This document shows positions 1-36,277 of a DNA stretch of 36,277 nucleotides, one piece after another. The stretch spans positions 1 through 36,277 of the forward strand of contig RDXI01000008.1 in the NCBI GenBank assembly GCA_004292795.1. The letters are read 5' to 3'. This DNA is from Bacteroidota bacterium (GTDB taxonomy: Bacteria > Bacteroidota > Bacteroidia > Cytophagales > Microscillaceae). Within the stretch, counting starts at the first letter, position 1. Each line of letters starts with the position of its first letter. Below the pieces are notes generated by a model, which was not told where the DNA came from, ran no database searches, and saw only the letters and a list, made by a program, of their open reading frames with translations. The translations under genes were made by a program, and so were the position numbers.

Positions 1-105
1 ATCAGTTTGGAAAAAATCCTGTTAAATGGTGTAGTTGGTTGGAAAGGGACTATGTACAATACAGATGGACGTACTTTTGCTGTAGTTCTTGCAAGAAAAC
101 TTTAA
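1..105 (+). CDS. C-terminal fragment of an unknown protein (5' end outside window)
   Basis: Frame 1 is open from the first base to a TAA at 103-105 and gives the last 34 residues of a protein, including GWKGTMYNTDGRTFAVVLARK. The pattern of a GW.GT followed by a hydrophobic strand recalls the end of beta-lactamase/CubicO-type serine hydrolases. The fragment is too short to establish this, so no function is assigned. Confidence 0.5.
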   Translation: MSLEKILLNGVVGWKGTMYNTDGRTFAVVLARKL

Positions 106-200
106 TTGTATGCTTCAAAGTGCAAAATTGATATGTTTTGCACTTTTTTTACAAATTGTGTTATGACTGCATACCCCAACAGGCGCAAGCATTTTGCTTG

Positions 201-222
201 TGCCTACCTAACTGAAGGCTGT
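201..222 (+). repeat. 22-bp direct repeat, copy 1
   Basis: The sequence beginning TGCCTACCTAACTGAA recurs at 1906-1927 with 21 of 22 identical bases. The two copies bracket the three-gene block 371-1886. Confidence 0.7.
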
Positions 223-257
223 GCCTTCTACCGTAGGCGTACTGCCGAGCTAAACTT

Positions 258-286
258 CTTGCCTACCCACATAGGCAAGTTTTTTT
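258..286 (+). terminator. Rho-independent terminator built from an inverted motif pair
   Basis: CTTGCCTA (258-265) and TAGGCAAG (272-279) form a perfect 8-bp stem with a 6-base loop, followed by seven T residues (280-286). It lies downstream of the gene ending at 105. Confidence 0.7.
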
Positions 287-370
287 GCTTGCCTACCCAA
301 AAAAACAGGCAAAAATTATCAAAGAATGTATATTTTTTAGTATTATTGTGGCATAAAATCGAGGTTTATT

Positions 371-1156
371 ATGGAAAATGATGTTTTGATTGATTGGAAT
401 CAAGAAGTAGCAGACCTTACGCCTGAACAACAACAGCGCGTCAAGGCACTTATTGACGAATTGCGCCAAACACGCAAAGCGCAAGAAACTGAAGAAGAAG
501 ACAAAGAAGACGAAACCGAACCGCCTCCTTCGCCTTACTATCCTGCCAAAGCCCACTATGAACGGGCAGACATTATGCAAATCATAGCCAAATTTCCTAA
601 AAACAAAAAATGGACGTTCCAAGATTTGCAAAATATACAATACTTTCCGTATGATATTCGTATCAAAATCGAACTTATTAACCGTAAAATTTACATAGGA
701 AAAAATCCAAAATTGCGCCACCAAGAAATTTTGTCTAATGCCCTCACAGATGTAGGAAGTTTTGTCAAAAAAAATAAATTGGGTAGGACATATTTTGCGC
801 CAACCGCTCTTAAAATTGATGATGGCACTATTTTGAAGCCTGATATTTTGTTTATTTCTGTTTCAAAATACGATTCTATCAAAGATGATGGTATCGAAAC
901 CGCGCCTGAATTGGTAATAGAGGTCATTTCGCGCTCCAATTACAAAAAAATGCGGGAGGCGAAAAAGAAACAATATGCGGATTTTGGTGTGCAAGAATAT
1001 TGGGAAATCCACACTACAAAGCGTAAAATAATAGTAGAAACCCTCGACGAAACAACCCAAGAATTTACTGTTTTTTCGGAAGCACGCAAAACGGGGACTA
1101 TCAAATCTAAGGTTTTAGAAGGACTCGAAATAGATATAGAAAATATTTTTGAGTAA
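371..1156 (+). CDS. Uma2 family (DUF820) putative PD-(D/E)XK endonuclease
   Basis: The 261-aa protein has an acidic, low-complexity N-terminal third (EEEDKEDETEPPPSP at about 40-54) followed by a Uma2 domain. Visible hallmarks are LKPDILF (first acidic residue), PELVIEVIS (second acidic residue with the V-x-S end), a lysine-rich helix REAKKKQYADFGV and EYWEIHTTKRKIIVE. These are typical of the Uma2/DUF820 family, which has a restriction-endonuclease-like fold and no settled biological role. The N-terminal region makes it longer than the usual ~190-aa family member. The ATG at 371 follows an AT-rich leader. It is the first gene of a three-gene block with the nucleotidyltransferase-like pair downstream. 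Family assignment is firm; catalytic activity is inferred. Confidence 0.88.
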   Translation: MENDVLIDWNQEVADLTPEQQQRVKALIDELRQTRKAQETEEEDKEDETEPPPSPYYPAKAHYERADIMQIIAKFPKNKKWTFQDLQNIQYFPYDIRIKIELINRKIYIGKNPKLRHQEILSNALTDVGSFVKKNKLGRTYFAPTALKIDDGTILKPDILFISVSKYDSIKDDGIETAPELVIEVISRSNYKKMREAKKKQYADFGVQEYWEIHTTKRKIIVETLDETTQEFTVFSEARKTGTIKSKVLEGLEIDIENIFE

Positions 1157-1209
1157 ACAATTTTGAATTATTTTGTGCAGGCAAGGACATCTTCGAAAAA
1201 TTATGTACT

Positions 1210-1695
1210 ATGACAACCTTACAATTTGATGAATTTGGTTTGCTTATGCCTTATCAAACGCCCATAGAGGTAGATTTGGCAACATTGGAGCATTATTTTG
1301 TGGCGAGCTTTCCTCATTCTGTTACTCGAAAAAACATATTTATCAACTATGTGCGTTATATAGAGGAGTTCAAAAAGCGTGTTACTTCTGATTTTGTGCA
1401 ATGGCTTGATGGCAGTTTTGTAACGCTCAAAGAAAATCCTAAAGACCTCGATTTAGTAACCTTCTTTGACTATCAAATCTTTGAGCAAGAAGGGGAACGT
1501 TTAGATAGATTTTGGACTTTCTCACTCGAAGACAAAGGATTAGATGCTTATTTGGTAGCGACTTATCCGCCCAATCACCCACGATATATGGAGTATTTAG
1601 AGGATAAAGATGATTGGCTTACACTCTATTCACGCACCAAAAAGGATAACTCTAATCCATTGAATACCAAAGGTTTTATACAAATTGTGTTATGA
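1210..1695 (+). CDS. Minimal nucleotidyltransferase-like protein (DUF6932-like)
   Basis: This 161-aa protein carries WLDGSFVTLKENPKDLDLV at residues 65-83. The pattern is G68-S69, then nine residues, then D79-x-D81, the signature of the minimal nucleotidyltransferase fold, in which the two aspartates bind metal. The layout matches small bacterial DUF6932-type proteins as I recall them. Related nucleotidyltransferases act as toxins or antitoxins by adding nucleotides to proteins or tRNA, or as abortive-infection factors. No HEPN partner is visible. The gene overlaps the next one by ATGA (stop TGA 1693-1695, next ATG 1692), so the two are probably translated together. Fold assignment is moderately sure; the role is inference. 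Confidence 0.7.
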   Translation: MTTLQFDEFGLLMPYQTPIEVDLATLEHYFVASFPHSVTRKNIFINYVRYIEEFKKRVTSDFVQWLDGSFVTLKENPKDLDLVTFFDYQIFEQEGERLDRFWTFSLEDKGLDAYLVATYPPNHPRYMEYLEDKDDWLTLYSRTKKDNSNPLNTKGFIQIVL

Positions 1696-1886
1696 TTACA
1701 TATTCTGAAGAAGTCGCTTTTCTTGTCGAACAGATTGACAAATTAGATAAAAAAATTGCCTCTCGAATTGCATCAGATGGCGAAAACTCGCTTATGGTCA
1801 GGCAATACAAACACTTGCGCAAAGACTTCATCAAACAACTGAACGAAGTAATGCAGGAACATGGGCTGATGGTGCAAGAGGTTTAA
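1692..1886 (+). CDS. 64-aa helical partner protein of the nucleotidyltransferase-like gene
   Basis: This small, strongly helical, charged protein has heptad-like hydrophobics (VAFLVEQIDKLDKKIASRI and HLRKDFIKQLNEVMQEHG), consistent with a short coiled coil. It has no signal peptide and no recognised domain. Its ATG overlaps the upstream stop by four bases, so the two genes are almost certainly co-translated and may encode interacting proteins. The arrangement resembles a toxin-antitoxin pair, but which would be the toxin cannot be told from sequence. The terminator at 1946-1989 closes the block. Confidence 0.7.
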   Translation: MITYSEEVAFLVEQIDKLDKKIASRIASDGENSLMVRQYKHLRKDFIKQLNEVMQEHGLMVQEV

Positions 1887-1905
1887 AAGGTTGCGCTAAT
1901 TCTCT

Positions 1906-1927
1906 TGCCTACCTAACTGAACGCTGT
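1906..1927 (+). repeat. 22-bp direct repeat, copy 2
   Basis: This differs from copy 1 (201-222) at a single base (C for G at the 17th position). It starts 20 bases after the 64-aa gene ends and overlaps a CTTGCCTAC motif. Confidence 0.7.
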
Positions 1928-1945
1928 AGGCGAACCAACCAAACC

Positions 1946-1989
1946 AAAACCAACACAAAAATCGTTAAGCCCGTTTTTGTGTTGGTTTT
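1946..1989. terminator. Bidirectional terminator between convergent genes
   Basis: AAAACCAACACAAAAA (1946-1961) and its exact complement (1974-1989) form a 16-bp perfect stem with a 12-base loop. The A-rich and T-rich flanks serve both the + strand block ending at 1886 and the - strand gene ending at 2011. Confidence 0.75.
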
Positions 1990-2010
1990 ATCATATTCAG
2001 GCAAGAAAAC

Positions 2011-2457
2011 TTAGTCGCGTATCACTCGTTTTTCCTTCTTTTCGGGTTGGGGCGAAGTGTCTATTATCAATCGGCTGTAGAGAGTCATCACTTCAAAGCC
2101 TGCGTTGTCATAAAAGGTAAGTTTTTCGCCTTCCAATACAAACCGTTTGCTATTTATTAAAAAAGAAACGCCAAAATCGTCTTCTTGCACAAGACAGAAC
2201 TTTCTTGTAGAAACTTGTTCGCCCAATGAAAACCCTTTTCGGGGCGAATAACTATATTTCACATGAAAAGTGTTACAGCCATCACTTCCTGAAATCTCTG
2301 TTTCACTATTAAACGTGAAGCCATATCCTGCGTCTTGTCGCTGGATAGGATACCAAACCTTGCCTACCAAATCTTTGAGTGATGTTTTGGTCGTTTGGGC
2401 TTGCACAGCAGGCAAGCATAAAAAGGCACAAAGCCACAGCAACATATATCGTTTCAT
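2011..2457 (-). CDS. META (HslJ-like) domain secreted protein
   Basis: I place the start at the ATG at 2455-2457 because it opens a clean signal peptide (MKRYMLLWLCAFLCLPAVQA, cut near AQA-QT). An upstream in-frame ATG at 2517 would bury it. The mature ~130 aa matches a META domain: a leading LVGKVWYPI, the SGSDGCNTFHVKYS segment (family pattern GxxGCNxxxGxY), STRKFC, and a C-terminal LTFYDNAGFEVMTLYSR. META-domain proteins are small beta-rich periplasmic or lipoprotein factors linked to stress or antibiotic tolerance. Exact function here is unknown. The gene is monocistronic and convergent with the block ending at 1886. Confidence 0.75.
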   Translation of the reverse strand: MKRYMLLWLCAFLCLPAVQAQTTKTSLKDLVGKVWYPIQRQDAGYGFTFNSETEISGSDGCNTFHVKYSYSPRKGFSLGEQVSTRKFCLVQEDDFGVSFLINSKRFVLEGEKLTFYDNAGFEVMTLYSRLIIDTSPQPEKKEKRVIRD

Positions 2458-2581
2458 ATCATTTCGTATTTGTGAGTGTATATTTTCATTTGCAAAATTT
2501 ATTACAACACGCTTCAAAGAGGCGTGCTAAAAATGCAAAAAGAACAAGTCCGTTTATGTTTCCACCTTCAACGCAGAGGTG

Positions 2582-2611
2582 TTTTGTTTTGATAGATGTT
2601 TGCTATCTTTG
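2582..2611 (+). promoter_or_regulatory. Bacteroidota-type promoter for the carbamoylputrescine amidase gene
   Basis: TTTTG at 2582-2586 and TATCTTTG at 2604-2611 (consensus TAnnTTTG) are separated by 17 bases. The -7 box lies 24 bases before the ATG at 2636. Confidence 0.6.
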
Positions 2612-2635
2612 CGCATCTAACCTCCTTGCCTGCCC

Positions 2636-3508
2636 ATGTCCAAAGTAAAAATCGGCACAGTGCAAATGCAATGCACCGCCAATAAGCAAGAAAACATTGC
2701 TAAAGCCATCGCCCAAGTCCGCGCCGTAGCGCAACAAGGGGCGCAAATCGTGTGCTTGCAAGAACTCTTTGCCTCGTTGTACTTCTGTTTCGAGGAAAAT
2801 CACGATTATTTTCCGCTTGCCGAGAGCATACCCGAAGGCGACACTACCCAACAAATGCAAGCCTTAGCCCAAGAGTTGGGTGTGGTGATTATTGCTTCGC
2901 TGTTCGAGAAACGCGCTGCGGGTTTGTATCACAACACAACGGTTGTGATAGATGCAGATGGTTCGTATTTGGGCAATTACCGCAAAGCGCATATACCTGA
3001 TGACCCCGGTTTTTATGAGAAATTTTATTTCACGCCTGGGGATACAGGCTACAAGGTCTTTGATACGAAGTTCGCCAAAATTGGCGTGTTGATTTGTTGG
3101 GATCAATGGTATCCTGAAGCGGCACGCATCACAAGCCTTATGGGGGCTGAAATTTTGTTTTACCCCACCGCGATAGGCTGGGAAGTGGGCGCAAACGAAG
3201 AAGTGAACAAGGAACAATACAATGCGTGGCAACTCATTCAAAGAAGCCATGCTATAGCGAATGGTATTCCTGTAGTGTCGGTCAATCGCGTAGGTACAGA
3301 AGCAGACACAGATTTTTGGGGCGGTTCGTTCATTGCGAACCAAATGGGAAGCCTTTTATATCTTGCCTCCCACGACAAAGAAGAAAACCACGTGCAAGAA
3401 ATCGACCTCGCTTTGAGCGATTATTACCGCACTATCTGGCCTTTCCTACGCGACAGACGCATCGACAATTACGCGCCTATTCTTTCGCGCTATTTGGGAA
3501 AACCTTAA
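2636..3508 (+). CDS. aguB: N-carbamoylputrescine amidase (nitrilase superfamily)
   Basis: This 290-aa enzyme hydrolyses N-carbamoylputrescine to putrescine, CO2 and ammonia, the last step of the agmatine route to polyamines. The nitrilase catalytic triad is complete: Glu43 in CLQELF, Lys117 in YRKAHIPD and Cys154 in LICWDQWYPEAAR. The stretch KAHIPDDPGFYEKFYFTPGD and the following GxxVFDT are very typical of AguB. Length equals the family norm. No agmatine deiminase (aguA) gene is beside it in this window. A perfect TATCTTTG promoter box precedes it. Assignment is strong, although some close relatives act on other amides. Confidence 0.9.
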   Translation: MSKVKIGTVQMQCTANKQENIAKAIAQVRAVAQQGAQIVCLQELFASLYFCFEENHDYFPLAESIPEGDTTQQMQALAQELGVVIIASLFEKRAAGLYHNTTVVIDADGSYLGNYRKAHIPDDPGFYEKFYFTPGDTGYKVFDTKFAKIGVLICWDQWYPEAARITSLMGAEILFYPTAIGWEVGANEEVNKEQYNAWQLIQRSHAIANGIPVVSVNRVGTEADTDFWGGSFIANQMGSLLYLASHDKEENHVQEIDLALSDYYRTIWPFLRDRRIDNYAPILSRYLGKP

Positions 3509-3520
3509 ACAACAAATAGA

Positions 3521-3593
3521 AGACAGGATTAACAAGATTGACAGGATTTTTTTCTTTTGTGTTAGATGTCCAATTTACCTGTAAATCCTGTCT
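3521..3593. repeat. AGACAGGATT-type dispersed repeat with inverted arms
   Basis: AGACAGGATT (3521-3530) is repeated as GACAGGATT (3540-3548), and both pair with AATCCTGTCT (3584-3593). The run AACAAGATTGACAGGATTTT is a pattern I know as a recurrent intergenic repeat in many environmental bacteria. The T-run after the second copy could also end transcription of the amidase gene. Confidence 0.55.
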
Positions 3594-3637
3594 AAAACCC
3601 CGCCTACCTATAACCCGCAACCCACCTCCCCACTCCC

Positions 3638-4495
3638 ATGTACGACTACCTAAAACCCGAATATATCCACGCCTTCATCAAACAAGCCTTAGTAGAAGAC
3701 ATAGGCGAGGGCGACCACTCCACCCTTGCCTCCGTACCTGCAGGCAAGATAGCCAAAGCTCGCCTACTCGTGAAAGATAACGGCATTTTGGCAGGCGTGG
3801 AAATGGCACAACACATTTTCCACACTGTCGACCCCGAGCTACAGTTGCAAATCTTGTTGCAAGATGGACAAGCTATCCAAAAGGGCGATATCGTGCTGTA
3901 TGCGGAAGGCAAGGCGCAATCTATCTTGCAAGCGGAGCGTTTGGTGCTGAACTGTATGCAACGCATGAGTGGCATAGCTACGCATACGCGCCATTTGGCT
4001 AACAAAATCAAACATACCAAAGCCCAACTTTTGGACACACGCAAGACCACACCCAATTTCAGAATTGCCGAAAAATGGGCGGTAAAAATAGGCGGAGGCA
4101 CAAATCATCGCTTCGGATTGTTTGATATGGTGATGCTCAAAGACAACCATATTGACTATGCGGGAGGCATCAAACAAGCCATCGAACAAACAAAGGCTTA
4201 CCTACAACAGGCAGGCAAGGCTTTGAGAATTGAGGTCGAAACACGCTCTTTGGAGGAGTTGGAAGAAGTGTTGGCGGTGGGTGGCGTTGATGTGATTATG
4301 CTCGACAATTATTCGCTGGAAAATATGCGTACTGCGGTGGCGCGTGTGGCAGGCAAGGTTGCCCTCGAAGCATCGGGAGGCATTACCGAAGCTACTATAG
4401 TGCCTATTGCCGAAACAGGCGTGGACTTCATTTCGGTAGGCGCATTGACGCACTCCGCAGGCAGTTTGGATTTGAGCCTGAAGGCTTTTGCTTAA
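3638..4495 (+). CDS. nadC: Nicotinate-nucleotide pyrophosphorylase (carboxylating)
   Basis: NadC joins quinolinate and PRPP to give nicotinate mononucleotide, PPi and CO2 in de novo NAD synthesis. The 285-aa sequence has all the family landmarks: EDIGEGDHST near residue 20, RLVLNCMQRMSGIAT at about 101-115, DTRKTTP at 133-139, KIGGGTNHRFGL at 150-161, MLKDNH at 166-171, IEVET, IMLDN and the final EASGGI and SVGALTHS. No nadA or nadB lies nearby. It follows the amidase gene in the same direction after 129 bases that hold a dispersed repeat, so the two are probably separate units. A strong bidirectional terminator follows. Confidence 0.95.
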   Translation: MYDYLKPEYIHAFIKQALVEDIGEGDHSTLASVPAGKIAKARLLVKDNGILAGVEMAQHIFHTVDPELQLQILLQDGQAIQKGDIVLYAEGKAQSILQAERLVLNCMQRMSGIATHTRHLANKIKHTKAQLLDTRKTTPNFRIAEKWAVKIGGGTNHRFGLFDMVMLKDNHIDYAGGIKQAIEQTKAYLQQAGKALRIEVETRSLEELEEVLAVGGVDVIMLDNYSLENMRTAVARVAGKVALEASGGITEATIVPIAETGVDFISVGALTHSAGSLDLSLKAFA

Positions 4496-4520
4496 TTTTT
4501 TCTTGCCTACTACATACAAA

Positions 4521-4551
4521 AAAACGGATAAGGTTTCCCTTATCCGTTTTT
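4521..4551. terminator. Bidirectional terminator between nadC and the amylase gene
   Basis: AAAACGGATAAGG (4521-4533) pairs perfectly with CCTTATCCGTTTT (4538-4550) around a 4-base loop. A-runs and T-runs flank both sides. It sits between two convergent genes. Confidence 0.85.
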
Positions 4552-4574
4552 GGTTTTTATATACCTATGTATGC

Positions 4575-6962
4575 TTATTGTATCACTACTTTTTGATTCC
4601 ATTTCTGACCATTATCAGCGCGAACTTCTACAAGATAAACGCCTTTTTTCAAGCCTTCCAATTTGAAAGTTTCGTTGCCTAATGCCTTCAATTTGGTGTT
4701 TTGATGCACTACGCCCATCAAGTCAATCACACGCACTTCCATTGTTTCAATTCCTTCCACTGTAGGCAAGGTGATTGTCAAATTGCCATCACGACTTGGG
4801 TTAGGATACACGCGCATTTCTTCTAACACCACCGCTTCGGCTTTGCCCTCTTCGGGTTCTTCAGCTATAGGAGCAGATTTTGCACCGCCAGCAGGCAAGG
4901 AAGGAAAGCTCGCAGTCGTAACGTTTACAGGAGGCGTATAAGTGGCTTTTACGAAAACCTTTTGCCCCGCATACGCTACTGCTGAAGTATGGCGAGCGCG
5001 GATAAGGATAAAACCTGTAGCTGTAGGCGTGTAAGTGTGTGTGATAGTACCCACACCCGATTTTGTTGTAAGCGTTGTGTTTGAGAGGTTGAAAAGACCT
5101 ACAGTCAAATTGCGCGTTGCATCAGAGGGGAACAATTCAATCGTAACGGGCTTGCCTGCTTCTACGAATATCTTGCCTGCACTTCTCCACGCAGTTGAGT
5201 TGCCGGGCAGTCTTCCACCTTGTTGCAAAGAACTTGCGTGGCTGTCGCCCAAATCTTGGTCTAATTCCCATTCTTGGGTAGTAGTGCGCAAAGGGTTGTT
5301 GTAAGCAGGAGGCGCAGTAACGGGAGCCCAGATAGAATAACCACGACGAGGAGCAGAACCATTGCAAGGAGGAACAGAAAGATTAACTTTGCCACCGCCA
5401 TATACAGTACGAGTAGAAGTACCTGCCGCGCCTGAATAGTCTTTCAATACTGTGCCATCAGGAAAGTCTGTTTGCACACCGATAGGGTCTTGCCAGTTTG
5501 TCCAGTTATCATTGCCACAGATGATTGCTCTGCCACTTCTCTCAATAACCAACAAATCTTGTGCTTGCCAACGAACTTTGTACGCGCCTTGTTTGAAACG
5601 AAGGTTTTGATGACACCAGATAATGTTTTCAATGTCGGGGCGTGTTACAAGTTGTGTAGCATTTTTGGGGTCATGTGTGAAGCGTGTGCCATTGCTTAGA
5701 TTGAACAAATCTTCCATAAAAATTTGAGGACTGCCATCTACTGCCATCATCATAGCGTACACCAAAGAAAGGCGAGGATTGAAGGGGTCAATGTGAGGGG
5801 CAAGTTCGCTCCCTGTGTTCCAGCCTATGTAATTGCCGTTTGCATCAAGTTGAGGGCGGAAAGTATCGTGATTGTTTACGAAGGGAACAGTGCGACCACG
5901 ATTGCCTTGTTGATACCCGGGGAGTGAACCCATGTCAAAATTGCCGTTTCCGTTGATGATGTTGTTCAAGCCATTGCGAAGCGAAAAGTCAAAAGTACCT
6001 GCGCGGTTTTGGGTAGCATTGCACCAATTATCCAAATCGCCTGAACCGCCAACCCACTCGCCTACTGCAAACATATCACTTCCGCCATTTGCCCAACCTG
6101 CATTAGATTGCGTGTTGAAAAGCAAATCTTCTACTACATACGCGGGAAAGTGTTTTACTGCATCAAAACGGTAGCCATCGATGCCTGTTTGTTTTTTGCT
6201 CCAAACGAGCCAGTTGCGAGCATTGTCGCGCATATAGTTGGTGCTTTGTGCAGGATTAAAACAGCCTGTGCAAGAACTTCCACCGAAGGCATTTGATTCA
6301 AAAGAAATATCAGGTCCAAACAATACACTGTTGATGTCATTGGTGCAACAGCCGTTGAATTGATTAGGATAAAAATTTGTCCAGTTTTTCGACCAACGCC
6401 CAGAGCGATTTAGGTAGTTGGTAGCTGTTTCGTCAGTAGCAGGGGTAGCATAGCTTACATAACGGAAGTTTTTGTAGCCTGAAGTCGTGCCATCGCTGTA
6501 GTTTGAATTAGCAAAAGCATCTTGTCCACCAGAGCCATTCGCGCTTCCTGCATTGTCTATATGATTTAAAACCACATCTTGAATAACCTCAATGCCGTTA
6601 GCGTGCATTATCGCAATCATGCGCAAAAGTTCGTCCTTGTCGCCCATGCGCGTTCCGAGTGAGCCTTTTTGGAACTTATCGCCCAAATCGTAGTGGTCAA
6701 ACACCGAGTAGCCCACATTTCTTGCATTGTCTTTCGTGATGGGCGGTATCCAAACTGCGTCAATGCCCATACCTTTCAAACGAGGGGCAAGGTCAGCCAG
6801 ATAATTCGACCATTTGAGCGCGTAATTACTGTTCGAGTGGTAGTAGTCCCACCAAAAAGCCTGAAGCACAACACGCTTGCGGTTTTGTGCATTGGCAGGC
6901 AATGCGAAGATGCTCAACAAGAGCAAGCCTAATAAGGCAAGAGAGTAAATTTTGCGAAGCAT
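4575..6962 (-). CDS. Secreted GH13 alpha-amylase with T9SS C-terminal sorting domain
   Basis: I start the gene at 6962 because MLRKIYSLALLGLLLLSIFALPANA is a classic signal peptide cut at ANA-QN; the open frame extends 38 codons further without coding character. The 795-aa product has a GH13 barrel: DVVLNH (129-134), GYRFDAVKHF with nucleophile Asp267, AVGEW with acid/base Glu302, and NNHD with Asp366. Cysteine pairs (GCC at 204-206, CTGC at 231-234) are extra loops. A beta-sandwich region follows. The last ~80 residues (VYPNPSRDGNLTI...GVYLVEVRADNGQKWNQKVVIQ) form a type A Por/T9SS sorting domain, so the enzyme is exported and probably cell-surface attached. It should cleave alpha-1,4-glucans such as starch. 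gldD, tied to gliding and T9SS, lies 4 kb away. Confidence 0.93.
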   Translation of the reverse strand: MLRKIYSLALLGLLLLSIFALPANAQNRKRVVLQAFWWDYYHSNSNYALKWSNYLADLAPRLKGMGIDAVWIPPITKDNARNVGYSVFDHYDLGDKFQKGSLGTRMGDKDELLRMIAIMHANGIEVIQDVVLNHIDNAGSANGSGGQDAFANSNYSDGTTSGYKNFRYVSYATPATDETATNYLNRSGRWSKNWTNFYPNQFNGCCTNDINSVLFGPDISFESNAFGGSSCTGCFNPAQSTNYMRDNARNWLVWSKKQTGIDGYRFDAVKHFPAYVVEDLLFNTQSNAGWANGGSDMFAVGEWVGGSGDLDNWCNATQNRAGTFDFSLRNGLNNIINGNGNFDMGSLPGYQQGNRGRTVPFVNNHDTFRPQLDANGNYIGWNTGSELAPHIDPFNPRLSLVYAMMMAVDGSPQIFMEDLFNLSNGTRFTHDPKNATQLVTRPDIENIIWCHQNLRFKQGAYKVRWQAQDLLVIERSGRAIICGNDNWTNWQDPIGVQTDFPDGTVLKDYSGAAGTSTRTVYGGGKVNLSVPPCNGSAPRRGYSIWAPVTAPPAYNNPLRTTTQEWELDQDLGDSHASSLQQGGRLPGNSTAWRSAGKIFVEAGKPVTIELFPSDATRNLTVGLFNLSNTTLTTKSGVGTITHTYTPTATGFILIRARHTSAVAYAGQKVFVKATYTPPVNVTTASFPSLPAGGAKSAPIAEEPEEGKAEAVVLEEMRVYPNPSRDGNLTITLPTVEGIETMEVRVIDLMGVVHQNTKLKALGNETFKLEGLKKGVYLVEVRADNGQKWNQKVVIQ

Positions 6963-7045
6963 TGTTTTAGAGATTAAACGGTTAGATTGGAAAAGTACAA
7001 TTAAGAAAAATACATCCAAAGTCTTACGTTGTAAGTTTCTTGCTA

Positions 7046-7077
7046 CAAAGGTGTAAGTAAAATTTGTACTTTTCAAA
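7046..7077 (-). promoter_or_regulatory. Possible promoter of the amylase gene
   Basis: Read on the - strand, TTTG (7074-7077) and CACCTTTG (7046-7053) are 20 bases apart. This is the Bacteroidota spacing, with one mismatch to TAnnTTTG. It lies about 85 bases before the start codon. Confidence 0.35.
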
Positions 7078-7119
7078 TTTTCAATAGGCTTTTTTGGGTA
7101 TTTCTTTTATACAACGTAT

Positions 7120-7135
7120 GCACAAACGTTTGTGC
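7120..7135. promoter_or_regulatory. 16-bp perfect palindrome resembling a LacI-family operator
   Basis: GCACAAACGTTTGTGC is fully symmetric with a central CG step and AAACGTTT core, the usual form of LacI/MalR-type operators. It lies about 160 bases upstream of the amylase start and upstream of the possible -33 element. No LacI-type gene is in the window. Confidence 0.5.
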
Positions 7136-7197
7136 TATATAATTTTTTTTAGATAGGATATGATTTTAACAACAGAATCCGTATGTAAGATTTGCAT

Positions 7198-8152
7198 CTT
7201 GCCTACGTTGATGTAAGATAACGCGCCTTGCCTACCCAAAAAATAGCCTCAAAAAAATACTATTTAGGCTTTATGACCTATCTTTAGCCCCACAAAGTAT
7301 ATTTCAGGGTTTCGATTCCACCTATGTTTTTTTTGAAGCGGATAAGCCCCTCGTTTCTCGTGCCGTTTTCGGTAGCAATGCCCAAATCAAAGACCTCAAA
7401 ACCGCGTTCTTTCGCCCAATTTGCCACAAACTCCAGCAACAAGACCATAGGACTGTAGGCAAGCCACGCTTCGGAGTCGGCAGGATAAAAATTATACAAA
7501 GTGTGGGCATCTGTTCGGACTGTTACCGTAAGGGCTACCAACTCTTGAGCTTGGCTACGCACCACAAAAACGTCATAATAGGCAGGAAAAGCCTCGAACA
7601 TAGCGCGGAAGGCAGGCAAGGAAAGTGTCATAGGAAAGCCCTTGCGCTCGCGGGCTTGGGCTATGAATTGATGCACCACATCAAGGTCAGGACTTGCCCA
7701 ATGCTTGCCTACTAACCTTGCCTGCTGTGCCTTTCGCAAACGTCTTTTTTCCGAATGATGCAACTTGCCTACAAAATCAGATGAGAGCGAAAGATGATAA
7801 TTCAAGTCCGCAGGCAAAGCAGGAAAGGGCAGAAAAGCAGGCAAGCTCGAATCGGGAGGCAATTTGACGCAAATTTTCTCCGCGCCTGCTTCGCGTAGCT
7901 TGCCTACCACAAAACCAAAAAAATCTTGAAAAACCTCTGTAGGCAAGTCATTGCCATACCAACCGCCAAACGTAGCACGAGGCGGATTATAAGCCACGCC
8001 TTCGCGCAACACAAACGGCATAATGCCTTCCAAAAACCCTTCCGCATTGCGCACCGCGAAAATGCTTACCTGCTCGCCTGTTTGTTCGAGGTAGGCAGGC
8101 AAGGCAAATAGGCAAGGCACGTAGGCAAGGCGAGCTTGCCTGTAGGCAAGAA
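7198..8152. repeat. Dense cluster of the dispersed GYAGGCAAG / CTTGCCTRC motif
   Basis: This segment holds about 13 exact copies of the 9-mer (for example near 7453, 7703, 7768, 7899, 7940, 8124 and 8144), in both orientations, 11 of them inside the GNAT-like gene. The motif is spread through the whole window at lower density. Confidence 0.75.
7243..7272 (-). terminator. Probable terminator of the GNAT-like gene
   Basis: On the - strand, AGCCT and AGGCT arms (7266-7270 and 7245-7249) enclose a T-rich loop and are followed by ATTTTTT. The stem is short, so confidence is moderate. Confidence 0.4.
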
Positions 8153-8171
8153 GGTCGAGGCAATCAAACAT
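7284..8171 (-). CDS. GNAT/FemAB-like acyltransferase, function unknown
   Basis: The start at 8171 (MFDCLDLLAYRQARLAYVPC) is chosen because sequence upstream of it belongs to a repeat element (8204-8289) and not to protein. The 295-aa product looks like a two-lobed FemAB/GNAT protein. It has an N-terminal lobe, a basic HHSEKRRLRKAQQARL helix at mid-length, and a C-terminal lobe with ELVALTVTVRTDAHTLYNFYPAD, then SPMVLLLEFVANWAKERGFEVFDLG and RFKKNIGG. That last pattern is typical of FemAB-like and BioF2-like acetyltransferases. The substrate is unknown. The gene is unusual for its 11 exact copies of the dispersed motif, which appear in the protein as LP-A/T, VGK and AGK stretches. Confidence 0.65.
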   Translation of the reverse strand: MFDCLDLLAYRQARLAYVPCLFALPAYLEQTGEQVSIFAVRNAEGFLEGIMPFVLREGVAYNPPRATFGGWYGNDLPTEVFQDFFGFVVGKLREAGAEKICVKLPPDSSLPAFLPFPALPADLNYHLSLSSDFVGKLHHSEKRRLRKAQQARLVGKHWASPDLDVVHQFIAQARERKGFPMTLSLPAFRAMFEAFPAYYDVFVVRSQAQELVALTVTVRTDAHTLYNFYPADSEAWLAYSPMVLLLEFVANWAKERGFEVFDLGIATENGTRNEGLIRFKKNIGGIETLKYTLWG

Positions 8172-8559
8172 ATACAAAGACAGATAGAGTACAACGTAAT
8201 GTCTGTCATTCCGACTGAAAGGAGGAATCTCGCTTTTAAATAACGATACGTCCCGATAAACGGGATTTTTCGCTTCGCTCAAAATGACAAAGCATTACAA
8301 CTACCCAAAGATACACCAAAAACAGCTTTTAGGCGAAGTTTATACTTTTTTTTAGCATTTCAAAACTTTCATATTCCACAGATTGTTTTATGTTTTTCTA
8401 TATAACACCTCGAAACCGCTTACAAAGTGCTTAAGAACCAAATTTTATATGGTTTATTTTCTATTAAACAAAATGAAATAAAAAAAATGATAATTTTTCT
8501 TTATTAAATTATATTATTAACTTGCAACGATTTTTTTACCTCCTTTCCCTCTCCTTTGT
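8172..8559. other. 388-bp divergent intergenic region
   Basis: The region lies between two divergent genes and holds no gene. Positions 8204-8289 are a small inverted-repeat element. Positions 8290-8559 are very AT-rich (especially 8455-8520) with no clear hairpin and no full TTTG/TAnnTTTG promoter that I could accept. Confidence 0.6.
8204..8289. repeat. 86-bp MITE/REP-like element with TGTCATT/AATGACA ends
   Basis: TGTCATTCCGACTGAAAGG at the left and its imperfect complement ending CGCTTCGCTCAAAATGACA at the right form long imperfect terminal inverted repeats. An internal TCCCGATAAACGGGA hairpin lies at about 8251-8265. Elements of this TGTCATTCCGA...AATGACA type are familiar as dispersed intergenic repeats in Bacteroidota. 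There is no coding capacity. Confidence 0.6.
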
Positions 8560-9546
8560 ATGCAAAACGAAAATATCTTATTGATTGGTGCTTTTGGGCA
8601 AATTGGTACAGAGCTTACAGAAGCTCTACAAGGTATTTATGGTGAGTCCCACGTCATAGCAAGCGATATTCGACTTAGCTCGCCTGAAAAGGCGGAACGA
8701 GTGCGTTTTGAGCAGTTGAATGTGATGGACGCACAAAGATTGGGGGAATTGGTGGATAAACACAAGATTACGCAAATTTATCACCTCGCGGCAGTACTTT
8801 CGGCTTCAGGCGAGCAAGACCCGATGTTTGCGTGGCAACTGAACATGGAAGGTACTATCAACGTCCTCGAGGTGGCACGCGAGAAAGGCATCAAAAAGGT
8901 ATATTTCCCAAGCTCTATTGCTGTTTTTGGCAAAGACACGCCCCGCGAAAATACGCCCCAACATACCGTTATGAACCCCTCGACGGTGTATGGCATTAGC
9001 AAATTGGCGGGAGAACGTTGGTGCGAATATTATTTCAATCGTTATGGCTTAGATGTGCGCAGTTTGCGCTATCCTGGCATCATCAGCTACAAGACTCCTC
9101 CTGGCGGTGGTACTACGGATTATGCAGTGGACATTTACTACAAGGCTGTAGTGCGCAAGAATTTTGAGTGTTTTTTGAAAGAAAGCACGTACCTTCCTAT
9201 GATGTATATGCCTGATGCTATCAAGGCTACGCTTGACCTCATGCACGCAGACGCAAGCAAGGTAAAAGTGCGCAATAGCTACAATGTGTCGGCTATGAGC
9301 TTCAGCCCACGCGAAGTTACGAAAGCCATTCAGAAGCACTACCCAAGTTTCAAAGCGAGTTTCCGCCCCGATTTCAGGCAAAAAATAGCCGACTCTTGGC
9401 CTACTTCCATCGACGACAGCGTGGCAAGAGAAGACTGGGGCTGGAAACCTGAATACAACCTCGAGAGTATGACTACAGATATGATTCAAAACTTGAGCAA
9501 AATGGATTTGACGCAATACAAAAAAGAAGCAAGCGCGGTTGTGTAG
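8560..9546 (+). CDS. L-threonine 3-dehydrogenase, short-chain (epimerase-like) type
   Basis: The 328-aa protein is an NAD-dependent extended SDR. It has a Rossmann motif GAFGQIG at 10-16, acidic Asp36 for the NAD ribose, YHLAAVLSASGE near 74-85, the catalytic Ser118/119 (FPSSIAVFG) and Tyr144-x3-Lys148 (STVYGISK). Downstream, RYPGIISYKTPPGGGTTDYAVDIYY closely matches the short-chain threonine dehydrogenases of flavobacteria, which oxidise threonine to 2-amino-3-ketobutyrate. No kbl gene follows in this window, and the next gene encodes a WGR protein. A sugar-nucleotide epimerase is the alternative, but the TPPGGGTTDYA segment argues against it. Confidence 0.82.
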   Translation: MQNENILLIGAFGQIGTELTEALQGIYGESHVIASDIRLSSPEKAERVRFEQLNVMDAQRLGELVDKHKITQIYHLAAVLSASGEQDPMFAWQLNMEGTINVLEVAREKGIKKVYFPSSIAVFGKDTPRENTPQHTVMNPSTVYGISKLAGERWCEYYFNRYGLDVRSLRYPGIISYKTPPGGGTTDYAVDIYYKAVVRKNFECFLKESTYLPMMYMPDAIKATLDLMHADASKVKVRNSYNVSAMSFSPREVTKAIQKHYPSFKASFRPDFRQKIADSWPTSIDDSVAREDWGWKPEYNLESMTTDMIQNLSKMDLTQYKKEASAVV

Positions 9547-9580
9547 GCAAGCAGGAGAGCAGTTTTTTCACAAAATTTTG

Positions 9581-9588
9581 TATCTTTG
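9581..9588 (+). promoter_or_regulatory. -7 box TATCTTTG upstream of the WGR gene
   Basis: This is a perfect match to TAnnTTTG, 23 bases before the ATG at 9612. No convincing -33 TTTG is present; a T-run lies at about 9563-9568. Confidence 0.5.
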
Positions 9589-9611
9589 CCTCCTATCCTT
9601 CTACAATCGTT

Positions 9612-10643
9612 ATGAAACCACTAACCGACCTTGCGGTTATTCAAGCCGCCGAAGAACTGATGTTCCAAACGGGGCAAACTACCACGTTGGACGTGAAGAA
9701 CTTGCTACGCAAGCAAAACTACGAAGCCACTCAAGCAGAAGTTTCTTCGCGTATGGAGAATGTGGCACGACAAGAATCGTGGCGAATTGACAATGCAGGC
9801 GCGTTTCGTGTCTATAAACCCGCGCCTGATACTGACCAAAACTTAGAAGCCTATTGGGAACTCGCCTCTGCGGGTTTGTTTTGGGAAATCAAAGTGGCGC
9901 AAAAAACTATGTTTGTTACCACAGGGCGCGTAGGCACAGATGGCACGACTCAAACGCTTGCCTACCACACCAACCGCGAGGCAGTCAGGCAAGGGCAATT
10001 ATCTATGCAAGAAAAAAACCGCGAAGGTTACGCGCCTGCAGTTGATACGCGCTTGTCGTTTGCTATTCGACAACACTTCGCTACGTATTTTGCCAAAACA
10101 ATAACAAGTGTGCGCCTTGCCTACTTTGGCGTGGTGCAGGCAAGGAAGCGAGCAGGCAAGCTCACATCAGAAGATGGCGAAAAAGCAGGCGAGCAGATAG
10201 AATACAAAGAAGGTGGCTATGAGTTCGTGTGGAACTTGCCTACTGAAAAACCAGCCTTAGAAGAAATTTTGGATAAGGACAAATGGCTTGCGTTGGATTA
10301 TCAAAAAAATTATAGCCATTGTTTAGGCGAAAAAGTGGTTAGAACGGCTTGTTTGGCAGATGGGCAACTCCTGCCACAAATTGACCGCAAAGGCGAATGG
10401 ACGTATAGTGTTGTGTTGGCTTCGTGGAAACAAGGTGAGGCGCGTTTTTCAGCCACGCAAGATTGGCAACCTACGCACAGCATAGAGGTAGAAAAGGACA
10501 AACTTTTTCAAGCCTATCTCACCTTCGACGATGGCTCTACGTGCAAAGTAAACAGATACGACCATATTTTCGCCGAAAAACACAACAACCGCAAGGCTTC
10601 TTCGTCTTTTTGGGCAACAGTAAAGCATTTTGTGGTGGGGTAA
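9612..10643 (+). CDS. WGR-domain protein of unknown function
   Basis: This 343-aa protein begins with a helical, possibly winged-helix-like segment (residues 1-70). A WGR-like domain at about 85-140 follows: FWEIKVAQKTMFVTTGRVGTDG, then a strand, then EAVRQGQLSMQEKNREGY. WGR domains bind nucleic acid ends in PARPs and accompany other DNA-related enzymes in bacteria. The C-terminal 200 residues contain DKWLALDYQKNYSHCLGEKVVRTACL and PTHSIEVEKDKLFQAYLTFDDGS, which I do not recognise. No catalytic ADP-ribosyltransferase motif is apparent. Six dispersed CTTGCCT/AGGCAAG motifs lie inside. The function may concern nucleic-acid binding, but this is inference. Confidence 0.6.
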   Translation: MKPLTDLAVIQAAEELMFQTGQTTTLDVKNLLRKQNYEATQAEVSSRMENVARQESWRIDNAGAFRVYKPAPDTDQNLEAYWELASAGLFWEIKVAQKTMFVTTGRVGTDGTTQTLAYHTNREAVRQGQLSMQEKNREGYAPAVDTRLSFAIRQHFATYFAKTITSVRLAYFGVVQARKRAGKLTSEDGEKAGEQIEYKEGGYEFVWNLPTEKPALEEILDKDKWLALDYQKNYSHCLGEKVVRTACLADGQLLPQIDRKGEWTYSVVLASWKQGEARFSATQDWQPTHSIEVEKDKLFQAYLTFDDGSTCKVNRYDHIFAEKHNNRKASSSFWATVKHFVVG

Positions 10644-10650
10644 TAACGGC

Positions 10651-10678
10651 AGTAGGCAAGCCATTACGCTTGCCTACT
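10651..10678. terminator. Terminator formed by an inverted dispersed-motif pair
   Basis: AGTAGGCAAG (10651-10660) and CTTGCCTACT (10669-10678) form a perfect 10-bp stem with an 8-base loop, followed by ATTATTTTT. It lies between two convergent genes. Confidence 0.75.
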
Positions 10679-10679
10679 A

Positions 10680-11261
10680 TTATTTTTCATAATCCCATTT
10701 CACGGTGTTGAGTAAGTGAATGACATCTTTTTTGATGTAGTCAATCACAGGGGCGAGTGAGTCGTTTTTCAGAGCAGTGCGAAAATACAACGCTCCGCGC
10801 AAGAAATGTTGGGTAGAGTCGCTCACATAAAATTGGAATTGGCTCGGCACCTCGCCTTCCAACTCAAACACTACAGCCGTTTTGCCCGAAGGCGTTTTTA
10901 TCTTGATGTCTTCCACTGCTGTAGCTTTGGTAAAGTGCTTGCTCAACAATTTGTGTGAGTCGTCCACAAAGTCGGCAAAAAATTTTGGGTCTTTTTTTAC
11001 AGATTTGTAGGTAAGTTGCACATTTGCCTTGAATTTGGGGTAAATAATATAAATCCAATGCGGTTCGGCTATGCTCGCTGAGTCGGGGCGTATGTGGCTA
11101 TATTTCGAGTGTTCGAAGCTATAAGGGTGTTTTTCGGCAAGGGTTTGGTATTCGGGTTTGGGCAAGTCTATACGGTTGTAGCCCCAAGGCTTGGGTACAT
11201 ATTCGGGAGTGCTACAGCCATAAAGTAGGCAAGCAAGTATAAGCAATGAAATTGAACGCAT
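10680..11261 (-). CDS. gldD: Gliding motility lipoprotein GldD
   Basis: The 193-aa protein has a lipoprotein signal peptide (MRSISLLILACLLYGC, lipobox Cys16). The GldD core follows: PKPWGYNRIDLPKPEYQTL, then HPYSFEHSKYS, WIYIIYPKF, and AVVFELEGEVPSQFQFYVSDSTQHFLRGALYF near the C-terminus. GldD is needed for gliding motility and T9SS function in Bacteroidota. Its exact step in the machine is unknown. Length matches the family. It follows a coiled-coil lipoprotein gene after 15 bases, so the two form an operon from the promoter at 12490-12521. The T9SS cargo amylase lies in the same region. Confidence 0.93.
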   Translation of the reverse strand: MRSISLLILACLLYGCSTPEYVPKPWGYNRIDLPKPEYQTLAEKHPYSFEHSKYSHIRPDSASIAEPHWIYIIYPKFKANVQLTYKSVKKDPKFFADFVDDSHKLLSKHFTKATAVEDIKIKTPSGKTAVVFELEGEVPSQFQFYVSDSTQHFLRGALYFRTALKNDSLAPVIDYIKKDVIHLLNTVKWDYEK

Positions 11262-11276
11262 GAAGATAATATACGA

Positions 11277-12464
11277 TTAGGACGTTTTTTTGTTTTTGGC
11301 TTTTTGTTTTTCGGATACGAACAAGCCCAACATATCTGCTAAAGCACCTTTCAAGTCAAGCAAAGACGCATCTATTTTCTTCTTGATTTCGGTAAGTTTC
11401 TCTACCGAATGGCTAATTTGCCTGCGCCTCGCGGCATTGATGAGGGCTTGATAGTTGTCGTCTGCAAAGCGAAAGTTTTTGGCTATTTCATCGCGTATTG
11501 TGGTGATGCGCCCATAAATCTTGTCCAATTTGGCTTGGTGTGCTTTTTGTTCTTCGTTTTCCTCCTCGCGGATTGTTGGATCCACGATTTTCTCGATGTG
11601 ATAAGCACTTTTGTTGTAATAGGCTTGCGTCAGGTTCTTCACATTGTCGAAGTCATCAGCTAAAGATTCCAATTCATAGCGCACATCAAGGTAGTCGTTT
11701 TCCCACGACCACGAAATTTCTTGCAATAAACGGTCTTTTTGTGTGAGTTGGCGTGTCATGGTTTTGGCTATAGTGGCTAATCCCTTCTCGACATCTTGCC
11801 TACGTTTTTCCATTTTTTTGATTTCTTTGGGTATCAAGTCCTCTTGTTCCAAAGACATGAGCAGGCTGGTTGCATTGGCAAAGCGTTCTAAACGGCGCAA
11901 CGCTCCAAACAGGTTGTGGCGTACCTCTTGCATAGTTTTGATAGCCGTTTCGCGTTTGGTTCTGATGCCCGAACTCACAAAAACTTTGTGTGCGTCCTCG
12001 CCTGATTTGATGGCGCGGTAGGCGCGGTCTATGTTGCGTTTGGCATACGCCCTCCATTTTTTCCAATCTTTTTCATGTAGTTCGTTGGCGTATCTTTCGC
12101 GCTCTTTGATGACCGAGTCCTTCATGTGCGTGGTCATTTCGTGGAGTTGTTTGTAGAAATGCTTGGAGAGCGTGTCCATTTTCACAAGCTCGGCTTGTAT
12201 GTCATCAACTTGTCGTTTCAGAGAGCGCATTCTTGCCTCCCATTCCCACGCGAGGTTGCGGAAGTTAGGCGAGGGGCTTTTTAGTTTGAGGTCTAAGGTT
12301 TCGAAAACCAACGCAAACGAGCTTCTAATTTGGGCGCGTTTGTGTTCGAAGGACTTCAGACGCTCCACGAAGCGGTTTCTATAATCAATCGTATAGTCAT
12401 AGCCACGCATACACCCTGCGAGGCACAAAATCACCATACCCAAAAGTAGCCAAGAACGTTGCAT
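11277..12464 (-). CDS. Long coiled-coil lipoprotein in operon with gldD
   Basis: The 395-aa product starts with a lipoprotein signal (MQRSWLLLGMVILCLAGC, Cys18). The rest is almost wholly alpha-helical and highly charged, with many K/R/E heptads, for example RMSLKRQ-type stretches and LKGALADMLGLFVSEKQKAKNKK at the end. I recognise no family. It is predicted to sit in the outer membrane or periplasm as an extended rod. The stop is 15 bases before the gldD start, and a good promoter precedes it, so it is the first gene of a two-gene operon. By position it is a candidate accessory to gliding or T9SS. That is inference from context only. Confidence 0.75.
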   Translation of the reverse strand: MQRSWLLLGMVILCLAGCMRGYDYTIDYRNRFVERLKSFEHKRAQIRSSFALVFETLDLKLKSPSPNFRNLAWEWEARMRSLKRQVDDIQAELVKMDTLSKHFYKQLHEMTTHMKDSVIKERERYANELHEKDWKKWRAYAKRNIDRAYRAIKSGEDAHKVFVSSGIRTKRETAIKTMQEVRHNLFGALRRLERFANATSLLMSLEQEDLIPKEIKKMEKRRQDVEKGLATIAKTMTRQLTQKDRLLQEISWSWENDYLDVRYELESLADDFDNVKNLTQAYYNKSAYHIEKIVDPTIREEENEEQKAHQAKLDKIYGRITTIRDEIAKNFRFADDNYQALINAARRRQISHSVEKLTEIKKKIDASLLDLKGALADMLGLFVSEKQKAKNKKTS

Positions 12465-12489
12465 CTGAAAAAGCCTGTTTTTTTTGGAA

Positions 12490-12521
12490 CAAAGCTACAC
12501 AAAACACACAAACAAACCAAA
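12490..12521 (-). promoter_or_regulatory. Promoter of the coiled-coil lipoprotein-gldD operon
   Basis: On the - strand, TTTG (12518-12521) and TAGCTTTG (12490-12497) are exactly 20 bases apart, a full match to the Bacteroidota consensus. The -7 box lies 25 bases before the start codon at 12464. Confidence 0.7.
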
Positions 12522-12527
12522 AAGTTG

Positions 12528-12535
12528 TATGTTTG
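12528..12535 (+). promoter_or_regulatory. -7 box TATGTTTG of the divergent lipoprotein gene
   Basis: This matches TAnnTTTG and lies 22 bases before the ATG at 12558. It is directly next to the divergent promoter of the gldD operon, so the two share a short control region. Confidence 0.5.
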
Positions 12536-12557
12536 CACCCTCATTTTATTCGATATT

Positions 12558-13067
12558 ATGAAAATATTGTTTGTGTATTCCTTTTTTCTCTCGTTGGGTA
12601 TGCTTGCCTGCAAACCTGCGCAAAACAACACAAGCGACACCAAAACGCCTGTAGTAGTGGAAAATAGCTCGCCTAACCAAACCGAAGGTATGTGGCTTTT
12701 CGAAGGCAAGGAAAGCTACTCGCGTGCCGAAACTGTCGAAATACAAATATACCATAAGCAACAAGCCCCGCTCACCATGCAACGCCCTATGGAATTGGAG
12801 CTGGAAGTGGAAGAAAACGGACAATGGCGCGAAGTGCGCAAGCTCTATTGTCCTTGCCTACAAAGATGCCCGCCTCCGCCCTTTCAGCAGGAAGTAATGG
12901 CTGACGAAAAAATAACCTTTCGCTGGCAGCCCGAAGAAAAATGGTGCGAAGCCGAACCCAAAAGCTCGCCTGCCCCTGTAGGCAAGTACCGCCTCATTGT
13001 AACGCACCGCGTAGCAGGCGAGAAAAAACTCTATTTCCAACATTACGTTTTTAATTTGAAGAAATAA
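12558..13067 (+). CDS. Small lipoprotein of unknown function
   Basis: I start the gene at 12558 because the codons before it overlap two promoters, and because MKILFVYSFFLSLGMLAC is a proper lipoprotein signal with a LGMLAC lipobox. The 169-aa product is probably a beta-rich domain (AETVEIQIYHKQQAPLTM, LELEVEENGQWREVRKLYCPCLQRCPPPPFQQEV, GKYRLIVTHRV). The cysteine cluster CPCLQRC may bind metal or form disulfides. I recognise no family, though the shape recalls an immunoglobulin-like fold. It is divergent from the gldD operon and is followed by a repeat-rich spacer and uppP. Confidence 0.65.
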   Translation: MKILFVYSFFLSLGMLACKPAQNNTSDTKTPVVVENSSPNQTEGMWLFEGKESYSRAETVEIQIYHKQQAPLTMQRPMELELEVEENGQWREVRKLYCPCLQRCPPPPFQQEVMADEKITFRWQPEEKWCEAEPKSSPAPVGKYRLIVTHRVAGEKKLYFQHYVFNLKK

Positions 13068-13273
13068 GATGTTGGTTGGTAGATGTTGGTTGGTAGATGT
13101 TAGATATTGGTTAAGAGGTATTATTCAACCAACTAACGACTAACATCAAACAACCAACATCTAACAACCAACCAATGACTAACATCTAACAACCAACCAA
13201 TGACTAACATCTAACAACCAACCAATGACTAACATCTAACAACCAACATCTAACATCTAACAACCAACATCTA
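13068..13273. repeat. Tandem 25-bp repeat array with inverted arm
   Basis: A 25-bp unit beginning AACATCTAACAACCAACC is repeated at 13156-13180, 13181-13205 and 13206-13230, with a partial fourth copy to 13246 and shorter AACATCTAACAACC fragments to 13273. The first 40 bases (GATGTTGGTTGGTAGATGTTGG...) are the inverse complement of the same unit. The transcript could therefore fold into a long imperfect hairpin. No promoter box is visible in it. Confidence 0.8.
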
Positions 13274-13284
13274 AAAAATACCCT

Positions 13285-14070
13285 ATGGAACTTTGGCAAG
13301 CCATTTTATTGGCAATCATAGAAGGCATTACAGAATTTTTGCCCGTTTCTTCTACAGGACACATGATTATCGCGTCAGGCGCGATGCAAATACATCAGTT
13401 GCCTTTTACCAAAATATTGGAAGTCAATATACAGTTTGGGGCAATTTTGGCGGTAGTGGTGTTGTATTACAAGCGTTTTTTCAAAGACCTTACCTTTTAT
13501 TTCAAGCTCTTGGTGGCATTCATACCTGCAGGCGTGATGGGCTTGCTGTTCAGCAAACGCATTGATGCCTTGTTGGAAAGCCCGCTTACAGTAGCCGTTA
13601 CGCTGTTGTTGGGAGGCATAGTATTGTTGTTCATCGAGCAGTTGTTTCCGCAGGCGAGTTCAGACGAAGAAAAACCTATCAGCTATGCTATGGCATTTTG
13701 GATAGGCTGTTTTCAATGCTTCGCGCTCATTCCGGGCGTTTCGCGCTCTGCTTCGAGCATCATAGGCGGATATGTGCAAGGGCTGGGGCGTAGGCAAGCC
13801 GCCGAATTTTCGTTTTTCTTGGCAGTGCCTACTATGTTTGCCGCGAGTGCGTACAAACTTTTGAAAGACTACAAAAACATTCAGGCAAGCGATTTGCAAC
13901 TCTTGGCGGTGGGCAATTTGGTCGCGTTTGTGGTGGCTATGTTGGCTATTCGGTTGTTTGTGCAATTATTGACGCGCTACGGCTTCCGTATGTTTGGCTA
14001 TTATCGCATAGCGTTAGGCATCATTTTGTTGTTTTTGTTGTGGCAAATGCCTCAAGTATTGGGGAGCTAA
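13285..14070 (+). CDS. uppP: Undecaprenyl-diphosphatase (BacA/UppP)
   Basis: This 261-aa polytopic membrane enzyme dephosphorylates undecaprenyl pyrophosphate to recycle the carrier lipid for peptidoglycan and polysaccharide synthesis. It also gives bacitracin resistance. Both signature segments are intact: [16 protein letters not shown] (residues 13-28, with the catalytic Glu17 and the SS pair) and [15 protein letters not shown] around residue 155. About eight hydrophobic helices are visible. The start codon follows directly on the tandem repeat array, which must make up much of the 5' leader. The tdk gene follows after 51 bases with its own promoter box. Confidence 0.95.
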
Positions 14071-14095
14071 ATTTTCAAAAGACAAGAAAAATTTG

Positions 14096-14103
14096 TATTT
14101 TTG
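14096..14103 (+). promoter_or_regulatory. -7 box TATTTTTG upstream of tdk
   Basis: This matches TAnnTTTG and lies 18 bases before the ATG at 14122. A clear -33 element is not seen. Confidence 0.45.
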
Positions 14104-14121
14104 GGGCATTATTGAAGTCAG

Positions 14122-14700
14122 ATGTTTACAGAAAGCAAAATTATTCAAGGCTCTAAGACTGCAGGCTGGGTAGAGGTTATTTGCGGTTGTATGTTTTCAG
14201 GCAAAACTGAGGAGCTTATCCGCCGAATTACGCGAGCCAAGATTGCACGCCAACAAATCGCTATTTTCAAACCTGCGATGGAAAACCGCTATCACTCGAA
14301 GCACGTCATTTCGCACAATGCCAATGCCATTTATTCCAATCCCGTTGAGAAAGCGAAAGATATTTACCCGCTTGCGCAGGAGGCAAGCGTGATAGGCATT
14401 GATGAAGCCCAATTTTTTGAGGCGGATTTGGTCGAAGTGGTGGCAAGGCTCGCCAAAGAAGGCAAGCGCGTTATCATTGCAGGCTTGGATATGGATTATC
14501 GCGGGCAACCGTTTGGCTATATGCCCCAACTGATGGCAATAGCCGAATTTGTGACCAAAACACAAGCCGTTTGTGTGAATTGTGGCAATCCTGCAAGTTT
14601 TTCGCACCGCTTGTCCCATTCCAACGAACAAGTCCTATTGGGCGAAACCGATTTGTACGAAGCCCTTTGCAGGAAGTGTTTTCACGAAGCAGATGTGTAA
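14122..14700 (+). CDS. tdk: Thymidine kinase, type II (TK1-like)
   Basis: The 192-aa enzyme phosphorylates thymidine with ATP in the pyrimidine salvage pathway. A P-loop GCMFSGKTE lies at 22-30, the catalytic Glu95 in IGIDEAQFF, the GLDMDYRGQPFG lasso entry at 121-132, and a four-cysteine zinc site (C151-x2-C154 and C183-x2-C186). The length is normal for the family. It stands between uppP and a VOC gene, each apparently with its own promoter. Confidence 0.95.
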   Translation: MFTESKIIQGSKTAGWVEVICGCMFSGKTEELIRRITRAKIARQQIAIFKPAMENRYHSKHVISHNANAIYSNPVEKAKDIYPLAQEASVIGIDEAQFFEADLVEVVARLAKEGKRVIIAGLDMDYRGQPFGYMPQLMAIAEFVTKTQAVCVNCGNPASFSHRLSHSNEQVLLGETDLYEALCRKCFHEADV

Positions 14701-14702
14701 TA

Positions 14703-14733
14703 TTGCATTTAACAAATCTTTTGAGTAGCTTTG
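14703..14733 (+). promoter_or_regulatory. Promoter of the VOC gene, very close to its start codon
   Basis: TTG (14703-14705) and TAGCTTTG (14726-14733) are 20 bases apart. Only four bases separate the -7 box from the ATG at 14738, so the transcript would be leaderless or nearly so. Confidence 0.65.
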
Positions 14734-14737
14734 AGAT

Positions 14738-15127
14738 ATGAAAAAAGTTACAGGCATAGGAGGTATATTTTTTAAATGCCAAAACCCCGAACTTATGCGT
14801 GCTTGGTATGCTGATTATTTAGGCTTCGAAGTTGATGAATATGGCACGAGTTTCGAGCAACATGGTTTTGCAGTGTGGAGTCCTTTCAAAGAAACGACTA
14901 CCTACTTTGCACCTTCTACCAAAGATTTTATGATAAATTTTCGTGTGGCAGACATCGAGGCATTGGTAGGCGAGCTAAAAGCGCGTGGCGTTACGGTGCT
15001 TGATGAAATAGAAAGCTACGAATATGGAAAATTTGTGCATATCTTGGACGTAGAAGGCAATAAACTCGAACTTTGGCAACCTATAGACGAGGAATATGCC
15101 AAAATAGCCACCATTACAAAACCATGA
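14738..15127 (+). CDS. VOC (glyoxalase/bleomycin resistance) family protein
   Basis: The 129-aa protein has the two beta-alpha-beta-beta-beta modules of the vicinal-oxygen-chelate fold. The first module is VTGIGGIFFKCQNPELMRAWYADYLGFEV. The second contains INFRVADIEALVGELKARGVTVLDEIESYEYGKFVHILDVEGNKLELWQP, including the final metal-binding Glu in the LELW stretch. Such single-domain members cover lyases, dioxygenases and drug-binding proteins, so the substrate cannot be assigned. The stop overlaps the next start by ATGA, which implies translational coupling with the cysteine-peptidase-like gene. Confidence 0.8.
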   Translation: MKKVTGIGGIFFKCQNPELMRAWYADYLGFEVDEYGTSFEQHGFAVWSPFKETTTYFAPSTKDFMINFRVADIEALVGELKARGVTVLDEIESYEYGKFVHILDVEGNKLELWQPIDEEYAKIATITKP

Positions 15128-15903
15128 TAAAGCAAGTCCGTATTTTCGCAGGTGTATTTTGTACGATTGGATTGTTGGCAATGGGACTTTTTCTGTTGCC
15201 CTTTCCGAGTAAGAGCTTGCCTACCTCTACCGCACAAGCCAAGTCTGCCCCGCCACAATATGCCAAGTGGCATTATTGGGACAGCACGCGCCACGTAGCA
15301 CAATACAATCTTGCCTGCCGTTCTGTATTGGAAGTGCAAGACGAACTCGCTAAAGCTTATGCTGAAGCAGAAGAATCAGAAAAAAAATATGTCAGAGAAC
15401 AAGCAAAAGAAGCTATCTTTGATGCAGTAACGCAAAAGTTACTCCCCTTTTGGAATGAAACCGAATGGGACTTCAACGGCACAACGCACTCGCCTACACA
15501 GGGCGTAATAGCGTGTGGCTATTTCGTGGCTACTATCCTACAACACGCAGGTATAGAACTTGACAGACCGAAAATGGGGCAATCTTCTTCTTCTAATCTT
15601 GTGAAGGCTCTTTGCGACACAAACACTGTTCAAATTTTCCAAAACAAAAATTTTAAAGGCTTGTGGCAATATTTGAGCAAAAAAGCTCCTGATGGCTTGT
15701 ATATCGTGGGTATGGACAGACACGCGGGTATGATAGCCAAACAAAAAGGCAAGGTTACGTTCATACATTCGCGCAAACCACGCCTCGCAGGGGTTATTTT
15801 TGAAAATGCAGAAAAATCGCTTACCCTCCAAAATTCCAAAATTCACGTAGTTGGTAACGTATTGGCAAATGATGCGTTGGTAAGGCGTTGGTTGGGTGAA
15901 TAA
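15124..15903 (+). CDS. Exported protein with a possible papain-like (NlpC/P60-type) fold
   Basis: The start at 15124 overlaps the VOC stop (ATGA) and opens with a hydrophobic segment (VRIFAGVFCTIGLLAMGLFLLPF) that can act as an anchor or signal. The remaining ~230 aa contain TQGVIACGYFVATILQHAG near residue 125 and GLYIVGMDRHAGMIAKQKGKVTFIHS near residue 200. A Cys at the start of a helix, then a His in a strand-turn, is the order seen in NlpC/P60 and related papain-fold peptidases, often active on peptidoglycan. I do not recognise a defined family. Activity and substrate are inference. A convergent motif-pair terminator follows. Confidence 0.5.
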   Translation: MIKQVRIFAGVFCTIGLLAMGLFLLPFPSKSLPTSTAQAKSAPPQYAKWHYWDSTRHVAQYNLACRSVLEVQDELAKAYAEAEESEKKYVREQAKEAIFDAVTQKLLPFWNETEWDFNGTTHSPTQGVIACGYFVATILQHAGIELDRPKMGQSSSSNLVKALCDTNTVQIFQNKNFKGLWQYLSKKAPDGLYIVGMDRHAGMIAKQKGKVTFIHSRKPRLAGVIFENAEKSLTLQNSKIHVVGNVLANDALVRRWLGE

Positions 15904-15907
15904 AAAA

Positions 15908-15939
15908 CTTGCCTACCCACGCGAAGGTAAGTAGGCAAG
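15908..15939. terminator. Terminator formed by an inverted dispersed-motif pair
   Basis: CTTGCCTAC (15908-15916) and GTAGGCAAG (15931-15939) form a perfect 9-bp stem around a 14-base loop, with an A-run on the left that serves as a T-run on the - strand. It lies between two convergent stops (15903 and 15945). Confidence 0.6.
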
Positions 15940-15944
15940 GAGCG

Positions 15945-18900
15945 TTACAAATTATCTAACCATTGTGCGGGAGTGCGTATAGCGGTTGCTTGTTCGGGTT
16001 GGAAGGTTCGTTTCAAAGCTTGTGGCTCTATTTTGAAACCTATCAACAAAATATCATCTACTTGCTCCTCCTTGCCTTTCCATTCGGCAAGAGTGCGTTT
16101 GATAGTCAGTTTTTGAATATCATAGTCTTTTTCATGAACTGACATGAACAAATCGCGGATACGTTGGCGCGAGAATTTTTTGCGCTCTACTCCGCCAAAT
16201 TGGTCTTGCAAGCCATCAGTCAATAAATAGCAATGCGTAGGTTTATCGATAGGAATGATTATTTTGGAGAATGTACGTTCTGCCTCCAATTCCTTATAAT
16301 AGCCTCCAATGGACATTTTCGTGCCACGCACTTCTTTGAACTCGCCTTCCTGAATGTAGTACAACGGGCTTTTCGCACCTGAAAACTCCATAACGTTGTC
16401 GGTCAAATCTATGACACACAAGCCTATATCCATACCATCGCGGTTGAGATTGTCGCGTTGGCGCAAAGAGCGCGTGATGCTTCGATGCAATTCATTCAAA
16501 ATTTTGTCCGCTTCTGTAACTTGGCGAGCATTGATTATTTCGTGCAGAAGTTCATTGCCAATCATACTCATCAAGGCACCAGGCACGCCATGCCCTGTGC
16601 AGTCAATCGCGCCCACTACTATTTTTCGGTGCGTAAAGCCTTGAAAAGCCATGTTGTTTCGCCCACCTGCCGAGATAGTTTCTTGGTAAATAGCACGCGG
16701 TTCGAGCATCGTTATCCAATAAAAATCACCGCTCACAATGTCCTTAGGCTCAAAAAGCAGGAAAGAATCAGGCAAGATGCGCCTCATGTCTTCTACAGTT
16801 GGGAGCATTGCGTCTTGTATGCGTTTGGCGTAGTTGATGCTGTTCGTAATGTTCTCGTTGCGTTTCTGTAATTCGTAGTTTTTAGCCGATATTTCTTGCG
16901 ATTTTTGCGTCAATACATCATTTTGGGCAGATACTTCTGCCGTTTTTTGCTCCACCAAAAACTCTAATTGTTGTTTGCGTTTTTCTATTTGGGCAATGCG
17001 CCAATTATAAAACTGCATCACGCTTATAACCGTAATGATGACCAACAACAATATCATCAAGACAAAAAACCAAGTCGTTTCGGTAAAGTGCGCCACACGC
17101 TCAAACTCAAGAGTCGCGCCTTCGTAGTTCCAAACGCCATCATTATTGCACGCAATCACACGAAATTTGTACTTGCCTGCAGGCAAGTTCGTATAAGTAG
17201 CTTCGTGATTATTGCCTGCATCTTGCCACTCGGTATCATACCCTTCAAGCTTGTATTTGAAACGTACTTTGGCAGAGGCAAGCAAACTAAGTGCGCTATA
17301 ATCGAACACCACGCGCTTTTGGTCGTATCGAACATTGACATTTTTGTGAATATTCACACTCGACAAATCGATATGCACCGAATTGATGCTTAGTTGTGGT
17401 TTTAGGTGATTGAGCGGGATATTATTCGGATTGATAACTACTACTCCTCCATTGGTAGGAATCCAAACAGTGCCATCATTTGCCAAAACAGAGTGAGCCG
17501 CGCCTGTGCAGTCCTCATTTTTCATACCGTCATGCCTGTCGTATTCCACCCAGCCAATTTCAGCGGCTTTTATTTTTCCCTTCGCAAATTCATTCAATTT
17601 TTGTTTTTTCACGCGCACAATGCCATCACTTGTGGGCAACCAAACACTGCCCGCGTTGTCTTCTACGAAGTCGAAGGGGCTATCATTGAGCAAGCCGTCT
17701 TTGAAGGTAAAATGGGTAAACTTGCCTGCCTCCCAGCGCGTGATGCCTCCATTGCCCACAATCCACGTAACACCTTCCGCGTCTGTATAAGTGCTAAAAA
17801 CAAGATTGCTTATCAATCCTTTTTTGAGGTCATAGACCTTAATCTTGCCTTCTTTGTCTATCACGTTTAGCCCGCCATCATTTGTGCCTATCAGCAAATT
17901 TCCATCTCGGTCTTCTTTGATAGACATGATGAAATTGGAACTTAGCCCCGATTTTCGGTCTATTACTTTGAATTTTCCATCATCTTGCAACATGAGCAAA
18001 CCGCCTGCCCTTGTGCCAAACCACATACGCCCCTGTTTGTCTTGGTAGGCAAGTCGAAAAACATTGTCAGGCAAGCCGCTTTTGCGTGTGAAAAAAGTTT
18101 CGTTGCCTTGTGCATCTCGTTTTACCAATCCCTCGAAAGTACAAAACCACAAAGTTTGTTTGTTGTCTTGGAAGATATGAAATATACGCGTTTCGGCTAA
18201 GGGTGTTTTGAGTGGAAAGAGCGAAACTTTGCCCTTGTCTATCATATTCACCTTGCCATTGTTCATACCTATCAACATTTTTTGCGGGGCGATTTGGCAA
18301 ACCGAACCCACAGAGGCAGTGCTAAGTCCGTCTTGATGCGTATAATTGGTAAATTTTCCATCTTTCAACCTGAATAAACCGCTTCGGTACGTAGCAATCC
18401 AAAGGCTTTCTTCGTGGTCTATCAAAATATCCTGCACATTCGTCACACGCTCATCTTGGTCGAGGCGTTCATATTCGTTGGTTAGCACATTTCGGCGGTA
18501 CAAGCCATTCGAGGTAGCCAACCAAATACTTCCCCACGAGTCCTGCACTATTTTGTAGATGATAGACTTGGCAAATTGCGGTTCTATTTTGAAGCTATGC
18601 CCATTGCCAATAGCCAAGCCTTCAGTAGTGCCTACCCAAATTTCGCCATTTTTGTGGTGAAAAATATCTACCACATTGCCAGCAGGCAAGCCTTGTTCCT
18701 TGCCTATAGACACAAATTTGTTGTTTTCTAAGTATGTGATGCCTTTGTTGTCTGTGCCAAACCAAAGCCTCCCGCGTCCATCTTGCCTGATGCAAAAAAC
18801 CGAAGTCTTGGTAAGTTCCTTGTAATCAAGAGCGTGCAAAATACTTTTTTCAGGACTAAGCATATACAAGCCCGCATTGCGCGTACCTACCCAAAACTTG

Positions 18901-19340
18901 CCTTTCGACTCCGCAAAAAAAGACGTTACAAATAATTTTTCATCTCCCAAACTTTTGAACTGCCCTTTGTTGTAGGAAAGCAAACCGCTTCCTTCTGTAG
19001 CTATCCAGAGCGTTCCATCAGGGCTTTCAGCTAAGGCAAAAACAGAATTGGTTTTAAAAACTTCCTCTACGCGTTTGTTGTAAGTCGTGAAGCGCATACC
19101 ATCGAAGCGCGTCAAACCACCAAAACCACCCAACCACAAAAAGCCATCGCGTGTTTGGAGCATACGGCGCACATTGTTCGATACCAAACCGCGCTCTGTG
19201 TCCCAATGTTCTAATATATATTGAGAAAGTTTTTTGTTCGGGTCAAGGCTATGCGTGGATACAGTGTTTTGCGCGAAAGAAGTCGAAATTCCTCCCGCGA
19301 ACAGTACATAAAAAGCAAATAGGTAAACAAATGAACGCAT
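15945..19340 (-). CDS. Two-component-propeller sensor with SpoIIE-type PP2C phosphatase domain
   Basis: I start at 19340, where MRSFVYLFAFYVLFAGGISTSFA gives a signal peptide. The 1131-aa product has about a dozen Reg_prop repeats (LWIATEGSGLLSY, MWFGTRAGGLLML and similar) forming two seven-bladed propellers. A Y_Y_Y domain follows at about 680-745, then one membrane helix at about 753-776 (FVLMILLLVIITVISVM), a coiled coil (QLEFLVEQKTAEVSAQNDVL) and a SpoIIE phosphatase at about 865-1100. Phosphatase metal ligands are visible in VSGDFYW, GAIDCTGHGVPGALMSMIG and LLTDGLQDQFGG. No histidine kinase is present. It probably senses an extracellular ligand in the periplasm and switches a partner by dephosphorylation. 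A -7 box lies at 19396-19403. Confidence 0.88.
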   Translation of the reverse strand: MRSFVYLFAFYVLFAGGISTSFAQNTVSTHSLDPNKKLSQYILEHWDTERGLVSNNVRRMLQTRDGFLWLGGFGGLTRFDGMRFTTYNKRVEEVFKTNSVFALAESPDGTLWIATEGSGLLSYNKGQFKSLGDEKLFVTSFFAESKGKFWVGTRNAGLYMLSPEKSILHALDYKELTKTSVFCIRQDGRGRLWFGTDNKGITYLENNKFVSIGKEQGLPAGNVVDIFHHKNGEIWVGTTEGLAIGNGHSFKIEPQFAKSIIYKIVQDSWGSIWLATSNGLYRRNVLTNEYERLDQDERVTNVQDILIDHEESLWIATYRSGLFRLKDGKFTNYTHQDGLSTASVGSVCQIAPQKMLIGMNNGKVNMIDKGKVSLFPLKTPLAETRIFHIFQDNKQTLWFCTFEGLVKRDAQGNETFFTRKSGLPDNVFRLAYQDKQGRMWFGTRAGGLLMLQDDGKFKVIDRKSGLSSNFIMSIKEDRDGNLLIGTNDGGLNVIDKEGKIKVYDLKKGLISNLVFSTYTDAEGVTWIVGNGGITRWEAGKFTHFTFKDGLLNDSPFDFVEDNAGSVWLPTSDGIVRVKKQKLNEFAKGKIKAAEIGWVEYDRHDGMKNEDCTGAAHSVLANDGTVWIPTNGGVVVINPNNIPLNHLKPQLSINSVHIDLSSVNIHKNVNVRYDQKRVVFDYSALSLLASAKVRFKYKLEGYDTEWQDAGNNHEATYTNLPAGKYKFRVIACNNDGVWNYEGATLEFERVAHFTETTWFFVLMILLLVIITVISVMQFYNWRIAQIEKRKQQLEFLVEQKTAEVSAQNDVLTQKSQEISAKNYELQKRNENITNSINYAKRIQDAMLPTVEDMRRILPDSFLLFEPKDIVSGDFYWITMLEPRAIYQETISAGGRNNMAFQGFTHRKIVVGAIDCTGHGVPGALMSMIGNELLHEIINARQVTEADKILNELHRSITRSLRQRDNLNRDGMDIGLCVIDLTDNVMEFSGAKSPLYYIQEGEFKEVRGTKMSIGGYYKELEAERTFSKIIIPIDKPTHCYLLTDGLQDQFGGVERKKFSRQRIRDLFMSVHEKDYDIQKLTIKRTLAEWKGKEEQVDDILLIGFKIEPQALKRTFQPEQATAIRTPAQWLDNL
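17171..17188. repeat. 18-bp palindrome made of two fused dispersed motifs
   Basis: ACTTGCCTGCAGGCAAGT is a perfect palindrome within the regulator gene, encoding part of its NLPAGKYKF stretch. The same 16-bp core recurs at 28975-28990. Confidence 0.8.
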
Positions 19341-19395
19341 AGCTTTTGGCAGTGTAAATGAGGCAATTTCAACCAATAAATAGTTGAAAACTACG

Positions 19396-19403
19396 CAAAT
19401 GTA
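19396..19403 (-). promoter_or_regulatory. -7 box TACATTTG of the propeller-sensor gene
   Basis: Read on the - strand this matches TAnnTTTG, 55 bases before the start codon at 19340. No -33 TTTG at the right spacing is seen. Confidence 0.4.
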
Positions 19404-19458
19404 ATACAAGTTTTTGATTTTTTTATATTTTAACAACTTCCCAGCAACGAATTATAAA

Positions 19459-19504
19459 ACCCGACCGCACCAACTCCGTAGGTAAGGAACTGATGCGGTC
19501 GGGT
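19459..19504 (-). terminator. Terminator downstream of the LysM gene
   Basis: ACCCGACCGCA (19459-19469) pairs perfectly with TGCGGTCGGGT (19494-19504), an 11-bp stem. On the - strand it is followed by TTTATAATT. The loop of 24 bases is long and also holds a GTAGGTAAGG motif variant. Confidence 0.6.
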
Positions 19505-19529
19505 AGGCAAGAAAAACACTTGCTCTTGG

Positions 19530-21809
19530 CTATTTTTTGGCATATTTGATTTCAACACTCACACTTTTTGCATCTCCTGCTCCCAATTTATCCAAAACCG
19601 CCCTTGTAACTTGCATAATCGTATTAGGTTGCACATTGCTTTGCATAGGCTCTACGATTTGCACCAAAACCGTTTTTTTGTTAATGGTATTGGTAACAAA
19701 AATATTTGTACCTGTAGGCAAGTTCTTGTGTGTTCCCACAAGTTGATACTCGCTGTTAAGCGTTTCCAACAACTCCGCTTCTCCTTTTTCTATCACGTCC
19801 AAAGGCTTAGGCAAGTTGCTTTCCTCGCCACTTCCTGCGAGGTTCGCGCTTGCGTTGGGGTCTTTGTAAGCATTGGCGTTTGTTTCACCAATTCCTTTCA
19901 TAACCTCACTAGGTGCATCGCCACGCATCACACCGTTGTCTGTTTTAGGTTCTTCTTTTTTAGACTCTTCTTTTTTGGGTTCTTCTGCTTTAGGCTCTTC
20001 TTTCTTAGGTTCTTCTTTTTTAGACTCTTCTTTTTTGGGCGTTGTATTGGGCGTTAAAAGGTCTTCCATGTTCCCCAAATCCATATTATTGTTATCCCCC
20101 TTGAAATTGTTATCTTTTGTAGCAGGTGTCGTGTTATTGCCGTTGGGCTGGGCGGGTTTGGAGTTTGTATTGGTGTTCGTGTTAGCAGGTTGGGCGTTAG
20201 TGCCTTTGGCTACATAAACGGTCAATACTTGTCCTTCGGAAAGGTTTTCGGAGGCAAGCCCATTCCATTTTTTGAGGTCGTCAGTTTTTGCTCCGTGCAT
20301 AGTAGCAATTTGGTACAAGGTTTGCCCACCTTTTACAGTGTAGCTTTTCTTATCCATTTGGCTAATGTCCACTGTAGAAGGCTGTTTTTCAGGCGCGGGT
20401 TGCGTGTGGGTAGGTTGTACCAAACTTGGCATAGGAAGCACCTTGCCTTCTTTGAAGCCTTCAGGCACTGCGGGTCCCGTAGGTTGCAAGATAAGCAACG
20501 TCTTGCCTGCTTTGAAATATTCTTTCAACTTAGTTTTAGGAATATTATTCCATTTCTCCAAAGGCGTATGGCTTGCAATGAGGTTGTATTTTTTCTGTAC
20601 GCTCTCTATAGTTTCGCCTGCTTGAATGGTATGCTCGATGCGCTTGGGTGGATAAATACGCAAAACTTCACCTGCGATAATCGTATTTTTGTTAGACTCG
20701 CCTCCTTCTTCGTACTCCATACCATTCCAATAGCGGATTTCAGTACGGCGCACATTGAATTTTTCTTGTATCTTGTTGAGGTTGTCGCCTTGTTGAATGG
20801 TATAAATCACAAAAGCGGGTTCTTCCGTTTTGGCAGGATTTTCAGGATTGGTAGCAGGTTTTTCGGCGGTAGGCGTTTTCTTAGGGTTTACGATTCTAAG
20901 CTTGTCCTTCATTCTCACCGCACTGTTTTCTAAGTTGTTCTCGTTCATAATGTCCAACTCATCTAAGCCATACATTTCTGCAATTTTAGCCAACGTTTCG
21001 TTTTCGGCTACTTCATGTGTCAATACCACATCTGCGGGAGCAGAAGGCATTTTTTTAGGATTTACGATTTTGAGCTTTTCCTTTGCCTTTACAGTATTGG
21101 AGGTAAGGTTGTTCTCGTTCATAATCTCCACTTCGGTTAGCCCATACATTTTGGAAATTTTGTAGAGCGTTTCGCCTGATGCTACTTCATGCATGACGAT
21201 ATTTTCCTCGCCACGCGATTTGCCGTTGTTGTTGTCTGTTTTCTTGATAGCAGGCTTGTTGTTGTCCCTGTCTATGCTTTTGTTATTCACGGCTACCGCG
21301 TTTTTGGGCGTTTCATTGTTCTTTTTCGAAGATTTCGAGGTAGCAATGCCTACGATAAGCTCTTGGTCTGGTACTATCTTAGGGCTGTCGCCTTCGAGGT
21401 CGTTCCATTTCTTGAGTTCTTCGAAAGTGATGTTATACATACGCGCAATCGCCATCAAGCCTTGCCCTTTGGCTACTTTGTGCTTGGTGTATTGGATACT
21501 CGTTACTTCGTCAGGTTGCTGCTCATTGGCGTTTTTGTAGATGTTCGCCATTTCCTTTGCTTTGTTCTTCAAAGGGATATATACAATGTCATTCGCTTTG
21601 ATAACTTGTGCCACTGCAGGGTTGCTCTCCACAAATTTGTCTTGTGAGATGCCATATTTTTTTGCAATAGAAAAAACCGTTTCCCCTTTCTGAACCTTGT
21701 AAACGGCATATTCTTGCTCGCCTCGCACTTCTTTCTTTATCTCTTGCGCCTGTGCGGTGGAAATCGCAGTGCCGAGAGCCAATATACAAACAAGTTTTTT
21801 TGAATCCAT
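19530..21809 (-). CDS. Multi-LysM cell-wall protein with C-terminal DPBB-like domain
   Basis: The 759-aa secreted protein (signal MDSKKLVCILALGTAISTAQA) carries seven LysM-like modules. Their starts read YKVQKGETVFSIAKKYG, HKVAKGQGLMAIARMYN, HEVASGETLYKISKMYG, HEVAENETLAKIAEMYG, YTIQQGDNLNKIQEKFN, HTIQAGETIESVQKKYN and YTVKGGQTLYQIATMHG. LysM binds peptidoglycan glycan strands. A low-complexity spacer rich in KEEPKKEE (about 580-640) follows. The last ~85 residues (EYQLVGTHKNLPTGTNIFVTNTINKKTVLVQIVEPM) look like an RlpA-type double-psi beta-barrel, and I see no lytic catalytic triad. It is monocistronic with a TATCTTTG box at 21870 and its own terminator. Confidence 0.85.
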   Translation of the reverse strand: MDSKKLVCILALGTAISTAQAQEIKKEVRGEQEYAVYKVQKGETVFSIAKKYGISQDKFVESNPAVAQVIKANDIVYIPLKNKAKEMANIYKNANEQQPDEVTSIQYTKHKVAKGQGLMAIARMYNITFEELKKWNDLEGDSPKIVPDQELIVGIATSKSSKKNNETPKNAVAVNNKSIDRDNNKPAIKKTDNNNGKSRGEENIVMHEVASGETLYKISKMYGLTEVEIMNENNLTSNTVKAKEKLKIVNPKKMPSAPADVVLTHEVAENETLAKIAEMYGLDELDIMNENNLENSAVRMKDKLRIVNPKKTPTAEKPATNPENPAKTEEPAFVIYTIQQGDNLNKIQEKFNVRRTEIRYWNGMEYEEGGESNKNTIIAGEVLRIYPPKRIEHTIQAGETIESVQKKYNLIASHTPLEKWNNIPKTKLKEYFKAGKTLLILQPTGPAVPEGFKEGKVLPMPSLVQPTHTQPAPEKQPSTVDISQMDKKSYTVKGGQTLYQIATMHGAKTDDLKKWNGLASENLSEGQVLTVYVAKGTNAQPANTNTNTNSKPAQPNGNNTTPATKDNNFKGDNNNMDLGNMEDLLTPNTTPKKEESKKEEPKKEEPKAEEPKKEESKKEEPKTDNGVMRGDAPSEVMKGIGETNANAYKDPNASANLAGSGEESNLPKPLDVIEKGEAELLETLNSEYQLVGTHKNLPTGTNIFVTNTINKKTVLVQIVEPMQSNVQPNTIMQVTRAVLDKLGAGDAKSVSVEIKYAKK

Positions 21810-21869
21810 GATGTTACAATCGGGTTAATGTAAATGAGTCTTACTACTCAAGAATCGTACAAATCATTA

Positions 21870-21877
21870 CAAAGATA
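21870..21877 (-). promoter_or_regulatory. -7 box TATCTTTG of the LysM gene
   Basis: Read on the - strand this matches TAnnTTTG perfectly, 60 bases before the start codon at 21809. No clear -33 element is seen. Confidence 0.5.
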
Positions 21878-22022
21878 GGCTTTTTTTTGCTTTTCTCCTA
21901 TAGAAAATGCCCTACAAGAACGAGTATTTTTTTTCAAACCCTTTCAAAAAAGACATTCCCAACAAAACAACGCCTGAAAACGTGCTTCATTGGGAGTTTT
22001 TTTATCGCAATAAAAGGCTTGC

Positions 22023-22817
22023 CTACTTGCTTTCCATAGCCCTCACACGCCCCGAACCTGAAACGTCTGCATTGACCGTTTGCGGTTTTTCTTTGTAGAG
22101 TATGCTTCCAGAGCCTGAAATTTTAGCTTCCAAATGATTTTCTACATACAAGCGCAACTTGCCTGAACCGCTTACTTTTGCCTCCGCATTTTCGGCACTC
22201 ATTTCAGCGCAATCAATCACACCCGAACCGCTTACTTTGGCATCTAAGGCGCGTACTGCACCGCCAAATATTTCCATTTTGCCCGAACCGCTCATGTGTG
22301 TCGAGATTGTACCGCCTGCTTTGATGCTCTTGGCATAGAGCTTGCCTGAACCGCTTACTCTTGCTTCCACGTTTTGCGCTACGTCCAGCTCGCCTACTTT
22401 GATAACACCCGAACCCGACTGCTTGAGGTCGAAATTTTGGGCTTGTACCACGTCTTGGCACTCTATCAAGCCTGAGCCTGAATTGCGTATGCCCGCCAAC
22501 TGTTTGAACGTTACATACACCGTTACGCTTCCTTTGTTTGTCCATTCCTGTGCGCCAATCACTACGCGCACACGCTCTTTGAAGTGTACTTTCAACTCAC
22601 CATCAGAAATTTCTGTGATGATTTCGTCCAAAGGCGTTTTTTCGGACTCTATGCGTGCCGATTCTTTATCGCCTTTTTGCAAAATGACGCGCATACTTCC
22701 CATGTTCTTTACGGCTTGGAAAGTAGGCAAGTCGCGGGTTTCGGTCAGTTGCGCCCAAAGCGGTTGCAACGACAACCAAACAAATACAACGCCTGTAACA
22801 AATGCAAATTTTCTCAT
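22023..22817 (-). CDS. Head-GIN (DUF2807) secreted protein
   Basis: The 264-aa protein has a signal peptide (MRKFAFVTGVVFVWLSLQPLWA) and a single-stranded beta-helix of DUF2807 type. The repeat SGSG appears eight times at near-regular spacing (RNSGSGLIEC, KQSGSGVIKV, RVSGSGKLYA, HMSGSGKMEI and so on), each starting a coil of the helix. The leading part (LPTFQAVKNMGSMRVILQKGD...) is the usual head. Function is unknown; the family is common in Bacteroidota. The 5' leader is duplicated in front of the small ORF at 22848-23069, so the two share history. Confidence 0.85.
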   Translation of the reverse strand: MRKFAFVTGVVFVWLSLQPLWAQLTETRDLPTFQAVKNMGSMRVILQKGDKESARIESEKTPLDEIITEISDGELKVHFKERVRVVIGAQEWTNKGSVTVYVTFKQLAGIRNSGSGLIECQDVVQAQNFDLKQSGSGVIKVGELDVAQNVEARVSGSGKLYAKSIKAGGTISTHMSGSGKMEIFGGAVRALDAKVSGSGVIDCAEMSAENAEAKVSGSGKLRLYVENHLEAKISGSGSILYKEKPQTVNADVSGSGRVRAMESK

Positions 22818-22883
22818 GGTTTTAACTATGGTTTTGTAGGTAAGATGCTACTTGAATAAAAAGGTTGCATCAAGCCACAAAAA
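22815..22883 (-). repeat. Duplicated leader segment, copy 1 (head-GIN gene)
   Basis: About 69 bases beginning at the start codon and running upstream match 23067-23133: the ATG, an ACAAAA block, a TACCTACAAAA/TGCCTACAAAA stretch, and a conserved GATGC...GCATC inverted repeat. Some gaps and substitutions separate the copies. Confidence 0.65.
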
Positions 22884-23069
22884 TTTTTCGCATTCCCTGT
22901 TTTTTTGCGGTTTGGCTTTGGCAGTAGGCAAGATGTATTCGAGTTGTATCGTGATAATTTTCGTAAAAAAATGCACGCTATACGTACTCACATATTGGCA
23001 AAACAAGCGCGTAGGCTGGCACGATACCCAAATGAGCGCGAGGATTAGTACAAACTTTATTTTTTTCAT
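22848..23069 (-). CDS. Small secreted ORF, possible remnant of a head-GIN gene copy
   Basis: The start at 23069 gives a 73-aa product with a signal peptide (MKKIKFVLILALIWVSCQPTRLFCQ). This aligns with the signal of the adjacent head-GIN protein (K/F-V at the start, then W-x-S-x-QP) and has an equivalent upstream leader. The remainder is not head-GIN-like and runs into the leader of the neighbour. It is most simply a decayed paralogue after a tandem duplication. A genuine short secreted peptide is the alternative. Confidence 0.4.
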   Translation of the reverse strand: MKKIKFVLILALIWVSCQPTRLFCQYVSTYSVHFFTKIITIQLEYILPTAKAKPQKNRECEKFLWLDATFLFK

Positions 23070-23133
23070 GGTTTTCGATGATTTTGTAGGCAAGATGCTT
23101 TTCGCGCCAAAAAGTTGCATCAAACTACAAAAA
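23067..23133 (-). repeat. Duplicated leader segment, copy 2
   Basis: This corresponds to 22815-22883. Both copies contain a GATGC/GCATC inverted repeat about 25 bases wide, 20-40 bases upstream of the start codon, so the stem may be a conserved 5' leader structure. Confidence 0.65.
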
Positions 23134-23141
23134 AGGAGTGT

Positions 23142-24650
23142 TTACAACTCGCCTACCATTGCCTCCATAATCTCGGCAAGTTTTTGTTGAATGTACGCGC
23201 CCTTGCCTGTGTAGCGGTTTGCCACCAAACAAAACGCATATTCCTTGCCTGACGTGCCTTTGAAATAACCACTGAACGCCATTACTTGACTCATACCGCC
23301 TGTTTTAGCGCGGAGATTATGGTGCATTTTCGTTCCCGCGCCCACGTTGCGCATTGTGCCAGAAATACCTGCTACAGGCAAGGAATTATAAAATGCCTTG
23401 TAAGTCGTGAGGGTTTGCGCTTGTGCCAAAAGAAGGCTCATTTGCGAGGGCGTGATGCCATTGCTGACCGACAAGCCACTGCCATCGAACATATAAAACG
23501 TTTCGCGTGCTATGCCTTTTTGCTCCCAAAAGGCTTTAGTCTTGCCTATGCCTGCGCGTAGAGGCGTGTTATCGGGCTTGTCAGTAGGAAAGGTCGCCCC
23601 GATTTGTTTCAAAATGGCTTCTGCAAAAAGATTGACGCTATACAAATTCACATAATCGCATATCAGGCGCAAGGGAGGCGAGAAATGCGTGTGCAAGGTT
23701 TCGCGGTCTGTGCTTGCCTGCTTGCCTGCCAATGCCAAACGCCTTGTGGTCGTGGCTTCTTGTCTGATATTGATGCCTTGAGCGCGTATGTATTGGGTGC
23801 AGTACCACGCTAAGTAATAAGCGGGGTCAGGCATCGCGCCTTTGATGCTGAAAGTCTGAAAATCCATTGGGATAGTTCCTGAAGCATACCGCACAGGCTC
23901 ATAACTTCCGCCTGCTATGCTTGCTTGGTCGCCTGTACCTGCGGGTGCAGTGCGCACTTCGTTGATAAACTGCACTTCGGGCAAAGTAGGTTTGGTTTGT
24001 ATCAATTTGGCAGGCTTGCCTACCTGCGTGGGTTTGAAGGTAAGTTCATACGTATTATCGCCCACATTCAAGGCATAAGCAGGTGCGCCATAATAATTGC
24101 CCATGTCGCTCCAAATCCAATGCGAAGGCATTGCATCATAGTTCCATGCCGTTTCGTCTGCTATGATTTGGGTAATTTGGGTAATATTCTTGAGTTTCAA
24201 CTCGCCTACCCACGTAGCCAAGACTTCATCAAGCGAAAGTACTGCTTTTGCCATAATGTTCGAGGCGAAAGTGGCATCTCCAAAACCTTTGATATACACA
24301 TTGCCTTGTTTATCGCGTTGTAGTTCGGTTTTGAAGCGAAAATCTGCACCTAAGAGTTCGAGGGCAGTGGCGGTAGTAATGGCTTTTTGGCAGGAGGCAA
24401 GGTTCAACATCTTGCCTGCTTGGTGGGCTATCGTTTCTGTTTGGGCTTTCAGGTCGCGCACCGAAAAACCCAATAATCCCGTTTGCATAGCCGAGTCTTG
24501 TGTTAGTTTTTCTATCAACTCGCCTACTTTTTGGGTAGTTTTGGGCGTGGTGGGTGTTTGGGTAGGCAAGGGCTTTTTCGTGCTTTGCGAGCAGGTAAGC
24601 GTCAAAAAATATAAGGCAAAAAGCGATAGCCAAGCAATGGAACGAAACAT
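23142..24650 (-). CDS. dacB: D-alanyl-D-alanine carboxypeptidase/endopeptidase, PBP4 (DacB) type
   Basis: The 502-aa protein starts with a lipoprotein-like signal (MFRSIAWLSLFALYFLTLTC, Cys20). It is an S13/PBP4 peptidase acting on peptidoglycan stem peptides. The three active-site motifs are present: SxxK as S86-CQ-K89 in NLASCQKAITTATALELLG, SxN as SVN near residue 338 (NLYSVNLFAEAILKQIG), and KTG near residue 450 (LRAKTGGMSQVMAFSGYF). The Cys in the SxxK motif is unusual, since most relatives have SNMK or STTK. The long insertion between SxxK and SxN is typical of the class. It is monocistronic. Confidence 0.9.
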   Translation of the reverse strand: MFRSIAWLSLFALYFLTLTCSQSTKKPLPTQTPTTPKTTQKVGELIEKLTQDSAMQTGLLGFSVRDLKAQTETIAHQAGKMLNLASCQKAITTATALELLGADFRFKTELQRDKQGNVYIKGFGDATFASNIMAKAVLSLDEVLATWVGELKLKNITQITQIIADETAWNYDAMPSHWIWSDMGNYYGAPAYALNVGDNTYELTFKPTQVGKPAKLIQTKPTLPEVQFINEVRTAPAGTGDQASIAGGSYEPVRYASGTIPMDFQTFSIKGAMPDPAYYLAWYCTQYIRAQGINIRQEATTTRRLALAGKQASTDRETLHTHFSPPLRLICDYVNLYSVNLFAEAILKQIGATFPTDKPDNTPLRAGIGKTKAFWEQKGIARETFYMFDGSGLSVSNGITPSQMSLLLAQAQTLTTYKAFYNSLPVAGISGTMRNVGAGTKMHHNLRAKTGGMSQVMAFSGYFKGTSGKEYAFCLVANRYTGKGAYIQQKLAEIMEAMVGEL

Positions 24651-24672
24651 AAGCGTTTGTAACTGTAAATTT

Positions 24673-24710
24673 CAACACAGAGGTACAGAGAAACACAAAG
24701 TAACACAGAG
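24673..24710. repeat. ACACAGAG-type dispersed intergenic repeat
   Basis: CAACACAGAGGTACAGAGAA followed by ACACAAAGTAACACAGAG is a well-known pattern in intergenic regions of many environmental bacteria. It lies just upstream of the dacB start. Confidence 0.5.
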
Positions 24711-24735
24711 TTTTTGAAATACAACACAGACAAGC

Positions 24736-24774
24736 AAAAAAAAGGCTATCTACGTATAGACAGCCTTTTTTTTT
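24736..24774 (-). terminator. Terminator of the small secreted-protein gene
   Basis: AAAAAAAAGGCT (24736-24747) and AGCCTTTTTTTTT (24762-24774) form a long stem, with an extra TCTA/TAGA pairing in the loop. The A-run acts as a T-tail on the - strand. Confidence 0.75.
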
Positions 24775-25234
24775 AGAAGTTCCAAATGTCGTTATTCACG
24801 TTTTCTTCTGCTCCATTTTCTCTTTCTTCTTTTACAGGTTTGCTCAACCACGCCTGCGCAGAAATAAATTGTTGGTTGTTTTCGTCAAAAATTTCCAAGC
24901 GGTCTTCGTTGGCATTGACGCGGAAACGGCAAACTTTGTTGCCTTCACAACCTACATAGTTGCGCAATACGCCTCCGAAATAGGCAGAGTTATCATTTAC
25001 ATTGGCTACGATTTGATACTGCAAACCGCTTGGGCAACGGCTAAACATTTCGCCACGTACTTTGATGTTCAGTTTCTTGCGCACAGGCGACACAAGGTCG
25101 CGCTGAATCAAGCGATGTCCTCTTTCGCTCAAGGTCTTATCGCCTGCGGTTTGCTTGTAGAAGGTTGCCGAAGTGAGCATAGCAGATACTACTACTGCCA
25201 CGAATGCCATCATCATCAAAACTTGCTTTTTCAT
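24773..25234 (-). CDS. Small secreted protein of unknown function
   Basis: The 153-aa product starts with a signal peptide or membrane anchor (MKKQVLMMMAFVAVVVSAMLTSA). It contains a YQIVANVNDNSAYFGGVLRNYVGCEGNKVCRFRVNANEDRLEIFDENNQQFISAQAWL segment with two cysteines, plus a third in SRCPSGLQ. I recognise no family. The acidic C-terminal tail (KEERENGAEENVNND) suggests an exposed end. It is monocistronic, with a strong terminator immediately downstream. Confidence 0.6.
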   Translation of the reverse strand: MKKQVLMMMAFVAVVVSAMLTSATFYKQTAGDKTLSERGHRLIQRDLVSPVRKKLNIKVRGEMFSRCPSGLQYQIVANVNDNSAYFGGVLRNYVGCEGNKVCRFRVNANEDRLEIFDENNQQFISAQAWLSKPVKEERENGAEENVNNDIWNF

Positions 25235-25379
25235 ATCAATTAGAAATAAAGGTTCAGTAAAATTTACGAAAGTTAGGGATAAAAGTTGGTATTTGCAAAT
25301 TTTCGAGCAAAAACTTACACCCTATTTTATTATATACTCCTAAAGCGAAAAAATATTACATTTTGGAGGAAGTTTTTTT

Positions 25380-26120
25380 TCAATCAAAAAAATCAGGGGG
25401 CAAACGCCTCACAGCAGGCATAGAATGAAGTAACATAGTAAAGGAGGCTTTGCGCGAAAGTAAGTCTTTCAACTCACGTTTTGCCTGTAGTTTTTCTTGG
25501 CTACCCTCTTTAGCATCTTTCCACTCCAAAATTTTGTTCAAAATGTCCATATACTTTTTTTGTATGACGTGCCTTAGTTGGGCTGTTGCTTGTTGTGTAT
25601 CTTTGTCATGTCCATTGTGTACTCTATCCAATAAAGCACAAGTATTTACTGCTTTTTGGTTCGTAGTGTCTTTAGCTTCAAAATAGGGCTTTTCGCCATA
25701 CGCAGACAAACTGTATAAAATTTCCGTTTCGACATCATCTTCGCATGGGTTCAGATAACCTCCTGCGGGTGTTTTGCGTGGTTTGAGCATATTGGCTTGG
25801 TGCGAAGCAGGAAAGAGGTTTGTCCACTCAAACGTCAAATCGGGGCGTTCTGCCTTGCCTACAAAATGCTCAATGTCCATTATCCAAGCATTGACAAATT
25901 TTTCTTCTGTCAAATAACACTTTGAAAAAAAATCTCTGTCAAAGGCTTCCAATAAGTCCGAATTGCGATAAGCAGGTGGTTTTTCGGGTTTGGGAACGGT
26001 AGGATTGTTTGGGTTTTGTTCCTTGTCTTGCAGGTAAGCTATCGCGTCTTGTATGTACGCTTGTATTTCTGCGGTTTGCAAAGAGGCTGGAGCTATGGGG
26101 CTTCTTTGTATGTTTATCAT
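25380..26120 (-). CDS. HNH-type nuclease of a Septu-like (PtuB-like) defence module
   Basis: The 246-aa protein has the layout of TIGR02646/PtuB-like HNH nucleases. A KCYLTEEKFVNAWIMDIEHFVGKAERPD block carries Glu84-His85, DLTFEWTNLFPASHQANMLKP carries Asn101, His107 and Asn110, and GYLNPCEDDVETEILYSL follows. The cysteines that usually bind zinc are mostly replaced (KCY and ASHQAN instead of CxxC), which is unusual. The C-terminal half is helical. Its start overlaps the stop of the ATPase gene by four bases (ATGA), so the pair is co-translated. Nuclease fold is moderately sure; defence role is inferred from context. Confidence 0.68.
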   Translation of the reverse strand: MINIQRSPIAPASLQTAEIQAYIQDAIAYLQDKEQNPNNPTVPKPEKPPAYRNSDLLEAFDRDFFSKCYLTEEKFVNAWIMDIEHFVGKAERPDLTFEWTNLFPASHQANMLKPRKTPAGGYLNPCEDDVETEILYSLSAYGEKPYFEAKDTTNQKAVNTCALLDRVHNGHDKDTQQATAQLRHVIQKKYMDILNKILEWKDAKEGSQEKLQAKRELKDLLSRKASFTMLLHSMPAVRRLPPDFFD

Positions 26121-27328
26121 GCGGATAATGGGGCTTGTAGTTCAATAAGTTGGCTTTCTATTTCGAGGCGTAAAGAAGGCGTAAGGTATTGCTCATTCTC
26201 TATAAACACTTGTTGAAGTTTCGCGGTGTCTTTGGCTTTGATAGCATTATTTACCTCTTCCAAAATGCGGTCTGCCACAGGCGAGAACTCATTTTCTAAT
26301 CCAAAATGTCTTATCATCAGTTCGGAGTAGCTACTACCCACGAGCCAATCCGCCACTTGTTTTTGTGAGGAAAGGTCATAGACTACTGCATTTTTTAAAC
26401 TTGAAATCACAGCAGGCGAGTGTGTGGCAACTATCATTTGCAAGTTAGGAAATAAGCGTGCTATGATAGGCAAGACCTCATACTGCATAGAAATATGCAA
26501 GTGCGTTTCGGGTTCATCTATCAACACAAAACCAGCAGGATTGTAAGCAAAATCGTATTTTTCCTTGCGTATTAAATCCACTCGCATGAACAAATCCATC
26601 AAGATATTCAGGAAAGCTGAAAAGCCATCAGACAATTCGTTGAAAGTGATGCGTCTTCCATCTCCCAAGCGCAAAAAGAACTCAAAATTAGCTTGTTCAA
26701 ACTCAAGTACGAGTTTTTGGTCATGGAAAATATCTCGCAGGGTTTGCGTAAAATTCTCAAAAAAGCGTTCATTTTCTTGTATTTCTTCTTGCCTACCGCC
26801 CAACTGTGCAAAGGCTTGATACACTTTTTTATTGACTAAGTATTGTTTAAAGTTTGCTATAAAAAATTCAGTGCTGTTTTGTGACTGACTAAGCTGATTT
26901 GTAAAATTATCTTGTTTAGTAACAGTATCGACATTTTTTACTACTACTTTTCTGCTTGCTTTAAAGAAAGAAAACAAAAAATCTTTGTTAGCTTGCAAAA
27001 GTTCTTCTTTATAGGTGTACTGAATGTTAATAGCATCAAACTTGTGTAATTCCCTTACCCAATCTTGTATTTGTGGGTGCTTTGGGTTTGATTTTATAAG
27101 TTCTTTAAAATACACTGCTTGATTATTGGGTAAGCCCCCTTGTTTTAAATGAATGAGTAGATGTTCCACTCTATTCAAAATCGTAGTTTTCCCTGAACCA
27201 TTCTTGCCTGTAAGAATAATATGCCTGAACTCGCCTTTGGGCGCGTGGGTGTCTATCCTAAGCCCTTGATAGGCATAGCAATCGTTGATAATCAAACTGC
27301 TGATGTATGGAAATTCGCTGTTTTTCAT
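26117..27328 (-). CDS. ABC/AAA-type ATPase of a Septu-like (PtuA-like) defence module
   Basis: I use the ATG at 27328 (MKNSEFPYISSL). A longer frame begins with TTG and would start inside the promoter. The 403-aa protein has a Walker A motif TGKNGSGKTTILN at 40-52. An ABC-type signature LSDGFSAFLNILMDL follows near 227, then a Walker B in FVLIDEPETHLHISMQ and a switch histidine in IVATHSPAVISSL. This is the AAA_15/AAA_21 architecture of OLD-like and PtuA ATPases. It is translationally coupled to the HNH gene. No reverse transcriptase or retron RNA is seen, so it is not a retron. Septu subtype is not certain. Confidence 0.72.
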   Translation of the reverse strand: MKNSEFPYISSLIINDCYAYQGLRIDTHAPKGEFRHIILTGKNGSGKTTILNRVEHLLIHLKQGGLPNNQAVYFKELIKSNPKHPQIQDWVRELHKFDAINIQYTYKEELLQANKDFLFSFFKASRKVVVKNVDTVTKQDNFTNQLSQSQNSTEFFIANFKQYLVNKKVYQAFAQLGGRQEEIQENERFFENFTQTLRDIFHDQKLVLEFEQANFEFFLRLGDGRRITFNELSDGFSAFLNILMDLFMRVDLIRKEKYDFAYNPAGFVLIDEPETHLHISMQYEVLPIIARLFPNLQMIVATHSPAVISSLKNAVVYDLSSQKQVADWLVGSSYSELMIRHFGLENEFSPVADRILEEVNNAIKAKDTAKLQQVFIENEQYLTPSLRLEIESQLIELQAPLSA

Positions 27329-27332
27329 GGCG

Positions 27333-27340
27333 CAAATATA
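27333..27340 (-). promoter_or_regulatory. -7 box TATATTTG of the ATPase-HNH operon
   Basis: On the - strand TATATTTG is followed by only four bases (CGCC) before ATG at 27326-27328. The mRNA is predicted to be leaderless. Confidence 0.55.
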
Positions 27341-27375
27341 CAAAAAATACTTAAAAAAAAACGCCTAAAACCCCC

Positions 27376-27383
27376 TAAATTTG
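27376..27383 (+). promoter_or_regulatory. -7 box TAAATTTG of the glycosyltransferase gene
   Basis: This matches TAnnTTTG, 20 bases before the ATG at 27404, back-to-back with the divergent ATPase promoter. No clear -33 element is seen. Confidence 0.45.
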
Positions 27384-27403
27384 CCGTTTCAAAACCTACT
27401 GCT

Positions 27404-28159
27404 ATGCACCCTCTCGTTTCTATCATTACCATTACTTACAATGCTGAAAAGTTTTTAGAGAAAACTATTCGAAGCGTTTTGGCGCAAACTTATCCACACA
27501 TAGAGTACATCATCATAGACGGCAAGTCCAAAGACGGCACACTTGCCATTGTGAAACGCTACGAAGCGCACATAGCGCAATGGATAAGCGAACCCGACAA
27601 GGGCATTTATGACGCTATGAACAAGGGCTTGGCGCGGGCTACAGGCGAGTTCGTTTGGTTTATGAATGCAGGCGATGAAATTTTCGCGCCTGATACGTTG
27701 GAAAAAATCATGTCCTTGCCTACTGCAGATGTGTATTATGGCGAAACAGAGTTCCGCGACTTGGTAGGCAAGTATTTAGGCTTGCGAAGCGAAGTAACGC
27801 CTTTGCGCTTGCCTGCCCGCCTGACGTGGCGAAGCCTACAAATGGGGCTTATGGTCTGTCATCAAGCCATTTTGGTACGCAAAGCCATTGCACCACAATA
27901 TGACCTCGAACATCACTACAGCGCGGATACAGATTGGGTAATTCGCGCCCTGAAACAAGCCCAAACCGTACAAAACGCACAAGCGACCATAGCCATTTAT
28001 TTGCAAGGAGGCTTCTCAAGGCGCAATCTACGACAATCGCTCTTAGACCGCTTCGCCATTATGCGCAAACATTATGGACTCTTGCCTACCTTATGGAATC
28101 ATGTGCGCATTGTGTTCAGAAGCCTTTGGTTTTTGGTGCGCAAGGGCAAGAAATATTGA
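27404..28159 (+). CDS. Family 2 glycosyltransferase
   Basis: I place the start at 27404 (MHPLVSIITITYNAEKFL), the usual N-terminus of GT2 enzymes; 61 upstream in-frame codons overlap the ATPase promoter and gene. The 251-aa protein has a GT-A fold with IIIDGKSKDGT (acidic nucleotide-binding stretch at about 36-46) and GEFVWFMNAGDEIFAPDTL (DxD equivalent near residue 90). YSADTDWVIRALKQ follows near residue 165. It resembles WcaE-type sugar transferases that build exopolysaccharide or lipopolysaccharide. The donor and acceptor are unknown. It is monocistronic and divergent from the Septu-like module. Confidence 0.85.
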   Translation: MHPLVSIITITYNAEKFLEKTIRSVLAQTYPHIEYIIIDGKSKDGTLAIVKRYEAHIAQWISEPDKGIYDAMNKGLARATGEFVWFMNAGDEIFAPDTLEKIMSLPTADVYYGETEFRDLVGKYLGLRSEVTPLRLPARLTWRSLQMGLMVCHQAILVRKAIAPQYDLEHHYSADTDWVIRALKQAQTVQNAQATIAIYLQGGFSRRNLRQSLLDRFAIMRKHYGLLPTLWNHVRIVFRSLWFLVRKGKKY

Positions 28160-28181
28160 CTTAAAAAACTACCACAAAAAA

Positions 28182-28206
28182 GCCTCAAAACGCGGAGTTT
28201 TGAGGC
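28182..28206 (-). terminator. Terminator of the secreted-protein gene
   Basis: GCCTCAAAAC (28182-28191) and GTTTTGAGGC (28197-28206) form a perfect 10-bp stem with a 5-base loop. On the - strand a TTTTTT run follows. Confidence 0.8.
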
Positions 28207-28214
28207 GGGGTAGG

Positions 28215-29027
28215 TTAGGTTATTTTCAAGTTTTTGTCTATCCAAAGTTTCAGATTGTCATAATCTGTTTTGCCGTAGTATTGCATGATATACACCGCAA
28301 TTTCTTTGGGCATATTGTCTTTGGTAATGCCCGTACCTACGTACATATCCACTATAGATTGCAGTTTAGGTTTGAGGGCGAGATTGTCAATAAACTCAAC
28401 GTTTGGTTTGCATATAGAGATAGACTCACCCATTTTCACATCAATAAACATCACTTCGGCATCTGGCACAGGCTTCGAGGTAGCATCTGTAAGCAGGCTT
28501 TTAGAAATATAGAGCAACGAGTCTTTGAAGTCTAATTGTTTGTTCAACACTTCCGCGCCATACTTGCCATTCACATAAAAGAAATGGTTGTCGTCCATCT
28601 CAAAACCGCCTATCAACGTGATGCGGACTTCTGAGCCAACAATGAACAATTTTTCTTTGAAGAACTGCCCGATTTCTTCGGTAGTTTTCACAATAGATTG
28701 GTTGGGCTTCACAGCAGGTACTTTCTTCGTGATGTTGAGGAAAGTGCTAAGGGGGGCAGGAACATCTACTTTGGTAGCGGTTACTGTAGAAGGCTCTATT
28801 ACGATATTGCGTGTTTTGGTAGCATCAGTAATGAGCATCATGGCATCTTTAGAAAACTTTAGGTTATCTGTAACCTTCACTTTTTGCCCTTTCGCCAACT
28901 GCTTATCGCCACTTTTGATAATACCTTTCACATTAACTATAGTGTAGTCAGTATTGGCGGGGGTTTGGGCATAGCTTGCCTGCAGGCAAGTAAAGAAACA
29001 CAATAAAAGAATAGCAACTTTTTTCAT
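28215..29027 (-). CDS. Secreted protein of unknown function
   Basis: The start at 29027 gives a standard signal peptide (MKKVAILLLCFFTCLQASYAQ); an upstream ATG at 29048 is less likely. The 270-aa product has a beta-rich N-terminal half containing TIVNVKGIIKSGDKQLAKGQKVKVTDNLKFSKDAMMLITDA, a pattern like an SH3-like or FHA-type domain. A helical C-terminal half ends in MQYYGKTDYDNLKLWIDKNLK. I recognise no named family. Its signal peptide codes across the CTTGCCTGCAGGCAAG palindrome (28975-28990). No operon partner is seen downstream. Confidence 0.6.
   Translation of the reverse strand: MKKVAILLLCFFTCLQASYAQTPANTDYTIVNVKGIIKSGDKQLAKGQKVKVTDNLKFSKDAMMLITDATKTRNIVIEPSTVTATKVDVPAPLSTFLNITKKVPAVKPNQSIVKTTEEIGQFFKEKLFIVGSEVRITLIGGFEMDDNHFFYVNGKYGAEVLNKQLDFKDSLLYISKSLLTDATSKPVPDAEVMFIDVKMGESISICKPNVEFIDNLALKPKLQSIVDMYVGTGITKDNMPKEIAVYIMQYYGKTDYDNLKLWIDKNLKIT
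28975..28990. repeat. 16-bp palindrome of two fused dispersed motifs
   Basis: CTTGCCTGCAGGCAAG is perfectly palindromic and identical in core to 17172-17187. It lies in the signal-peptide codons of the gene above. Confidence 0.8.
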
Positions 29028-29116
29028 AGAATTTATTTTTGGCTTCAAAGTTCTGAAAAATCAGTACAATAACGAAATGAATACAACTTTATTTTATTCG
29101 CGCTTTGGTAGGCAAG

Positions 29117-29745
29117 TTAGGGGTGTTTGGTGGTGTCGGTGGGGGTAGGCGAGCCTTTGGGCGGTGTCTTGGGAATAAAGAGGCTGTCCAATTTCTTGAT
29201 GTCCTCTTTGCTCTTCAGTCCGTTGGCTTTGAGTATCCATTCAATTTTAGAGCCATATTTTCGCGCAAGTTCTTCTAAATCTTTGGTCGAGAAGTTTTGG
29301 GGCAGTTGGTTTTGGATATGGCTAATTTTTTCGGGGCTAAAAAAACGGTTCATCGCATCTTTCGCTTGGTTTTTCATTGCCTTCAGCTCTTGTATGGTTT
29401 GTTTGGTGTCATCTATAAGTTTCTTAGTTTTTTTGAGTTCAGGCGTTGAGTTCCAAAAATATTGATAGAATTGGTTTTGTAATTCTATCGCTTTCAGGCT
29501 GTCCTTTGCCAAACTGCCACGACTGCCCAAGAAGTTTACATCTTCGAACACTGTTTGCGCCATGACGTATAAAAAAACTACCAAAAATACGCCTCCAAAC
29601 ACTTGAAACAAGGTTTTGCGCAACTTGCCTGCATCATCAGAATTTTCGGTAATGATGAGGTCTTCGTCATCAACTTGGCGTTTTTGTAGGCGAGCTTTGG
29701 GGCGTGGTGTATGCGTTTCTTCCTCGTCTTCAGTGTGCGCTATAG
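29117..29745 (-). CDS. Membrane-anchored extension of the PP2C gene, in the -1 frame
   Basis: This frame is open from the A11 run (29746-29756) to the stop at 29117. Its first part, translated on from the shared DEKKK, reads TIAHTEDEEETHTPRPKARLQKRQ and is an acidic then basic linker. A single membrane helix follows (TLFQVFGGVFLVVFLYVMAQTVF), then a helical, charged domain of about 145 aa (KKTKKLIDDTKQTIQELKAMKNQ and KDLEELARKYGSKIEWILKANGLKSK). No ATG occurs before the middle of the membrane helix. The only separate start would be TTG at 29621-29623, so translation as a continuation of the PP2C protein is more likely. Function of the extension is unknown. Confidence 0.6.
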
Positions 29746-30618
29746 TTTTTTTTTTTCATCTGAAGGGCTTTCAGAAGTAGTTACGCCCAAAGGATTTGTA
29801 TCCGAAAGTTTGTTTGAAGCTATCGGGTTGAAATTGTTGGTATTTTTGGGGAGAGGCGCGGGAGTGTTGCCCACCAAAAACTCTATGAGTTGCACCGTGA
29901 TATTGTCCAAACCTCCCTCTGCATTGGCAGAATTGATGAACAAATGTGCTTTGTCTTGTAGGTCGCGACTCTCGTCGAGTATGCTTTCTATTTCATAATC
30001 CGACAACATACTATTCAAGCCATCGCTACATAACAAAAAGGTATCTTTGATATTAGGCGTGAAAGGCGCGGGGCGCACTTCTACCTCTACTTCTAAGTCT
30101 GTACCCAAAGCACGCAAGATTTCATTACGGCGTGGGTGAACTTCTGCCTCTTCTTCTGTAATAACGCCTTGGTCGACAAGCATTTGCACAAAAGAATGGT
30201 CTTTCGTCAGGCGAGTAAGCAAGCCATCACGATACAAATACAAACGACTATCGCCCACATGACCAATGTAGCACTGCCCCTCACGGTAAATTACCATGAC
30301 GCAGGTAGTACCCATGTTTCTCAAATCGGAACTTGTTTGGGCTTTGTAATAAATTTCTTGATTAGCATATTCTAAGGCTTTTCGGATAGCTTCTCGTGCA
30401 TCACTGATATATTCTTGCTCCAAAAAGTAACGAATAGCTTTGATAGCTGTTTGCGAAGCCACTGCTCCACCAACATGACCGCCCATACCATCACACACCA
30501 CAAACACATAGCCATTGCCATTAGGAGCTTCAAAGAAGCCCATTGCATCTTCGTTTTTTTTACGAGCCTTGCCTATATCCGTGTGATTGGCGAAACGAAA
30601 CTTACCTTCAAATGTCAT
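29740..30618 (-). CDS. PP2C-family protein serine/threonine phosphatase
   Basis: The 292-aa protein is a complete PP2C domain of the Stp/PrpC type that removes phosphate from Ser/Thr. Metal ligands sit in KKNEDAMG (Asp24), VVCDGMGGHVGG (Asp43), TFLLCSDGLNSML and GGLDNITVQL; GHVGDSRLYL and LTKDHSFVQMLVDQG are the usual conserved strands. The domain ends near residue 248 and is followed by a Pro/Asn-rich tail. The reading frame then closes with DEKKKL and a TAG just after an 11-A run. A -1 shift there would join the membrane-anchored extension (29117-29745). No kinase gene is beside it. Confidence 0.88.
   Translation of the reverse strand: MTFEGKFRFANHTDIGKARKKNEDAMGFFEAPNGNGYVFVVCDGMGGHVGGAVASQTAIKAIRYFLEQEYISDAREAIRKALEYANQEIYYKAQTSSDLRNMGTTCVMVIYREGQCYIGHVGDSRLYLYRDGLLTRLTKDHSFVQMLVDQGVITEEEAEVHPRRNEILRALGTDLEVEVEVRPAPFTPNIKDTFLLCSDGLNSMLSDYEIESILDESRDLQDKAHLFINSANAEGGLDNITVQLIEFLVGNTPAPLPKNTNNFNPIASNKLSDTNPLGVTTSESPSDEKKKL
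29746..29756 (-). promoter_or_regulatory. A11 slippery run linking the PP2C frame to a downstream frame
   Basis: On the - strand the sequence is GATG, eleven A residues, then CTATAG. In frame it reads D-E-K-K-K-L-stop. One extra A, or a -1 ribosomal slip, reads D-E-K-K-K-T-I-A-H and continues for about 200 codons. Runs of nine or more A are known sites of transcriptional slippage. Confidence 0.55.
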
Positions 30619-30665
30619 AATGAAACTAATTATGCCACAATTTTAACGAAAAATGTGGTAAAATC

Positions 30666-30673
30666 CAAAAATA
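30666..30673 (-). promoter_or_regulatory. -7 box TATTTTTG of the PP2C gene
   Basis: On the - strand this matches TAnnTTTG, 47 bases before the start codon at 30618. No -33 element is seen at the right spacing. Confidence 0.35.
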
Positions 30674-30783
30674 CTTTTTATTAGAACAATAGATGTTTTT
30701 ACAAACGATTGAATATCAATTATTTGCGCGTTTTTGATTTTATGCACCTCATAAATTTGTATGTAAGGTTTGGGGCAATATAC

Positions 30784-30817
30784 AAAAAAAGCCCCGCTTT
30801 TGACAAGCAGGACTTTG
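30784..30817 (-). terminator. Terminator of glyA
   Basis: On the - strand, AAAGTCCTGCTT and AAGCGGGGCTTT form a stem with two G-T wobbles, followed by TTTT. It lies 16 bases after the glyA stop. Confidence 0.65.
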
Positions 30818-30832
30818 TAGTTATTTTTATGA

Positions 30833-32107
30833 TTACCAAGCGAACAACGGGAACTCTTGCATGAAGCTGTTGATTTCTGTTTTTACAACTTTTAGGGTAG
30901 CGTCATCATCATTTTTCATCAAAGCCGTATCAATCCAATGCGCTATTTTTTCCATATCGGCAGGCTTCAAACCGCGTGTAGTGAGGGCAGAAGTACCCAA
31001 ACGCATACCTGAAGTTACGAAAGGCGATTTATCATCAAAAGGCACTGCATTTTTGTTGATAGTGATGTCTGCCTTGATGAGTGTTTCTTGTGCGAGCTTG
31101 CCTGTAAGGTTTTTGCTACGCAAGTCTATGAGCATCAAGTGATTGTCTGTGCCTCCAGAAATGATTTGGTAGCCACGCGACACCATCGCATTTGCCAATG
31201 CTTGTGCGTTTGCTTGTACTTGTTTGCCGTATTCGAGGAACGAGTCGCTCAAGGCTTCGCCATAAGCAATAGCCTTGCCTGCTATGACATGCTCAAGCGG
31301 TCCGCCCTGTGTACCAGGGAAAACAGCCGAGTCCAATAATTCGGAAAGCATACGCAACTGTCCTTTGGGGTTTTTGATGCCAAAAGGATTTTCTATGTCG
31401 TGGCGCAACATAATCATACCTCCGCGAGGTCCGCGAAGTGTTTTGTGTGTAGTGGTAGTTACTACGTGGCAATGCTCCAACGGGTCATTCAACAAGCCTT
31501 TGGCTATCAAACCTGCGGGGTGGGCAATATCCGCCATAAGCAACGCGCCTACACTGTCCGCAATTTGGCGCAAACGAGCATAATCCCAATCACGAGAATA
31601 GGCAGAAGCACCACAAATTATCAATTTAGGCTTTTCGCGTTCTGCGGTTTCAGCCACTTTGTTCCAATCAATCAATCCCGTTTCGCGCTCCACGCCATAG
31701 AAAGACGGGCTATAGAGCTTGCCTGAAAAATTGACAGGCGAGCCATGCGTAAGGTGTCCGCCATGCGCGAGGTCGAAGCCTAAGATTTTATCGCCTGCTT
31801 GCAATAATGCGAGCATTACTGCGGCGTTGGCTTGCGCCCCAGAGTGTGGCTGTACGTTTGCCCAAGTAGCCTTGAAAAGTTCCTTAGCGCGGTCAATGGC
31901 TAATTGTTCTATTTCATCAACCACTTCGCAACCGCCATAATAGCGTTTGGCAGGCAAGCCTTCCGCATATTTGTTTGTGAGGACGCTCCCCATAGCACGC
32001 ATCACTTGTTCAGAAACGAAGTTTTCGGAGGCTATAAGTTCGATGCCATGTGTTTGGCGTATCCTTTCACGCTCAATGAGGTCGAATATGATTTGGTCTT
32101 GTTTCAT
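30833..32107 (-). CDS. glyA: Serine hydroxymethyltransferase
   Basis: The 424-aa PLP enzyme interconverts serine and glycine with tetrahydrofolate. Clear landmarks are [10 protein letters not shown] (24-33), [15 protein letters not shown] (45-59), [11 protein letters not shown] (84-94), [10 protein letters not shown] and the PLP lysine Lys222 in [16 protein letters not shown]. The C-terminal [16 protein letters not shown] is also typical. The gene is monocistronic, with a TACTTTTG box 16 bases upstream of the start and a terminator downstream. It lies back-to-back with the restriction-modification operon, separated by 154 bases that hold the palindromes. Confidence 0.97.
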
Positions 32108-32122
32108 TGTGCGAAGTTAGGG

Positions 32123-32130
32123 CAAAAGTA
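32123..32130 (-). promoter_or_regulatory. -7 box TACTTTTG of glyA
   Basis: On the - strand this matches TAnnTTTG and lies 16 bases before the start codon at 32107. Confidence 0.45.
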
Positions 32131-32184
32131 GTAGATTTTCAAATTTATAGGAAAAAGCAGGGCAAAAAGCTATGTTTGATTACC

Positions 32185-32210
32185 ATAGCTTTTTTACGCA
32201 AAAAAGCTAT
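32185..32210. promoter_or_regulatory. 26-bp perfect palindrome, distal candidate operator
   Basis: Arms ATAGCTTTTTT (32185-32195) and AAAAAAGCTAT (32200-32210) flank ACGC. A further AAAAAGCTAT half site lies at 32164-32173. Confidence 0.7.
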
Positions 32211-32227
32211 CAAATCCCTTTGTAACT

Positions 32228-32252
32228 ATAGCTTTTTACGCAAAAAAGCTAT
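32228..32252. promoter_or_regulatory. 25-bp near-perfect palindrome overlapping the MTase promoter
   Basis: Arms ATAGCTTTTT (32228-32237) and AAAAAAGCTAT (32242-32252) flank the same ACGC. Its right edge overlaps the -7 box (32250-32257). It is 43 bp from the distal copy, about four helical turns. Confidence 0.7.
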
Positions 32253-32257
32253 ATTTG
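32250..32257 (+). promoter_or_regulatory. -7 box TATATTTG of the restriction-modification operon
   Basis: This matches TAnnTTTG perfectly and is followed by only four bases (CATC) before the ATG at 32262. The overlap with the palindrome suggests repression by a bound protein. Confidence 0.6.
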
Positions 32258-32261
32258 CATC

Positions 32262-33230
32262 ATGAAAACCATAGATTTGTTTGCGGGTATTGGAGGCATA
32301 CGTTTAGGATTTGAGGCTTTTGGCTGTGAAAATGTTTTCACGTCAGAATGGGATAAAGATGCTCAAAAAATGTACGAAGCTAATTTTGGTGAAGTGCCTT
32401 TGGGCGATATTACCCAAATAGCCCCTGATTCTATTCCTGACCACGATATTTTGTTAGCGGGTTTTCCTTGCCAGCCTTTTTCTATCATTGGCAATATGCA
32501 GGGTTTTGCAGATACACGCGGAACGCTGTTTTTCAATATAGAAGAAATTTTGCGTGTCAAACAACCTTATGCTTTTTTATTGGAAAACGTTAAACAATTA
32601 CGTACACACGACTCAGGGCGAACTTTTAAGGTTATTTTAGAAAAATTACAAAACTTAGGTTACTTTGTGCATCACACTATTTTGAACGCCTTAGATTTTG
32701 GCTTGCCTCAAAAACGCGAAAGAACGATTATAGTAGGCTTCAAAGAAGATGTGAGTTTTAAATTCCCTAAACCTGTTGCTGTTGGTTTATCTTTAGAGCA
32801 GATATTAGAGCCTGAAGAAACTATAGATAAAAAATATTTTGCTTCTCAAGACATCAGAGAAAAACGCCTAAAACGCCTCAAGATTAAGCCATTTTATCCT
32901 TCTATTTGGCACGAAAACAAAGGGGGCAATATTTCTGTCTTGCCTTTTTCGTGTGCATTGCGCGCAGGCGGTTCTTACAACTACTTGCTTGTGAATGGCA
33001 AACGCAGATTTTCAGAGCGTGAATTATTGCGCTTACAAGGATTTCCCGATTCATTCAAAATAGCAGTGAGTTATACAGCTATGCGCAAGCTAACGGGCAA
33101 TAGTGTTGCTGTGCCTGTGATGAGAGCAGTAGCGCAAGAAATGATGAAAGCCATACAAGAAAGAAAAATAGTACAAAAATTTCAACAACTAACCCTTTTA
33201 GATGCCGTATATGAATATTCAAACTGCTAA
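32262..33230 (+). CDS. C5-cytosine DNA methyltransferase of a HaeII-type type II RM system
   Basis: The 322-aa enzyme methylates cytosine in the target of the neighbouring nuclease. Motif I FAGIGGIRLGFEAFG (7-21), motif IV GFPCQPFS with the catalytic Cys70, motif VI LLENV at 106-110, motif VIII QKRER at 150-154, motif IX RRFSERELLRLQGFP (about 249-263) and motif X GNSVAVPV are all present. The target recognition region spans about 165-248. The protein begins at motif I with no N-terminal regulatory domain. The gene overlaps the nuclease gene, giving a compact operon. The expected target is RGCGCY, supported by the apparent absence of that sequence in the window. AT-rich composition and lack of the dispersed motif suggest horizontal origin. 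Confidence 0.95.
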   Translation: MKTIDLFAGIGGIRLGFEAFGCENVFTSEWDKDAQKMYEANFGEVPLGDITQIAPDSIPDHDILLAGFPCQPFSIIGNMQGFADTRGTLFFNIEEILRVKQPYAFLLENVKQLRTHDSGRTFKVILEKLQNLGYFVHHTILNALDFGLPQKRERTIIVGFKEDVSFKFPKPVAVGLSLEQILEPEETIDKKYFASQDIREKRLKRLKIKPFYPSIWHENKGGNISVLPFSCALRAGGSYNYLLVNGKRRFSERELLRLQGFPDSFKIAVSYTAMRKLTGNSVAVPVMRAVAQEMMKAIQERKIVQKFQQLTLLDAVYEYSNC

Positions 33231-34272
33231 AGAAGCTCTCGACAAGGTGATTGACAAATCACGAGTTCATCTGTATAAACCCATACAAATTGCCGAAATT
33301 TTGTATAGGGATAGGATTATACAAGATATTACACTTACAGAATTGGAAACATATCGTAACCCATCTAAAAAATGGCGAGATAAAATTTGTGTGCCTTTTC
33401 TGGGTAGGACAAGTACCTCATCTGCAAGGTATCAAGACGACCTTTTTAATGAAAATGCTGTGCCACCTGCTACTTTGGCTGTTTTAGGCAAGGAAAACAA
33501 GAGCAAAAATGGCATTGTAGAAGCCTACATCTATAAACGTTTTGCAGAACGTTTTTCTCAAATGTCTGTTGCTTTAGACTATTGCACTAAACACAGCCCT
33601 CAAACTTTTCAGCTCAATGATTTTTTAGATTTATTTTGGAAAGAAGCAGGTTTGAAGCGTAGCATTGATAAAATCTATGAAATAGTTGTTTACGCGCTAT
33701 TTTCTGCTTTAGTTGAGGTTTTAGAGCTTACTGTTGAGGTATCATACAATCTAGCTAAAGTAAGTATCTTGCAAGAGTTTGGAGATTTCTCAAGTAATGT
33801 CTTGAACTTATCTTCGAATACGCCTCATTTTCAAAGCACAGCGAAAATATACAGAGTCGGAGTAACCAATGCGGCTGATAGAGGAATGGATATGTGGGCA
33901 AACTTTGGCTTGGCAATCCAAATCAAACACCTATCATTAAGCGAAGAGGTAGCGGAAAATATTGTAAATACAATAACTGCTGATAGAATCGTGATTGTGT
34001 GCAAGGAGGTAGAACAAAAAACGATATTATCATTTCTCAATCAATTAGGATGGAAATCTCGCATACAGAGCATTGTTACTGAAAAAGACCTCGTAAATTG
34101 GTATGAAAAGGCTTTGCGAGGCGTATATGCTGAACAAATAGGAAGCAAAGTGTTAGAAATTTTGCAAAATGAAATTCAAGTAGAATTTCCTGCTACAAAA
34201 AATGTTGAATTTGATAGCTTTTTCGAAGGAAGAGAATATCACAGATTGCATGATTCTTTTTGGACTGTATAA
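33202..34272 (+). CDS. HaeII-family type II restriction endonuclease
   Basis: The 356-aa protein starts 29 bases inside the methyltransferase gene (a second in-frame ATG at 33211 is equally possible). It closely resembles HaeII-family nucleases, which I recall as about 350 aa. The putative PD-(D/E)XK core lies at about 225-247 in YRVGVTNAADRGMDMWANF followed by GLAIQIKHLSL, where Asp-x-Trp and the Gln-x-Lys pair would be catalytic. HaeII recognises RGCGCY. The rest is helical without known domains. It is the second gene of the RM operon, and a 13-base gap precedes the acyl-CoA dehydrogenase gene. Confidence 0.85.
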   Translation: MPYMNIQTAKEALDKVIDKSRVHLYKPIQIAEILYRDRIIQDITLTELETYRNPSKKWRDKICVPFLGRTSTSSARYQDDLFNENAVPPATLAVLGKENKSKNGIVEAYIYKRFAERFSQMSVALDYCTKHSPQTFQLNDFLDLFWKEAGLKRSIDKIYEIVVYALFSALVEVLELTVEVSYNLAKVSILQEFGDFSSNVLNLSSNTPHFQSTAKIYRVGVTNAADRGMDMWANFGLAIQIKHLSLSEEVAENIVNTITADRIVIVCKEVEQKTILSFLNQLGWKSRIQSIVTEKDLVNWYEKALRGVYAEQIGSKVLEILQNEIQVEFPATKNVEFDSFFEGREYHRLHDSFWTV

Positions 34273-34285
34273 ACCATAAAACGAT

Positions 34286-35476
34286 ATGACCAATTTATTT
34301 CTTACGCCTCGCCTGAAGCCTATTCTTGAACAGATACGGCAGTTCATGAAAGAGGAGGTTTTACCCTTAGAAGCCAATTTTTTGCACGATTGGAAAGGTA
34401 CTGCCCAAATCCTCGAAGCCAAACGCGATAAAATTCGTGCTTTGGGATTGTGGGGCTTGCACTTGCCGAAAGATTTGGGCGGTATGGGCTTGACACTCTG
34501 CGAATTTGGGCAACTAAGCGAAGTATTAGCCGAGTCGCCTTTGGGACATTATGCCTTTCATGCACAAGCTCCCGACATAGGCAATACCGAACTTTTGCAT
34601 CATTTTGGAAGCGATTACCAACACAAAACTTTCCTGCACCCACTCGCCGAAGGCAAGATTAGGAGTTGTTTTGCTATGACCGAACCCGAATTTGCAGGCT
34701 CAAATCCTGTAAACTTGGCTACCACTGCCGTACTCGAAGGGGACGAATATGTCATCAATGGGCATAAATGGTACACTTCCAGCGCAGATGGGGCTTCGTT
34801 TGCTATAGTCATGGCGGTTACCAATCCCGAAAACGCGCCTCACCAACGCGCAAGTATGATTGTAGTGCCTACTGATACCAAAGGCTTCAGCATTGTGCGC
34901 AACATAAGCGTCATGGGCGAAGCAGGCGAGGGTTGGCTTAGTCATGCAGAAGTGCGTTTTGAGAATTGCCGAGTGCCGAAAGAAAATTTGATAGGCGAGG
35001 CAGGCAAGGGCTTTGCTTTGGCGCAACACCGCCTCGGACCTGGGCGTATTCATCATTGTATGCGCTGGGTGGGCATTTCAGAACGCGCCCTCGATATGAT
35101 GATTCGTTACGCACTGAAACGCGAACTGAACAAAGGCGAAACGCTTGCTAACCAACAAGTTATACAGCATTGGATAGCAGAAAGCAGGGCAAATATCAAT
35201 GCCGCAAGGTTGATGGTATTGGACACTGCAAGAAAAATAGATGAACAAGGTGCGCCCGCTACGCGCAATGAAATCTCGGCTATCAAGTTCTTTGTGCCTA
35301 AGATTATGCTTGATGTGGTGGATAAGGCGTTGCAAGTGCATGGAGGTTTGGGAATGTCAGACGACACTGTCCTTGCCTTCTGGTACAGACACGAAAGGGC
35401 TTCGCGTATTTATGACGGAGCAGACGAAGTACACAAAACGGCTCTTGCCAAACATATTTTGAAGGGATATATGTAA
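34286..35476 (+). CDS. Acyl-CoA dehydrogenase family protein
   Basis: The 396-aa flavoenzyme resembles the ACAD10/11-like branch. Marks are LWGLHLPKDLGGMGL (51-65), CFAMTEPEFAGSNPVNLATTA for FAD and substrate contact, INGHKWYTSSADGA, LAQHRLGPGRIHHCMRWVG, LQVHGGLGMSDDTVLAFWYRHERASRIYDGADEVHKTALAKHIL. The catalytic acid region GLGMSDDT and the C-terminal RIYDGADEVH match the family. It likely oxidises an acyl-CoA (possibly 3-hydroxy or branched), but the substrate cannot be set. It begins 13 bases after the nuclease gene yet differs in base use, so it may be native and only adjoined by the RM insertion. Confidence 0.9.
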   Translation: MTNLFLTPRLKPILEQIRQFMKEEVLPLEANFLHDWKGTAQILEAKRDKIRALGLWGLHLPKDLGGMGLTLCEFGQLSEVLAESPLGHYAFHAQAPDIGNTELLHHFGSDYQHKTFLHPLAEGKIRSCFAMTEPEFAGSNPVNLATTAVLEGDEYVINGHKWYTSSADGASFAIVMAVTNPENAPHQRASMIVVPTDTKGFSIVRNISVMGEAGEGWLSHAEVRFENCRVPKENLIGEAGKGFALAQHRLGPGRIHHCMRWVGISERALDMMIRYALKRELNKGETLANQQVIQHWIAESRANINAARLMVLDTARKIDEQGAPATRNEISAIKFFVPKIMLDVVDKALQVHGGLGMSDDTVLAFWYRHERASRIYDGADEVHKTALAKHILKGYM

Positions 35477-35483
35477 AACCGCG

Positions 35484-35518
35484 AAAATCCTTGCCTACAG
35501 TTCGCAGGCAAGGATTTT
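35484..35518. terminator. Terminator formed by an inverted dispersed-motif pair
   Basis: AAAATCCTTGCCT (35484-35496) and AGGCAAGGATTTT (35506-35518) form a perfect 13-bp stem with a 9-base loop. It lies between two convergent genes. Confidence 0.8.
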
Positions 35519-35535
35519 ATATGTTTTTTCGAAGG

Positions 35536-36277
35536 TTAGACTATTCTAACCGCCTTGCCTCCGCTCATGTCCTCCCAATATTCGAGCAAATCCTTGCAAA
35601 ATTCGGTGTTTGCTTCGGCAAAGTAGCAAGTGCGGTGCATTTCTTCGGCAAGCAAAAGCATTGTGCCAAGACCACCATACGCATCAATCACAGTGTCGTG
35701 TTCGCGTGTGAGGTTTTGCAAAAGATGTTTCATGTAATCTTTGGTTTTGCTACCGCCTTTCAGGTCGGAGTTGTCTATTTCCCAAAAATCTACCAAACGC
35801 GAGTCGATGTTTTTTTGAGAGAAAAGAGCCGTATAAATCCAGCCTCCCATCAATGTTTCGGCACGACTCAGGCGAGCGCACATACTCCAACGGTAGGGAA
35901 GTTGCGTAAGGCGTAGAAAATGCTGTAGCTCTTGCACTTCAGGCGTTACGGCTATGACTTCAGCCTTGATAATCATTTTGTCAAAATTCCACGCGCCACT
36001 CGCGCCTTGTATGATGCGGGGCGGGTTGAGGTAGGCAAGGGCGCAACGGTCAGGCAAGCGTTTGAAAAAAGCCTCGTCTGCTCCATCACCACAATACAAC
36101 AAATGTTGCCCAAGTTGCCAAAACTCGCCTGCCTTCACAGTGCGCATTTGGCGTTCTATGCGTTCCTGCTCCTCGCGTTCTTTGGCGTTCTTCTTGTCGC
36201 GGAAGTAGGCAGACGTTCTCTCTGCTTCTTCTTGGCTACTGTTGCGTTTTAGCTGGAGCGCGTCCTTGTAGGTTTCG
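35536..36277 (-). CDS. DNA N6/N4 methyltransferase-like protein, 5' end outside window
   Basis: The frame is open from the stop at 35536 through the window edge. The N-terminal part visible is helical and charged (EEAERTSAYFRDKKNAKEREEQERIERQ). The pattern GEFWQLGQHLLYCGDGAD then LAYLNPPRI matches the start and catalytic motif of ParB-linked/phage-type DNA methylases, and VIDAYGGLGTMLLLAEEMHRTCYFAEANTEFC is motif I with the FxGxG-type turn. The catalytic motif is NPPR where most enzymes have (D/N/S)PP(Y/F/W/H), so activity is doubtful. Residues 50 to 120 of the fold look shortened. No restriction partner is visible. Confidence 0.6.
   Translation of the reverse strand, partial: ETYKDALQLKRNSSQEEAERTSAYFRDKKNAKEREEQERIERQMRTVKAGEFWQLGQHLLYCGDGADEAFFKRLPDRCALAYLNPPRIIQGASGAWNFDKMIIKAEVIAVTPEVQELQHFLRLTQLPYRWSMCARLSRAETLMGGWIYTALFSQKNIDSRLVDFWEIDNSDLKGGSKTKDYMKHLLQNLTREHDTVIDAYGGLGTMLLLAEEMHRTCYFAEANTEFCKDLLEYWEDMSGGKAVRIV

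Follow-up and report, generated by a model that had tools for sequence, protein, structure and literature searches.

To our knowledge, uptake words that saturate whole genomes are known only from the Neisseriaceae and the Pasteurellaceae, the word of the latter (the USS) being AAGTGCGGT. For the former, Frye et al. 2013 (PMC3630211) give about 1900 copies of the DUS in the 2.2-2.3 Mb genomes of N. meningitidis and N. gonorrhoeae and nearly 6000 in the 2.4 Mb genome of Kingella oralis, together with ratios of exact to one-off copies of 1:1.15 and 1:1.45 in two Neisseria. An orientation bias of genic uptake sequences has been described for both Pasteurellaceae and Neisseria (PMC2346458). HIP1 and alternate HIPs have been tied to methyltransferases, and a ratchet has been modelled for them (Elhai 2015, PMC4390886).

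Within the Bacteroidota, the self-preferring DNA uptake of Riemerella columbina provides a precedent (PMC7965970), and A-rich k-mers of Riemerella and F. johnsoniae reach 0.5-0.6 per kb, about 3-5 times expectation (PMC7965970, Table 3). Transformation of R. anatipestifer requires four proteins of unknown function (PMC8459023). No genome-saturating uptake word from this phylum appeared among the literature matches listed, which for long lists were the best 10-15.

Here we show that the 9-mer CTTGCCTRC pervades the genomes of two sister species of Bacteroidota, and that its copies are maintained against synonymous change. Judged from sequence, the motif is best read as a self-label of the genus and a putative DNA-uptake-type sequence for natural transformation, an interpretation that we place just on the likely side of even.

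The window, that is, the whole stretch of 36,277 nucleotides analysed, holds 79 dispersed copies on both strands by exact count, and a further related word, TTGCCTGC/GCAGGCAA, occurs 37 times. The initial annotation, made by eye, had put TTGCCT/AGGCAA at about 149 copies and TTGCCTAC/GTAGGCAA at about 46, and exact counting gives 155 and 46; its figure of about 18 expected copies for a random 6-mer, both strands counted, is likewise right (36277 x 2 / 4096). The principal features are as follows.

1..36277, both strands: CTTGCCTRC, 79 exact copies (46 CTTGCCTAC, 33 CTTGCCTGC), and the looser core CTYGCCT, 164 copies by exact count
7284..8282, minus strand: GNAT/FemAB-like gene, top in motif density among the 32 tabulated reading frames of the window (11 exact 9-mers)
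10652..10677, no strand: inverted pair GTAGGCAAG-8-CTTGCCTAC, flanking reading frames convergent
15908..15939, no strand: inverted pair CTTGCCTAC-14-GTAGGCAAG, flanking reading frames convergent
35490..35512, no strand: inverted pair CTTGCCTAC-5-GCAGGCAAG, flanking reading frames convergent
31949..34999, no strand: widest gap between consecutive exact 9-mers in the window
32262-33230: HhaI-like cytosine methyltransferase, inside the widest gap
33202-34272: type II restriction enzyme, inside the widest gap

The methyltransferase and restriction enzyme genes contain no exact 9-mer and three looser cores.

The abundance extends to the genome from which the window comes (G000; 4.56 Mb, 82% complete), where counts are not near expectation: CTTGCCTRC occurs 7145 times (3571 and 3574 copies on the two strands), whereas the same word read backwards is absent from both (0 + 0). 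In a 212 kb sample, CTTGCCTAC was observed 229 times against 1.4 expected from a first-order model, and CTTGCCTRC as a whole stands about 100-fold above such a model. The congener G001 carries 8458 copies, and the density is 1.57 per kb in both genomes (the G001 sample densities of the word model and coding analysis have a denominator that includes about 8 kb of N). Neighbouring copies lie in the same or the opposite orientation at random (283/285 in G000, 326/347 in G001), with no local strand bias; the word is not palindromic and its flanks contribute no symmetry. Several sampled contigs were free of the motif and looked foreign, but contamination was rejected as a reading: the contigs checked (10 of the 40 fetched from G000, 3 of the 40 from G001) consist entirely of N and are uninformative.

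Comparison with related genomes, which the initial annotation had suggested, found the word dense in these two species only. The 55 other relatives searched hold 4-396 copies per genome, and the maximum among 394 genomes sampled across the phylum is 154. In density, the runner-up among all genomes searched is G040, with 244 copies in 3.2 Mb, far below the genus. The relative G004 encodes a homologue 80% identical to the HhaI-like methyltransferase of the window and yet has 121 motifs in 6.8 Mb, which argues against this enzyme as the partner of the motif.

Alignment of G000 with G001 (33 blocks, 27.8 kb, 17 of the blocks from the window) shows that the copies are maintained. Motif occurrences were conserved at 40 of 82 aligned positions, compared with 62 of 361 for letter-permuted words. 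A recount gave 30 distinct aligned sites, ten with changed amino acids and 20 with the same amino acids (ten of these from the window and five from L188). At these 20, the motif is retained in 17, against 0.66 expected from codon usage; elsewhere, three-codon identity at same-amino-acid codons is 12.7%, a control that takes no account of the degeneracy at R. Gaps were the partners of 13 of 82 motif copies and 27 of 361 permuted controls, so that insertions or deletions may have caused some turnover.

Around the common core, flank preference differs between the two species compared: G001 favours C at -1 (0.45 bit) and C directly after the 9-mer (1.06 bit), positions that in G000 carry 0.08 and 0.19 bit. 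Raw counts of exact to one-off copies are 599:786 in G000 and 707:490 in G001. Intergenic inverted pairs occur in both genomes; one order is favoured in G001 (16 of 21), while G000 has no preference (8 vs 7, n = 15).

The motif is also found in viral DNA. A scan for motif pairs listed at least 294 viral loci, each of which was checked for copies, and a single one, the Mu-like phage fragment L410, has many copies along its length (12 dispersed copies in 8.2 kb, about host density). Other loci with five or more copies were mostly clusters, tandem repeats or G+C-rich stretches, and L468 and L306 hold five copies each over 11-13 kb (0.35-0.36 per kb). L410 encodes an N6/N4 DNA methyltransferase and lacks GGCC, GATC, CTAG and CCGG, all four of which are rare in G000 and G001. 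Since it bears the motif and lacks these four words, it seems subject to the sequence rules of the host, and it probably originates from this genus. The word also labels metagenomic DNA of the genus: its density and the missing palindromes allowed one viral contig to be linked to this type of host.

As to the machinery of transformation, DprA was detected in 15 of 15 family genomes, G000 and G001 included, and ComEC in 14 of 15, among them G001; it was not found in G000, which is 82% complete. Relatives that lack the motif encode both genes too, so the two do not account for its confinement to the genus. A search with PF00437 alone found no type IV pilus ATPase match above cut-off in any of the 15 family genomes; matches below cut-off occur in nine, and the one in G000, within a 77-residue open frame, scores 24.0 bits where 24.9 are required.

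In the mechanism that we favour, a DNA receptor for natural transformation would prefer the 9-mer, so that motif-bearing DNA would be preferentially taken up. Recombination of this DNA into the chromosome would then spread the motif and repair it where tolerated, with intergenic sites and harmless reading frames favoured. The copies observed number in the thousands, are strand-neutral, sit in no larger repeat, have flanks that differ by species and are held against synonymous change. The receptor would presumably differ from the known ComP-type minor pilin, given that the family genomes yielded no above-cut-off match to the type IV pilus ATPase. The initial annotation had likened the motif of this gliding Bacteroidota to uptake sequences or HIP1; that class appears right, while the pilus ATPase usual for uptake was not found. 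We tentatively suggest, at somewhat less than an even chance, an independently arisen Bacteroidota DUS system, perhaps one of several, whose receptor has no relationship to type IV pilins. If true, sequence-selective DNA uptake has evolved again, in Bacteroidota, and CTTGCCTRC could be used as bait for the missing receptor.

Such a word might instead be the product of codon or composition bias, or the remnant of a larger mobile repeat. The majority of coding copies do fall in frames read as V/A-G-K or L-P-T/A, and the initial annotation was correct in describing them as LPT/LPA and VGK/AGK. These frames are not the cause of the enrichment, since synonymous shuffling removes it: 167 long reading frames of G000 hold 326 copies, against 17.0 +/- 4.1 after shuffling. 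As the initial annotation had described, copies occupy both strands, genes in different frames (by our analysis, all six) and intergenic DNA. The intergenic density exceeds the genic, and genic copies are split almost evenly between sense and antisense (153/173 in G000, 100/93 in G001). No surrounding repeat was seen in G000, where no position within 15 bases on either side of the 9-mer exceeds 0.19 bit, and other family genomes lack the abundance. Neither codon bias nor larger repeats, named at the outset as possible full explanations, accounts for these counts, which refute them and leave them virtually no probability.

A HIP1-type ratchet, in which a word-specific methyltransferase or a mismatch-repair bias makes and keeps the motif, any function of its own being optional, would yield many of the same patterns. 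The density resembles that of HIP1, L410 is filled at host density and encodes an N6/N4 DNA methyltransferase, and the 50 kb of Nostoc phage A1 contain 27 HIP1 sites by our count. HIPs, however, are palindromic and CTTGCCTRC is not, and the flank difference and graded tolerance resemble a protein-binding profile. We consider the ratchet quite unlikely; an uptake-type sequence fits better than HIP1 because the word is non-palindromic, its flanks differ and its exact to one-off ratio lies within or below the range of the two Neisseria. It is also unlikely that the word serves another form of DNA handling, as a self-mark for a nucleoid- or chromosome-organising protein or as an own-versus-foreign tag of defence or recombination which phages must copy. 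A dense, strand-neutral and maintained motif would suit such a mark, as would a phage fragment that has the motif and lacks the four palindromes; but strand bias is a property of KOPS, Chi and other signals of that kind, whereas adjacent copies here are randomly oriented, and no candidate protein was identified.

Compared with known systems, the putative uptake sequence shares with cyanobacterial HIP1 (GCGATCGC) a very high density across a lineage and presence in phage of the host group, but HIP1 is an exact palindrome with a methyltransferase link, whereas CTTGCCTRC is asymmetric and has no known partner enzyme. Like the Pasteurellaceae USS, it is a dense, strand-neutral 9-mer, and L410 carries it as the temperate phage HP1 carries USS (17 in 32 kb by our count); unlike the USS, it has no strong A/T-rich flank pattern and belongs to another phylum, with uptake here predicted from sequence. 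The near equality of sense and antisense genic copies differs from the orientation bias of both Pasteurellaceae and Neisseria. The Neisseriaceae DUS, too, is a short non-palindromic word on both strands, genic and intergenic, with dialects (a common core and differing flanks) and an exact to one-off ratio near 1, and the density here lies within the DUS range (about 1-2.5 per kb); inverted intergenic pairs are also present, with a preferred order in G001 and none in G000. Word and phylum are unrelated, however, the family lacks an above-cut-off pilus ATPase, and uptake is putative.

The A-rich k-mers of Riemerella and F. johnsoniae came from a prior hunt for an uptake-type word in Bacteroidota, but they are of low complexity, whereas CTTGCCTRC is complex and far more strongly enriched. 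Elsewhere in the family, 18-60 kb from each of eight genomes yielded no comparable word except in G004 (TGATWATCA, 17 copies in 18 kb). In Fibrella and Spirosoma genomes another word abounds, AACGTACC, which Fibrella carries 4379 times (reversed control, 158), and iterated words may therefore be a recurrent, hitherto unreported trait of this branch of the Bacteroidota.

The 9-mer CTTGCCTRC (reverse complement GYAGGCAAG) is present in the window as 46 copies of CTTGCCTAC and 33 of CTTGCCTGC by exact count over both strands, and as 3571 forward and 3574 reverse copies (7145 genome-wide) in the genome holding the window (G000; 4.56 Mb in 430 contigs, 82% complete), where the same word read backwards as a control has no copies. 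In a 212 kb sample including the window, CTTGCCTAC was observed 229 times and CTTGCCTGC 175 times, against 1.4 and 2.6 expected from a first-order Markov model. The only other genome found for the genus, that of a second species (G001), carries 8458 copies at an equal density of 1.57 per kb. Across the 55 further relatives examined, counts run from 4 to 396 (20 to 396 in the 13 remaining family genomes), no more than 154 occur in any of 394 other genomes sampled across the phylum (a few shared with the set of relatives), and 80 named phylum genome loci of 3-21 kb have 0-2 each. The enrichment proposed by the initial annotation thus holds both against a Markov null and against related genomes, and we regard it as nearly certain that CTTGCCTRC is a real, genus-specific and maintained iterated word. 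The matches listed from a literature that was mostly open-access and excluded preprints include no account of a comparable word in Bacteroidota. A serine hydroxymethyltransferase tree built with 26 of the 80 phylum loci places the window next to a Microscillaceae MAG and a Cytophagales MAG, with support that is not strong; GldD and a secretion-system C-terminal sorting domain in the window are consistent with a gliding member of Bacteroidota.

Copies are found both inside and between long reading frames (uncurated, at least 100 codons), at 1.78 versus 2.74 per kb in G000 and 1.72 versus 2.38 per kb in G001. Coding copies use all six frames and read mostly as V/A-G-K and x-L-P-T/A, which agrees with the peptides (LPT/LPA, VGK/AGK) and the strand-neutral, multi-frame placement originally described. 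Codon bias fails as a full explanation, since synonymous shuffling in G000 leaves 17.0 ± 4.1 coding copies against 326 observed. Neighbouring copies share orientation about as often as they oppose it (283 versus 285 in G000, 326 versus 347 in G001), which is evidence against a strand-polar signal of the Chi or KOPS kind. Short spacings are somewhat over-represented (10% within 30 bases, versus 6% if copies were placed at random). Among intergenic inverted pairs with starts at most 45 bases apart, the order CTTGCCTRC...GYAGGCAAG accounts for 16 in G001 against 5 in the other order, and for 8 against 7 in G000. Within genes, sense and antisense copies are about equal and counts are nearly even across fifths of a gene, with sense copies peaking in the first fifth (54/221 in G000, 70/269 in G001).

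The motif profile is graded in samples of both species:
Position 3 (1-based): C accepted
Position 4: A or T accepted
Position 8: A/G preferred, C/T tolerated
Position 9: C preferred, A/T tolerated, G seen in neither sample

Flanks carry little information in G000 and add, in G001, a C at -1 (0.45 bit) and a C after the 9-mer (1.06 bit); a common core with unlike flanks resembles the dialects of DUS, the uptake word of Neisseriaceae. In raw counts, exact copies stand to one-mismatch copies as 599:786 for G000 and 707:490 for G001; the ratios given by Frye et al. (PMC3630211) are 1:1.15 and 1:1.45 in two Neisseria, and Kingella oralis has nearly 6000 copies in its 2.4 Mb.

Where the two species were aligned (33 alignments covering 27.8 kb at 74% identity), a motif lies opposite a motif in 40 of 82 cases, compared with 62 of 361 for letter-permuted words, and a gap in 13 of 82 compared with 27 of 361. 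Of 30 distinct coding sites in G000 aligned gap-free with G001, 20 have unchanged amino acids between the species. The motif persists at 17 of those 20, against 0.66 predicted from G001 codon usage and a three-codon identity of 12.7% outside motifs; it is kept at 3 of the 10 sites with a changed amino acid. Motif sites in this sample are thus maintained site by site, through selection or continuing drive.

Among 294 viral loci, from the matches listed by motif-pair scans and one related search, many dispersed copies occur in one, the Mu-like phage fragment L410 (IMGVR_UViG_3300046328_001329, 8241 bases), with 12 motifs (1.46/kb) spread across 8 kb and additionally 12 CTTGCCT and 7 CTCGCCT. It encodes an integrase-like protein, an N6/N4 methyltransferase, terminase subunits, a Mu-type portal and head-tail proteins. 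The portal has no match in G000 or G001; relatives occur in genomes G003 and G012 (about 35% identity) and, more weakly, G002 and G011, at loci with 0-1 motifs in G003 and G012, none in G002 and 2 within 3.4 kb of G011. GGCC, GATC, CTAG and CCGG are all absent from L410 (16-30 expected of each) and stand at 0.01-0.12 of expectation in G000 (330 kb) and G001 (385 kb); in four other family genomes sampled some are rare, never all four together (GATC is at 0.05 in G006 and G010, CCGG at 0.08 in G006). This shared avoidance suggests that L410 probably derives from the genus. For comparison, 17 USS (the Pasteurellaceae uptake word) lie in the 32 kb of Haemophilus phage HP1 and 27 HIP1 in the 50 kb of Nostoc phage A1, so phage carriage fits the uptake and HIP1 classes alike and does not discriminate between them. 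Separately, a viral contig of 61% G+C (L359) bears six CTTGCCTAC in both orientations within ~170 bases (7554-7718) and is otherwise motif-poor.

Another iterated word, built around ACGTA and unrelated to CTTGCCTRC, was observed in Fibrella forsythiae (L104, L427-L431), Spirosoma profusum (L102, L432-L436) and Spirosoma validum (L096), where AACGTACC has 4379, 2121 and 1267 copies against 158, 159 and 134 for its reversed control; it falls below that control in a Hymenobacter (50 versus 93) and a Dyadobacter (127 versus 148). In 121 kb of Fibrella, AACGTACCTG exceeds a first-order model 180-fold. The palindrome GGCTAGCC, 8-fold above such a model in 121 kb of Hymenobacter sp. BT559 (L101, L437-L441), is possibly a HIP1-like word, and TGATWATCA, palindromic except at its centre, is possibly another iterated word in G004, which belongs to the family of the window (17 scattered copies in 18 kb, L450-L452; none in 57 kb of G003).

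The window also encodes defence and modification genes:
32262-34272, forward strand: HhaI-like methyltransferase and type II restriction enzyme
25380-27343, reverse strand: Septu-type defence pair PtuB/PtuA, one exact motif per gene

Homologues of the methyltransferase occur in G001 (82% identity), G004 (80%) and G010 (60%), and word counts show no GCGC avoidance in the G000 and G001 samples. The distribution of this enzyme does not track the motif, which argues against it as the partner.

DprA is encoded in all 15 family genomes and ComEC in 14, the exception being the incomplete G000. PF00437 (PilB/PilT/GspE) scored above cut-off in 13 of 14 controls and in 0 of the 15 family genomes; nine show a sub-threshold match, which in G000 lies just below cut-off in a short frame. 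Competence in Riemerella anatipestifer requires ComEC, DprA, ComF, RecA and four proteins of unknown function (PMC8459023), and R. columbina favours its own DNA, although a k-mer list in that study yielded A-rich words only (PMC7965970). Bacteroidota can thus be naturally competent, and an uptake word with a putative non-pilus receptor is plausible. We give DNA uptake roughly an even chance of being the role of CTTGCCTRC, and do not file it as a DUS or USS member because a pilus route was not found and uptake is only inferred. Nor is it a HIP1 word, since HIP1 is palindromic and CTTGCCTRC is not. Of the uptake- or HIP1-type signature first suggested, the uptake half is the better likeness, DUS and USS being the systems closest to CTTGCCTRC in manner of working.

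Follow-up and report, generated by a model that had tools for sequence, protein, structure and literature searches.

The locus considered here raises the question of whether a PP2C-type phosphatase gene that closes just past a run of eleven adenines yields a single soluble enzyme, or a membrane-bound protein as well. The gene lies on the minus strand of a window of 36,277 nucleotides (the whole stretch of DNA that was analysed, from contig RDXI01000008.1) in a draft Bacteroidota genome of 4.56 Mb in 430 contigs (G000). We lean towards the view that RNA polymerase slips on the run, and that the gene would thereby give mainly a soluble phosphatase together with a membrane-bound form that ends in a LysM-like domain. 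The features that bear on the question, all in window coordinates, are these:

29740..30618, minus strand: PP2C-type Ser/Thr phosphatase open reading frame (Stp1/IreP family) of 292 aa, ending DEKKKL*, the soluble form from 11 A; identified from the ORF and NCBIfam NF033484
29746..29756, minus strand: A11 run (KKK codons), the proposed slippage site; identified from the sequence, and matched by runs of A9-A12 in this linker in six further genomes of the family
29117..29745, minus strand: tail in the other frame, with linker, membrane helix, coiled region and LysM-like end; identified from its translation, fused homologues and purifying selection
29546..29602, minus strand: membrane helix VFGGVFLVVFLYVMAQTVF, 19 hydrophobic residues, Kyte-Doolittle 2.18
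29168..29290, minus strand: degenerate LysM-like domain; identified from a family profile against the LysM ends of outgroup homologues and against PDB LysM chains

The phosphatase gene and its A11 run

The phosphatase is a member of the Stp1/IreP family, as it passes the curated NCBIfam cut-off for NF033484 (268.5 bits against a cut-off of 230, residues 13-245). The coding strand carries A11 where the plus strand of the window reads T11 (29746-29756), and the 3' end of the gene is GAT GAA AAA AAA AAA CTA TAG (DEKKKL*), with one sense codon between the run and the stop. The original prediction, made from this stretch of DNA alone, held that the PP2C frame closes just past the run and that one extra A, or a -1 slip, opens a frame of some 200 codons with a linker, a helix and a charged region. 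Both points are borne out by the sequence, in which the altered frame continues as DEKKK-TIAHTEDEEE... and stays open for 208 codons to a stop at 29117. With 11 A the stop follows after 1 codon, and with 13 A after about 5 codons.

The run is the longest homopolymer of the 36-kb window, and the coding sequence sampled from the same genome (about 231 kb) contains only three runs of A>=10, namely this one, an A10 in dnaX and an A18 that is a probable artefact. The A18 (L100, G000:C214:5425-5442) replaces about 17 conserved residues of an Xaa-Pro-aminopeptidase-like gene, and artefact-like runs of A17-A19 are met repeatedly in this assembly, both in noncoding sequence and where contigs end. We also note a perfect 6-bp inverted repeat, TCTGAA-AGCCC-TTCAGA (window 29759-29775, minus strand), which ends 2 nt before the A11 run; it was not seen in relatives, and a folding program favours another structure.

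The tail beyond the run

The linker that precedes the helix is charged and lysine-rich. Lysine and arginine are richer on the N-terminal side of the helix, a bias which suggests that the phosphatase would lie on the inner side of the membrane and the tail on the outer side. The tail had been predicted to lack an ATG upstream of the helix, and its first ATG is indeed at 29563, within the helix itself; the earlier near-cognate codons in the tail frame are TTG at 29623, TTG at 29611 and GTG at 29602.

The end of the tail appears to be a LysM-like domain, albeit a degenerate one, and this is an addition to what had been predicted. In outgroup homologues this end is clearly LysM, and a family profile of the tail end matches it (94%, E 1e-7) as well as LysM chains in PDB, and a LysM match at E up to 0.1 is found in 9 of 16 homologues, the best at 2e-17. 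Pfam gave nothing above its cut-off for the window tail alone (LysM 12.5 bits against 20.9).

The comparison of the window genome with its same-genus relative (G001) gives a dN of 0.23 for the PP2C domain and 0.27 for the tail, with synonymous sites that are saturated (the NG86 dS is 4.1 for PP2C and could not be computed for the tail). A dN this low for the tail against saturated synonymous sites argues that it has been maintained as a protein by purifying selection, and its 208 codons are free of any further lesion.

Fused homologues in the family

The gene was found in 12 of the 15 genomes of the family sample. One open frame runs through PP2C, helix and tail in all 10 family homologues that are readable across the junction. 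Complete fused homologues number nine (G001-G007, G011 and G012) and measure 456-579 aa stop-to-stop, with 579 aa in the same-genus relative. The homologue of G010 is continuous at the junction and broken elsewhere in its N-terminal part, and that of G008 reaches the end of its contig while still in the fused frame. A split at the A-run is seen only in the window genome. As all complete family homologues are fused, we regard the fusion as ancestral and the split in the window as derived or apparent.

A comparison with orthologues, fused or split, had been proposed as a check of the original prediction, and orthologues whose tail has a start and promoter of its own were named as evidence against it; every readable family homologue proved to be fused, and none has a separately started tail. 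A search of genome contigs with the PP2C query returned mostly distant Firmicutes and Actinobacteria, which are uninformative about the tail. In the window genome, six or more loci for Hanks-type kinases score above the Pfam cut-off, so kinase partners for the phosphatase are plausible.

Recurrence of the run and tests for selection

A run of A9-A12 is present in the linker in 7 of the 12 family genomes, the window genome included: A12 in G001 and G008, A11 in G000, A10 in G004, G010 and G011, and A9 in G005. Every one of these runs has KKK in frame; the linker itself is poorly conserved, and the KKK positions are not exactly aligned in G004, G005 and G011. The run has been kept in both the window genome and its same-genus relative despite the saturation of synonymous sites. 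The fusion exists without a long run in the other five genomes (G002, G003, G006, G007 and G012), and slippage is thus not essential to the family. The same architecture occurs in 12 genomes that belong to three other families, and none of these has A>=9 at the linker, the maximum being A8.

Long coding A-runs are depleted in these genomes, in which slip-prone runs therefore seem to be costly. Outside the PP2C gene, seven family genomes have 22 coding runs of A>=9 against 57.9 expected from a codon-usage simulation, and 5 of A>=10 against 18.1 expected from the same simulation; several of the sampled contigs had been picked for their long A-runs, which makes the estimate of depletion conservative. 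The linker KKK is written entirely as AAA in 6 of 6 cases as compared to 16 of 61 elsewhere (Fisher 7e-4, or p 4e-3 with the AAA AAA AAG of G010 included), although this comparison, like all the run statistics given here, covers genomes that are related and non-independent. Given the protein and the codon usage of each genome, the runs are not improbable singly (P 0.24-0.74; Fisher combined 0.50). The +1A frame, counted from the fused frame, stops within 5 codons of the run in 7 of 7 genomes, a proximity that reaches only p 0.07-0.22 by a rank-based test, and at the A11-A12 runs the -1A frame also closes at once.

Two negative controls behaved as expected. An A9 KKK run in another gene of G004 recurs in 0 of 13 homologous sequences, and a conserved KKK motif of a photolyase-like protein is kept in three relatives (L221-L223) but has no A>=8 run there. 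With the non-significant codon-usage simulation and the weak stop-proximity test set against the other comparisons, we regard selection for slippage at the PP2C run as likely, though short of proof.

A parallel in dnaX

The dnaX gene of the window genome (L111/L182, G000:C139:8785-9999, minus strand) has an in-frame A10, with other-frame stops 1 and 4 codons away. Of the 15 family genomes, 14 have a run of A9-A11, mostly exactly A10, at this codon of dnaX (loci including L183-L196), and all 8 readable outgroups of the order have an A9-A10 run (further loci L262-L282). In G004, G002 and G005 the tau frame falls out of register at this run, and the long tau product would need an extra A; the dnaX reading frame closes at or soon after the run in G002, G004, G005, G031, G033 and G038, so that a long product would need a slip in all six. 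The broken dnaX genes of G004, G002 and G005 have the same layout as the PP2C gene of the window, and earlier work on split dnaX genes with 10 A attributed them to slippage of the Thermus type (PMC3711429). It appears from these patterns that the order uses A-runs in dnaX for slippage, with two proteins made from one gene; the case for dnaX is likewise comparative, though the run is strongly conserved. A second A10, about 58 codons past the first and with near stops in both other frames, is found in the dnaX genes of G007 and G014 (L185 and L184).

Proposed mechanism and alternatives

When hairpins were sought upstream and downstream of the PP2C run, none was both better than shuffles and shared with the relatives, and Rfam gave no match at the locus. 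The lack of a shared stimulatory hairpin, together with the precedent of tssM1, points to RNA polymerase as the enzyme that would slip. We envisage a gene product in which a lysine-rich linker and a membrane helix connect a cytosolic Stp1/IreP-type phosphatase to a periplasmic, LysM-like end. RNA polymerase would slip on the A9-A12 linker run and produce mRNAs differing in their number of A. In the window organism the unslipped mRNA with 11 A would give the soluble 292-aa phosphatase as the main form, and mRNA with 12 A (or 9) would give a minor, membrane- or cell-wall-associated form of about 500 aa. The ratio would be reversed in the same-genus relative with its 12 A, where the unslipped mRNA would encode the fusion, and mRNA with 11 or 13 A would encode the soluble form, with a stop 0-2 codons past the run. 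The tethered form would be found near the cell wall and the free form in the cytosol. We infer the slippage, its direction and rate, and the use of two forms from sequence.

The claim that slippage makes two forms from this one gene is strengthened by the fused relatives, the recurrent run, the selected tail and the parallel in dnaX, but it has to be amended in one respect: as the fusion is ancestral, a slip would restore or maintain the tail rather than add one. More tentatively, the family may use a selected slippage run, beside the dnaX system of the order, to set how much of its Ser/Thr phosphatase is soluble and how much is tethered to the cell wall, with a default form that flips between relatives (11 against 12 A) while neither product is lost. 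This wider proposal we regard as possible, though short of probable.

There are several other ways to account for the split. The one that survives best, while still rather unlikely in our judgement, is an error of assembly or sequencing, such that the genome really has 12 A as in the same-genus relative and the gene is simply fused in a single frame. The run of that relative is in frame at exactly 12 A, the other homologues are all fused, errors are common in homopolymers of such length, and the assembly carries the A18 artefact in the peptidase gene. However, an inspection of 172 sampled open-frame homopolymers of the window genome turned up no other convincing frame break, and its dnaX A10 is in frame; furthermore, 12 A are also slip-prone, and a correction would remove the split without removing slippage.

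Alternatively, replication slippage between 11 and 12 A might cause phase variation, so that cells would be heritably of a soluble or an anchored type. Long poly-A tracts mutate easily, the two relatives do differ in having A11 and A12, and every length that keeps the phosphatase intact is tolerated. On the other hand, phase variation typically affects genes for surface structures or for modification (PMC3711429), and dnaX, which keeps its A10 in the window genome, offers a transcriptional alternative. We consider phase variation distinctly unlikely.

It is likewise improbable that a recent one-base deletion has become fixed, leaving a soluble phosphatase and a tail that is a decaying remnant. 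The window genome alone is split, and the run is dispensable to judge from the five family genomes without one; yet the 208 codons of the tail show no further lesion and a low dN against saturated synonymous sites, and the break falls exactly within the A11, where a polymerase would be expected to slip.

Joining of the two frames during translation, by -1 ribosomal frameshifting at A AAA AAA, also seems to us to have little probability. Such a heptamer is found inside any A11, and the stop does lie one codon further on, but no downstream structure exceeds shuffles or is common to the relatives, and the fusion is the zero frame in most of them. Finally, a separate translation of the tail from a near-cognate TTG at 29623 or 29611, with no slip at all, is very improbable, for although these codons lie shortly upstream of the helix, the tail exists only within the fusion in all homologues, and a promoter scan found no site just upstream of it, the region holding no more sites than shuffled sequence.

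Neighbouring genes and significance

Elsewhere in the window, adjacent ATPase and HNH-like genes (25380-27343, minus strand) have sub-threshold matches to PtuA/PtuB (retron/Septu) and are possibly a two-gene anti-phage system. On the plus strand, at 32262-34272, a C-5 cytosine DNA methyltransferase that is complete (Pfam 5e-92) overlaps with a 356-aa protein for which NCBIfam gave no match; the two might form a restriction-modification pair.

Mobile elements and secretion systems aside, transcriptional slippage that yields two proteins is known from few cellular genes of bacteria, and none of the papers searched links a bacterial PP2C to transcriptional slippage. Returning to RNA-polymerase slippage as the reading we prefer, the window gene probably joins the known transcriptional-slippage genes as a member of an unusual gene class, with a mechanism that is not itself new. 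If this is true, RNA-polymerase slippage would be tied to Hanks-kinase signalling by way of the phosphatase. Automatic annotation would label the window gene as truncated even though the cell may produce both forms, and slippage would be expected whether the true run is 12 A or varies within the population.

Comparison with known systems

A close precedent is tssM1 of Citrobacter rodentium, in which RNA-polymerase slippage on an A11 run gives about 20% of +1 product with no stimulators near the site, and both of the length variants so made are required (PMC4256274). The window gene is similarly interrupted shortly after an A11, an extra A would similarly yield a C-terminally extended protein, structural stimulators are likewise lacking near the run, and a short and a long variant are predicted here to come from one gene. 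The cases differ in that for tssM1 slippage has been demonstrated, along with the two proteins and the requirement for each, whereas ours concerns a phosphatase and is a comparison of sequences.

The dnaX gene of Thermus thermophilus has an A9 run with transcriptional slippage, and nearby stops end its short product (PMC1088944). The relatives of the window gene resemble it in having the long form in one frame, an A-run that encodes lysines and close stops in the other frames, while the window gene itself has the split-frame layout seen for some dnaX genes with A10 (PMC3711429). The PP2C run (7/12, A9-A12) is, however, less conserved than the dnaX run (14/15, mostly A10).

Among phosphatases, the mycobacterial PstP is a membrane-bound PP2C (PMC12088040), and the predicted long form of the window PP2C would be membrane-tethered as well. 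Unlike Stp1/IreP and PstP, the window protein would have a coiled region followed by a LysM-like end as its tail, and the choice between a soluble and a membrane-bound enzyme would depend on an A-run.
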